Shown here: positions 1-64,000 of the stretch, piece after piece | Layout of the letters: each line of letters starts with the position of its first letter | How positions within the stretch are numbered: position 1 is the stretch's first letter | NCBI GenBank assembly: GCA_000442125.1 | Contig: KE546976.1 | Coordinates: 1,302,001 to 1,366,000 of the forward strand | Reading direction: 5' to 3' | Origin: Opeltia flavorubescens | Lineage: Eukaryota > Ascomycota > Lecanoromycetes > Teloschistales > Teloschistaceae | DNA length: 64,000 nucleotides | Program-made: the position numbers and the translations under genes | Notes under the pieces: model-generated | What the model was told of the DNA's origin: nothing | The model's input: the letters and a program-made list of their open reading frames with translations, nothing else | Database searches by the model: none

Positions 1-2424
1 GGATCATTTGCAACTGCAGATTTGTTCGCACCTCATCCCACCATCAAGAACGCTTGGAAATACCATTCAAGGGCTGATTCTCAATTGACTCTAATTACCG
101 GCAAGAAGTTTGACCCAGCACCTTTAGAAGCTGCAATCTCTTCACATGATCTCTTGAGTGATGTGTTGATCTTTGGAAATGGAAAGCAATCACCTGGGGC
201 TTTGTTGTTTCGTTCGGAAAAATCCAAAAATATGGACGGAGCTCGCTTGTTAGCCAAAATTTGGCCAACGATTGATAGACTGAATAAAGAGGGGCAGGCT
301 CACACAAGGCTTTCAAGGAAGCTGCTGATTGCTATGGATCCCGAATCGCCAGAATTGGAAAAGAGCAGCAAAGGTACCACCCTACGCACCCAAGCTGAGA
401 ACCGATACCGCCAGTTGATCGAGGCTGCCTACAATCCATCGGGCGATGTGAGCAATGGATCCAGCCGATCATGCAAAGAAATCATCCTTGAGCATGAGAT
501 ACCTACAGCCATCATGAAAGTTATCAATGAGGTCGTTGGGAACGGTGATCGAATACCTGACGATGTTGACTTATTCTCATACGGTGTGGACTCTGTTGCC
601 TGTATGACTATTCGAGCTAGATTACAGGCAGTCAGTGAACATTCCGACACTATGAGAGTAATATCTGACACGGCTGTAGACAGTACTTGGGCCAGAAGCG
701 TCAGAGCTACCGCTGAATATTATCTATGACTGCGGAAACATTAACAGGTGATCGATATACCTTATGAAGGCAAAGGATATAAGCTAATGCCGATACACAG
801 GCTTTCGAGGTATCTGCTTGACGTCCGTCAAGATCGTGCTACAAAGTCAGAAAACGAACTAGAATCGATGAGAAATCTCGTGGATCAGTACAGCAAAATC
901 CACTCCCAGCCAATTGAGCCTCGGAATGAGACAGCAAATGATCAAGATAGTAGAGAAGAGCCTGGCCAGTCTCCACCGCCAGCAGCGGAACACGTGGTAC
1001 GTCATCTGATATACCGTGTACTTTGCTTCGTCGTCAATGAGTACTCTTTGTGACTTCCGGATTCAACATGGATGTTGTGCGCCCCAAGAACGGTTACTGA
1101 TTCATTTCGCCAGATCCTTACTGGTGCAACTGGTACCCTCGGCGCCCATATACTCTATCTTCTCCGCTCTTCCTCAACCTTTTTCCGCATCACCTGCCTT
1201 GTCCGCGCCGCTTCCCCTCTTGCAGCTCATGAGCGAGTTAGTAAATCCCTAATAGCAAGAGGAAACCCTGGTCTTCCATCTTTCTCAACCTCTTCTCCTT
1301 GTGCTACCACTACAACTCAACCAAATCCCCTTGACGCCTCCTCGCCTCACGTTGTCTGCCTCCCGACCACATTCTCTCACCCAACCATGGGTCTCGACAC
1401 CGCAGCATACACCGACCTCGCCAAAACATCATCTCTCATCATCCACGCCGCATGGGCCGTCAACTTCACCGCCCGCCTGCGCTCCTTCGAAAAAGACCAC
1501 ATTGCAGGCCTTTCCCACCTCCTCTCTCTCTCCCTCGCCTCTTCCTCATACCATAACTCATCGCCCCGCCAACCACAAACTCCTCAACCGCGCTTCCTGT
1601 TCCTCTCCTCCACGGCTTCCGTGACCTTGTTCCCCTCTAACGGAAACCTGATCCCGGAACGCTTATCCCGTAATCCAGAGGATGCAAGCCCATTGGGTTA
1701 TAGTCGTAGTAAATGGGTCGCGGAGCAGATTTGCAATAATTTCCATAATCACCTTCATCCCTCGACCTCTTCCTCGACTTCGTCCCCGAGACCGAATATC
1801 GCTATCCTCAGAATCGGCCAACTTTGCGGCGATACCCAGCAGGGGATATGGAATATGAGTGAAGCCTACCCGCTCATGCTTTCTACAGCGCCGGTCTTGC
1901 ATGTTTTGCCGGATCTGGGTAAGATGCCGCTGGATTGGATGCCTGTGGATAGGGCGGCGGAGGCGGTTGTGCAGATCGCTGAGAGTTTGGCCGCTGGTGG
2001 TAGTGGAGATGGAGATGGAGATGGGAATGTTGAAGAGGGAAAGCAGGAGGTTCCGGTTTTTCATATCCTGAACCCGCATACTAGTCCTACATGGAAGGAT
2101 TTGGTGAACATTGTTCAGCGCCTTTCACCGGGCTTGGAGGTTGAGGCTCTTCCGAAGAGGGAGTGGTTGGAGAAATTGGTGAGTTGGGAGGGGGAGTTGC
2201 CGGCGAAGAAACTGGTGGGGCTTTGGAGGGAGGGGTTTAGTGGTGAGGAGGATGTTGATGATAATGGAGAAGTTAGTGAGGATGGAGGAGGGGGCTTGAA
2301 GTTAGAAATTGAGAAGGCGAAGGGTGTTAGTGCTGTTATGAGGGATGTGCAGGCTTTGGACGAGGGGATTCTGGGGAAGATGTGGATGTGGATTCTTGGG
2401 CAGGTTGATAAGGGAGGGAAGTAG
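1..2424 (+). CDS. NRPS-like adenylate-forming reductase (A-PCP-R), 3' part
   Basis: Partial gene; the 5' end lies outside the window. Proposed exons are 1-634, 684-747, 801-996 and 1114-2424, all joining in phase (734 codons plus stop). The first exon carries the C-terminal part of an adenylation domain (NAWKYHSRADSQ and the late SSKGT motif). A phosphopantetheine carrier follows (DLFSYGVDSVACM; Ser is the attachment site), continued over the introns as LPLNIIYDCGNINRLSRYLL. The last exon is a thioester-reductase domain of the short-chain dehydrogenase type, with NADPH loop LTGATGTLGAH and a YSRSK catalytic Tyr/Lys. Such enzymes activate a carboxylic acid, load it on the carrier and release it reductively as an aldehyde or alcohol; the alpha-aminoadipate reductase family is the best-known relative. 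The substrate cannot be read here. There is no condensation domain in the visible part. A convergent aldo/keto reductase follows, which could reduce an aldehyde product (inference). Confidence 0.9.
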
Positions 2425-2634
2425 GGATTTGGTGAGAGCTACCAGCTTATGACAGGGGATGGACGAAAAAGGTAATGTTTTGAGGACAAAGGGGGTTGGG
2501 GGCGGACAATTGATACTAGATTTCTATGCATTAATACTTGTCCTTCAGTCTCGCTTTTACATCATGTCCTCAACAAAACAAAACACATTCTGTGATCCAT
2601 GAGCTGATTCAAACCCCTTTAATTCTGGCAACCA

Positions 2635-3574
2635 TCACGAATTATCAACAGCCTGCACAATCGCCCCCTTCCACCCCTGATCCAAACCATCCAACGTACT
2701 CATATCCCCCTCATCCAAATCAAACCCATACACATCCGCATTCGCCTTGATCCTCGAGGGCGTATCGCTCTTAGGCAACGGAACCCATCCCTTCTGCAGG
2801 CAATATCTGATCAGAACCTGTCCAGTCGTCTTACTATGTTTCTTCGAAATCGAAACAAGTGTCTCATCGTATGCTTTCATGTTTCGAACGAGTGGACAAT
2901 AGGCTTGTATGACGATCTTTTGAGAGTTGCAGTAGTCGACGATTTCTCGTTGTTGGTTCCAGGGATGGAGCTATGTGGAGAAGCTAGGTCAGCCGAGATT
3001 CTGGGGCAAGGAGAGTGGTTACAGGGAGGGGGGAAAAGATCAAATTTACCTCAATCTGATTAACCTGCGGCGGCCAAATCTTCGCATACTCCTTCATCTC
3101 CTCAATATGTCCGATCCCAAAATTACTCACACCAATACTCCTCGCCTTCTTCTTCTCCACCAATTTCTCCAACGCTTGCCACAATTCCTTCCTCCCTGCG
3201 CTTCCACTACTCGGACTATGTATCAAAAACAAATCCACATACCCCCCCTCGCTGGGGTCGATGTTCTTCACACTCTCGACGCATTTTTGATAGGTTTTTT
3301 CCGGGGAGCCTCCGGACGAGAGGATCTTGGTCGTGAGAAAGACTTCTGAGCGCTGGAGCCCGGATTTCTGGACGGCGGAGCCCATTTCCGATTCGTTACG
3401 GTAGAATTGGGCGGAGTCGATGTGGCGGTATCCGGCTTTTAGGGCGGTGAGGCATGAGGTTACGCATACGTGAGGAGGGGATTGGTAGATTCCGAAACCG
3501 AGGCGGGGCATGGTGAGGGTTGAGTTTATGAGGGGGATTGTGGAGGTTAGGGAGAGGGAGGAGGAGGGCGGCAT
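2635..3574 (-). CDS. Aldo/keto reductase
   Basis: Two exons, 3050-3574 and 2635-2970, separated by a 79 bp phase-0 intron, give 286 aa, normal for the AKR superfamily. The classic tetrad is visible: Asp53 and Tyr58 in GYRHIDSAQFYRNE, Lys83 in FLTTK and His119 in LFLIHSP. Further family landmarks are MPRLGFGIYQS near the N-terminus, RSIGVSNFG, and the late cofactor-binding region LPKSDTPSRIKAN. It is expected to be a cytosolic NADPH-dependent carbonyl reductase. It lies tail-to-tail with the NRPS-like reductase with about 210 bp between stops, so it may act on that enzyme's aldehyde product, but this is inference. The start is the first ATG of the open exon, and the family N-terminus STIPLINSTLTMPRLGFG follows at once. 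Confidence 0.93.
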
Positions 3575-4574
3575 ATTGGAGGAGTCTTTGCTATAGTAGG
3601 CTTCTGCGGCGGCGCGGCCTTTGTCTGTTGTTTGGAATTCCGCGGGGAGGGGTTGGTGATGGGGGTGGAGATGTCTGTTTGTATGTTAGTCAGATGGTGG
3701 AGAAAATGTCATTGGGACATGACTTACGACTGCGGGCCTGATACCATGGTTGCTTGAATGGAATAAAGGCAATTTGTGGTACCGAGTACGAAGTTGCTGG
3801 ATCGAAAAACAGTGTTGATGACGCCATTGAGTGTTCTGATGCAATCTTTATCGATAAGATTCTGTGTCTCCACGCTAAACCTTCTTCAGCCATCACTGGC
3901 ACGACTAGGGTTGGCTACAGAATATCACTCAGTTGAGACCGAGACACTCACATGCTGTGTGCCGTCGAAATCATGCCGCTTGCACTCCAAGCATTGATCC
4001 AATATGGCTACCATCATACCCACTTACATGCCATAGGATCTTATAAACCAAGGCTCGACCATGATCTCTTTTAAGGGGGTTCAATCTGCCTTTGCTCGTC
4101 TCGATGATTTGTTTGCAATCGTCTGTCGTGAATTTTCCTGGAATCTCGCCATTGTGCTTTGTAATCGCTTCTCTTGCTCGTTGTTTCCTCGAAAACGAAC
4201 GTATCCTACATTCTGGGAATATATTCGATGATCGGCGATGGAGCGCAGATTCTCGGCCGATCTGGAGTAGCCAGAATGTTCACACACCCTGTCAGACGGC
4301 TCTATCCGGATGCATCCAATACAACTTATCGCTGATATGCGATCCTCCTGTGTCGTTGCCGCCCAGCTTTCGCTTATACCCGGTGTGCTGCAAGGTACAG
4401 GTAAGATGCCTAAAATCGACAGGTTCTCGGTGACAGCCGACCGTTTGCACGCGCAGATCAGTTAACCGCGAGGAGATACCTCGAATCATAGAAGGTCAAG
4501 AATCCATTGATTCTGTTTATTGTCTCGCAATTGACTCGTGCTTCTTTGCGTAGCCTGCGCTATACGAAATAACG
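3575..4574. other. Intergenic, no gene seen
   Basis: About 1 kb between the divergent aldo/keto reductase and the secreted-protein gene. Only short overlapping ORFs without recognisable motifs are present. It presumably holds both promoters. Confidence 0.5.
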
Positions 4575-5516
4575 ATGTACGCCACCTCGACGATCGCTTG
4601 TTTTATCTACTTCGTATTCCCTACCATAGCCTTTTCCACTCAACTTCCTCCCCAAGGAAACTGCGCGACTTGCCTTCCAAATCCGCTAGCGGAAATATAC
4701 CCTCACAACGTCACAGGCACCATCAACGCAACGACCGCCGTCCTCCTCGTTCCACTCTCCTACGCTCAGTCCCTTCTCCCTTCCAACCTTTCAAACTCGA
4801 TTCTCAATCACTCTTACACCCAGTTCAATATACCTCCTTACCTATACCCCATCGTCGTCGAAGCCGCCATCGACCATGACATTCGTTACAACAACTCTGC
4901 CGCCCTTGCTGATTTTTCCTCCCTCAGGATCGAATTTCCCTTCATAGATCTTCTTGGCGACGGCTACAGCAACTTCAGATATACCAGCTACATATATCTC
5001 TCACCCAGTATCCCTCAAGCCACACATGGGATAGAAGCATACGGTATCACTACACAACCCGCTTGGTTCGATCCGCCAGATGCACCCTATAGACCCAAAC
5101 CAAACTTCAACCGGGAGGAATTCTTATTTACAGTATTCACTCGCGTCTCCTCCCCTGCTCCTCGCAGGTATACTCAACAAGCCGAAGCTTTGCTTCGCTT
5201 CCACGACACCCATTCTATCTCGCCCTTCCCGCTCTCCTTCTACAAAAATGTAACCAATCAGCCCCTTTTCGGTAATAATTCCGATCTCTGCGACAATCAG
5301 ATCTCTTTCTGGAACACTACCATATCTACTGGTCCACATGCGCCACAAGTTGTGATTGGGGGGATGATGGTGCCCTCGGACGTACTGCCAAGGCGGAAGA
5401 GATTCTATAGAGGTGTCAATGGAATCAGGGCTCAGAGAGCGTTTTTGGAGAACAATTATCGGAATTGTGAGGAATTGAAGGGCTATGGGGGAACAGGAGA
5501 CGGGGATTCGGGGTAG
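4575..5516 (+). CDS. Secreted glycoprotein, possibly acetoacetate-decarboxylase-fold
   Basis: Single-exon gene of 313 aa. The N-terminus (MYATSTIACFIYFVFPTIAFS) is a clear signal peptide. The rest is rich in N-glycosylation sequons (NVT, NAT, NLS, NHS, NNS, NVT, NNS, NTT), so it is secreted or cell-surface. The central part, LEFPF-like RIEFPFIDLLGDGYSNFRY followed by IEAYGI, recalls fungal extracellular proteins that I associate loosely with the acetoacetate decarboxylase superfamily. No catalytic lysine can be assigned with confidence, so the family call is tentative. There is no transmembrane segment after the signal peptide and no obvious GPI tail. It is a neighbour of the reductase pair and could belong to the same locus. 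Confidence 0.75.
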   Translation: MYATSTIACFIYFVFPTIAFSTQLPPQGNCATCLPNPLAEIYPHNVTGTINATTAVLLVPLSYAQSLLPSNLSNSILNHSYTQFNIPPYLYPIVVEAAIDHDIRYNNSAALADFSSLRIEFPFIDLLGDGYSNFRYTSYIYLSPSIPQATHGIEAYGITTQPAWFDPPDAPYRPKPNFNREEFLFTVFTRVSSPAPRRYTQQAEALLRFHDTHSISPFPLSFYKNVTNQPLFGNNSDLCDNQISFWNTTISTGPHAPQVVIGGMMVPSDVLPRRKRFYRGVNGIRAQRAFLENNYRNCEELKGYGGTGDGDSG

Positions 5517-6689
5517 AGGAGAACCAAACACTAAGTTGGCCTTAGGGATGGTAACACAAGTCTTATCTGACAAGGTCACTGAGCATACACTTCCAACACA
5601 GATAATACGCTGCTCTCCATGCCGTTCATCTTCCTATCCTATAAAGACTTATCACGGAGTTCTCTTAGATCCAAGTCCCCTGCCCACTCCTCCTATTCCA
5701 ATTTCATTGTCACGATATGGGAAATTATGCTACGTGGTGAATCTCAATTGACGTCATTTTGTGTGCCCATGTTTGATCTTTCTTGGAATAGAGAACCCAG
5801 CACAAAGAATGATTTTGAATGATACTATTGTCCAGCATTATGCACGTCTGCCGCTCCTTCAATCTTCAGGTGAGCAAAATTCTCGAAACCGCTTAGAGCG
5901 CGGCCGGACTTCGGCGGAAAACTCTCTACGCTAAGCCTTTTCAAGATTTTCATTTTCGTTAATATTGAACAGCTGGCAGAGGTGCCAGGAATGGAATAGC
6001 ACCTGTCTTTAGAACGCGCTTTGGCACCCGAATACTACTAGATATGCTGTACGATCATTCAGTAGTGACCCTTATATTCGTTTGTATTTCTTGGAAAATA
6101 TATGAGCCATATGATCAGGAGCGCTATGCAAACCACATGGGCAACCTTTTGTGCAAATATAGACTGACTTTGGCTGGAAATCGAGGTGTCGTGTTCGCCT
6201 CTTCTCACTTTCTTTGCTACCACGGGGCCTGTGTTCATCATTACCCAGCACGTAGCTTGCCTAAATGTTCATGGTTTTAATACTTGCTCATTCTCTGTTC
6301 TCGAGCCGTTTGGAAGGCTCAAAATCTGCTCATTCAGCAAATTTTGCAAGACCCGGAATAATTATTTAAGCATTTTTACCGTTCGAGTCCAAGTCTCGCA
6401 ATTACATGTAGTTGGTCCAATTGGACGCAGTGAGTAGATGACTCAAGGTTTCGTATATATTCGCTACCCATATTTCCACTTCTGATTTCTCCCTTCTCAC
6501 ATTTCCTTTTGACATTGGAAACATATACAAAGATTACTATATAAGACAATCGCTTTCATTATCACTATCTCACCTTTAGCAGTCTATCTTACGTTGCCCT
6601 AGTATCGAAGGTATTACGTTCGCTGACAAACCTGAAACATCTGCTCGCCATATCTTGCGCCCTTGTGGACAACAAGATTCTTGGAAGAA
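5517..6689. other. Intergenic, no gene seen
   Basis: About 1.2 kb with only short ORFs. The 6470-6600 part is pyrimidine-rich and includes TATATAAG near 6538, a plausible promoter/leader for the F-box-like gene. Nothing else stands out. Confidence 0.4.
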
Positions 6690-7976
6690 ATGGGAAACGT
6701 CAATCTAGGCTTAGGAGAGTTTGCCCGACTACCACTTGAACTCCGCGATGAGGTTTGGGAATTCCTACCTCTCAAAAGCCGGTTTGGACTTCTCCGCACA
6801 AGTCGTCAAATATATGCAGAGAACATATTGAATCTATACAAAGACATTGACCTACATTTCATTATCCAACCAAAATACGAATACAAGTCTTGGCTTATCA
6901 TTGAATCTACGAAAGATATATGGTCAATTGAGGACTTTAACCGTGCAATCACTCTCGGCCTCGACAAGATTCCTTTCGAGAGGTTAAGGAAGATCCGAAT
7001 TAATGTTGAAGCTCCTGATCTCAATGACCCAGGACAACTGATCTGCCTACACAATAAATGTTTGAGCCTTGCTGAGCTGCTCGGGAGAGCTAAACACGGC
7101 CTTCCCCATGTGGAAATCAATCTCTTAACCTCGGATACGGGAAACTGGGGTTCTGAAAGCCAACCGCAACGCAGTATGATATATGACGGTAATTCATGGT
7201 TTATTTACGACTATGAGATGACCCTGCACGCCTTTTGTTGCTTGCGTTATGCCAGATCCGCCAAGGTTTGCATACCAGCCGGATATGACGAGCCACACTA
7301 CAGCGTCGGGAATTTTGAAAGAGGCCTGGTCCGAAAGGAGCCGTTTGGGACGGTGATGACTCGCAACCATTTAAACGACTTTGACGACAGCGAGCTCCAG
7401 GAAGAAACGAACGGCATTTTTATTGACATGGACTTGAGTCTGGACGTACTGCCTGGACATACAGCCAATATGATGCGTCTCGACCGCTTCAGTCATTGGT
7501 ATATCGACAGAATCGGTGGCAAATCACCCTACGAGCAGCGGTACAAAAGTATGATGAAAGAATGGGCGGGGTCGACTGATGAAGAGATGGTAACGAATAG
7601 TCTCCAATGGAGATTTGGCGCCATGAGAGCTTTCGATCCTTCACGACGAGATCGTATAGACAGCTGGTCAGAGCGGGTACGAAAGGAACATTGTAAAGCC
7701 AGGGGCATTCTGTACAAACCTCAGCCATTCAAGCTGGAATGGGATGAAAGGGAATGGTACCACATGTATGATCTTAAAGGCATCCCTCCCTTCGATTCCG
7801 ACGAATTTGCATATGTGGTCAGTCCTCCGAGGAGACAGGAGGCTGTCATGGAGGGATACGAGAAGACCTTTGCTGGAAAGATTCGACGCTGGGAGGGTGG
7901 AAGTCAGTTGCACGTCGCTGATTGCGGCGTTGCAATCCATGTACGACGTGTGCTGCGTTGTAAGAACTGGATTTAG
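6690..7976 (+). CDS. F-box-like / hypothetical protein
   Basis: Single open frame of 428 aa from ATG 6690; the frame is open a little further upstream but without an ATG. Residues about 10-50 (FARLPLELRDEVWEFL, then FGLLRTSRQIYAE) have the pattern of the F-box-like N-terminal domains common in ascomycete proteins of unknown function: Leu-Pro, Glu-Leu-Arg, a Trp-containing helix, and a Leu-x-x-Thr/Cys-Arg-x-Ile/Val-Tyr motif. The remainder has no recognised repeat or enzyme motif. If it is a true F-box protein it would recruit substrates to an SCF ubiquitin ligase through Skp1, but the C-terminal substrate region is anonymous. Confidence 0.75.
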   Translation: MGNVNLGLGEFARLPLELRDEVWEFLPLKSRFGLLRTSRQIYAENILNLYKDIDLHFIIQPKYEYKSWLIIESTKDIWSIEDFNRAITLGLDKIPFERLRKIRINVEAPDLNDPGQLICLHNKCLSLAELLGRAKHGLPHVEINLLTSDTGNWGSESQPQRSMIYDGNSWFIYDYEMTLHAFCCLRYARSAKVCIPAGYDEPHYSVGNFERGLVRKEPFGTVMTRNHLNDFDDSELQEETNGIFIDMDLSLDVLPGHTANMMRLDRFSHWYIDRIGGKSPYEQRYKSMMKEWAGSTDEEMVTNSLQWRFGAMRAFDPSRRDRIDSWSERVRKEHCKARGILYKPQPFKLEWDEREWYHMYDLKGIPPFDSDEFAYVVSPPRRQEAVMEGYEKTFAGKIRRWEGGSQLHVADCGVAIHVRRVLRCKNWI

Positions 7977-9668
7977 TTCGAGTACTACGCCGACAGGACG
8001 ATCAGCCCCCCGATAGACTGCCCTTGTATTCTATGCTAGGATGTAGGAAGACGAGTGGGCTTCGTCATCGGTAGGTCGATCTATATGTACGGGCGCGAAA
8101 GCAGTAGATACAACCAAATATAGTCATTACAGTTTTTGACTGAGTGTCTAGCTCGATCAATCTCCACGAGTCCTCATCCCAGACAAAATACCCGAGCCCT
8201 AGTAAGAATCCATTCAAAAGCTCCAACGCGCCCCACATCAAATGTTACGTCTAAGTCATGAAGAACTCACGATATCGTAAATTCGTCAACTCGATATACC
8301 TAAATAGTTCCCGGGTATCCGTGCCTCGTATCTAACGCGAGCTTGTCAGGTGAAAACTCTCGATTTCGAGAAGTCGTTAGGTCGATATCCTCGAGTGATT
8401 TTGAAGCATTCATCACCCATCGACCAATACTTGGCCGGATTCACGCCTTGTGGCGAAAATTCACGATGTTGTGAAGTCGTTCTATCGATATCCTCGAGTA
8501 ATTCCCAAATATCCGACTTCAGTCAATAGAACCTCGTTCGAATATTCCATCTTGAATTTAGGATGTGCATCCCTGCCAGGCTTCTAAGACCAAATTGAAA
8601 AACTCTCGATACCGTTAAGTTGTTTCATCGATATGTTCATTTACTCGTAAACAAGCATTCCCAATACGCCAGTAAGAATTCAATCGTGATCCTTACAACT
8701 GACGAAATTTCGCGACATGTCAGTCGCGCAGCGCTATGTAAACCTCCCTCCGTTTCCACCAATTCGTATACTTTCATCGTTCGCCATGACCCAATTCGAG
8801 CACCGAGTTGACGATATGAAAAACCCTCGACATCGTGAAGTCGTTTCATCGACTTCGTTCATTGTTCGGAAAAAAAAGGATCCCTTGATGCGCTAAGAGG
8901 ACTACAAGGCTTAGGTATGCAATGATCGTGCCTTTCGTACCTCTCAATATCTTAATCGCGATTCACGGCAACGCTCTAGGTTTTCTTCCAGGTTCCACCG
9001 TTCTATATACTTCCGTTTTCCTTATTTCCCGTTCTGGCAATCTCCATGCTCCGCGTCTTTCTTCGATTTCGACGTCGATCTCAACCTCAACCTCGACAAC
9101 AAAGAACATTCCATCTTCCCCTATAATCCGAACAAAGACATTGTCCACCCCAACACATACCCAAAATGACACGTTCTCCTCTCCCTACCAATTTCCCTTT
9201 TCGTCCCCTCTACAACAGAGATATATATCACAAAACTTTCATCTCTGTCCGAATACCATTGTTCAACTTTCAACACGAATCTCAAGTCCAACACACAGTT
9301 TCTATACACCATTTCTCCCTAAATTCGTCGCGATGGAGATACACCAATTTCCCCTTCTGGGTGTTCCTGTTGCATATACATCACTTTTCTTTTGTTTTTT
9401 CGGAGAAACGACACATCACTGGGGAGAAAGGTACTTATTCCCTTTCTTCGTCCTGCGGAGTCTTCTGTTCTTTTTTTCTTACTACCATAATCCACAATTA
9501 TCTCTCAGACAGTGTTGCAGATTTTCGAGTATCAGGAAAAACATTCGGACGACATACTTATCGTGTTGCTACTTTCATACGGAACACTCACGTTCAAGCT
9601 GCTTAGGATTGAGGACTCCGTGCAACATTGTCTCGAAAACACTGTAGCGGCAAAGCTCGTCGGAGAAG
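7977..9668. other. Intergenic: repeat cluster, then C/T-rich leader of gene A
   Basis: No convincing gene. The left part (8261-8862) carries a degenerate repeat, listed separately. The right part (about 9000-9660) is strongly C/T-rich and has overlapping low-complexity frames rich in Ser, Thr, Pro and Phe. It looks like a long pyrimidine-rich promoter and 5' leader for the gene starting at 9669, not coding sequence. Confidence 0.5.
8261..8862 (+). repeat. Five dispersed copies of a degenerate 45-60 bp repeat
   Basis: Copies lie at about 8261-8320, 8351-8400, 8454-8516, 8596-8640 and 8816-8862. The shared core is an A-rich start (GAAAACTCTCG), then AT.TCGTGAAGTCGTT, then TCGATATCCTCGAGT. Copies 1 and 3 also share a right extension (TTCCC...TATCCG). 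The spacers of about 30-180 bp are unrelated to each other. The core contains small palindromes such as ATCGAT. It could be a decayed satellite or a set of regulatory sites; no protein frame runs through it. Confidence 0.7.
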
Positions 9669-12600
9669 ATGTCGAACGTTGGTGGAGACAAGCGGAAGCG
9701 GAACACACCCGAAGTGGAGCAGAATAAGAGATCGAGACTTGGACCGCAGGCAGTTGGACACAGATATACTGACGCTCATCATCGTCAACAGCTGAGCCAC
9801 GGTCAGTATCCGAGCGCCTGGGTTGGTCAAGGTAATGTTTCTCTTTCGTATGAAGAGGCATTTTCATTAACCTTGAGTCAAGGTGGATACTCAACTCAAA
9901 ATCCACCACCTCAAAGTCGTCAAGGGTCGGCACAGTCTCTAGACGAGCAAGAGGATCAGGAGCTGCGCGATCTTCGAGCTAGGCAGGAACGACGTCGACT
10001 GGCTCAACAGCAGGCCAATCGACCGGGGCAGCGATCTCAGGGTTCAGGGGCGACGCAACATTGTCGAGGGTATCAGCCGGCTCAGTCTCCATCTCTGGCA
10101 TACGGGTCCGGTGAACATCCGTTGGGTGGACGCGACAGTTCGAGTCCTATGCATGGCCATCTGCCTCAGCAGGCGGTACCTTCGGTCAATCTTTCGACAA
10201 AGCCAAGAGCACCAAGCTACGGCTATCCATCATTAGCATCTCAAGGCATAGCGCAACCACATCCATCGAGTCAAGCGCCTGTATCACCGTATACGACGAC
10301 CTCGGCAACGACTTTCACCTCTGAACAGCGAAGCCACAACACGCACTCGCAGGTGGGAAACCGAAACCGAATCACTCAGGCTCCTTCCAACCGAGTTTTT
10401 GGCACCAGTTACGATCGACAACCTCAGGGAGAAGAAATAGAATATGGCCTACCTGCTCCTCATTCTGGACCGTCAACGGATACCTACATTCCCTCTCATC
10501 ATTCGCCAGAGGACCAGCAACCCAGTAGTGATGGGGTAGATCTGCTTCAATATAGACCGTCACATAAAGGCTCGGGTCATTCCCGACGAGGAGGTGAGCA
10601 GCCTTTCTCCGCAATCAACGCTGACGACGACTTTTCTTTCTTGAACGATTTCAATGCTGCAGAAGGAACAGCTCGCGGTGTCGATGACATCTCAACGCCA
10701 GGTACATGGGATGCGGCTTATAATCCATACCCAAGCCAGCCCCAACAGCAGCAGCATGGCCCATTTTCAGATGCCCAAATGGCGACTTTGCTTCAGGATT
10801 ATCAACCCAATGACTGGGCTGCAGCTGGAGCGACTGCTCAACCAGTCAATCGGTATCAAACTCGGCAGTCTCATCCCACCCAGTGCTTGGGCAAACGTCC
10901 CCGGAACGATTTCGATAGCCCTGGCCTAGATGAAGAGGAGCAAGAAAATTCCGATGGAGATTCGGAGAAGCCTCAAACAAAGCGCCAGAGAAATCTTCGA
11001 CGTTTGAAAAAAGCTGGCAAGGAAATTGGAAGAGACGGCAAGCTGAAAGGCGAGGTGCATTGGGATGGGAGCAAGAATATGTACTGCTACATCAACGGCA
11101 AGGTAGAGCTGGCTGCGTATCACCACGAACGAAGGGATGTGCTTCTAGCCATTGCAGATAGGCGGGGGAGCTATAGTAAGTTAATTCGCTGACTTGAGAG
11201 AGTGATACTGACGATAGCAGGATTTCCTTCGGAACATGGCGCAGAAGACCATGATCGGATGGCCTACCATCCTGTATGTGCTCAATTCAACATGAAAGCT
11301 CGGAATGGGCGGCCAGACATATTGTATGAGGTGAGCGTTCCCCCATGGATTCGAAGCTTATTGAAAGAAAATGCTGACTGTGAGTTTGACAGTGGAATCC
11401 CCCGAATCAGAAGTCAATCGGAAAAGAACCTGGTTATATGCGTGATCCTATTGACAACAAAATTCTCTTGGATGTCGATAACCATCCAATCAAAAATTGG
11501 CCAGAACTTCCTGCGACTATCAGCGGTCAGATTGAAGGCATATGGATCGAATACTGGCACCGATTGAACCCATCAATCTCCAAGCCAGATATTGTTGCCA
11601 GGTGTCCCAAAGTTACTCAGAAACACGCGAGCGCGAAAAAGCACGAATTGACTTTAGCGGCATATGGAAACCGAGCACGTCGACATCGTGTTCTTATTGG
11701 CACTCGCGCATGGGACCCGAGGGAGGGCAGTTCGGAGATCCATGAAAAGCTCCATGGGTTGATGCCCAAACGCATCCAAGACGAAATCAAGAGCCACAAT
11801 AGCACCAAACAATGGCGCGACCTGACCAACGACGAGGTCGACATGATTCTAAGTGTCAATAAAAGCAAGGGTTCTGCGCTCAAACGGGCAGGGAATAAGA
11901 GACTCGCTGAAGATAAGAAGAAGGAGCGCGAAGATGCTCTCAGGCCTAGGACGCTGGAAGTTCAAGGAAGGATGGAGGCAGAGAAANAGCGGGAAGATGA
12001 GCAGTATGAACAACAACTGCGAGCCAAGGGAGGAGTAGATCCCAACGTTTGGCAGCCAATGTCGACCAACGGGAACCAGACTCAGGTGTCAGCTGCCAAT
12101 GCGCTTCCCAACTCTATCCATGATTCGAACGATCACCATCAGTTTGACTTTGCGGATGATTCCACGTTGATTGATCAGCCCTTTGAAGGAACAACTCTCA
12201 TCGAGGCCGAGACAATTGATCCTGCCATCACTAAAGTTTGCGCAGAGGAACTGAACAGCTCTCAAAATGGATATATGACAGCTCGTAAGTGGGCCTAGGC
12301 TATGGCCTTTGATCGCGGCGAGTTTGAAGCTGACCATGACCGACCAGCCAGCGTAGGGACTAAAGTTCCAGAGACTTCCTCAAGCGCTTCTTCGATCGAT
12401 GACCTCTTCGAAGAAGTTGACACTGGAAACAATGTCGATACAACTGCGGACGCTGACGTCAACGGAAAAGATGCCTCTCTAAATCCAAATATTACATTGA
12501 ACAAAGACGATGCCCCAGCAGATGATGAGCCTGAAGAATACTTTGCTGAAAGGCAGACGATTCTCGCGACTCAAGACCTTCCTACCATAGCGGCTAATAT

Positions 12601-13066
12601 CTCTGCGAACGAGGATCCAGCAGCTGTACCCTCATGGCCTGAAAATGACTTCGATCGTATGATTCGTGCACAAGATGAGGAACATGAGAATGGAAGACGA
12701 TGGCACCCTTTTGACTTCACCCAGTTTACCCCTGATGACGTTGGGCGACTAGAAGATACGTTGAACGATTTAGCGGAGGATTCTGGATATGTCAGTCTCT
12801 CACAGATTGAGAATAGCAGTGACGGCGACAATACTCAGGTTTTGCTATCCCAAGGGCAGGCTCCGGTGGTGCCATCCATCGCTGTGTCGACTTCTCATTC
12901 ACAGCGCCCTCCACCGGTATTACCACCAGAGATCGACGACTTTCTCTCCGCAGATGGTGACAGCCTAGGTGCCCAGTCTCGGCCGATGAATGATGGAGGA
13001 GATGAAGAGTGTAGCAAGGACATGAACGATGACGAGCTTGACGGTTTATTTAATTCTGTTGCATAG
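9669..13066 (+). CDS. Gene A: unknown family protein, 1075 aa
   Basis: Proposed exons 9669-11175, 11221-11330, 11393-12284 and 12348-13066 join in phase. The N-terminal 450 residues are Gln/Ser/Pro/His-rich and disordered-looking, with basic KRKRN and NKRSRLG near the start that could be nuclear signals. Residues about 460-505 form module 1 (GEVHWDG, YINGKVELAAYHHERRDVLL, then a Gly-x-Tyr end). Residues about 530-700 form module 2 (DILYEWNPP, NKILLDVDN, WHRLNPSIS, RAWDPREG). The C-terminal part is charged and acidic with many Asp/Glu/Ser and a likely coiled coil (KKKEREDALR). I do not recognise the family; the modules recur in genes B, C and D of this window. A single N at 11987 leaves one codon undefined. 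Phase-0 and phase-1 introns fall inside the modules. The start is the first ATG after a C/T-rich leader. Confidence 0.75.
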
Positions 13067-13888
13067 ATGGCTTTGCTTTTAAGTCGTCTCATTTTGTATG
13101 ACATCAGAAGCTGTCTTTTCCAGTATATCGGCTCCACATTAGCAAACTGAGTGCGCAGGTGAGGTGTTTTCAGAGTTGACTATTGGATCAGGTTGGGTTT
13201 CTGGATGTATCATAGATGGAGCAAGGTATTCTACGACAAACTGAATAGAGATAGATAAGGAGCAGTACGATGTTGGTCAAGACTGGTGTTGCTTGTTCCC
13301 TCAGATGTTCAGATAATGAAATCAATTAAACGTGCTAGAAGTGAAGTTGAAAGAAGCATGTTCATCACGTGATTTGATTACGTGACCAAACAAAGGAACC
13401 CCTTTTATGCAAATCACTTCATGTTCATTGTCATGATTCCTTTGTTACAGCCATGAGACTGAATTGCCTTGGTCAGTGATCTGGTCATTACTGAGACGCA
13501 CATCATGCAATGTCTATCTTTGCATCGTCTTGTTATGATTAAAAATGAAATCTGTTACTACAACGCCACCATTGTGAAAGTTTAAACTCCCATGTTCATA
13601 TTTCGGCACGTTGCTCAAGTCTATCTACTTTACCGTCATGTTGAATCCTTTTTGTTTCTCTTTGCTTGGTTTGCTTGGGAATAGCTGTTCCAGTTTTAAG
13701 CATCATTTTAGCACCTCCAATTATCATCTCCATTGTTCCTTCCCTCTACCTAAAGATTTCTCCTTTCATTACATCGCAAACATGCCGTACCCACCCACTA
13801 ATCCATATACCGCCTTCATTATCGCATATCTATCCATGCATCACTATCATACCACCAAAAAGCCAATCCGACGAAAGATCCAGCAAGG
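13067..13888. other. Intergenic with CACGTG elements
   Basis: About 0.8 kb holding the 3' flank of gene A and the upstream region of the next gene. It includes a TCACGTGA palindrome (see separate entry). A short open frame overlapping 13611-14135 lacks support. Confidence 0.4.
13365..13387. promoter_or_regulatory. Paired CACGTG-type elements
   Basis: The palindrome TCACGTGA (13365-13372) is followed six bases later by TTACGTGACC. TCACGTGA is the classical E-box bound by fungal bHLH factors of the Cbf1 type, and ACGTGAC-like sites are close variants. It lies about 500 bp upstream of the gene at 13889 and 300 bp downstream of gene A, so it could serve the former. Function is inferred only from the motif. 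Confidence 0.35.
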
Positions 13889-14569
13889 ATGGGCGAAAAC
13901 CCCAACATTATTGCGTCAAATGCAAACTCAGGGATGGTCGTCGTCGCACGTGTCACCCGGCTATATTGCCCCTTACCAATGCGGAGAAGCCCAATGGCGA
14001 CCTTCGGTGTGGGCCCTGACGAAATTGTCATCGTCCGGCGCGATTGGTTGCGTGGTGGGCGCTGGATTGACTTGGGAGACTCAGGAGAGGTTAATGGAGT
14101 GCAAGGGAATTCTGTCGCCACTCCACTCGGGATGACTCGACTGCCTTTCAGCTGGAGATATTCCTTCGATGTTGATGTATCGGATGAGGATGCGGAGATG
14201 GGGACGACTCATTCAGCTGTGCATAGGAGCAATGTGAGTGGTAGAAATCTTAATAGTCGGTTCTTTGATATAGACACGAGTGAAAGCCATTGCTAATCTT
14301 TTCTCTAGGTTGGTAGATATAGAGGGCACACCTTTCCTCCCCTGACGGAACAGGAATTCCAGGAGCTTGTTAATACCCACGATGCTTTGCATCGGTACGT
14401 ACGCGACGGCGGTACATTCGATACTCGGTACGAGAGATATGATTCCATCCACGACGATGTTGATGATGGACGCAACGCTGCAACGACCGGACCTTCGATT
14501 ACGGCAGATCCCTGGAGTTGGGTTGCTACGGTGGAAGGGGATGAAGTCGAAATTGATGTAAGGTGGTAG
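13889..14569 (+). CDS. Hypothetical protein, 201 aa
   Basis: Two exons, 13889-14233 and 14309-14569, with a textbook intron (GTGAGT donor, TGCTAAT branch-like site, TTCTCTAG acceptor) joining in phase. The product has a hydrophobic/basic start (GMVVVARVTRL), a motif VGPDEIVIVRRDWLRGGRWIDLG, and a Tyr/Arg/Asp-rich second half (GRYRGHTFPPLTEQEFQEL, FDTRYERYDSIHDDVDDG). I recognise no domain. It sits between genes A and B on the same strand but lacks their shared modules. An overlapping alternative frame from 13783 reads as MPYPPTNPY but does not join the second exon in phase, so 13889 was preferred. Confidence 0.5.
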
Positions 14570-15125
14570 TGTACGAATAGTCGATGGGTTGCTCTGAACG
14601 GATTGGGCGTAGGATTATTCTGGGTATGGCGGAATGAGACGTTGGGTAGATGTTGATGCGTACGATGAGGTGGCTGACAGTATCAACACGTTTTTTGGGG
14701 GGGTTTCCAATCTTCTGTGGAGTTTTGTGTGGAATTTAATTGATTAGTACATTCTTTTTCTCTTTTGTTCTACACTGACATCCAGATATCGTCAAATTAT
14801 CTCGTTTTCGTCGCGAGAGAATTGATTTTCGTGATGATTCAGGAATTTCCTGGATTAGCGAGGTGAGTCGCAGAGGAGAATCGGTCTTCAGTCAAAGTGT
14901 GTTGAACACCCAGGGGCATAACTCGAAACGTTTTGTGGAAAGTCTCTGTTCGACAGAATTACTGTCGTTCACGTTGTCACATTTGGAACGCCTTTGACTC
15001 CTATATATTTTCACCTTCGCCATGCTTTTGCATAATTCTCAGAAATATCTCCCAGCATCAGAGGCATATCTCATCTTGTACCTAATACCACAAAGAGACA
15101 TAAGACGATACATCGACAGTCAACA
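14570..15125. other. Intergenic, no gene seen
   Basis: About 0.55 kb between same-strand genes, with a run of G near 14696-14702. TATATATT near 15001 is a plausible TATA element for gene B, about 125 bp upstream of its ATG. Confidence 0.4.
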
Positions 15126-17411
15126 ATGGCGGATAACGATCGACCAGATCGTCAAGTGTACCGGCTACCAAGCATGGACGGCCATAGCGGACCAATTGAT
15201 ATCTCATCACAAGTTGAACCTGGAAAGGACTGGCGGCTGCTTTACGTTGAGCGCACGGGCCCTGAAGGGAAGTTTCCAGGGATTGAACATTACGAGACAC
15301 CAGAAGGGCACAAGACCATAGTCCAACCTGTTCCGTTTCCTTTGCCTAAGTTTGATGTCGGTGCCGGGCCGTTCATGGGACGCTCCGAATATGGGCGTAG
15401 CAATGAAGAACAGAAGGAAATGCGATCCTCAAAATCCGAGAAATCAGCCATGTCGGGTGTCGTGTCAACAGTATCGAGAGATGAAGAGGCTGTCTTTTCC
15501 GATGTGTATGAGTACGAGGGTTTTGATGACGTGGAATATGAGATTGATGAAGAACGCTCCACGAATCGGCCGGAATCGGGACAGGAGGTAGCTACATCTA
15601 TCGAACTCCGGCATGAGACCCCGTCCTCTTTGTCAAAGATCGAGATGAGACGTCAAGCCTACGCAGCTAAAGGCATCGAAACTGACTCATATGGAGTAAA
15701 GAAAGGCGTTGTACGTGGCAACCGGAACCTCGAGGTACTAATCAACGGCCAATGGATACCTGCGGTATATCATCACCAGATTCGGGAGAAGTTGTTGCGA
15801 ATTACAGACAAATACGGAAAATACGATGTTCCCCCTGCGCGAGGTGCTGACGAGTCTGATCGTACTGCATTTCACAAAGAGCAGAAGCACTGGAAGTTCG
15901 AAGACCGTAGCGCGAGACCTGAATTACTTTTCACCTGGGATGCTCCTAAAGATCGACTTAATGAGATCCCTGACATCTGGTATGACGGTGGTAGGATGGT
16001 GTTGTCAGTCGAAAATAGAGCGTTGAGGAAATTCAAGGACATTCCTTTGGCCCTATCAGGTAAGTACCTTTTCGAACGATGATTACTCATGGTGGACTGT
16101 CACATTGAGTTGAGACATTTACTCGTTCTTTCCGTTTCCTGCGCGAAGAAATGCTGATTCTGGAAATTGCTTAGGACAATGCGAGGGCCTCAGACTTGAG
16201 ATGATACGACGACTGAACATCAACATAAGCATCAATGGTAAGTTTTCCTTCGATTGATGACCTCCCAAAATGATCCCGCCGATGATCTCGATGTCTACCT
16301 ATTCCTTGCGTTCATTCTGTGAAGAAAAACTGACTCTACTTTCTATCTAGAATTGAAAGCGCGGATGCCACTCAAGACCACCAAACGATTAGGTCTCTCG
16401 GAAACAACCCTAGGGGCTTCCGCCATCGGCAACCGAATGTGGCGAAGCAGACTACAAACAGGCATGAAAGCATGGCATCGAGAAGGTTCCGATACTCGGA
16501 TTCATCGAATGCTGCAAATGATTCCGGAACATTTTCAGAGAGAAATCGTTCGTACGAATTCCACGCGCTGTTTCCGGGACTTCAACCAGGCGGAAATCGC
16601 CTACATCGACGAAGGGAATAAAGGCACCGAGGCATCAATGCTGAAAGCTGGCCCACGGAAGTTGCCTGAGGCTGTCCAGAAGGAACGAGAACAGCATAGA
16701 CGGTTTTTGGTTAATGGCCGGATTGGGAAAAATTTGGTGATATACCAAGTCCTTCCTGAAGCGCTTGAGCGTACGACTCCGGTGCCAAAGCTACCAAATC
16801 CACCTCCACTTGTTCTTCCAGCGAAGAACACATCCTCGATGAGTCCTCACTATCCCCGATCAAATAGCGGAAAGAGCAAGCGGTCAGCTTCTCCACTTCC
16901 AGAGACGACGCCTTCGAAGCGACCCAGAGTTCCTCAAGCCGAGCAATTTAAACAACCAGCGAGAACGGGAGGACGTAGCAACGACAATCCATATGTCGGC
17001 AATACTCCAAGCACCCAACCAATCCCAATCAATCCACATCTCAGACCTGCTCCTCGATACACGACACCACTCCCCACCAACCCCCTTATCACCAACCCTC
17101 CAAATAACCAACCACCAATCCCAGCCAACCCCCCCATCACCGGCCCCGATGTCCGCTACAAAAAACCCTCCACCATCCACGAGATGACCCTCATCCAAGT
17201 AGCCCTCAGCATGACAAAAGCAGACTTTATCCAAAGAACAATGCAACTCCCACCCGCGACTGATCGCAATGAGTGCTACGCTTATCAGGTTTCTGAGCTG
17301 CAGTCTGCGCTTGAAGAGCTGCTTGGGAGGCAAACGGTGGGGATAAAGCAGTTTGGGAGGTGGAGTTCTATGGAGAGTTGGAGGGGGGAGATTGGGCAAG
17401 GTGAAGGGTGA
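15126..17411 (+). CDS. Gene B: unknown family protein, 685 aa
   Basis: Exons 15126-16059, 16175-16237 and 16351-17411 join in phase (two phase-1 introns with GTAAGT donors). The N-terminus is acidic. Module 1 is at about residues 180-240 (LEVLINGQWIPAVYHHQIRE, KLLRITDKYGKYDVP). Module 2 is at about 255-430 (ELLFTWDAP, GRMVLSVENRALRKFKDIPLALS, IRRLNINISINELKARM, GNRMWRSRLQTGMKAW). The tail is Pro/Asn/Ser-rich with a basic KRPR patch, suggesting a nuclear, partly disordered protein. The modules match gene A (YHHERRDVLL; RLNPSIS), gene C and gene D. No enzyme motif is evident and the family is unknown to me. The second intron falls inside the ISIN-E-LKARM motif, within one or two residues of an intron in gene D. 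This supports common descent. Confidence 0.75.
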
Positions 17412-17973
17412 GGGAGGAGTGATAAGACGGTGTGGGGTATTGAATGCGTCTCTCATGTCGATGAGTATTGAAGACGTCGTGCGTGAGTGGAGTACTTGCT
17501 GCTCGGTGTATTTCTTTTTGGGGGTTTTGTGTCATGATTTGGATGGGAATGATGATTTGGGTAGTGCAACTTCGGACTTGACAGTAGTATGAAGGGCTGT
17601 CGAAGTATCGGTGTCATGGGTTTGAAGGCTTGGGCTATTGTCGTTAGATCTTGTAGGTAGAGGAGTCAACTTCTGAACCAGGGGTCATTCAATTCATTTG
17701 TGTTTTACTCTCCAAGCCTTTGTTCCTGGCCATAGATCAACAACGACAGATGTCATCGTATCGATTTCAATGGCTATCGTAAATGACGTGCATTGATATT
17801 CCACTTGGCATGGCTTGAATGATTAATTGAAATATAGTTATTACTTAGGAAGATTATTCAACATAATCGTTCCCGAGGAGGGCCCCTCAGGGGATAAAAA
17901 TAGAGTAGTCTCGTATGGCTCGTGCTGTTGTGACGGCCCGTGGAAGGGGGAAAGCTCTGAGTGGTATGAATTC

Positions 17974-18213
17974 CAATGACCGAGTTGTGAGCGGTACAGA
18001 TTACTCAACCATAATGCAGGAGCTACAAGACTTTCGTCTGACTCATGCTCTGGTGTTGCCCCGTTGGAACAAAGTAGATACAATGGTACGTATATCAATG
18101 ACCGAATTGTGAGCGATACAGCTCACTCGATCACAGTGCGGGAGTCAAAAGAACCTCGATTACAATACCAGAGCCAAAAGAACCTCATCTGACTCGTATG
18201 TGCTGATGTGGCC
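17974..18213 (+). repeat. Diverged tandem duplication, period about 122 bp
   Basis: Unit 1 begins at 17974 and unit 2 at 18096. Both start with CAATGACCGA.TTGTGAGCG.TACAG, continue with ...CTCA..CATAATGC.GGAG-like sequence, and end with CTGACTC.T...CTG.TGTTGCC or its variant. An extra internal AGAACCTC repeat occurs in unit 2. No coding frame is shared. It is probably a decayed local duplication. Confidence 0.5.
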
Positions 18214-18967
18214 TGTTGCAGGAAGGGAGCTGCAAATGACACGATACTCCATGAAAAAGTTTGAGCAACGCAGCTGATTATATCATCCAACAGGAGAAAT
18301 TGTTTCGTCCGGATTGTGTGTTATGCGATGGCGGCCGATCTAAATACCCGCTTGACAAAGATCTACTTTCAAAGACCCGGTGAAGCGATACCACCCATAG
18401 AAACCACCTTCTGGGTGAAAAACTATCAGTACTCAAAACCACCGAACGACACCAAATGACTAGAGGGAGCGAGACAGAGAGTATGGAAGTATTCGGTGGA
18501 CGAACGAGGTAAAGTGGCAAGGGATCGGCACAAGCATTGCACATGAATCGGGGGTTCGGCGGACAGGAAGAAAATAGAGAGGCAGCGTCGCCACCGAAGA
18601 TGTAAAGCTCTGCCAAATGGTACGATGTTTGCATGGAACGAAAGAGTGGAAATGGTCGAGGTGGTATTGTCGCGGTGTTCTCACTGTGAATGTATGAGAT
18701 CCTCCTCTGACGTTATGCAGAACCCCTAGGCTACACATCCAACGTTTCCCCTCCCGTGTGATCGTTGTCCTAAAGCAAGCAGCAAGGATACGAGGAACTC
18801 GGTACCACGATCCAGGATGCGCGAACCAGATGAAACAGAGAAGAGACTAAAGTAGGACCTGCTTGCTAAAATTCCCCTAAAATCCTTGCAAGTGTGGAAA
18901 TCTTGCTCAATCACCCCTCACCCCCGACTGCGCTGTTTAATATTCTTCTGTGTGCCATACCAAGTAG

Positions 18968-18977
18968 TATATAAATA
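18968..18977 (+). promoter_or_regulatory. TATA element of mini-gene cassette 1
   Basis: TATATAAATA lies 96 bp before the ATG at 19064, with a C/T-rich stretch (CCTTCCCTTCATTCTG) just downstream, a normal fungal core-promoter layout. The inverted copy of the cassette has its own TATATA at 21028-21033, 170 bp before its start. Confidence 0.45.
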
Positions 18978-19063
18978 CCTTCCCTTCATTCTGCAGACTT
19001 CTGAGATTCGTCTTTCTCAATGTTAGCAATCACACAGGCACTGAACAGCGACCGTTGTCTTCC

Positions 19064-19249
19064 ATGCTTAACGCTCTGTTAAACCGATTACGGACAGCGT
19101 GGCGTCAGCTTCCACCGGAGTACCAAAAGGGAATACGTCGAAGGGTTTTCCCATATTGTGCATCAGCGATAATTGTGCACGACTTACGGAATCCGCCGCG
19201 GCCTTCTGAAGCGACCGAGGAGTCAGTTACTGATCGACAAGAAAAGTGA
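19064..19249 (+). CDS. Mini-gene P1, cassette copy 1 (61 aa)
   Basis: Short ORF of 61 aa starting MLNALLNRLRTAWRQLPPEY. It is basic and amphipathic at the N-terminus, like a mitochondrial presequence (inference). Its reality rests on conservation: the minus-strand ORF 20670-20858 encodes MLEATLRRLRTAWRQIPLKT, sharing the start Met, the LRTAWRQ core and KGI/QGI downstream. The stop TGA is followed by 33 nt and then, in the same frame, by ORF P2. No in-phase intron that would join the two ORFs in both copies was found. The family is unknown. Confidence 0.55.
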   Translation: MLNALLNRLRTAWRQLPPEYQKGIRRRVFPYCASAIIVHDLRNPPRPSEATEESVTDRQEK

Positions 19250-19282
19250 TTCAGGAAACTGTAAACGCCGACGAAGAGCAAA

Positions 19283-19495
19283 ATGCGCCGTTCTATATTT
19301 GATCGACTGTCCGGCATGTTACGAGGTCTTCGCTGGGAGAAGGGGGACCTGACGACACCGGAGTCAATAATATTCGTCTCGCTTATAGGCATGCAAACTT
19401 TCAATGCGATTCAACGGCATTTGCCAAAAGGATGGCCGGCTGGTACGAGTAAGGAAGCAGCCACGAATGGGCAGGCAACAGCAACCGATAAATGA
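19283..19495 (+). CDS. Mini-gene P2, cassette copy 1 (70 aa)
   Basis: ORF of 70 aa lying 33 nt after the P1 stop and in the same frame; a second in-frame stop (TAA) lies in the spacer. The sequence contains GDLTTPESIIFVSLIGM, a short hydrophobic stretch, then FNAIQRHLPKGW and a polar tail ending GQATATDK. It matches the minus-strand ORF 20421-20636 (GNLTKPERGAVFAVIGLMV, tail GQAKPSDT). It could be a small membrane-associated protein. If P1 and P2 share one transcript, P2 would need reinitiation or an unrecognised mechanism; separate transcripts are also possible. Confidence 0.55.
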   Translation: MRRSIFDRLSGMLRGLRWEKGDLTTPESIIFVSLIGMQTFNAIQRHLPKGWPAGTSKEAATNGQATATDK

Positions 19496-20420
19496 TAACA
19501 TGGCCGCACGATGCACTAATCAAATATCATCCCTTTCTGAGCTCCATCATTAACGACGTCTACTATTGATGCACGCACGGCACCATCATCGCATTACAGC
19601 TGCTTTGCCTAGTCCGTAGATCATATATCGTGGTACCGAGCTCCTCGTATCCTTACTTCTTGACGATACGAGGTAGCATAAAACCTCGGTTATGGAGCCA
19701 GCAGCTATGACACAACATGGCCAGTGCGAGGATCAGTTCCCGTAGAATGGCGACTCTGGGAGTACCTCGACCATTTCGGAGATCTGTCAATACCATACCA
19801 CGCATAATAATCCTCGTCTGAATGACAGTCTCCGAGCATTCGAAGGACTGAAAGAGAAGAAATGTATACAGTGGCCGAAAAAGGAGGAGAAGCACCAGAG
19901 AAGCACCGGCATAATGGGTGATGAAGGAGCGGAACGGATATTGAACGCAATCGAAGAGAAGCTCCAAAGCAAAGAGTGACGGAGAAGCTGCATGGCATCG
20001 TAAACATATCGAGGTCTCGGTGAATGGGACTCGTACAAATATAAGGCAGTACGATTGACAAGCGATGGTTGTTGGGCAAGTTGATGATGGGATGTCTCTT
20101 AAGAAGAGTCAAGTGTAATACAGAAGAGGGAAGTGATATGGACGGCATGGATCTTGTATTCCAGTAGTGATAGAGTAGCCTTCCATACCCAACAACATGT
20201 GTATCCCCCATTATAAACGCCATCACAAAGCGAGACTAAGAATGAGAGGGGTGCAGCACCGAAACATGATGCGTGATTCCATTCGGTCAGAAGACGGTCA
20301 GAGGGGAGAGAATCTTTCCTGGTCCTAGAGGCGAAGAATCGGTAAAGCGATGGTAGATGATTGATGATAACGTTGAGAGGGGAGTGGTGAAGTCTTCTAG
20401 CTTTCGTATGATTACATATG
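19496..20420. other. Spacer between inverted cassette copies
   Basis: About 0.9 kb around the centre of the inverted duplication. A minus-strand frame at 19705-20226 is open but Ser/Leu/His-rich and without recognisable motifs; I do not call it a gene. Confidence 0.4.
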
Positions 20421-20636
20421 TCATGTGTCGGATGGCTTCGCTTGCCCTTCCACGACAGCCATTTCTTCAGTCGATTTAGCCGGCGACTGCTTTAGCCACC
20501 ATGACCGGACATCATTGACATCATTATACACCATCAATCCGATGACCGCAAACACAGCTCCTCGCTCGGGTTTTGTCAGATTTCCGAGATGAGCATTACG
20601 TAGGAATTCCCGCAACATATTTGGTATGGAGGGCAT
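20421..20636 (-). CDS. Mini-gene P2', cassette copy 2 (71 aa)
   Basis: Minus-strand counterpart of P2. It starts MPSIPNMLREFLRNAHLGNL, continues with TKPERGAVFAVIGLMVYNDV (hydrophobic) and ends GQAKPSDT. It shares the G-[ND]-L-T-x-P-E motif, the following hydrophobic segment, a late PA-[KG]-[ST] and the GQA...D tail with P2, despite low overall identity. It begins 33 nt after the stop of P1' and in the same frame, exactly as in copy 1. Confidence 0.55.
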   Translation of the reverse strand: MPSIPNMLREFLRNAHLGNLTKPERGAVFAVIGLMVYNDVNDVRSWWLKQSPAKSTEEMAVVEGQAKPSDT

Positions 20637-20669
20637 GGAGACTGCTGTGTTCGCAGCTCTAATTTCGAC

Positions 20670-20858
20670 CTATGAGGATTCGGTTTTCGGGCTGGTGGCG
20701 GATTCTTTGCTGGTCGTAGAAGATAGATGATTAATTTCTCGGTGTAGAGTGTAGCCGGAGAAAGGGTACCAGAGGATTCTGGTCTGAATCCCTTGCTGGG
20801 TCTTCAACGGAATCTGTCGCCAAGCTGTTCGCAGTCGGCGCAACGTTGCCTCGAGCAT
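20670..20858 (-). CDS. Mini-gene P1', cassette copy 2 (62 aa)
   Basis: Minus-strand counterpart of P1, 62 aa, starting MLEATLRRLRTAWRQIPLKT. The N-terminal helix is basic and amphipathic. A TATATA at 21028-21033 lies upstream. The stop codon is TAG where copy 1 has TGA, and the 33-nt spacer to P2' differs in sequence from copy 1 while its length is identical. Amino-acid conservation with divergent nucleotides suggests both copies have been under protein-level selection (inference). Confidence 0.55.
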   Translation of the reverse strand: MLEATLRRLRTAWRQIPLKTQQGIQTRILWYPFSGYTLHREINHLSSTTSKESATSPKTESS

Positions 20859-23296
20859 AGAGAGCAGACCCAGGGTGAGTTACACGGTGAAGAGGCAGGT
20901 ATTCGATGTCAAAGCGTTGTCTCCAGGGATGATAGAGTTGCGCATGCGGATGGATCAGTAAGATGTTTTGAATTGTTTGGGACGACAAGGTAGGTAAAGC
21001 GGTCAAGACTACAATGGAAGACTGCAGTATATATGTGTGCTGTCAAGTGATGCACATGAAAATCTCAGTAGCGCTTTCATGCTTGAGGTGAATTGAGCAA
21101 AAATTCCCGACTTGAAGTTCGGAGTCATCCCGGCGGACTAGTCCCAACTCGATACGTCCTTCGTTCTTCGCCATGCATTTTCCATGAGCTGAAGACGACA
21201 AGGAAGGCTGAGTAGCACCAGTGCCATGACTAAAAAATTGCTCTCTGATAAAGAGGCTCCTACAAGAAAAATCCACCGACACAAGCGAAGCGATCAAACT
21301 CTAGACTCTACAACGCGAACCCGACTCAAGAGATCCAGATCATAAACTCAATAGTCTACCGCTCAGCCTGCTTCGTCCTATACTCTCAAGATCTGAGCTC
21401 TAGCGGCGATGAGGTCGGCCTCTACCTCGGCCAGTAGTATTCTTGTCGCTCAAACTTTGCCCTCCTATCACCCTCCTTTCTGCTTACCCCAATACCACAG
21501 CTTGACTGACTATAGATGTATAATGACGCCATCTAGTACTGCGACAGGTTGGCTAGTGCTGGCAAATCTAGATGGAGTTGAGTCCAAGATGATGGCAGGC
21601 GAGGTTACCACGCGCACAGTCCGGAGTATCCAATGCCCTTACGAACTCCTCGTCTAACACAAATGTCAGTATTATCCCGAGAAATCTTGATCAGAGAAAT
21701 AAGTAGGGAGTTGAGGTGTTGGAGAAGAGCTTGCTTGATCGTGAAGGCTAAGACTACCGCGTCCGTCGGGTTGACTTTAGCGGTATGTCTTTGGTTTTCG
21801 TGCGAGATACGTAGATAAATTGGAATGGTGGGGGTAGGCTGTAGCGGCATGAGATGAGTGACGGGAAGAGAGATGCTGCAAGGAGCGAAGATGGGGAATT
21901 GGCGGAAGAGGTACATGATGTTCGGGGTTGAGGAAGGCACGTTTCAGGGTCTCTACCGCGCTGGACTTTTGGAATTCTATACTGCAAGGTCTTCTGTCAA
22001 GGTATTTGGCTGCTACAGTCCTAAGAATTATCGTCTTACAACTCCTATCGAGATGGTAAGATTTGTGTACTTGGAGATGTGCTATCATCATTCATCCCAA
22101 CTTCACCTCTTTGATGAAATGTGTATGTCTACCTTCATCCAATCTACATCTTTGGGAGCTCTAAGCGGGCGCAAGATAACCTCCCCCTGTCCCATTCAAA
22201 AACTTGTTCCCGAGATACATGTCATTTAAACTCAGCTTCCAAGCTGCCTTTCTACACCAGCTTTAACGTCTCTCCCCAGCCCCTCACAGTGCTCATGTCT
22301 ATCCCACGAAGTCGTCACACTGACGCAGAACCAGATCTGTTTAGCATTGATATCCTCTCTCGTGAAGTGGGACCCTCAAAGAATGCGCGGCACTGTCCTA
22401 TCTCGCTCCTGACATCTATCCACCGCTCTTCACTTGTATTTAACTAGACCACGCGACGCTGCAAAAACGCGGACAGACAGAACCGACCAAGTGCTTGAGT
22501 TTTCGATATGCACAGAGAAGGAAAGAGTTGCCGAGATGACAAGCTTCGCTAACACTTACCTTCTCCGATCAGGTTTGACGACAAGTCTATCCAGAATGGA
22601 GAGCAGACGCCTGCCAGGGTCAAAAATCAGCCTGACTTGACGATGATCTTTGAGCTGAGGCGACAACGGCTCCCTATTAGGTTTCGTCAGTTTCACGAAG
22701 ATTGCATTGGAAGGCATAAAGACAATGGCCTCCTGCATTCTGCTTGAGTATGTCTAGCTGATGTTCAGAAATCTTGTCACGCCAACATCAAACCTCTGTC
22801 TCAAGCTCTTTGGGACAGCGAAATCGATTCATTGCAACCTTAGGTGGACAGAACAGTCAAGCGGCCTGCCACTTAACTTACAATTACAAGATCTAAAATC
22901 CCCTCGTACGGTTCGCAGGTCGCCGTCAAGGTTTTTTGAATTTCGAAGCGATCGATCATCAGTTTTATGGTAGAAAGAGATGAATTGGAGGGAAAAGTCC
23001 CATGCCAGAGCCCTCCACTTAGGGCATCTTCTGGCGTCCGCTCGGAGCATACTTTGGGCTCTGCCTGATTGGTTCAGCCCTCCCTATCTGATGGCATTAC
23101 TGTTCCGATTTTGGGCCTTGAAAGGTATGAAGGATGACATATGTAATCCATCACAATCCCTCAACAGAAGCGATCTAGGCGATGAGAGGGGGGTATCCTC
23201 GCTTAAGGGGCTAGCTTCTCCCAACCCCCCTTCTTTGTTTGTTGATGGCTCTATATTGTTGTACTTCCTCAATATCCTCATTTCTGAGTACTCATC
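20859..23296. other. Intergenic, no supported gene
   Basis: About 2.4 kb upstream of gene C with many short frames on both strands and no recognisable domain, repeat family or splice-linked ORF set. The left edge is the promoter of cassette copy 2. Confidence 0.4.
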
Positions 23297-25452
23297 ATGT
23301 CAGAAGTTCCTGATCACTGTGGTATGTCATGAGTTCATCTTGTTGAGAGGAGAAATCATTGCTCATCACATATATGCAGCATTCCTCAAAGAGATGAGGA
23401 AGAAACGTGCAGCGAAGACGCGAGCAACAGCCCGCAAACGAGCTCGGTCCGCAAAATTTGACCGCAATTGCCATCTCTCCGACGGTAAATTTTAGCAGCA
23501 GTGAGATCCAGAGTGAGAGCTGACATTGAATAGATGATACACTAAGCCCTGAGCCGAGTGAGATAGACGTTGGTAAATATGAAAACCAACCCAACTTGTC
23601 CAAAGCCGAGCCCGTCCCATCCGATGAGGTCAACCTTACAGACATCGACGACCAAGAAATCTTTGGGTATGACTTCATCCCGTTGAACGAATCTGATTCA
23701 GACTCCTATCCCGAAGCCTGCCACCGAAATGGTATATTGCCGGAATCTTCCACCATAGACGAGGATGATGCGGATTTGCCCAGTGGTGAGGAAGATGCTT
23801 CCGAATCAGACTCCTCCTACTATGATGAGGAGAATACTGGCATTGGACAATATGAAGTCCAGGACAATACTACTGTCAATGGCACTGAAAATCATACCAA
23901 GAGAAAGCCTTGCGTTAAAGCCATGGGAGAAGTACGTCTTGACGAGGATGGAAAGCTGGAGTGGCAGGATCCTGTATCTCAACAATGGTGTAAGTCTTGC
24001 TGTATCCTATAATTTGCACTACTCTGACCATTGGCTTAGATCCTGCGGTCCGTCACACTGACATCCGTGAATGGCTGATCGCCGAAGCGGCGAAATTGGG
24101 CAAATACAGTGAGCCATCACCGAGTCGATGCTTGTAAGGCACCTGGCTGAATGCTTGTAGGATACCCCATGGCCCGCGGTAAACATCCACTTGATGTTGT
24201 GAGTCTCGACCCTCCTTGCATGATAGTGTTAAAACGCCCTGACTCCAGCCAGACCGCCTTCCACCCAGCCTTCAAAGACTACAGCGACAAACGTGAGAAC
24301 TGGCCCAAAATCCTATTCCAATACCTACCCCGTCAATCCGATCTATCGCACGTCAAGCCCGACTACTGGCAACTCCACGACGGACGCTACGTCATCGACC
24401 TCAACAACCAAGCCATGTACGACTACCCACACATGCCCGTCACCCTAGCCAAACACGCAGATACCTGGCTCCTCCTCACTCTCATGCGCATGAACACCAC
24501 CATCTCCATCCAAGATCTCCGCGGCCGTATGATCGGAGGCATGGACCGCTCTCGTTCCGATCCAATGGGTAGAAATCGAATCAGCATGAATATGCAACGG
24601 TTCCGCAAATTCGCATGCTGTTTGACGTGGACTTCGATTCAGGCGAATAATGTTCAGCGCGATTATTTGGATAAGAAGTTGCCGAGGCGGTGCTTGAGGG
24701 AAAATTCTACGGAGAGCTTTCGTATGCTTTATGCGCATGAGGCTGCGGAGTTGGATCTTGTGGATGCGGGGAAGTTTCTGCATNGGACGAGGGCGAAGGT
24801 TAGGGATCTTTCGGAGGGGAAGTCAAAGGCGGTTTATAAGAGGAAGTTGAGGGAGTATGAGGTTCAGAGGGAGAGGTTTGAGAGGAAGTTTCCGGATGGG
24901 GGGCCGGGGTTTTATGATACGGAGGATGAGGAGTTTCAGGCGAAGCGCGAGGAGGAGGGTGATGGAGTGTTTAAGCCTGATAGGAAGAGTGAGAAGGTGA
25001 ACGTTCTTCCTGATTTATCTGGTACGTCCTCAGGGATTGCAACCAAGGATTCAAAGGAAGAAAAACTCTGCCCCCGCGGCCACCGCAACTACGCCGGCTT
25101 CCTCACCACCGCACCCAACACAGTCCAACAAGCACAACTCCTCTACGACCTTCTACGCCCTACGCGCGAGCACTTCAAATCCGTCATCGGCACCTATCCT
25201 CCCAAGACCGCCGGGGATGAATGCTATTATTGTCAGCATCGCGATCTGCAGGATGAAATTTTGGCGTTGCAGGGAAATGCGCAGTTGAGGGGTGTGACTA
25301 AGTTGATGGGGGTGATGTATGTGGATGATAAGATGGCTTATTGGAATGGGAGGTGGGATGTGGGCTTGATGGGGGGGAGGGTTAGGTTTTTGAGGGGGGA
25401 GGGGGGGTTGGGGGGGAGGAAGCAGTGGGATGGGGGGAGGGGGTGGTACTGA
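23297..25452 (+). CDS. Gene C: unknown family protein, 648 aa
   Basis: Five proposed exons (23297-23321, 23380-23484, 23534-23989, 24040-24108, 24161-25452) join in phase. The short N-terminus has a basic stretch (KKRAAKTRATARKRARSAK) that could be a nuclear signal, then a long acidic Asp/Glu/Ser region. Module 1 (GEVRLDEDGKLEWQD, QQWYPAVRHTDIREWLI, KLGKY) is followed by module 2 (KILFQYLPR, DGRYVIDLNNQ, LMRMNTTISIQDLRGRM, ISMNMQRFRKFACCLTW). Both correspond to genes A and B, and the KY|R phase-1 intron matches the SY|R intron of gene A. The C-terminal third is charged, probably coiled coil, with a Cys/His-containing patch (KLCPRGHRNY, CYYCQH) that may bind metal. N at 24784 obscures one codon. 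The last 30 codons are Gly-rich. Confidence 0.72.
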
Positions 25453-26906
25453 TGTTTTGTAAGATCTTTGTGAGGATGGTGTCAAGATACTGAAAAAAAG
25501 TGGTGGAGAAGTTTGAGGGTACTACTGCGACAGCTAGGATATGTACGTTGCTGCGGAAGATGGATGTATGTCTGTCTGTCGGTTTGTTCGATACGGAGGA
25601 GAAGTCCGCTGTCTGTATGACATCTGTGGAGGCTTTCTAAATGTATGAAGCGGAGGATACAAGTCGGCTTGTGCGATATCGAGGAGGAAAGGTCGGGTTC
25701 CGGTTTCAAAGCTTGTATGATGCGGAGGAGGAGGCAATTGTACTCCTAACTACATACGCTCCTTTTTAGTATCTGCAGAGGGTTATCTTCCTGCAAAGAG
25801 GGAAATGTAGGTTAGAGACATTCAAAGATTGTGATAGATTTGATAATGCTGCCACCGTATTTCTGCTATGGGATGTTATGGGGTTCTGTCCTGGCCCACG
25901 AATGCGTCCTTCCTCTTCTCTCTCCATGTCACGCCTTCGATGGTTTATAGTTGTACTTTGATTAAGTCATGTTCATCTTTAGGCGCTGAACACTTTAAAT
26001 CTCTCCGGCGCTGTAAGCTCGTCGTCATTTCTTCCCCATAAGTGGACCAGTAGATCTTGTCATTACTCCTATCGCTTACCCATTGGTAGCTCTGATATCT
26101 CATCTTTACCTGATAAAGAACTTCGAACATCTCTAGCGCTGTGATTGAGTCTTAGTATCTCCCATGTCTGACCATAAGAACCCTGTCGCTCTCAATTATC
26201 CAACTGACAAGCTGAGTTTGCCTACTCTATTACCGCTTATAATCACCCACCGGTACCTTCTCCCAGATTCATATTATCGTAATCCTCGTTTGCGTCATCC
26301 CTTCTCCCGGCGTGTATATCGTTCCCTTTGCTCATCGTGGGTGATGAACTGCCATGGTAAGGACCCAGCTGCTTGCTTACTCCTTGTGAGATAAATGCTG
26401 TTGACTACTAACTGTTGCTCGGCTTCTCCTTCTCGCCGGCGCCCGAGTTCGATGTCGGCGGGATTGCGAGTTTAGTGACCCATTGGCGATGTTTCGGCCG
26501 CTGCCTGGAGGTGGTTTTGGAGGATGAGAAGTTTGCGGGTGAGGGGAGAGATAGGAAAGGATGGAGATTTGGTGGAGTATGTGGTGGGAGGATAGTGGGC
26601 GTTGTCGTAGGAGAAGGTTGAGTTTAGGTGCTGGACGCAAAGGTTGATAGCGAGGAGATGCATGAAAAATTATTGGATTCAGCGTTGGTGGTGATGCTGG
26701 AGGCGTGTAGAGAATGCGTGGAGGTCCCATGTCTAATATCTTTGAAAATAACGTCGAGAGTAGGCTCCTATATCTGCGGTCTGCTATGAAAAATCCGATA
26801 TCTGGACCCGTGTGAAAGGTAATGAAAGACTGTTGGTAGGCGTCATTCAATGCATGTCGCCGTTCTTACGCTTTGAGCCAACAGCTTCAACTAGATAGCT
26901 TCTATT
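25453..26906. other. Intergenic, no supported gene
   Basis: About 1.45 kb between the convergent gene C and NLR gene. Two weakly similar stretches (about 25985-26030 and 26112-26150, sharing TCTCT..GCGCTGT) may be an old local duplication. ORFs at 26377-26850 on the minus strand are Pro/Ser-rich and unsupported. Confidence 0.4.
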
Positions 26907-29900
26907 CTATTGTAGCGCTCGGAGATGGTGTTCTATGACTAAATTTGTGTACCCATTGTACCAATCGCCATCGGATCTTTCTTGACGATTGAGCCACTGC
27001 TGGTCATTTATGCAGTAGTCTTTGCTATGCGATGGGTAATCGAAGTGACCATGATGACCCCATGTGTTGCGCAAACATTGCTGGTTGATTAAGATTGCTT
27101 CATCGAGTAGGATTTGATCATCTACATCAGAGATATCCAGTACTGAAACGCCTTTAGAACGTAGCGAAATGAGCGCAGCGACAGCCCAGCGTCGACCTGC
27201 AGTCGCGATGAATAGCGGACTGTAGCCTCTATTATCAGCTGCGAAGACGTCAATATTCTCCACCGTAAGAAGCCTCTTCGTCAAGCTTATCTCGTCTTTT
27301 GTGTCGGACATGGTTGTCCACGCTGCGCGCCACAACGGACTTTCACCAAGGTCATCCTTGCTGTTCACGTCGACGTCAGGTCTGGCGAGTAATGCATCCA
27401 CGACTGCTAGGTTGCCCCTGCCTACCGCTATAGATAAAGGAGTTTGGCCTTTTTTCGATTTATGATTAGCGGCATTCGTTTTCATCAGTATTGAAGAGAC
27501 CACATCCGCGGAGCCATTTTGCACTGCGTAGCATAAAGGCGTTAAACCCTCGTGATCTTGGGCATCAGGATCAGTGACCTTCGATAATAACGCATTGACG
27601 ACAGATTTACGTCCAAACTTTGCCGCGTATAACAATGGACTTCGACCGAGTACATCTCTTGCGTCAGGATCCGCGTCCTCAGATAACAGGATCTGGACTA
27701 CTGCCTCGTGCCCATTTTCGGCCGCATAGGATAATGGAGTCTGACCATGCGGGCCTTCAACGTCTACGGTGACGTCTAGCTTCGATACAAGTAGCTTGAC
27801 TACAGTTTGAAACCCGCGCCGTGCGACAGAACATAGCAGTGGTCGGGAATAGTCTTCCACACAAGTGGGACTGATATCGCCATTTGCAAGTAAACAGTAT
27901 AGAACTGCGTCTGGTCCATACGAAACTACCCAAGCAAGGAAGTCCTGGCCCTTGCGGAGATGAATCGGTCGTATTTTAATCATTGCTTCAATGGCAACTT
28001 GCTGATAATCCTCTCTGTCCTTCTGCTGAATGTCCAATGCTCCATTCCCATTGCTTCTTTTGAATATCGGGCTTAGAAATTCTCTAAGCGTGTCATCGCT
28101 GATTTTGGTATCCGTCAAGGCGACATGCAAGGGAATAGACCAGCGTCCAAATTTAAGAGACTCTGCTAAAGTGTACTGCGGTGATTGCCACATAAAAAGC
28201 AATTCTCGCTCCAATTCGATGTGCACGAGATGACTGTGATTTTTCTTAGTCAGTATGAGGAGTAAAGTTGTCTTATCATCAAAGCGCCGAACTTGAAATT
28301 TTTCGAAAAGGTTGTGAAGTTTGATCCAGTCAAGGACTTCGAAATTATTCCAAGCAACCTGCTGGGAAACACCATCCTGCTCAGCTCTCTCTGCATGAGA
28401 TAGCACATATTGAGTCGCATACTGTAGGAAAGGAAATCGTTCCGAGACTTGTGCACGGAGTTCTTTCGCATCTTCAGATGACCACACTGGCAAATCCGTT
28501 ACAGCAGGTAAGTACTTCCAGGTATCGATGCTAATATGTTCAAGACAGCACCGCTTCAGTCGTTCGTGGCTTCGACCAGTTTCAAGCTCAGACTTCAACT
28601 TGTTGAAACCATTCTTGCCAACAAGGAAATCACGCACGGACTCATGAATGAACTGGACGTTCTGCGCTTTCGCTTTTGTCGTCTCTGCTAGACCTTTCGA
28701 GCAGCTCAAGATGAATCTTTCCATGTCCTCAACGCTGACTGTATCGGGACTGGCCCAGTCTAATTCATCAGCATCGGTCCCTGATAGGATACCATAATAG
28801 AGTTCTTCCCGCTTCAGTGGGCGCATCGCGTAGAGGATCCATTGAAGGCATAAAATCAATTGGTCGACACGCTCCTGATCTCTTGTGAGGATGTCCTCAA
28901 ATAATTTGTCCAGTCCATCGGGTATTTCTTTCAGCCGCCGCCGAAGCGTATGTACGCGACCATGGTCATATTCCTTATTCAGAATCTGTACGACGAGAGC
29001 CACCCATAGGAATACACCAGAAGCGCGGTTCCGTATCTCCTCTTTGATAACCTCACATTGCTTTCCCTTCCCAGCTCTGAGCTCACCATCCAAGTATCTT
29101 GCAATATCTTGATCGTGACCTTCTTGCCCTTCCAAAGTCAGCTCAATTCCATTTTGGATTGATATGTATGGATAATGGCGACTGGAAAGACAGGCGCGGA
29201 AGTTTATCTGGGACGATATAACAATCTCTCCGAGTTCTTCGAGGAATCTTATCAAGTCTCGTATTTGGCTTTCTTCGCATTCGTCCAATGCATCGATGAA
29301 GCAGATCAATTGGCGTTGACCTAGCTTCCGGAATGCATCAACGAAGAGTGTTTGGAGCTCGACAATATCCCAAGCATACGACTCTCCGTCATGAAGATCT
29401 GTGGATCTAGGCCAAGAGATGTGCGTCTGGAGATCTGGATATGCTCCAATTAATTGAAATAGTAGAGATCGGTACATGCCTACTGTAGATCTTTCCAACT
29501 CTTCGCCTCTTGCGTTGAAGAAGAATGATATGACTTTAGCCTCCTTTATTCTCCTCGCGTTTTGCACGGCGAATTTTAGAATCGTCGACTTGCCGCACCC
29601 AGGCTTACCCTTGATCCAGAAGATGCCATGATGAATCATAGTTTTCCTGATATCGGACCAGTCTTGATATTCCTCCCGGTGAAGCAACCATTTACATGTT
29701 TTGGAATGTGCCGATCTGATAGTAGAGTACCGCGCGTTGAGTGCAGGGAACGATAGAGCGTCCAGAAGCGCTTTTCGTTCTGTGTCGCTCGCTGGAATTC
29801 TCTCATCTATAGCAAATCAGTGTACAGGTCTAAAAAACACTCGAGAGCGACAGACCTTGCTGCCTCGTTTGATCTTGACACGCTTGGGCGATCTGTGATT

Positions 29901-30962
29901 TAATACGGTCGAAAGCAGCAATGACCTTGCAGTATTCTTGATCGTCCAGTCCACTGAACCGACAAATTTCCATATGGTTCCTTGCGATGTGTTGAGTTGT
30001 TTCAAGACTGAGATCGCCAAGGCATGAAGAGACGTCTTCTACGACCTGGACAGCGGTGAATCCTGGTATTCGTCGCATCAAATCCTAGTGAATTCATCTC
30101 ACCTTCTTGCCACCCAAGGCTTGAACCCCATATTGTTCTTGGAAGGAGTGTATAAGCCAGCCCTCACGCCGGGCCATCGGTCCGAACTCGTCACGTAATT
30201 CCCTCAACCGCTCAGAGCTCGGCAGTAGCGTGCTGATGACCTGCTCGTTGACCCTAAGACCACAAGCTCTAGCAACCTGTTCTGCAAAATGCTGGAGAAA
30301 GCCGCGAGGGTCCGCTCCTCCGTGTGGTGTTCCAAAGAAAATGATCGCGGACGTCGATTTGTAAATCTGATGCAAATGGATTTGGTGGTCCTGGAAGCTG
30401 GCTGACCGTCGGAGCATTTCTTTCACTACAATACCGCCTAGGCTATGAGCAACGAAAATGATTGGCTTTGAAGACTGTGAATGACGTGCAGCATCCAGGC
30501 TGACAAGGAAATCCCATGCGATATCATACACGGTATTCTTGCTGACCGGAGCCCCGAAGGCATGACGCAGATTCGTATCATAGCCGTAAGTAAAGATACG
30601 AGCGGAAGGTAGGAGCTCAGGAAGGAGATGCTTAGGCCAATACACATGTTCGCGATCCCAATCATTCACCTGCGTAGGTCGAGATATGGCAGACATGAGA
30701 CGCGGCATCTTTGCCGGGCGATGGTAAGCATCGACAGATTCATTATTCCTGTCGCTGCCAACGGTTACGGATTTGTGACTCCAGGTACGTACAGGATGGC
30801 CCGTGAATCCATGTACGAAAACAACGCTTCACTGCATTAGTCCCAATAAAGTGGAATCGATACATGGAATTACTCGATATCTGGTTCACTTGGATCCACC
30901 AGTACTGACAACCCAGTTGTGCTAGGCTCAAGGCATGCTGTTGCGGCTCTTGAGTTTTCCAT
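26907..30962 (-). CDS. NLR-type protein: SesB-like lipase - NACHT - ankyrin repeats
   Basis: Exons 30874-30962, 30103-30826, 29856-30045 and 26907-29806 join in phase to 1300 aa. The N-terminal alpha/beta-hydrolase domain has VVFVHGFTGHP near residue 31 and the nucleophile elbow AHSLGG (Ser about 158), then FFGTPHGG, as in fungal SesB-like effector domains. A linker (VVEDVSSCLGDLS, QHIARNH) leads to a NACHT NTPase with Walker A GKPGCGKST (about 401-409) and Walker B CFIDALDEC (about 503-511). The C-terminus has at least five ankyrin-like repeats (about 1025-1230; GQTPLSYAAENGHEAVVQIL, GRSPLLYAAKFGRKSVV, GLTPLCYAVQNGSADVV, GQTPLSIAVGRGNLAVV). Fungal NLRs act in non-self recognition and regulated cell death. 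Binding through the repeats would oligomerise NACHT and activate the lipase-like domain (family knowledge). The gene appears intact. Its ligand is unknown. Confidence 0.92.
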
Positions 30963-31915
30963 GGTGTTTTAGGACTGCCATCAAAACTCAATGAGCAATT
31001 ATTGTTCCCTCGTAAATCCCGGTGTTCTAATACGAAAGAGATGTGTGCAAGATAGAGAGACAACCAAGATAAAAGCTGAAGAAATTATACGATTGGAGCC
31101 TGGGACGGAAGTAGTTTAGCCTTGCGATTGAAAAGAATAAGTAAAGACTGTGGCGTCATGCATATTGAAACCAATCATATACATTGACCCGAAAATCAGA
31201 TAAGAACTCATAAACCTCATAAATCATCGTGGATTGAGAAGCTGCTGCCAATGTGAGACCATATGCTTTCTGGTCTTGAGGCTGTGTTATCGAGGTTGGG
31301 CGCTTACGCAGCCTTGTCAGGCAGATCGATGAACGCCAAGCCAAACCCTGGCCGTGACCCAAGCCCTAAACCTAATACGCATGAACACTGCAGTGCATGA
31401 GGCACAAAACGCAAAGCATTTGGTGAGCAAAGACAGCTTGTAGAAAGAATATGAACATTGTTGAATGAATGTATGTGCATGAAATGAATTAATTCGTAGA
31501 AGAGATCTATGGAGAATGAAGAGATCGCCCAGGGCTTGTGGCGTTAGTACAAAATTAGGCATAGTGCGATTGAGAAGCCGTTGCTTGGCGCAATGCGCAC
31601 CTGTGATTCGCCCAAATAACGAGAAATAAGTTATTGACAAATGCATGAGATTGACAAACATTTCAAAAGACACGTGAGAGAAAGAAATATCGCCAGATGC
31701 GCTAGCTGGACGCTCCCCTTTAGAACTTACTCCTTCGAAGCTCACGCCCATTAACATCTAACTATCCTGGCTGATCTTCCTGACTATCTCCTGATACAAG
31801 ATCGTCCATCCACAGATTCCATCGATTCCCTTGATTCTATCTCTCCTCGACATTCGCGGAGCACGTAGAACTGTAATAAAATTATCTTTCGGTGGTATCT
31901 CGATGTTGAAGATCA
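30963..31915. other. Intergenic, 3' flank of gene D and NLR promoter
   Basis: About 0.95 kb. A minus-strand frame at 31317-31757 is open but shows no motif and lies directly downstream of gene D, so it is most likely 3' flank. Nothing else is supported. Confidence 0.4.
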
Positions 31916-34458
31916 TCAACGTTCGTAGCGAGGATCATATTGATCATTTCGCTGTATGGTGCGTGCCCGCTCTTCTTCGTAAAGTTGTTGAAGTCGCTGT
32001 TGTTGATGGGGACTGGTTGCGTGTTGCGCTGGTGGGTGATAAGTTGGTGGCTGATGCGCAGTGAGAATGGGCTGAATGTTTGGCTGCAGAGCCTGCTCGG
32101 GGATTCGAGACTGTTGGGAATGCTGATGTTGCTGGGGGTACCCAGGCTGCAGGGGTTGGTGATGCTGTTGAGGGTGTCGATGGCCTTGATGATATTGATG
32201 ATGCTGATGCTGCTGCTGATTGTGATGCTGAGGGAGATGAGGCTGCCGGAACTGCTGAGGAGCTTGAGTTGGCTGGACATGTTGAGCTTGCTGAGTTTGC
32301 TGAAAACGTTGAGCTGACTGGCCTTGTTGACCATACGGAGGCTCTTGACCATGATGTGGGTAGTGTTGCTGTTGGTACAGATTATCCTGTCGCGTCCCAG
32401 CCCAGTAGAAGGGAGGAACCTGTCCCATGTTCGCGACAGGTGCAGAGCCTGGTGCTCGTGGTTGGCCTGTAGCAGTCTGAGTTTGTTGGGTGTATTGCAT
32501 TTGAGGACCAGTGGCGTATGTTGGGGGTGATGAACCAGTAGGGAATTGATGTTGACCGGGATGCTGAACACCATGTGCAGGGATTTGGTCGCCAGTCGGT
32601 ACGTGCGAAGGCTGTCTTTGATTGAGAGGTATTGGATGCCGTGCACGATTGGGGGCGTGGATTGTTCCTCCCCGAAGTGCATCTGCATACGTTCGTTGCT
32701 GTGATGGAACCGGTGGAGGTTGACCTCGACTGGTGTCCTGAGCGCTGTGACTATAGTTATGAGGGCCAATTGGGACATTGCCCTGCTGTGCCTGCGCAGA
32801 AAGATTTGACTGCGGTGAAATTTGGGTTTGCTGCGCGCCCGCATTAGGGCCATTATCGAACGACGCCGCATGTTCTAGGTATTTTGGAGGCAGATCGTCA
32901 GCATACGTACGCTGCGTTCCTCCATTTCGAGTTCCGCAGATTATTACCGACCGTGACTGAGATTGAGGCCGGAGAGGTGGCCGCATCGAATTTTCACTCG
33001 TGCCAGCGACAGCGTCGGGCTGATTAGCCTCGGTGAAGGTATTGGCATCGAGTATGTCGGAAGCCTCTTGAATGAAATTTCGGTAAGGATCGACAGGTGC
33101 CTCGCCGATGGACTGAGAAGTACCCGGAAGATGACCAAGATTCAAAGGACCTGCAAGACGTTGAGTTCTCCGGGCGGAATTGCGAGCTTGTCTTTCGCGA
33201 GCACGTCTTTCCCGAGTCCGTCGTTCGTATGCTGCGAGGACAAGATCCGTAGCCGTCGGATCAGTATACACTGAAACTGGTTGCCCTCCTTCTGTAGTCA
33301 GAGTATGTGGGTTGGATGGATCGGAGGAGACGGTATATTGCCCTTGTGTAGGAGTGTCATTCGGGCCGGGTGCGGTCTTCTGTCTCTCGCGCTCAGATGG
33401 AGATAGCACAGCTTCAGAGGGAGGTCTTGTAGACTCTTCATCTGTAGAATCTTCCTCCAGAGAATTCCTGCCCGATTGAGCGATAGTTCGATCTTTTTCG
33501 ACACCCCATAACATCCGGCGATCCGGCATTGGTTTTTGCATACCAGCGCCCTCGATGGTTATGGGTATCGGAACCCGGTTTCCAGCAACTTCACCAAGAG
33601 TAGGATCGGTCAGACCAGGAGTGAGTCCTCTTGTGGTATTTTCACGTATTTGCTGGTCTGTCATCTTGTTCACCCAATCGACAGGCTTTCTACGCCTAGA
33701 TTCCGTGTCCCAGGTGAGTATGTGGTATCTTTTCCGACCTCTACCAGTCATCATGTTAATGTTGTTACCTTCAGAGTTCTGACTCCGCTCCCCCTTTTTG
33801 GTCAGCATCTGTCGCATTAGTATATCTTTCCAACTATAAGCCGTCAGCTCTCTCATAGATGTGGGCAATGCATCAAGGATTGACAAACCGGATACGTGGG
33901 TCATAGCGACGCCACGCTTCATAAACCCAGAAATACTCCTGGCTACCAATTTGATCTGGTAGGTGCTTGAAATCCAGGAGCATCTTCGGGTTGGTTGGAT
34001 CATCCGGCCATTGCTCGTACATGATATTGCCATTGGCATCCCTCTTAGCAGGGGGAAGTTTCTTGCCCTTAGCCTGGGTGGTCTTAAAATCGATCCAATT
34101 TTGAGGCGGCTTGAACAGGTAGAGAATCTACAATCATGTTTAGCTTACTTGAAAGGGAGATTGGTAAGATGGACTGACATCTGGCATATTCTCTTCACTC
34201 CAGTTTGCTTGGCTTCGCAAATGTCAGCTTTATGCCGTGAGTCCGGTGACGTTTAGACCTACCCAGGATGAAACGAGGTCACATCCTGTGGACCACCAAA
34301 GCCTGTACGACGAGGAGGGTCTACAGCGAAACAATCAGTGCTAACACAACCATGAGATCTTTTGAGGACTTGCCGTATTGTGTAGGACCGCCTGGCACAA
34401 TGGTCCAGTCACTCGTCGCGAGGAACTCGGGCGTTTCATTCCACGGCACTAACGCCAT
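31916..34458 (-). CDS. Gene D: unknown family protein with Q/H-rich tail, 777 aa
   Basis: Five exons (34374-34458, 34263-34320, 34179-34212, 33889-34127, 31916-33833) join in phase; the first intron has a GC donor (G|GCAAGT). Residues about 60-230 correspond to module 2 of genes A-C: DILYLFKPP (gene A DILYEWNPP), PKMLLDFKHLP, YEAWRRYDPRIRWKDILMRQM, GRGRKRYHILTWD. Module 1 is not seen. A Ser/Pro-rich middle follows, with ERRTRERRARERQARNSARR as a basic nuclear-type patch. The last 300 residues are Gln/His/Pro-rich (runs of QQ, HQQQQHQHHQYHQGHRHPQQ), a prion-like or scaffold composition. The fourth intron coincides, within one or two residues, with an intron of gene B. Function is unknown; a nuclear, phase-separating or transcription-related protein is a guess from composition. 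Confidence 0.72.
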
Positions 34459-35630
34459 CACGATATCTTATATGTAAAATTGAATCTATAGTCTTGAGAA
34501 TTCGAGTCCTGTGAGGAAAGTGTATCGATGGAAAGTGTAGCTGCACAGAGCTCTTTGTGGTAAGGAAATGCAGAGAGAAGGATCTTTTGAGGGAACAGAA
34601 AGAAGAGTGGAGGAAATGCTTTTGATTTCCCGAGCACATGACTAAACATAGGTTGTGAGATATACAAAATCTGATGAGACCCGGTCAACAAAAAGCAGGA
34701 TAAAGATAACGCTGCTATAGAAAGCTAGAGAAAATGTGACTATGGGGCCTACACAATGAATGATAACAAGGACCGATTAGGCATGGCCAGAAAAAATTAG
34801 AGCGAAGGGCGAATGTGTAGGCGAGCATGATATAGTACGCGGGAACATGGAAGACTTGTTGTGAAAGTAGGGTTCTATACAGGCGTGTCAGAAAAAGGGA
34901 TATACTGAATATTTTGACTCGTAGATTATCCGTTGGAGAATATGGCAGAACACTGGTATGATATACAAATGCCTCTCGTCGTTGCTTCTCTGGATTTGAT
35001 TGGTGGTCATCTGGCGTGAATCACATTAAGAGAGCAGGTGGCAAGACGGCAGAGAACAAGTTGTATAATTTTGCACGCGATTGCCGGATCGCCACGGGAG
35101 AAGAAGGTAGAAGGTTTGACAAAGCTCAAGTCTCATGTTACAAGGTAATACGTGGTGTTTGGGTTGCGTTTGTTTGTGCTCGCAATCAAGGTTCCTTGCA
35201 ATCAATTAGAGGGGTTCGAAGGTCATACGACTCGTAGTATTGCGCGAATATTAGAAGAAGCAATCGAGAGGATGAAACCGATGGCTAGCATTGCCCTTGC
35301 GATATCGAAGATAGGAACGAATTGACTGGGTTTTGTCGGCCACAGTAGTCATAGTCAACCAGAGTTTGGGTAGAAAAAGGAGATGAACAGTTGATTGCTA
35401 AGTAGTACCGGCCATACAGCTTGACAAACTCTTTGTCAGGCGAGCTGAACAATTTTCAAGAGGGTGATAACATACTTCGAGCCTTTGGTACATGGCTGCC
35501 AAGGTACATTCGGAAAGAATAAATGGTAAACGGGTTTCCTTAACCAATGCTTGATGATGCCCACAGATGCGATGGCAATGATACATGCAGAACCGCCGGA
35601 TGTGTTGCAAATGGACTTCAAACTATCGGA
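34459..35630. other. Intergenic, no gene seen
   Basis: About 1.2 kb upstream of gene D and downstream of the next minus-strand gene. Short frames only, with no motif recognised. Confidence 0.4.
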
Positions 35631-36805
35631 CTAAATCGAAGAGTCGACGACGGTGGACGCCAGATTTTCCGATGCCGTAGAAACATGGGCACTGTGGGAT
35701 GATCCACCATGTCGTGAAGGAGGATCAGAAGACTCTTGAACCCCTTTGTCCGTAGGAGAAGAAGAGTACAGCCCAGAGTAGTCAGTGCTGTATGGAGAAG
35801 ATCCTCTGACTGTTCTTGAAAAAGCCTCTTCGAAAAAGTAGGATTCGCTCGGGTACATATCTTCGGTACGGAATCCAGCTAATTTGGTCGAAAGTTTGGA
35901 ACAGTCGTTCTCTGATTTCTTGTATTGAATTTTGTCAACGAATCGTTTAACTTTCAGATTATGTAGCTCATTCGCTTGTGAAGTGGGGGCTTTGTATGTT
36001 GTCGAGGTATTGGTTGGAATGCTAGCTCTGGAATGCTTCTGCTCAAGCATTTCAAGCTCTGCAACGGCCTGCTCATACTCTGCCCACAGTTCTGAAAGAG
36101 GTTTGAATAGACTAGACCCTTGGCTTGCGCTTGGTGGAAGGTTAGAGACCGAGTCGCTTAGAAAGGCCGAATTTGTTGTTCCAGCAATGCTGTATGGACG
36201 CGATCCTGCTGAATTGCCTGACATACTGTTACGCGGTGTGTCTTGATCGCTGTCTTGAAATCTTCGGTGTCCTTGGTCGGAATGATGAAGTGCTTGATCA
36301 GAAGTGTGAATGTAATCGCTGTCACGAATGGAGCGAGGAGGAGCTTTCGTGATTTTGTGATGACGGCTCAACAGCTTGGTTGATTTCGAAAATCTATTCA
36401 TGTCGGATTGGTTCTTGTGACTCTTGTGGCCACAGCCACCACAATCGATTAAATGACGTTCGTCATCGGCGGGTGGATTGTTCCACTTCATTGGGTACAA
36501 GTATAAGCTGCGTCGGTGCGAGGTGTTTGAGTCTCGCGGTAGGACTGATAATATTGGCGAAGCTGTTGGACCATTGGGAAAGCGGTCAAGACGGTACGAC
36601 GACTCTTGAGCTGACCCTGGTTGGGGAGGGGTCTTGTCCGTCAAATCCATAACCAGAGGACGGAAAACAGCTCGACACAGGTTAGGAGGTGGAGACTAAA
36701 AGTTGGAGCACGACACTCACGATAGCTTCTTGGACTGCCAGGTACTTGGATGCGATCGCTATTTTGCACATACTTCGCAGTCCGGTCATGACGAAGAGGA
36801 GCCAT
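35631..36805 (-). CDS. Hypothetical Ser-rich protein, 374 aa
   Basis: Exons 36721-36805 and 35631-36670 join in phase across a 50 bp intron (GTGAGT donor, CCTAACC branch-like site). The protein begins MAPLRHDRTAKYVQNSDRIQ and carries a CGGCGHKSHK patch around residues 107-116 that could bind a metal. It is otherwise Ser/Asp/His-rich, with a predicted coiled-coil segment (LWAEYEQAVAELEMLEQKHS) at about 225 and NELHNLKVKRFVDKIQ later. No known domain is recognised and it lacks the A-D modules. The single long exon and consistent splice sites make it a likely gene. Confidence 0.6.
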
Positions 36806-38645
36806 TTGAAAATGCAGCTTGCTATGGTATACGGAAATGGGTGCCAATTCGCTATAAGTCCAGGTTTTGGTGGGGGAGATCACCCAGCAACGGTAAAGAC
36901 AACACAAATTGCAGACATAGTTGATGATTGACCTTTGATACTCTGCTCCGTAAAGGCTTGCGTGGCTGCTGCTCTGTAACGATCTGTCTAGCCATCTTGG
37001 CGAGCGTACCCGATCGACACTGTTACTTTAATATCCGATAAGAATCCCTGTACACCAGCATATTTAGTGTGGATTACCCACCTATAATTATTCCGATCCA
37101 TGAGACCAATAACCAGCACATAGAAAAAGCTTTCCCGTCACAGGCTCAGAGAATCAATTGCCGAATGGAGCGTGGAGTACCAGAATTCCAAACTATGCAA
37201 AACCCTAATCCATGCTGCATCGACTCCCATCATCCCTGGCATCATTCAAAGTAAGAGATTCTCATCAGCATAATCAGTGGTCAAATACAATAAAAAGACA
37301 TTGGCCCATCGCAAGCCCGAGGCGATGAAGAGAAAGCTCAACGAGAGCCAATGTAAATCGGCCATAGACGCGACTAGATTTGATTGTTGAGCTTTACTGC
37401 GGTGCTAGGATGAAACAGCATGGTGCTTTACATCCCAACACCAATGATAACAGCTGGTCTTTATGGGATGATGAATCAAACGATTAAGGTATTGTATACC
37501 CTAACATGCTTTGTCTCACGATCCAAAGTGAGGTTGAGGTTGAGATGGAAAGATCGGCTACTAGCGGCCGCCGAGGCCGCCTGGAACGCAGCCGCAGCTA
37601 GCGTCTTGGCAATCCTCGATGCTCAATGTTCGCTTCAAAAATGACATTGTGTTTCGGAACCGGTTCCATTGGTAGTGGAAACATTGAGTTGGCAAGCCAA
37701 AGCCGGTACGAGAGGTAGTAGAGGTTTAGGGTAGTCAAAGAGTCCTCGTCTTATCTGTAAGAGTATATTGTTTTCAACATAATGGTACCCCAGTTTCGCA
37801 ACTTTCCTTATTTCCATCAAAATCCCTACTATATTTCGCTTCCCATCGAGACTCTTCTCAAAGTGTCCTCAATCCTCATGACCTAGCCATTTGACCAATT
37901 GGTATCTGCGATGCTCTGGCCCTTCAAAATGCTGTCCACAGCCCCTTACCCTGTCACGCTTCGTCCACGCAACCTCAAGAACCATCACCAACGGGTAAAA
38001 CTTCTCTTCCTGGGGTTTAAATACTCTCCTACAGCACTAACATGACTGATGGCTCCACCCCGCTTCCGTTCCGCGAGATCAAGCGCACCGACATGGAGCC
38101 AAGCTTCACCCCTGCCTATTCCTTCCCCAGTGCTATGCACACCAGCCATAGTTCATGGCTTCAACAAGCAAAACTAGCACTTTTCTTTTCGAAAGAATAT
38201 TACAAAAAACGGATCCCCAGGCGTGTCAGCAAGGATTTGTGGGATCACTTCAAAGCAACGACGTATGCTAACATTGGACCATGATTCAGGCTCTGGAAAA
38301 TGGTCCATCGTGTTGAAGAGGTCGGTATATTGGACCCTTGGCTCATGACATGGAGAGGCTTGTCGCGATGTACTTCAGTAGCAGTACGTGAGCAGGTTTG
38401 GTTAGCAATGATCTCATTGCACGATGCAAGGTGAGGGAAAAAAAATTACGGAGATATTTGAATCATTGCGGGATTCATGATAAGCTAACCTTTAGGAAGA
38501 GAGCCGTATCAGCTAGCGTGTGATTAAATGCCTTACTAGAGACTAACAAGGGCTCTAATGAGGCGCGTCATAATTGCTTTACATATTTTCGCCATCTTCA
38601 GCTGCTACAATAAGGATTCGACGCTGAACCCACTCTGTATCTGCC
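36806..38645. other. Intergenic with one doubtful small ORF
   Basis: About 1.8 kb. Apart from the 80-aa ORF at 38042-38284 (separate entry), only fortuitous short frames are present. AATTAA-type and poly-A-rich stretches occur near 38440. Confidence 0.4.
38042..38284 (+). CDS. Possible small protein, 80 aa
   Basis: ORF with ATG at 38042 preceded by TTTAAATA and a C/T-rich stretch, a core-promoter-like arrangement. The peptide starts MTDGSTPLPFREIKRTDMEP and contains a basic/aromatic segment (FFSKEYYKKRIPRRVSKDLW). There is no signal peptide, no homologue that I recognise and no second copy in the window, so it may be fortuitous. Confidence 0.28.
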   Translation: MTDGSTPLPFREIKRTDMEPSFTPAYSFPSAMHTSHSSWLQQAKLALFFSKEYYKKRIPRRVSKDLWDHFKATTYANIGP

Positions 38646-39495
38646 ATGATGTACCTTTCTATTCAACTCCTCCGCCGATTCCAAGTGTTCGTTTTCCGTG
38701 TCGTCCAACCTTTTCAGGCCTATGAAAAACATCTACGAAAGTTCAAGGCCGTTCAAAAATTGATAACTCCTCCAGCAAAAACACCGTTATATCCGAACCA
38801 TCCTCACACTGCCAATGTCGCCAAGAAGCTCAGACGCATCAACCTGCCCGATCTCATAAATACTGCCGCTGGATTTGGAGCTACCCTTAACGCAATCACC
38901 TACGCAAGTATCAGACATGCAGTAAACTTTCAGAAACTAGGTCAGTCTTTCACTCCTGGTAGCCACAAACCACATTAATTAACTCCGAATAGTCACTCGC
39001 CTTATCCCAGTCATCCTCGAGCGATTCAAAAGCACCATTGGCTGGATCCGCGCCAATCCTCGCCAAGCCGCCGCCATCTTCAGTGGCATCAGCATCCTCG
39101 CACTGACCTTGGCAACTCCTGCCATTCTTGGAGCAGTCGGCTTTGGTGCACTTGGTCCAACTGCTAGCAGCGCCGCCGCGGGATGGCAAGCTTCGATAGG
39201 TTTGGTGACAGCTAAGTCCGCATTCTCGTTCTTGCAAAGCGCGGCAATGGGGGGAGCAGCGATGGGGTTGATTACGGGAGTTGGTGTGGCTGGTGGTGTG
39301 ATTCCGATCGTGGTAGCTCTGCCCATGAAGACGGAGACTGTGAGGATCGTCGTGGGAGGTATTAAGAGGGTGGCAGATACAGCGACGAATACTATCAAAG
39401 AGGCAGCGGATACAGCGACTGGGAGTGCTAAGGACGTATTGGATGGCGCACTGAAGAAGATTACAAGCTTGTTTGGAAAGTGGAAGCAAGAATAA
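38646..39495 (+). CDS. IFI6/IFI27 (ISG12)-like membrane protein, 265 aa
   Basis: Exons 38646-38940 and 38993-39495 join in phase across a 52 bp intron. The N-terminal third is basic. The second exon contains the ISG12 signature: LTLATPAILGAVGFGALGPT, then SSAAAGWQASIGLVTAKSA and FLQSAAMGGAAMG, followed by a further hydrophobic glycine-rich helix (GLITGVGVAGGVIPIVVAL). Animal IFI6/IFI27 proteins are small interferon-induced proteins of mitochondrial or ER membranes that modulate apoptosis; fungi carry homologues of unknown role. The C-terminal part is an amphipathic alanine/threonine-rich segment (KRVADTATNTIKEAADTATG) of repeated 11-mer-like, LEA/apolipoprotein-like character. It lies 8 kb from the NLR gene, but no link is shown. 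Two adjacent ATGs (38646, 38649) make the exact start uncertain by one residue. Confidence 0.85.
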
Positions 39496-40980
39496 AGTGG
39501 AGTTCAATGGTGACTATAGTGGAAGATGTCTTCAAGACTGGCAATATCTCTCAACAGTCGTGTGATAGTATCGAGAGTATCACTCTAGGAATGCCCATCA
39601 GTTGGCGTGTCTTGCAGAAAATATCCTATATCCTCCAGGTTGTTTTCCAGCAGAGTAATTGCGGTAGGAGAAATACGATAGGGCTTTCGGGCAGATACGA
39701 GCCTCATGGCACATCAGTGGCGAACTTTCACAACATGCCGCCAATTGTGCATAGAAGTGTCATTTTTTGTTCATTTTCCAGACGATGGCGGGTTTCAATT
39801 TGAATACCATCTACTTAATGGTCCTTAGATCTTTTCGCAAAAGACCTCCTCGTCTAGTGGATCCAAAAGCGAATTACGCTTGCGACAAACATAAGTCAAG
39901 TCGATACAGCAAAGGCCTCTTTCTACGCTTATCTCATCCTTCCCTCGCCCAAATGGCGTCGAGAACAGAGGCTTAAGGCAAACCAAATGATCAAACATCA
40001 TGAATCACAAGCGGAAAGCATTTCATCCACTTAGAAGTCCAGTGGTCTAATTTGGGAGTTGACTCAGCCCTCAATGCGACTAAGCCTCGAAAGCATGCAT
40101 TCGTCGTGGAAACCACTTACCATCAAGAGGTTCACAGGTCAAAAACAGCTTCATCTCCGAGGCCTCAAAACTTCAATGTTATGACAAACCAAAAAAGAAA
40201 AGATAGGAATCGTCTGTGCCTGTACCTGACGACCCAGTAAACTCGATGACCCGTTTCATCTCATTTGATGCTGTTGCACGGCCTCATTTCACGTCTATCT
40301 AGACAGGAATTACTTTTCTTCTCATCCCATGCCTGATCAAACCCGCGACGCTTTGAAGGCAGGATCATGACAGCAAAGCCGCAAGTCCAATTCGAAATGT
40401 CAAAGAGGCAAGCCAACGCAGATAAAGAAACTCTGGAAGTCATGAAGTAATCAGTCTTGCGAAGAAAGTCATTCCGAGATGGGATAACCGTTGTTTGAAG
40501 TGACCCTTCACGTTTGATTACGGCCAAATGAAGTGGTATGTTCGAAATTAAAAACCACCTTCACCTAAATTGTAATAGTTCTGTCTCATTTCCTATCGTC
40601 TCATTTGCTGACCATAATCTAAGCCTCGAATTTAGTGTCTAACTTTGGCCGCAATGTTAATTAGTGAATGTTTTGTGTAGTTTCCTCACTTCTTCTCATT
40701 ACAACATGAATATCTCCCAACCTTTCTCTCGCAAATTCTGTTCTTGCATACTTCTTCTGTATCCGCCTCATAATATGCTTAGACAGCAGTCTTTAAACAA
40801 ATCATTCTTCTAACATCATTTTGTTTTCCTGAGCCTTGTGTAGAGCAGTGGAGGGCATGCGTTACATCTGCTAGTAAACAAGAGTAAGCTCGGAAGGAGT
40901 CTTCAATGAATTTTCTTGGTCAATTGCTCAGGTACTTTCAAGTTACCACGCATTCGCAAAGTATCCGTCGCCCTGCAAGT
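39496..40980. other. Intergenic, no gene seen
   Basis: About 1.5 kb, increasingly T-rich toward the right. An in-frame upstream ATG at 40906 could extend the next gene by 25 residues. No other coding signal. Confidence 0.4.
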
Positions 40981-42485
40981 ATGGGTAAAGCTTCGGACCA
41001 TGAGGAGGAATTTGAAGATCGAAGCGACAGCGTTCTTAGCGATCCCCCAGATAGTCCACCTGCACGCAAGAAAGGTAGGTCCGCATCTTGCATTCTTTTC
41101 TCAAAGGATATCAAATATCTTATTGCTTCATCTGCTAACCCCTGAGGAATACAGCCAATACTCGATCCAAAAAAGCAACCGCACCAGCCAAAACCGCACG
41201 CCGAGCACCCGCGCGAGGCAACAAACTCCTCTCCTTGATGGGTCTTCCACCCCAATCGCCATCTCCCGAACGTTCCCCATCTCCAGAACCCGTCAAACGT
41301 AAACCCACATCCGAAGAGCGCGCCGCCGCCCGTACCCGCGCCCGTGAAATCGCAGAAAATCTCGACGAAAGCTGGAAGAGCCGGAAAGATAAAGCAATAC
41401 TAGAAGCGGAGAAAAAGCGTTTCGAGAAAATCGCAGAGGGTAGGCTCGTTGGTGGGCCTGTGCCGGTGAAGAAACGCGGACGAGGTCGTGGGAAGGCTAG
41501 GGAGTCGAGGGTCAAGAAGATGTTTCCGGATTCGGACCCCGAGATTGATTCTTTGGGGTATCGGAAGGGGGAACGTGAGAAGGAGGATCGACGGTTTGAG
41601 GAGATTGCGAAGGCGAGATCGCGTGGGCAGGGAGATTTTGCTAGTCCTGATGGTATGGCATTCTCATTGATCAACGCATATCCTCCCCACATCTTCTTCA
41701 CAGCGGGAGCGTGCAAAGAAAAGCCATGGAGCTAATATCTCCTCACAGGCTCCGAAGAACTCACCGACCCCCCTCCTCCCACAAAGAAACGTCGCGCCCC
41801 TCGCCCCAGCCTCAGAGTCGACACCCGCACCCCCAACAAGAAACCAGCACAACCCAAGATCCCAAACCCCCCATTCACATTCCCCACTCCAGCCTACGCA
41901 CCCATCCTCCCTCCCCTAAACACAAACCTCGGCCGCACCACGCCCATAAACCCTCATCTCCCACCCCCAACTACAATGGAACCGCAGGAGTATTACAACC
42001 CCACCGACGCTCTGCATATACCTTATGGAGCAAGCAGGGTAAACGACCACTACCGCCACAGTCCTTCCAGCGCATCTACCACGTCGCTTGCGACGTTTAA
42101 TATGAAACACCACTCTACAATGCGAAAGTCGAAAGAGCTTCTCCACGAGGAGGAATCTACTTCTTCGATGTCGTTTTTTGCACAACGCATGGAAGTTCTA
42201 AGGACTGGGGATGCGGTGGGCAGGGAGTTTTATCCACAGGAGATGTTTAAGGAGGGGGGGCTTCTGCCGAGTGTGTTTGAGCCTGCGGTTGAGAAGCCCG
42301 TGGTTGTGGAGGGGAATGGTGAAGATGTTCATGGGAAGGGCGGTGAGGAGGAGAATGTTTTGGACGTAGGGCATGACGATGAAGTGGGGATTGATGATCA
42401 CCTGTCCTTCGATGCGATGCCCGAGGAGGAGGATCTTTACGGCGTGGAAGATGAGGATGCGGAGGCGGGGGCGGAGGAGGAGTAG
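40981..42485 (+). CDS. Hypothetical nuclear-type protein with basic AT-hook-like patch, 442 aa
   Basis: Exons 40981-41074, 41155-41652 and 41749-42485 join in phase. The N-terminal acidic stretch (DHEEEFEDRSDSVLSDPPDS) is followed by a basic Ala/Lys/Arg region (RSKKATAPAKTARRAPARG). A central coiled coil and an AT-hook-like motif KKRGRGRGKARE come next, then a Pro-rich middle with bipartite KKRRAPRPSL. The C-terminus is very acidic (Glu/Asp), ending AEAGAEEE. Around residues 290-340 there is a more ordered segment (SFFAQRMEVLRTGDAVGREFYPQEMF, quoted in part). The composition points to a chromatin-associated protein, but I recognise no family. An upstream in-frame ATG at 40906 is an alternative start. 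Confidence 0.65.
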
Positions 42486-43260
42486 ATGCATGAATGGATA
42501 GAGGTAAGAGGTAAGTGCTTCACTCATTCCATTTTGGCGCGAAAAATTGACTGACTTTGTGCTTGTCAGAGATGAAGAGAGGAGTTAGAGGATCTTGCGA
42601 TATGGACTATCTTGTCCTCCTAATGCCTTTTTGTTCTTTGCAGAGAGATGGAAGGCTTTTCGAACTCTATTCGCTGCTCTTGATACGAAGGCCGGGATGT
42701 CCGGATCTGTTCTTAGGAATGCGCTGAGGGCGCGAGAAGAGTGTCGGAGCATTCGATACGTAAGCTTCTTCAATCAGGGGCAATATGGGGCGAGTGTGTT
42801 CTTTCTTTTTATGGCCCTGCTTGTAAGATAGCTAGCTACGAGCAATGAAATTGAAAGGCCTTCTCTCGGGGTTTGAGGTGACGTTCTTTTGGATGTGATA
42901 AGAGTTTCTGTTGAAAGGTTCGTATTAGGGTATATATGTTTGTCAACAGTACTCAACATCACAGATGGCGCGTCCGTGGTTTTCTCCTTCTACCTCACAC
43001 CAAATCCAAAATTCTCCATGACTCGCAACATGGGAACCTATCAATGGCTCTCCCTTGAGTGTTTCGAGCGAGTGAGTGACTGGATTTACCTCCTCTCTTA
43101 CCCCTTTCCCCCTTCTCAGACGTGGACACCACTAAGCGAAATTGATAGTGAGCGCGTCCAGATCCCCCATCCACGATTCGCCTACTTCCCCTCCGCGGGT
43201 GAAAGCCTAAGTCAGACGTCCAAGGCAACGAACCACTGCACAAGCCAAATAAAAGCGAAT
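42486..43260. other. Intergenic with an orphan exon-like segment
   Basis: Contains intron-like signals (GTAAG donors at 42504/42511, CTGAC then TTGTCAG acceptor ending 42569; a CTAAT...TTGCAG acceptor ending near 42646). A coding-like stretch of about 115 bp follows (WKAFRTLFAALDTKAG, then LRNALRAREECRS) and ends at a GTAAGC donor. It could be 3' exons of the preceding gene or a remnant. It is not called as a gene because no complete model fits. Confidence 0.35.
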
Positions 43261-44496
43261 ATGGATCCATTCCCTCCAAAAACAATCAACCCTCAATATC
43301 TCCACCTCAGGATCCCTATCCCGTACTCAACAATTCCCGCAAGCCATTCGATTGGTTGTATGCGCAAAGCTAGATCACCAGATTCATATGATTTGCGACT
43401 CTACCACCAGCCCCCTTTCAATCATCATCCGCACCATCACCACCAAGTTGATCAAACTTACGCTCAACAAACCCACCCTCACCCCCTCCCCCATCATCAA
43501 CCCCCCTACCCAGGCTACCCAATCTCCTCCCCCCCATTCTCCCTCTTCCACGCCAACTCCCTAATCCCCATCGACCTAGACCCAGATATCGTCTGGCTTC
43601 TCGAAGACGAGCACTATCGCGCCTATCGATTTTCAACCCTGAGGCCTGATGATGGTGTGTTGCCGAATTTGACGGTGGGAGGGGAGCCGCCGGTGAGTAT
43701 TTGGGGGTATTTGGATGCTGTCGGGAGGTGCAGTGATGGGGATGGGTATGGTGATAGGGGTGAGGAGGAGGAGTGCTGTGGTGTGGGTGAGTGTGGTCAG
43801 ATTGATGATGATGGTGTGTTTGAGTGTGATAACTTCAATGTGGTGGAGGAGTGTGATGACATTGTCTCCGGAGAAGATGGAAGCTGCTGCGACTCGGTTG
43901 AGGAGGTGTCGTCGGAAAATGCTGGTGCTGTGAGTGGTGGAGAACAAGATCTGGGGATGGATGCGTATGAGCGGCTTGTGAGGGCTTCTATGCCGGAAGG
44001 GTGGGAACCCGGACATGCGCCGGGACTGCGTGTTCCTTCGACATCGGGAAAGGAAAATGCGCCTTTAGGGAATTTCAAGAAGCATGGTGATACTTTTCCT
44101 TCTTCGGACTGCAAGACTGGCAAACCGGCGACTCATCGAATGGCAACACGATCGAAGGGGTCCAGCTTGATCCAGAAAGTCGCTAGATCTCCCTCGGCTT
44201 GCTCTTCCATCTTCAAAGACGAAGATTCACGGCCAGTTATCGTTTCGCCGGAGAATACAACAGGACCTACATGCAAGAAACCTACGTCCTCCTCTCTACC
44301 TTACCGGCCGTTCTATCAACCATTCGGTCTTCCCTCCCTGCCCTCTCGCAAAGATCGGTTTCGCACCGTTCGAAACTTCGACCTGAATGCTGCGGTGACG
44401 TTTTCAGCCAGATCCAGGAAGAATCACCGCCGACATGCGGGAAAGGGAACGATGACGTCCTCGGTAGCGCCGAAGAGGCGGGGAATGCATGGTTAG
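43261..44496 (+). CDS. Gene F: unknown protein sharing the DIVWLLED motif, 411 aa
   Basis: Open frame from ATG 43261; the frame is open further upstream but the sequence there looks like leader. A 53 bp optional intron (GTATGC...ACCACCAG, about 43359-43411) would keep phase. The N-terminal third is His/Pro/Gln-rich. At about residue 101 it has PFSLFHAN...DLDPDIVWLLEDEHYRAYRF, closely matching gene E (PFAWF...DLDIVWVLKEDGRYHSYRL), and both continue to a conserved LPNL/VPNL. The middle is acidic and Val/Gly/Cys-rich. A SGKENAPLGN motif resembles a KEN-box degron. The C-terminus is basic and Ser/Arg-rich. Probably nuclear; function unknown. Confidence 0.6.
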   Translation: MDPFPPKTINPQYLHLRIPIPYSTIPASHSIGCMRKARSPDSYDLRLYHQPPFNHHPHHHHQVDQTYAQQTHPHPLPHHQPPYPGYPISSPPFSLFHANSLIPIDLDPDIVWLLEDEHYRAYRFSTLRPDDGVLPNLTVGGEPPVSIWGYLDAVGRCSDGDGYGDRGEEEECCGVGECGQIDDDGVFECDNFNVVEECDDIVSGEDGSCCDSVEEVSSENAGAVSGGEQDLGMDAYERLVRASMPEGWEPGHAPGLRVPSTSGKENAPLGNFKKHGDTFPSSDCKTGKPATHRMATRSKGSSLIQKVARSPSACSSIFKDEDSRPVIVSPENTTGPTCKKPTSSSLPYRPFYQPFGLPSLPSRKDRFRTVRNFDLNAAVTFSARSRKNHRRHAGKGTMTSSVAPKRRGMHG

Positions 44497-45245
44497 AGGG
44501 AGTTCTTGTATGAGAAGAGCAAGGAAACAGGTGTTGTGACTTCTTTCTGTATAAACGGGGAGTGTGAAGGATTGAATTGTTATTATTTTTGTACATTCCT
44601 GTTTGAAGGATTGAGGGAGAAAATTGGCAAGAGATAAAAGGTAATGTGGAAGGAAACAGGAGAGGTTTTTTGTACGAAAGGCGACTTGTGTGTACTTGGA
44701 TGGTCTCTTTGTAATGTCCAGGCTTAAAAGAAGCAGAAAGAAGGTCATTGATATGCATCGGAAACCGTGAGAGTTGTCAATTATTCAAATTATTGGCCTC
44801 ATAGCAGAGACTCTGTATTAATGGCCAAAACATGTGCCCTCCACGGTTCAAGGATCTGTCAAAAGAGTGATAGTATACAGGTTGGTAGGTCGTTCCCACT
44901 CTTACTGTCTGAACAGAGACAAAGGACTTGCTAAGGTGCTTGATAATATGGACTTGGACATTATATATTCGTGCATTTGCCATCCTCAGGTCTTCAATGT
45001 CGATGATACAGCCCCCATTTATCTAAGATGAACACATACTCATAATATGTATGAAAGGCAGGAGCGATCGGTAGTAGCCCCGATATGTCACAGAGATCAC
45101 AACAGATCTGCCATTATTCTCATGCAACTCATCCTCTTTCCCCGTGTATCAAGGCTCACCTTTTTTGAACCACTTAATTGCAACTAGAGAAGAGAAGAAT
45201 CTTACTCAAGGGGCGCGCAAGAGTGTAACGCGACTTTAATTCATC
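44497..45245. other. Intergenic, no gene seen
   Basis: About 0.75 kb between the same-strand genes F and E. Only short unsupported frames. Confidence 0.45.
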
Positions 45246-46310
45246 ATGAGCGCCAACAATGGTGCCGAGCATTTGGTTTCCACGGGTAATTCACTCAATG
45301 TAGCGCAAGTTCCCAGCTTTAGACCAACCTCAGAACAACAACCTCAACCTTGTAAGACTATTATCCCTTGCATTTTCGCACGATACTAATAAAGCCATCA
45401 ACAGCAGACCCAGTACAAGTGCCAGCCTTCCGTCGTTTTACAGGCCGCCCCACGTGGCCAACAACAGGTCTCGAAGAGGGTGACAGGATTCCTGATTGGG
45501 TCCATTCGGAGGGTAAGAAATCTAACAGCACGTCAAAGAAATTACTGCTCCAATGANATCATCCAGCTATCCTATACCCGGGTCCAGTTGTCTTCGTGTG
45601 GAGCGAAATCCCAACGCAAGAATTCAGATTGGCGAGGAACAACACGTTCGATTGGTTCGAAGGCCGTGATAAACAACTCATTGCTTTTGAAAAAATCACT
45701 GGCCTTCTCAAAGGACAATACTCAGCAGCGAACATGGAAAAGTATCGTAATGGTAACAAGGGTGAGTAATCACCTCACAGAATATTGATTTTGACTGAGC
45801 CTGGAAATAGGACTCTCCGGCTATGATCCTAATGCGCCGCCTTTTGCTTGGTTTACTCACCATGGCGTTGGACCACTCGACCAAGACCTTGACATTGTCT
45901 GGGTACTAAAGGAGGATGGCCGCTACCACAGCTATCGTTTGTCAACCGCCCAGCCGGTACCAACAGCGGTACCAAATCTCGTGAACGCTGGAAATGGGAT
46001 GCAAGTCAAAGCCCAAGCTGAAGAATGGTTGAACGGCTTGAAACGCCGTGCCAGCCACGTTAATATGGTAATGCAGCCTATGTGCTATCATCCGAACTCG
46101 ATACAACGAATTGACGAGCAGCAGGGTCAGCAGGCAGGGCAAGCCGGGGCAGCACGCGTAGGCATGCAAAATTTCATGTGTGGACAGTCTAATTTGGTTG
46201 CACAGGCGTTCAACCAGCCTCAAGCAGCCAATTCGAAGCAAGGGCAGCACGCGTCGTCCTCTGCAGCTAGTCTGGCGGGAGAAGCGTCCTTGGGGCCTGC
46301 GAATCAATAG
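45246..46310 (+). CDS. Gene E: unknown protein, 299 aa
   Basis: Exons 45246-45351, 45405-45512, 45567-45752 and 45811-46310 join in phase. The first acceptor is a tandem CAGCAG, so one Ser/Tyr difference is possible. The core has VVFVWSEIPTQEFRLARN, FDWFEGRDKQLIAFEKITG, then PFAWFTHHGVGPLDQDLDIV and WVLKEDGRYHSYRLSTAQP. The last of these is shared with gene F. The FVW..P...LIAFEKITG arrangement resembles gene G (IMWANP...WLIFDKLTG) and, more distantly, the LFTW.P...GRMVLSV pattern of gene B. The C-terminus is Gln/Ala-rich. An N at 45557 falls in the second intron. No domain name can be given. Confidence 0.68.
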
Positions 46311-46900
46311 ACAGAGTAGCAGAGATAGTTTCCTGCTGGCAATTAGATAGATTGAAGACGATAACGAAATTGTATAACACACAGTTTTAAAATTGAGACA
46401 AATTCTCCCGCGCCAAACGCGATAAGCGGGCGATTAGCTACATCCTCGTCATCAGCTTCAGTCACTACAATCGGCTTGACTATGCAGTCTTAACTTATTG
46501 CTTCTAGATGATATGTCAGGTCTTCAGCATGTCACGCTATTCAGTCTCAATTACCATGGGATCAGAGGCCACCAACACAACCTTCCATCCGCAAAATGAC
46601 TAGAACAAGCATAATTCAGCACTGTGTAGCCTTGCTCCATGGTATTGCAAAGATAGATTTAGTTCACAGTCTAACAATTGTCTTCTCGGACTCGAGCAGC
46701 CGGATTTCCTTCAGTATATGTCTCCTCTCCTCGATCTGATTGGGAACGTTCAATCCAGTAAGTAGTTTCTGTGAATGTAGAGAACTTTCGCATTTCCCTT
46801 TCGTCTTGTTCGATTCCAAGTTCAAATACCTGCTGGAAGAGCCGTGACTGGAGTGGGTTCTCTCATTCAAAATATCAACAATACTGTGTCAAGAGTAGTG
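46311..46900. other. Intergenic, no gene seen
   Basis: About 0.6 kb between genes E and G. No coding evidence. Confidence 0.45.
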
Positions 46901-49221
46901 ATGGCTTCAACAGCCGCCCAAGGCTCCTTCAACAGTAAGTATGTTTTTGCCAAACCAAACACTGACAGATCCATGGCGACTTGTCAACTGTTCGAAATCT
47001 CTTTGTTCTTCCCGAAATACATTTTTTTTTGGGCTTTAGACCTCAAAATTCTTGATCCTATGAACCTTGATCGATATTTTCGAGTCAGATTTATCAATAC
47101 GGATGAGCAACCACAAACACGACTCATCTTGCTGTTTTAAATTCACTATCCAGCCAACGTCTCTTGCCATTTTAGAGAAGGACTTACACAAATCTGTCTT
47201 TAACTGCCCTAGATGCCGGGATGGATACCACTAATAATGACATTCCCCAAAGCGCTGCGTCTACTGGACTCTTTCCTAACGGTACCTCCACCACCGCTCC
47301 TCCTAGTCCTTTTCACTCCACCGAATCCACACTGACATCTCCCACCACAGGTCTTACACAGACGAACCATCGCTTAGGACTCATCAAGCTCCTTTCTCCC
47401 CTGCCCCTTCCGTCGTTCCCGACGGATGACTTCCTTCCTGCCGTTGGCACCATCGTTCCCACCGCTCTTCGACACATCGCTTCTATTACCGGCACTAACC
47501 AAGCGACAATCATGTGGGCAAATCCACTAATAGTCGGCCGTCCGGACTACCGCTATTATCATAACATCGGCTTCTTCCAGTTGACCAACGGCCGATGGCT
47601 CATCTTCGACAAATTGACTGGAAGAAGAATAAACTTTAAGATTGTGTACATAAAAAAGCCTGATGTCGAGGACTTACAAGGACTGGGATCATTGGATGTC
47701 GAACAGATGCTGAGGGAGTTGAAGCAGCGAGGTGAAAGGATGCAGGCTCCTCCGACTGTTGCGCCCAGTAAAATTCGACTGTGCAATCCTGCTGGAGGAA
47801 TGGCGCACATTGGACAGGTCGGACCAAGTCATACTCTTGCAACTCTAGAGCCACCCCTTCGACGACAAGAGGCTCCGGAAAATACCATTTCTGCTCCAAC
47901 ACAATTCATGCACCAGCCCACATCAAACGTCATACTTCAAAGAAATGCTGATATGGATATCCCTGCACTTTACACAGCCTCGCAGCTGTCTTCACATGAC
48001 CAAGCTACCACTTTGCAGACACAAGCGTTACCGCGTCGGCAGCTGGATCGTTTCGATGGCCCTACGGCGACCCATTGCAATGATGTACTGGATTTTCCGC
48101 TGACGACCGGGCCACCTCCCAGACATCCTACAAATCCCAGAAAGCGACTCAGAAAGGAGAGGTATCTCTACCCAATGGACCACGACTTTTACTTTCTCAA
48201 CTTCCCACTTGCAGGCACGGATGACAAGGAAGACGACTTTTATGAAGATGTCAGCGACGCGGAGAATGAACGTGAGGGACTGGATTGTGCCCCGATGACA
48301 TTTGCAGACCAAAGCCGCTTGTTCCCAACCGGAGCAGCAACAAAGATGAAGTCCAACGGTGTATATAAGCCATTGCCAGCTGCACATTTTGCATTACCTA
48401 CAGTCTATTACACAGACACCCCAACTTTTCAACCCTCTACAGAGGAACAAAAATTAAGCAAAGAACTAGGAGATAAAGGCCGTCTATTCACAGCCGGAGC
48501 AGTAAAAAGGACCCAATGGCCTGAATGGATGGAACGGAATCTAGCTGCTTCGGCGCAGAAAGCAAAGGCAGCGGAAGCGTTGACTGCGATGGCTGCAGAA
48601 GATCTAGCAGATACCACCACTACAGCCTCACTTTTTGATAACAAAGCATGGATGACACAACCCCCATCATGCTACCCACCAGCAACCATCCCCTCTGGCA
48701 CGCAACCGAAGACGAAGAAAATAAGGAAGAGGGGAAAGCAACCTCTTATGAAGGAAAAACGACCTTTGATAAATGGAAAACGGCCTTATAGGAAGAAGGA
48801 CGCTTCGTACTGGGCGACAAGGTATCCTTACAACTTAACCAACGTTGCGCAGATGAAGGTAGATGCGGCGAATGAACCTCTCGGTGCATTGACATCGCCA
48901 ACAGTTGAAGCGCAGGTAGATGAGCAGCCGACCATCGGGCAGGGAGTTGAGCCCCAACTTGAAGAAAGCGCCCCAGCATCTACCTTGGCGGACGAGGATA
49001 ACAACGGAGCGTACCTAGGAGAAAACCCTAGAGACGTCGAACCTATAGGATCTTCAGCGGAGTCAACAGCAACGGATACAGCGACGCCAGTTTCGGCTGA
49101 TGAGCCAAGTACACCGCCCTCAGCATGTGTCTCTGATACATGGATGCCGTACGTCCCAACCGAGGATGAATTGTTGCAAGAAGAATTTGACGAAGCTGGG
49201 AGGTCATCTACCTCTGAATGA
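46901..49221 (+). CDS. Gene G: unknown protein, 680 aa
   Basis: Main exon 47213-49221, preceded by a short first exon 46901-46934 (MASTAAQGSFN) across a long 278 bp intron that joins in phase. If that exon is wrong, ATG 47221 is the start. After a Ser/Thr/Pro-rich N-terminus, residues about 75-150 are structured (IMWANPLIVGRPDYRYYHN, IGFFQLTNGRWLIFDKLTG, then KIVYIKKP). These resemble gene E and, more weakly, the HDGRYVIDLNN stretch of gene C. A helical segment (LDVEQMLRELKQRGERM) follows. The rest is low-complexity with several short basic clusters (KTKKIRKRGKQPLMKEKRP) and an acidic C-terminus. Function unknown. It ends 412 bp before the convergent alpha-actinin gene. Confidence 0.65.
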
Positions 49222-49633
49222 GGTCTCTACGATGGCATGAATTTGGCGCGGGTGATATGGCGATTTGGGTACGGCGTTCATGATTGAATTACACCAGGCG
49301 ACACTCACTGTCGCTTCTACGTAATTGATGCATAACATCGAAGTCGCTATCAAAATAGTAATCGAAGTCCACTCTTGAGCAGTGCAAGATTTCTCATAAC
49401 CAAAGCAACTAGAGCGATTGGAAATTACCATTGATGCTATACGTAAGCCTAAAGATATTTACAAACTCCTCTCGCTCCATTCACTCACGCTCACAATCCA
49501 AGCCTCTCCTCTCTTTTCCAAGGCCCTGGATGAGAAACCAAACGAAAATGCATACGAAAGCGCCCCATACCTCATGCATCCCCTTTTGTACTCCCCCCGA
49601 AACTCCCAAACACCAATTCCTTCGCTGTCAAGA
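49222..49633. other. Convergent 3' spacer
   Basis: About 0.4 kb between the stops of gene G and the alpha-actinin gene, holding both 3' flanks. Nothing else seen. Confidence 0.5.
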
Positions 49634-51804
49634 TTAGTAGACTCCATTACCATTCATAAACACCTTCCTCGGCGAAGAATCCTGCACCACCTTCCTCGGA
49701 CTCTGACTCCCTGATGGCGGAGTGGCCGCACCACCACCTCCTCCTCCACCACCACCACCACCAGTCGCACCCTGAGTAACATTCTCCATAAACCCCACAT
49801 AATCATACTTACTCAAATGCCTATCCTCCTGCAAATCCGGTCCCTTATGAACCGGCATACTCCTCATCAAATCCTCCACAAGCTCATCCGGAATCAAACT
49901 ATGCCTTAAATCCAGCTCCGTAACATACGGTTTCCCATCCGCCACCTCGCGAAAAGATTGAAACACTTGTTCGGCGGTATTCTGATCTTCCGTGACACTA
50001 ACCATGAAACGTATGAATTGCTCAAAACCCACACTCGATTTACCGTTACTGACGTCCCGGAAAACGGTGTGCATTTCTCCATCATCGTAGACGAGACCGA
50101 GACTCGCGAGCGCGGCCGAGAATTCGATTTCTTGGAGGGAGTTACTAGCGTCGCGGTCGAAGTGGCGGAATACCGATTCGAATTCTTCGAGTTGGATGGG
50201 AGTGAGGTTTGTCATGTTTCGGGCTACGAGTTGGTTTTCAAGGAAGGAGAGTTTTTTCGCGACGGAGGATTTGACGAGGGAGAGTTCGTAGGAGAGTTCA
50301 TCGAAGGTGTAGGTTGTGAAGTCGTTTTCTTCAATGTTGGCTTCTAGGCATTGTTGATCGAGGGAGGAGAGGGTTGAGAGGAAAGCATCAAGGGGGGGTA
50401 GGTTGGAGTTTAGTCGTTGAACGTGACTGTATTGGTCGTCTATTTCGCCTTCGAGGCCGGATATGGCGAGGGAGAGCGTATTCAGTGTGTGGGCGAAATC
50501 ATTGGCTTTTTCGGCAAAGGAACGTCTGAGGGTATTTTTGATATCTCGGATGGTTTCATTGATGAGTTGACTTCGATCCTTTTCTGCTTGCACAAGGGAA
50601 GCCCATTCCCGATCGAGGACATCCAGCCTGAGATGTTCTGGCGGATCATACGGCCGAAGTTTGTATGTGCTCATTTTAGTCTTGATATTACCCAATAACG
50701 CAGCAAGGTCTGACTTCTCGGCGACCCACTTCCTTTTAAGACTGGTCTTGTAGAACGAGAATTGATTCGATTGATCTTTGGCATCCAGGTAGGTACCAGA
50801 GAAAGTTGCCGTCGCCCAATCCTGCCTTTGATTTCGAATCTCCTCTAGAAGATCTCTCATCCTTCGTTCAAAATTGTTTTGCATGGCCCAACCATCTTGC
50901 ATGTTGCTGACGAACTTTTCAACCCGTCGCCCTGCATTCTCTACTCGCTCCATCTGTGAAAAGGCGTGGAACCAGTATGCGATGTAGGTCATCAATGAGC
51001 GCTCATCTGGCTTCAGCACATCACAGACATCATCCACATCTAGAAGGTCTGGTATCCCAATCTCTTTTGATGCGATATTGAAAGCCAATTGCATATTGCC
51101 TCTGTGATCACTCTTGTCTAGCTTCTCAAAATCGATGAGGTCTGGTCGGTGGATGTCCAGGAGAGCGCAGCTATTCCCAGTCAGTACCATATCGCCTCAA
51201 CCCAACCGGATACATACAAGGCCAATCCATCATTCCAACTCGCCGAAAAATCCCTGACGTCCACCTCATCATAGCAAGCAGTCTTTCTTTGACACCAGAG
51301 CAACAGCCCCTCCTTAGCAGTCATGCCTTCCTCGTTAATGTCGCTGATGGTAAACCTTAGGATCAAGGTCCATATCAATCCCAGGATGATTTTCTTGTTT
51401 CCGTCCACAACATCTTCCGCTCCAATGTTCGTCATTTGTATTCCCCTTGACTTGATGAAATCCAGCGCTTTATTGACATTCTCGAACCTTTGGACTCGTA
51501 GTTTTGGTTTGGAGGCATATCGTCCAAGGGATTCGTTGCCGAGTATTTCAAGCAAGTGTATGAGGACGACCTGATCAAAATCTTAGTTTTGCCCCTCAAA
51601 TTGATCGAATGAGGGGTACCCACGCCATCAGAGAGGTCTGTGACCAAGTTGCTGATGCTGACTTGTCTAACATTGATCTTCGAATTGAGCCTAGTTACCA
51701 TCAAATCAGCATAAATTGCTTGGAAGACAGGTACAAACGAACCATTTGGTAAAAGTCTTTTCTTGAACAGCTATCCACTGTTGTTCCTGTCCCATGAACC
51801 CCAT
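49634..51804 (-). CDS. ain1: Alpha-actinin-like protein (Ain1 type)
   Basis: Exons 51743-51804, 51624-51690, 51218-51570 and 49634-51170 join in phase to 672 aa, the size of fungal alpha-actinins. The N-terminus (EKTFTKWLNSKI, DLSDGVVLIHLLEILGNESL) is a calponin-homology domain. A second one contains LLLWCQRKTACY and FCALLDIHRPDLIDF; together they form the actin-binding region. A coiled, spectrin-like rod spans about residues 240-480. EF-hands follow, with a plausible calcium loop in FRHFDRDASNSLQEIEFS, then a second, less canonical pair. The protein crosslinks F-actin, mainly at the cytokinetic ring in fungi. A run of about 11 glycines followed by a Ser/Pro tail at the C-terminus is an unusual addition to the family core. 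Divergent from CTR9. Confidence 0.95.
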
Positions 51805-52256
51805 ATCGATGTCGTGAGATACACAGCTTCATGAAAGATGAGTAAAAGGGATGAATGATATCGGATACGGAGCGTAAAAATGTAGCACCTAAGCCAGAAT
51901 TGAGGATGTCAATCGTAGAAAGGGGAATACTCGATTTCTTTGTTCTTCACTTGTGATTCGTTAGTGAGTTGGCGGCTATCAACATTGTCGGCACCGGCAA
52001 CTTCCGACATAGCAACCCTAAATCAGCCCTACGAACCCCCCATCGGCTTCATTCCGCCCTTTGTACCGGAATTCCATCTTTTCTCAAGGGAGGCCTTAAA
52101 GCAGCTTCCTTCACGTTGAAATAGGTCGACTGACACTCATTTTAGATATTCATCGCATGAGGCTGATGGCAGATTAAGGATGATGTTCCTGGACACATAA
52201 TCACCGATTTCCTACGCGCTCACCCTGCACAGAGCTTCGAGACCATAAGATTTGCA
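51805..52256. promoter_or_regulatory. Shared promoter region of ain1 and CTR9
   Basis: A 452 bp spacer between divergent start codons must hold both promoters. No specific factor site stands out. Confidence 0.5.
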
Positions 52257-55200
52257 ATGGCACCCCTACTCAACGGTTACACCAATGGAGCCTCCCGTCA
52301 CCTTCCAGAGGATCCTTCCATCATCGAGGCGCGTTTTTCTGACATCCCACCCCAACTTGACATCCCGGTCAGCGGCCTTGACGCAGAAGAAGCAGTAGAA
52401 GTCAACTTGGAGGAATTACTGGATGATCCAACAGAATTATGCACACTTCTGGAACAAGAAGGTGTTGGCAAATACTATTGGATGGTTATTGCCCTGGCAT
52501 ATGCCAAACAAGCAAAGGTCGATCATGCCATTGAAATACTGGGCAAGGGGCTTGGAACATTAAACAGAGGGAATCCAAAGGAGAAGCTGGGTCCGTTGAG
52601 TTTAACCTGCTGGCTTTATCTATGGAAAAGTCGGGAAGCTCCACGAGTGGTCCCAGATGGACAACCCGCGGGAGAAACAAAGCTCAAGGATTTCTACCTC
52701 CAAGCGGCTACCGGTTCCTTGAATGAGGCCTCGCGCATCAACCCTGCCTTTCCTCCACTCTTCCTAGCAAGAGGCGTCCTTTACCTTCTCCGCGCATCCT
52801 TACAACCTCCCTCCAAAACTACGGCGCCCGGGGTGCCAGATCTCTCAGATCGTGTGGAGACGCTCAGACAATCAATCAAATGCTTCGAGGATGCTCTACG
52901 TGTCTCAGCCGGACGAAACATGATGGCAGTGATGGGAAGGGCTCGAGCATATTTCTCGTTAGGCAAATATACCGACGCACTTGACGGCTACCAAGAGGTT
53001 CTCACGAAAATGCCACATCTACAAGATCCCGACCCAAGAATAGGTATTGGATGTTGCCTTTGGCAATTGGGTCACAGAGATGAAGCCCGAGAAGCTTGGG
53101 AGCGAGCTTTGGAATTGGTACCCAACCTCTGCACGCAAAGAAACAATAAGCTAATATTCACAGAACCCCGATTCCAAAATTGCAAACATCTTACTCGGCC
53201 TCTACTACATCCACGAAAGTTCCCATTACGCGACTGCAGACCCGGCGTTTGGTCCCATCTACAAAAAGGCCATGACCGTCTACACACAAAAAGCATTCAA
53301 GCTTGATAAGGAACTACCATTGACTTGCGCAACATTCGGGAGCTACTTCATGATGCGAAAGTCATGGGCTACCGTCGATAGTTTGGCTCGTAAGGCTATC
53401 GAGTTAACCGATGTCAATGCCGTTGCAAGCGATGGATGGTATTTGTTAGCGAGAAAAGAGCACTATCAAGATCGTCCGGACCTGCCGAAGGCGAATGACT
53501 ATTACCAGAAAGCGGACCTGGCTAGAGGTGGTGGAGACAAAGGGTACTTGCCGGCCCGGTTCGGATTGGTTCAAATCCAAATCCTTCAAAAAGATTACGA
53601 TGGCGCGAAATTCAGGTTAGAAAAGATCATTCAGCAATCGAAAAGCATTGAGGCTATGATGATTCTTGGAGCTTTATACGCGGAAGAAGTTTTCCGAAGT
53701 CAAGCTAGTGGAATCAAAGAGGATAAATCGACGGAAATCAAAAAAGCAACGACGTTCCTCGAGGCCGTGCGCTCAGCATGGAAGGACCCGCAGAAGAAAC
53801 TGACTCCCGATTCATCGGTCCTCGTATATCTAGCACGTCTGTACGAGACAGAACATCCTGAGAAAGCTCTACAATGTCTCCAACAGGTTGAGCATATGAC
53901 GATCAATGACATGCCTGACAAGGAGCCACCAGATGGTGTTGAAGCGGATGAAGCTTGGACAACGAAGCTGCGAGAACAACTTTCACCGCAACTACTAAAT
54001 GATATTGGATGCTTTCAATTTCACGCCGAAAAATACGATCTAGCTAGAGAGTTTTTCCAAACTGCATTAAGCGCGTGTGTTAAAGCGGGTGAAAAGGATG
54101 AAGGGATTGATACTGATGCTTTGGTCACTACCATCAGCTATAATCTCGCTCGGACATACGAAGCAGCCAATCTACTTGACGAAGCGAAGCAGGTCTATGA
54201 AGGACTCCTTGCTAGACATGATGACTATACAGATGCTCGGACGCGGCTTGCATATATCGAATTACGGCAGAATCCTACAGAGGATGGCCCGAAAGCAATG
54301 AGCGTATTATACGANACTGATTCGTCCAATCTTGAAGTCCGGTCACTTTTTGGCTGGTATCTCGGCAAGTCAAAGAGACGTGCTGCAAATATCGCCGAAG
54401 ATCAGGAACAACGGCACTACAAACACACACTCCAGCACCACGATAAGCATGATCGATACTCTTTAACCGGGATGGGCAACCTATACCTGATGACCGCTCG
54501 TGAGATGCGAAGAGACACCGACCAAGACAAGGATAAACGACGGAAAACGTATGAAAAGGCTGTTGAATTCTACGACAAAGCTCTTCAGCTCGATCCGAGA
54601 AACGCTTATGCCGCACAAGGGATAGCTATTGCATTGATCGAAGATCGCAAAGATCTCACCTCTGCAGTCCAACTTTTCTCCAAGATCCGCGATACCATCA
54701 AGGACCCTTGTGTATACATCAACCTGGGGCATGTATTTGCCGAGCTGAAGCAATATTCTCGTTCCATTGAAAGTGTAAGTCTTATGCTCTATGCCGCTAA
54801 CCCAATCCTTGCTCACATCATCACAGTATGAAGCAGCCCTTAATCACAACCGCGCCTCCGATCCACAAATCCTTGCCTGCCTTGGCCGCGTATGGCTCCT
54901 CAAAGGTAAACTCGACAAATCCCCTTCCGCCATGAAAACCTCACTCTCGTACTCCCAACGTGCTCTCGCCGTCGCCCCTCAACAAATTCACTTTCAGTTC
55001 AACATCGCCTTTGTCCAAATCCAGCTCGCTCAACTCCTCTACACCTTACCCGAAACTCAACGCACACTAGACGACGTCATCAGAGCAAGTGAAGGTCTAG
55101 AAGAAGCCATCAACTCCTTTGGTGACATCGCTCAAAGCAAAAACCCACCTTACCCACGCCACGATATTGAACAACGCGCCAACATGGGTAGAAATACCAT

Positions 55201-56143
55201 GCGTCGGCAACTCGAGCGAGCGATCCAATCCCAGCGCGAATATGAAGATAAAAACGCAGCCAAATTGAAAGAAGCAAGGGACTTACGGGAAGCGGATATT
55301 CGCAAGAGGGAAGAAAAGAGAAGGATGGTGGAGCAAGAGAAAGAAGAAGAGAAGCGGAAGATCCGAGAGGAAAGAGATAAAATGGCGCAGTTATCGAGGG
55401 AGTTGGCGGAGAAGAGGGCGGATGATGAGAAGCGGAGGGAGGAGGCGGAGTACACGACTGATTCTGACGGCGAGAGGATTAAACGGACGAAGAAGAAAAA
55501 GGCAGGGAAGAGGAAGAAGAAGGATGAGGATTCTGGCTCGGAAACGGAGGTTGGAGATGGAGAGGGGGAGAAGGACACGTCGAAGAAATCTCGGAGGAAG
55601 AAAAAGGGGAGGGGGAGTTTGGAGCCGGATAGTGCGGTTGAAAACTCCTCGGCGGAGGAAGGTGGTGCGGCGAAGTCTTCGAAGAAGAAACGCAAAAGGC
55701 TAGCGACGAGGAAGGGGAAGGAATCTACGTTCAAAAGCGAGGAGCTGGTTGTTGATAGTGATGATGAGGGATATGGCCGGGCGGCTACTACTCCAGCTGG
55801 CGCGTCGGATGAGGATGGCGATGGTGATACGAGGATGCGGGATCAGGATGATGAGGATGAGGATGCGGCAGTCATTAGTAAACAAGCCCGCAAACGGAAT
55901 GCGAGGAGGATTGATGATGAGGATGAAGACGAAGACGAGGATTTGGATGGAAATGAAGGAGAAGTAGAGGAGCCGGAGCCCATGACTACGGCGGAGAGGG
56001 ATGACGATGATGGTGATGAGAGGGGTGAAGGGATGGGGACGTCCTTCGCTGATAATCCACATGGGAATCCGGTGGATGAGAGTGTAGGTGCTGCGGGCCA
56101 TGAGGGTGCGGCGGAGACGGGGGGACCGGGGTTACAGATCTGA
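52257..56143 (+). CDS. CTR9: Paf1 complex subunit Ctr9 (TPR protein)
   Basis: Exons 52257-53117, 53164-54774 and 54827-56143 join in phase to 1262 aa. The N-terminus (IPPQLDIPVSGLDAEEAVEV, LEELLDDPTELCTLLEQE) and the long array of tetratricopeptide repeats are diagnostic of Ctr9. The repeats include MGRARAYFSLGKYTDALDGY, GIGCCLWQLGHRDEAREAWE, ALELNPDSKIANILLGLYYI and NAYAAQGIAIALIEDRKDL. The last 250 residues are a Lys/Glu/Asp-rich coiled coil and tail (KREEKRRMVEQEKEEEKRKI, KRTKKKKAGKRKKKDEDSGS), typical for the family. Ctr9 is a scaffold of the Paf1 complex, which travels with RNA polymerase II and promotes histone H2B ubiquitination and H3 methylation. It is a conserved housekeeping gene, marking the end of the accessory stretch. 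N at 54315 affects one codon. Confidence 0.96.
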
Positions 56144-56771
56144 ACATTTTGCTCAGAGAGGATTTAGGCGTCTGAAAGGATCTTGAAAAGGGGAAAATTG
56201 ATTCGCTTCTTGAGATGTGGTTTGATAAAACGTAATTGGCAATGCGATTTTTCTAGGATGTTATGGTAGCTAGCTAGGTGTTCGATCTGCATGAAAATTG
56301 AGGGGATATGGGAGATGTATCAGTAGCTACTTCTATGGACGCAAATGAAGAATTTGAGAAGACGCATTTGGTCCACAAAGATGTTTACGGCGTTTAGATG
56401 GAAGAATTTGTATTTTGTCTTATTGTATAGCAAATGATGCCCGACAGCCTTTGGTACGATAAATGGACATATGACAAGGTCAAAATCCGATTTTTTCCCA
56501 TCCTGTTTTTCACCCCTTTCCATGGATAGTAAGACGAATGCTCCGTCACTTGCCCTCCTCACAACGAATGTAAGATGTTTTATGCTACTCCTTCCAAAAG
56601 ATCGTGTAGTCTAGTCTCTCAACCTTGATACCATGTTCTCGGTACATTCTAAGTATGAATTTGCTGTCAGATGGGATGTTGGAAGAGATTTCCACCATCA
56701 AAGGCCAGAATAAGAACCATTCGCTTCGTGTATAATGTCAGTCTTTATCATCCGCAAAACGGTCGAATAGA
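56144..56771. other. Convergent 3' region
   Basis: About 0.6 kb between CTR9 and the next, convergent gene. Nothing recognised. Confidence 0.45.
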
Positions 56772-57458
56772 CTAACAGTTTCTAATCTGGGTCATTCTTC
56801 CCGCAATTTTGTCCCAGTTGTCCCCTTCCATGATATCCGAAATACCATCCTTATCGGCCGGGAAAGCGGTAGAAGGCGTGCCATCGCAATGGGCCATTCT
56901 GAAGCGAGGCCCGATGGCGGCTACTAGGGCCGGAGTGTGCTTGTCTCCATAGGATTTCGCGCATGCATATGCTTGTTGTAAAGCGTCGTTAACGGCAAAG
57001 AACGCTCCGCCGGATTTCTTGCCCTCATAGACGAGTATGAGTCTATCGGGATTACCCAACTTCATTACGGCAAGATCTGCCCAGCCATGTCCATTCTGGA
57101 AGTGAAGTTCAGGAACGACGAGATAATCTGGTGCTCGGAAGGCTTGATTCAAGATGTAGTTCCAGATTGCGTTTGTGTAGTCCTCCTTTTGCATGATGAC
57201 ATTGAGATTGTTGAAGGGATTGACCATCGTGAAGATTGCTCTGATGATAAGAGGAAGATATAGAATGAGTATAGGAGTCTCTGTGAGAGCCACGCCCGCT
57301 TTATATTCATCAAAAGGAGTCTTACCATCGAATCGAGATTCCACGATATTATGATTATCAGCCACGGCAAGGATCATCTGCGTGTATGCAGCTGAGGGGG
57401 TCCGGATAGAGCATTCGGACTCAAGAGCGAAAAGCAGATATCCGACATCGATGGTCAT
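56772..57458 (-). CDS. Hypothetical protein, PD-(D/E)XK-like core, 228 aa
   Basis: Single open frame. The middle contains PELHF (Glu107), GWADLAVMKL (Asp118) and LILVYEGKK (Glu135-x-Lys137), then a helix with QQAYACAKSYG. The order E...D...E-x-K with hydrophobic strands is the layout of PD-(D/E)XK restriction-nuclease-like folds, which in fungi occur in many uncharacterised proteins. An inactive, binding-only version is equally possible. The N-terminal third contains a hydrophobic run (ETPILILYLPLIIRAIFTM) that may be a core strand/helix. The C-terminus ends abruptly (MTQIRNC); a missed intron there cannot be excluded. Confidence 0.55.
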   Translation of the reverse strand: MTIDVGYLLFALESECSIRTPSAAYTQMILAVADNHNIVESRFDGKTPFDEYKAGVALTETPILILYLPLIIRAIFTMVNPFNNLNVIMQKEDYTNAIWNYILNQAFRAPDYLVVPELHFQNGHGWADLAVMKLGNPDRLILVYEGKKSGGAFFAVNDALQQAYACAKSYGDKHTPALVAAIGPRFRMAHCDGTPSTAFPADKDGISDIMEGDNWDKIAGRMTQIRNC

Positions 57459-58715
57459 GTCTGTGTGGTGGCCAACGATGATACCCCCGCATGTAGAGCT
57501 CCATATTGCTCTAGATTTCTACACCCTGGCTTCTCCGTGACCAGTCAGAATTCAGTTGACATGGCCGTTGTAAAGGGAAATGATCCAGACGTGGCAGGTG
57601 AGGCAGGAAGAGGTGACAAGTGCTTCGACTCCTCGCCCCACTGGACCTTGTGCCTCCGTCATATTCTTCTACATACGGCCGGACTTGACGCTTCAGCTAG
57701 GAAGAGTATCCGCTTGGGCCATGTGTGAACGCCCTTGGTATCTCTCAAGAGTCACACCAATGTGATGTGGACTAGGCATGACGTTTTGATCATCCTCGGT
57801 TGATTGATCATGGTGGTTGCAATAATTGTGTCTCAGCCAGCCACAGGTGTATCAGCCAGTCTTTGATACTGGGGGAATCATGCAGTCAGTTCCTGCAGGC
57901 ACGAGAGTTGGAATATGGAGCTTGGTGCTGATTGGCTTGATCAGTGACAACTTACCCAATCGGGCTTGACAGCAGCCTGATTAGGGTTAGCATGACATGG
58001 TATCCCGGATAAAAGCTTCCTTGCTGAACAGTTGATCTCTCGTCTATGGTTCTGGCATGTATTCGCAAGAGATACTTCAGCCAGCCATGAGTACATTAGC
58101 CAGCCGCGGATTCATCAGCTAGCCAATCACTGTCGTCGATAAGTCAAGGTTGTTTTATAGCCCTGTCAAGAATGCAAGCCCCAAAACCCTGCATCCTTTC
58201 TTTAGCTTCTGTGGGCCATTTGTCTTGGATTTCAGAGCTCAGTAATATCAGAGATGATAAAATCGACGCTGCCATGAATATCTAGAATGATGCCGAAGAA
58301 ATTCATAAGTTTCGGCCCTGGATTTGTCCAAGACTCTAGAAGATCTGGCGGGTATGGGGTGCAAACACGCCAACGACCCTTTTGGAGACAATGACAGCGG
58401 CCAATGATCTCTTCAACATGTTATTGGTAGCTGACGCAGCCTTCCAGCTGCACGTCGCTTGAAATGATCAAGCACACCACCGAGCTGGGAGAATGATAAA
58501 GTTCCAATGTGGATAGACTCCACGTTCGATGGCAGAGACCAGCACCGAATACGTCTGGCGCCGTTGATTCGCCTCAATCATAGGCAGCAGATTAACAGGG
58601 GCCAGAACTCACTTAAAGACGCGAGAGAACATCTCTTTTGACATTTTTCTTTCACTCTGTCTGGTTATAACAATTTTCACATTTGTTTCACGTATAAATC
58701 CATCATAGAGTCCAG
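57459..58715. other. Intergenic with short AGCCAGCC repeats
   Basis: About 1.25 kb. Two related stretches (57832-57870 and 58075-58125) carry repeated CAGCCAGCCA and ATCAGCCAG/ATTAGCCAG units separated by 10-12 bp. They are short, imperfect and non-coding. No gene is supported. Confidence 0.45.
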
Positions 58716-59396
58716 ATGCAGAACGACCAAACATCTCCAAATACAATGGATTTTAAGTACCAGTTAGCGATTTTCTGAAGATGCTCAGCTTCTTTATCAC
58801 TGACACAATTTAGGGAGGACAAATTCTTTGAGAACCCTATCAGTTTCGAGGAAAAAGACGATTATCCGGCAGAAATTTCTGGCTGGTTCAACAACTCTGA
58901 GTTATTGAAAGGGTCCAACGAACATTACGTCTATTGTCAAAGCGTGAACACGTACTCTCAAGGCCGCCCATTCTTGTGCACTAATTGGGCGGCCTGGAGG
59001 ACCAAGCATAAAATCGCCATTGGAGCCAAAGCTCCTTGCGATGAAACTAATGCTCCTATCGACTCTACTACTGCCACCGTGAAGAGTGCAAGAGAAGATA
59101 AGAAGCTACTCAAAAGTATGCGCTTGCAAGATCCCAAGAACCCGGGAAAGTTCATTGTTGTCGAATGTTCCAGTGACGACGAGGATAGGGCAAGTTGCAG
59201 ATTGTCAAATTCCTACGCGAGACAGTCTTAATTGGTCTTATAGATGCTCATTCTGTGGAGCCAAGTTCTAAATATCAAGCCGGGCAAGCAAGTTGATCCG
59301 GATAAAGAGCTCATTGGGCACGTCTCGGTCAAACCTACCGATCGAGCACAGTGGGAGAGTAAGCTATCAGTTGCGCCGTTTGTAGGTCTTTCTTAG
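58716..59396 (+). CDS. Hypothetical protein, 189 aa (low confidence)
   Basis: Proposed exons 58716-58756, 58814-59189 and 59244-59396 join in phase; the second intron would use a GC donor (GG|GCAAGT). The central exon encodes an acidic/aromatic segment (FFENPISFEEKDDYPAEISG, WFNNSELLKGSNEHYVYCQS) and a Ser/Asp-rich end (FIVVECSSDDEDR). No family is recognised and the third exon is poorly constrained. The open central frame and upstream splice signals are the only support; it could be a decayed gene. Confidence 0.35.
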
Positions 59397-62300
59397 AGAT
59401 ACATGATAGAGTCTACTTGCTCACGATTTGACGGATAGGTCATTCTTCATGACGAAAATCTCTTCAGGGATTATTGTGCAGGCTTGTCTCCAGGAGAAAA
59501 ACTCCGGCCGGCGCTGTACTACAAATACGCCGCCTCCGAGTTTGCCACTAAGTAAATTCAAAAGGAAATGCAGTCGCTTTCAGAATATCGCTTGACTCCT
59601 TTGAAATGCCGTTCATCATTCAGCAGGTAATGAAGCTTTAGAAGGTCTCTCTAATTACGGGCAGCAATACAGCTTGCCTCACGCTCTTGGTTGTCACAAT
59701 GATCATTAATTCTATAACGTTATTCACCTCAGTAAAAGTTTACTTGTTTTTTGCATCGAAGTAGTCGCCACCGTAAAGGGGCCCGTCTTTCGCCAGTTTC
59801 GTGCCTTGCATTTGAGGCCATTGACTGGCCATTATGAGAAATCAAAGATAATTAAATCTCAATTTTACTTGGCATTGAGTACTATATAGAAAGTACGTCT
59901 ACTTTCATCACCAGGCCAAAAAAAGATTGAAGCGTCAAGCTTGACAGCAACTTGGACACACGAACAAATAGCTGCATGCACACTCATATCCAATGAGCAC
60001 ATACGATCTCGCCTTGCTGACCACCCCCCTTGCTAGGCCTTACTCTCTCACCATATATACAAAACATACACAAGTTAAAAAACCTTTCCATATGTCGATG
60101 GAGGAGAAAAAAAATCATTCGTAGGCTACTAAAGAAGAATTTCCTTTTACTACATACGAACGGTTTCGCGTTCTCCAGGTGCGACCGCTTCGCGGAAAAT
60201 ACCATCGCCTTCGGCGAAAGATACCGTCGCCTTGCGGCGACAAGACAGCACGCCTTACGGCGTCGAGGCCTATCCTCTAGTCCTATTTTACATATCTGCT
60301 TCTTACCATCATCACCGACATTTATTTACTTCTTGCCTCAGACTATGTCTACGGACCAGCTAAATGTTGATATATCCATGTCTTTATCCTGTTGGTTACC
60401 TTGCTATATACTCTTGTTGTATGGTCCGATGTGAAAGATAGCGAGCGAAGAGCATGCATCAGGGATTTGAAGAGAGTCCTTGCCTCTGCTACAGTAGAGT
60501 AATCTTGTGGCTCGACGATCTTTGTTGTTTGGACATATGGTGATGATAATATTAATGATGGAAATGGATTATGGAAATGACCTACCAGTTTATTATGAGG
60601 GAGAGAGACAATGTGATCTGCTGTGCAGGTTCTAGGTCACGACGTATCTCTAATCATCGAAGTGCTACATAGAAACAATACTTACTTTATTATACTTGGA
60701 AGAAAACCCCAGGATGGAGAGTAATCATGAGACTTTGGGAGTTCCAACACAATGTATCGATTAGAAGGGGAAAGACAGGCAATGTTCCGATGACCATAGG
60801 TCATCATGGCGGTCAGAACGTGCTCGGCCATGTCCACGTAGGAATTCATCAATCAGAGAAGTAACCAGAAGGCTAGCTACATTGACAGCCACCGTCCTGT
60901 TCCAGGAACGCAAAATCAACCAGCTAAGGAGATGTCAGCTCACCAAGCCAATAGTCCCTCAACAACTCCAACGACTAGGGAGAGTCTTCGCGTAAAGCGT
61001 CGGGTCAATCCGGTAGCGACGTGAAGTGAGGCTTGCTCTTTTCCGCCCGTCAGGAAAGATCCGAGTATTGTGGTCGGAAAATCCTGGAGATACTCGGGGA
61101 ACATATATCTTTCCCTATCAGTGTTATCAAGCCACCCGTTCGCGACCAGACTTTGGACTCGGTGCCCCATGGGGATTGCCGTGATTTGGCGGTCCTACGT
61201 GAGCAGTAATGAGCAGTAGCTAGAAATCTTCATCGAAGAGAGTAAGCCTAAAGACTCGTTGGGCTTCCCTGTAGAGAGAACATCCGAGGCCGAGCGCTCT
61301 ATTGAGATCGATGTCTGAAGAAGGCCGAGCATCCAGACTGACAGTCTTCCGACCCTCGAGAAGACCTTTTTCATTCAAAAGCCTGGCGACCGTATCGTAA
61401 AGATTGAAAACATTGGCCAGGCCACTGTCAGAAAGCTACCTTGGTAATAGTTTGTGAGTAGTGGATTGCCACAAGACGACACAATCTGCAGGCCCATTCG
61501 TTCTGCAAGATGGCGCAGAGTTGACACGAGAAGTGGACGTGCACATCTAGATGCCATTGGTTTAGTAGCTGCAGGTTGTTTTGGCGGAAGCGCAAAGACA
61601 CTTGATCTTCACATGTTCGGATGATCGTCATTGGCCCGCGTACCCGAGAGTGTAGCGTAAATCATAGTCTCTCAAAATAAGACTTTCTTTAGGCTCGATC
61701 TTAATCCAGGTAATCGATCGGAGCTAAGTGGTGCCAAAGTAGAAAAAAAAGCTTGTGCTTGATAGATACTCCTAAAGCGGTCATGACTCACCAGAAGCAG
61801 ATGTAGACTGGTCGCAAGGTCGGATGAACGAGATAGAACCTTGGCTGTTGATGGTCACGAGTACCTCTACAGGGAAAGAGGTTTTTGAGCTGTTTGTCTG
61901 ACACAAGGCTGAGACTGAACCGTAAGATACACGAACGGACCGCGGAAGATCCGCTACAGACCGTGTGGAAGATGCTAAGAAGCTCTAGGCTTCGCCAAAT
62001 GATCGACTTTGAGAGACTGTGGTACAAGAATTGGCGAAATTGAAAATCCAAAAGGGGAATACCATATCTAAATTAAGCCACCAACAAAGGAACTGAAAGA
62101 AAGATACCAGGCGATTGCGAAGACGTGCATTATCTCATGTCAAGCTCTGAAAGGTTCCCATGGTTGAGACGCCGGCATGAGCAGAGCCATGACGATGAAA
62201 CGCAGTTGGCAATCCAATAGCAAGACTCGTCAAAAGCTGGCAAGGCGATTGAGGCCGAGGTGAGATTTATTTTCACAGCACGCGACCTCAGGGGCATGTT

Positions 62301-63674
62301 ATTCGTCGGGAAAGGTATGCGTCCAGGCTCGTGCGATGCTTTTGCTGCCAGATACGCGATGCACGTCCAGAGAACCATCTGCCCGATGAACTGGGATCGG
62401 GTCACTTGATGCAAGCGATAACCTTACGCACGAGAGAAGGCTGGAATCTTTTCGAAACATCAGTCTCTTCCAACTAAGCATATGATGATGCCTTGTCTGA
62501 CGAAAATGTCGTTCTTCATTAGATCAAACTTGGTGGCTTGTGGCTGGAGGACCGTTACAGGTTGTTTGCGGATTGTAGAACATGGATCCGGACCTATGAG
62601 ATGTGAAGGAGGTCCAGATTCTGGAGGGACGGAGAGACCCGTACCGAAACGGGTGAGATGACCATACCAAATATCGATAGGCGTTGTCGTCAGATGCTCG
62701 ATTGGGCGACACACTCAAAGCCGCATGTCACAAATGTGGTATAGCGTTGAGTTTGTCTGACTGCCGACGATATGCACGTCACGTTCAGCGGACGAAAGCC
62801 ACCAAGGCAAAGTTGAAAGAATTGGCTTCTTTACCCGAACCCAAGATATGTAGGAAGGACATTTATGAACGTGTTCGTGGCTGTGAATTCGTACATGCAA
62901 ACCAATGAAAATCCATTACATAAATGGAGTGCATTAATTGGGCTGCAGGTAGGAAAGTCAAAATGTAAGATGCTTTCAGATGCGCACGAGGATAATGCGA
63001 TCTTTGGGTCTTTGAAGCGTGGGGTATTAAGTTCGTGATGCAGGAAGAGAAGCATGCGAGAAAATGGAGCATATACATAACCGTGTCGTACGTAAGAATT
63101 GAAGCTATAGATGTTCGTATGACGTTTGATGGTGTCCAACAGCTGCCGGTACTTAGACAACGGCGAGAACGGTTCTTGGCAACACCTCCAGAGAATAAGG
63201 ATGGACCGGTTATTGTTGTAATAAATTGTGATAAACAACAGCTGAAATTCCTTCGCTCGTCATATACGGCTCACCGCATGATCGAATAACAGGACTCGAG
63301 TCCTTCTGTACGTAGCCGTGATCAAAAGGAAGCTGTGCCTGGCGGAGGATTGACGCGCATATGCAGTCCAAAGGGGTCGAGTACACTCTTGCCGACTCTT
63401 CGTAGGCCAACAAGTCTTTGAAAGTCGTTGAAGTCAATAGATCAATGTGTAGCATGAACACCTCCAACCATTTCATCAACCACTGTTTGAAAAATGATTT
63501 AGACTTTGAAAATGATGAGAGGCTTATCGATTGCGAGGTGGTTCCTGCATTTGTTGATTAGCCAATCTGGGTCAGTCGCCTAAGTGTTGGCTGGGCCCGG
63601 ATTGTCGGGGCATCCTTCCCTGCAAACCTCAAAGTCTAAAATCTCGACGGCTCCGAATGAGAACCTAGACTTGA
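59397..63674. other. Gene-poor region
   Basis: About 4.3 kb without a convincing gene. Minus-strand frames between 60940 and 62714 are short, in different frames and could not be joined into a sensible model. Plus-strand frames at 62684-62908 (with a CHKCG pair) and 63035-63289 are unrecognised. A cluster of GC hairpins at 60185-60263 is listed separately. Confidence 0.45.
60185..60263. repeat. Cluster of four short GC-rich hairpins
   Basis: Four perfect inverted repeats follow each other in 79 bp: CCGC-TTC-GCGG (60185-60195), TCGCC-TTC-GGCGA (60205-60217), GTCGCC-TTGC-GGCGAC (60226-60241) and ACGCC-TTAC-GGCGT (60250-60263). The loops are related (TTC, TTC, TTGC, TTAC) and the stems share CGCC/GGCG. 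The spacers are 8-9 bp. The flanks are AT-rich. Such palindromes resemble the GC clusters and double-hairpin elements of fungal mitochondrial DNA, so a mitochondrial origin or a hairpin-type mobile repeat is possible. Confidence 0.75.
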
Positions 63675-64000
63675 CGCCGTCAATACCAACCTGACCATCG
63701 CGACAAGGATACTGTCACGTTGCGGGTCACGGAAGCTCTAGTACTTGCTCCCCTACGCCTTCTCGACCAACCACCAGTCCGCCTTCTCAGCCCACCGCCA
63801 AAACAACCTGGCCCTTGTATCCCTGCGAAAACATGGCCAAAGTTGATCGTCCTCGCCTTCCCTGGCCCGGATGCAGAAGATACCTCGACCAGTGTCCCGA
63901 AAGAAGCAATACATCTTGCAGCCTGCATCTGGGCTGCAGCTGTCCCGATCCCGATAGTGATGCGATACGAACCTACTGCAGTAGCCACAACTTCCTCTGT
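63675..64000 (+). CDS. Partial ORF running off the right edge
   Basis: The frame is open from just after a TGA at 63672 to the window end (108 codons) without an ATG at its start, so it would be an internal exon or begin with a non-visible start. It reads HRDKDTVTLRVTEALVLAPL, RLLDQPPVRLLSPPPKQPGP, then WPKLIVLAFPGPDAEDTS and AIHLAACIWAAAVPIPIVMR. The composition looks coding (balanced hydrophobic pattern, Pro-rich linker), and an antisense frame is also open. No family recognised. Confidence 0.35.

What the first reader, a model, noticed from the sequence alone, without database searches (positions are those of the whole stretch)
9669..34458. Local expansion of an undescribed two-module gene family (genes A, B, C, D)
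Four genes within 25 kb share module 2: a strand motif [DEK]-[IL]-L-[FY]-x-[WFY]-x-P (A DILYEWNPP, B ELLFTWDAP, C KILFQYLPR, D DILYLFKPP), then a [KR]-[MYI]-[LV]-[IL] strand, then R-x-[ND]-x-x-I-S/R-x-x-[DE]-[IL]-x-x-R-M/C, then an Arg-rich helix ending in a W. A, B and C also share module 1 (W-x-P-A-V-Y-H-H...R-E-x-L-L...G-x-Y). The flanks are rapidly diverging low-complexity, acidic or Q/H-rich regions with basic patches. I know no named family with this layout. Dispersed copies on both strands, mixed with an NLR and an inverted mini-gene cassette, suggest a fast-evolving accessory locus.
Basis: partly seen in the sequence, partly recalled or inferred. Interest (0 to 1): 0.85.

Follow-up and report, generated by a model that had tools for sequence, protein, structure and literature searches.

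The report
Locally clustered unnamed fungal gene family
Four related genes in this stretch of a fungal chromosome belong to a larger, so far unplaced family that was found almost only in one 200-kilobase neighbourhood and whose proteins may bind DNA or RNA in the nucleus; their role is unknown.

Summary
After splicing, A, B, C and D are homologous: 5 of their 6 pairs reach E <= 1e-3 by BLASTP, and B/D is 0.045. In the 264 kb examined around the window there are nine genes with the core domain (A-I), plus a tenth, J, with only a third, C-terminal module. Leave-one-out profiles recover 9 of 9 cores. A, C, D, E and G share a phase-1 intron. Whole-genome searches with five of the nine cores hit only contig 12 (about 196 kb), plus a decayed copy of F on contig 10.

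No significant Pfam, NCBIfam, PDB-sequence or Foldseek match was found. Both AlphaFold models were poor, pLDDT about 50. The Arg-rich helical part carries net positive charge in 9 of 9 members. Tentative best reading: nuclear nucleic-acid-binding regulators. A Myb-like relation was tested and not supported. Recent expansion is not supported: listed pairs are 22-37% identical and no DNA-level duplication touches the genes. Spread across other fungi could not be tested.

The parts
9669..13066 (+). Gene A: exons 9669-11175, 11221-11330, 11393-12284 and 12348-13066 (last intron inferred). Q-rich N-terminus, core domain, acidic tail. No C-terminal module was detected in it.
   Evidence: Splice sites and open frame, 1075 aa plus stop; homology to the other eight.
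11223..11893 (+). Gene A: core domain from the end of module 1 through module 2 (introns 11331-11392)
   Evidence: Fragment coordinates; leave-one-out E 2e-54.
15126..17411 (+). Gene B: exons 15126-16059, 16175-16237, 16351-17411
   Evidence: Open spliced frame of 685 aa, GT-AG junctions.
15741..16652 (+). Gene B: modules 1 and 2 (core)
   Evidence: Fragment coordinates; leave-one-out E 7.6e-61.
17154..17387 (+). Gene B: C-terminal helical module
   Evidence: Profile match to residues 278-355 of the exon-3 frame, coordinates converted; leave-one-out E 1.8e-10.
23394..25452 (+). Gene C: exons 23394-23484, 23534-23989, 24040-24108, 24161-25452 (start codon uncertain; one ambiguous base at 24784)
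   Evidence: Open spliced frame, GT-AG junctions.
24163..24783 (+). Gene C: module 2 in one exon; used as the query of the first structure prediction from 24223
   Evidence: best leave-one-out domain E 5e-37.
25108..25446 (+). Gene C: C-terminal helical module followed by a Gly-rich end
   Evidence: Profile match to residues 320-432 of the exon-4 frame, converted; leave-one-out E 4.8e-7, the weakest of the six.
31916..34458 (-). Gene D: exons 34458-34374, 34320-34263, 34212-34179, 34127-33889, 33833-31916; end of module 1, module 2, then a long Q/H-rich tail
   Evidence: Open spliced frame of 777 aa; junctions, one of them GC-AG; leave-one-out E 2.4e-18, the weakest core.
26910..29816 (-). Neighbour, not a family member: NLR-type frame with NPHP3_N/NACHT and ankyrin repeats
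   Evidence: Pfam NPHP3_N 2e-33, Ank_2 3.7e-35.
30097..30828 (-). Neighbour: alpha/beta-hydrolase-like frame upstream of the NLR frame; whether it is the NLR's N-terminal part was not settled
   Evidence: DUF676 E 0.0015 and PGAP1 E 0.0023, both below Pfam's cut-off.

Best explanation
A paralogous family of nuclear nucleic-acid-binding (most likely DNA-binding) regulatory proteins of a type with no name in the libraries searched. The core begins with module 1 (WxPAVYHH..IR..L), continues with short strands ([DEK][IL]L[FY]), and ends in an Arg-rich helical part whose conserved R and W would contact nucleic acid. The C-terminal helical module would bind a partner or dimerise, and the acidic or Q/H-rich disordered flanks would recruit other factors. 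Shown: common descent, module layout, positive charge of the helical part, clustering on one contig. Inferred: nuclear location, nucleic-acid binding, and all functions of the flanks and of the C-terminal module.
For: Common descent: and shared intron positions. Net charge of the Arg-rich helical part (69-75 aa) is +4 to +8 in 9 of 9 members. The sum, +58, was reached by 0 of 2000 random sets of 72-residue windows from the same proteins (mean -0.5, maximum 46). R and W columns are invariant across the nine (R131, R144, R176, W184 of the first row). At least one NLS-like basic patch occurs in 8 of 9 models by a loose pattern without a control. No hydrophobic 19-mer reaches 1.6 (highest 1.24, in F). 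Both low-confidence models are mostly helical in this part.
Against: No known nucleic-acid-binding domain matches: Pfam finds only HLH at E 0.049 in 1 of 9 cores. The Myb-like idea scored no better than column-shuffled controls (54 of 100 at or above). Models are poor (pLDDT 50.2 and 50.4, pTM 0.33 and 0.27) and Foldseek gives nothing at E <= 0.001. H has no NLS-like patch in its partial model. Basic charge also fits RNA, chromatin or other acidic partners.
Confidence: 0.35

Rival explanations
1. An ordinary, old, uncharacterised ascomycete family without special local meaning: ancient tandem duplicates kept near each other by low rearrangement, with common orthologues in other fungi that nobody has named.
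For: Listed pairs are 22-37% identical and no DNA-level duplication touches the genes, so the duplications are old. Sequence between the genes includes ordinary genes such as an RPE65-like protein, a glycosyltransferase and an ABC transporter. I recall, without any test here, similar NTTRGLTPGL-like stretches in unannotated ascomycete proteins.
Against: Five whole-genome searches found one relic outside the interval, which is tight for old duplicates. Fungal proteomes could not be searched.
Confidence: 0.3
2. A component of an accessory or self/non-self recognition neighbourhood: the proteins vary between strains and act with the nearby NLR and HET-domain genes.
For: Within the 196 kb lie two NLR genes (near 1285 and 1331 kb) and two HET-domain genes (1225764, 1272044). 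A rough Poisson estimate gives 0.7 expected, P about 0.006.
Against: The estimate is post hoc, uses row merges made by eye (42 NLR, 85 HET) and ignores that such genes cluster. The genome holds 47 NPHP3_N and 87 HET matches, nearly all without family members nearby. MAT lies on contig 10, not here. No strain variation could be examined.
Confidence: 0.12
3. Domesticated remnants of a mobile element, the core being a former DNA-binding or structural part of it.
For: A decayed copy of F sits on another contig with a short G-like piece 1.2 kb further on. RIP-like stretches lie in the interval.
Against: No transposase or other mobile-element domain matched in the frames scanned (a selection of the frames, not all of them). 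No shared flanking repeats at DNA level. Introns are conserved across five members.
Confidence: 0.1

Closest known systems
Myb/SANT-type helix-turn-helix domains
   Same: By eye, helix - short helix ending in RMP - loop - Arg-rich helix ending in W recalls Myb repeats (recalled comparison).
   Different: hhalign against five recalled Myb/TRF sequences aligns one column, probability 0.13; 54 of 100 column shuffles score as well.
Pfam HLH (PF00010)
   Same: The best Pfam hint on a core: E 0.049 in 1 of 9 cores; 0.49 for whole B.
   Different: Below the curated cut-off (10.7 against 20.7 bits); 8 of 9 cores show nothing at E <= 5.
Locally clustered lineage-specific paralogue families of fungi, as a kind of arrangement (from general knowledge)
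   Same: Many diverged paralogues in one chromosome neighbourhood, with NLR and HET-domain genes among them.
   Different: No recent duplicates, and taxonomic spread is unknown.

Membership tests
The family described here (core domain) | Each member is recovered by a profile built from the others | tested here: met
   9 of 9 cores in leave-one-out, E 3e-65 to 2.4e-18 for a one-sequence search.
The family described here (core domain) | Shared intron position | tested here: met
   Column-58 phase-1 intron in A, C, D, E, G, 5 of 9 (E's phase after moving the junction by one base to GT-AG). B and I have introns elsewhere; F and H have none in the core.
Myb/SANT domain | Profile-level similarity over the three helices | tested here: not met
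   hhalign probability 0.13, one aligned column, no better than shuffles. The Myb sequences were recalled, not fetched.
Pfam HLH and other named Pfam domains | Score above Pfam's gathering cut-off | tested here: not met
   No family above cut-off in cores or in the fuller sequences scanned. D's Q/H-rich tail and A's acidic tail were not scanned.
DNA-binding proteins in general | Fold or binding assay | tested here: inconclusive
   Models poor, no Foldseek match at E <= 0.001; binding not testable here.
NLR / HET allorecognition genes | NACHT/NB-ARC or HET domain in the protein itself | tested here: not met
   No such domain in the members scanned; only neighbours have it.

The most novel reading that the evidence does not exclude
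A new nucleic-acid-binding domain family, unrelated to any solved fold, that has been held for a long time in one chromosome neighbourhood together with NLR and HET genes and acts there as a diversified recognition or regulatory system.
Probability: 0.1. Interest if true: 0.75.

Novelty: new variant of a known kind. Interest (0 to 1): 0.42.

Why it matters
If the core is a new nucleic-acid-binding domain, it adds an unlisted type of fungal regulator. A family almost wholly confined to 200 kb despite deep divergence is a testable case of why some families stay put. If the family proves common and merely unannotated, it still deserves a Pfam-type entry; the nine sequences and intron map give a seed for that.

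Tried and rejected
Myb/SANT relation: tested with hhalign and rejected. HLH: one weak hit in 9 cores, not accepted. PDB sequence hits YopM (E 0.014, no stretch passing on its own) and MMP-14 (1.8) for B and RelE (1.6) for the profile were taken as chance. KANSL3 (0.057, F) and GYF (0.1, A N-terminus) were also taken as chance. Close relatives in viral contigs (D query) and prokaryote genomes (F query): none. Mating-type linkage: the alpha box is on contig 10. Literature: seven full-text searches showed no paper recognisably about this family in the listings; only listings and abstract starts were seen, no paper was opened, and without a species or family name such searches are weak. First gene models with wrong frames were corrected.

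Limits: genome searches score only the best candidates, so copy number is a lower bound. Five of nine cores (B, C, D, F, I) and one C-terminal module (G) were used as whole-genome queries; A, E, G and H cores were not. The sensitive profile was run only on 334 kb of contig 12 and 30 kb of contig 10. The C-terminal query missed known copies in B, C, E and J, so C-terminal modules elsewhere may have been missed. Start codons of C, F, G and H and the joint of H's two frames are unsettled.

Full report
What was checked. The window lies in an unnamed fungal genome of 34.4 Mb in 23 contigs, at contig 12 (1,598,914 bp), positions 1302001-1366000. I built spliced models for A, B, C and D by hand from splice sites and open frames. 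They give open proteins of 1075 aa (A, with an inferred last intron), 685 aa (B), 635 aa (C) and 777 aa (D). In the models of A, B, C, D, E, G and I, 20 of 21 introns are GT-AG and one, in D, is GC-AG. No transcript data were available.

The homology is real. Among A-D, 5 of 6 pairs have BLASTP E <= 1e-3, the best A/B at 4e-44; B/D is 0.045.

The family is larger. A profile of the four cores run over the six-frame ORFs of 264 kb (contig 12, 1122001-1386000, window included) finds five more genes: E, F, G, H and I. With nine members, 32 of 36 pairs are listed at E <= 0.01, at 22-37% identity; the four missing pairs (B/D, D/E, D/H, D/I) all involve D. Leave-one-out profiles recover 9 of 9 cores. 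Extending the scan to 334 kb added no further core at E < 0.8. Eight of the nine are on the + strand. Contig positions of gene starts or first modelled exons: E 1140620, F 1143356, G 1150133, H 1154889, I 1275521, A 1311669, B 1317126, C 1325394, D 1336458 (-).

A third module. B, C, E, F, G and H share a C-terminal helical stretch (PTIEHY...P...Y..Q...L..W.GGI..W). Leave-one-out recovers 6 of 6, the weakest being C at 4.8e-7. The profile also finds a tenth gene, J (1146783-1147586, -), at E 4.8e-12, which has a basic N-terminus and no detected core.

Intron evidence. A phase-1 intron at alignment column 58 (K/S-Y|R) is shared by A, C, D, E and G; one at column 34 by C and E; a phase-0 intron at column 113 (PD|IL) by D and G. 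For E, one search printed phase 0 because my junctions were one base off GT-AG; the corrected junctions give phase 1. B and I have introns elsewhere, and F and H have none in the core. This supports common descent, and D's membership in particular.

Genome-wide distribution. Whole-genome searches with the cores of B, C, D, F and I returned 12, 9, 6, 11 and 12 matches. All are on contig 12 between 1141032 and 1336416, except two from F on contig 10 (1452309-1452679; 66 and 74% identity, with stops). These searches score only the best candidates, and four cores were not used, so the count is a lower bound. The contig-10 copy is a broken relic of F in three pieces (77-81% at DNA level, 3.4 kb between the first two), with a 61-bp piece 90% like G. 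Over these four pieces, C>T plus G>A changes number 59, the reverse 26 and transversions 44, which fits RIP-like decay or mutation bias.

No recent expansion. Within 334 kb, no self-match longer than 100 bp at E <= 1e-10 touches a family gene. The tree of the nine cores has modest support (62-83) and long branches.

What it might be. The nine cores give no Pfam family above cut-off; the best hint is HLH at 0.049 in one of nine. Fuller sequences gave only weak chance-level hits. NCBIfam, a prokaryote library, gave none, and PDB sequences none below 0.01. The fold is therefore unknown, not shown to be new.

Why I favour nucleic-acid binding. The Arg-rich helical part has net charge +4 to +8 in 9 of 9 members, and 0 of 2000 random window sets from the same proteins reach the observed sum. 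R and W columns are invariant. Basic patches occur in 8 of 9 models by a loose pattern, and there is no membrane-like segment. The flanks are acidic or Q/H-rich, as in many regulators (general knowledge). Against this: the Myb-like resemblance that I first suspected failed its test, and no known domain matches. Confidence is therefore 0.35.

Neighbourhood. The 196 kb also holds two NLR genes and two HET-domain genes among 47 and 87 matches genome-wide. A rough, post hoc Poisson estimate gives P about 0.006, from row merges made by eye; I give it little weight. Conserved genes also lie nearby (Rix1-like and MBOAT-like to the left; alpha-actinin-like and TPR-rich genes to the right), so this is not shown to be an accessory chromosome region.

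Verdict. A real, locally clustered, three-module paralogue family that no library searched here names; function and taxonomic spread are open.

Noticed in passing
contig 12:1146783-1147586 (-), gene J (L003): A basic protein that carries only the C-terminal module of the family, between F and G.
   Followed up: partly
contig 10:1452309-1457952 (L022, L023): Broken relic of gene F in three pieces with a short G-like piece; excess of C>T and G>A changes.
   Followed up: partly
window 18776-18838 and 19600-19662: Inverted-repeat pair, 63 nt, 76% complementary, 761 nt apart; no other copy in the 334 kb of contig 12 or the 30 kb of contig 10.
   Followed up: partly
contig 12:1202000-1217000 and 1287000-1292000: Low-GC blocks (0.42-0.45) with raised TpA/ApT (0.84-1.10), as in RIP-mutated repeats.
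   Followed up: no
contig 12:1282045-1286535 (L017), -: Second NLR-type gene (NPHP3_N, many ankyrin repeats), about 5 kb from gene I.
   Followed up: no
window 11987, 24784, 45557, 54315: Single ambiguous bases N in the assembly, two of them inside genes A and C.
   Followed up: no
window 6636-7973 and contig 12:1266686-1267702: Two frames with weak DUF7730/2EXR similarity, both below Pfam's cut-off.
   Followed up: no
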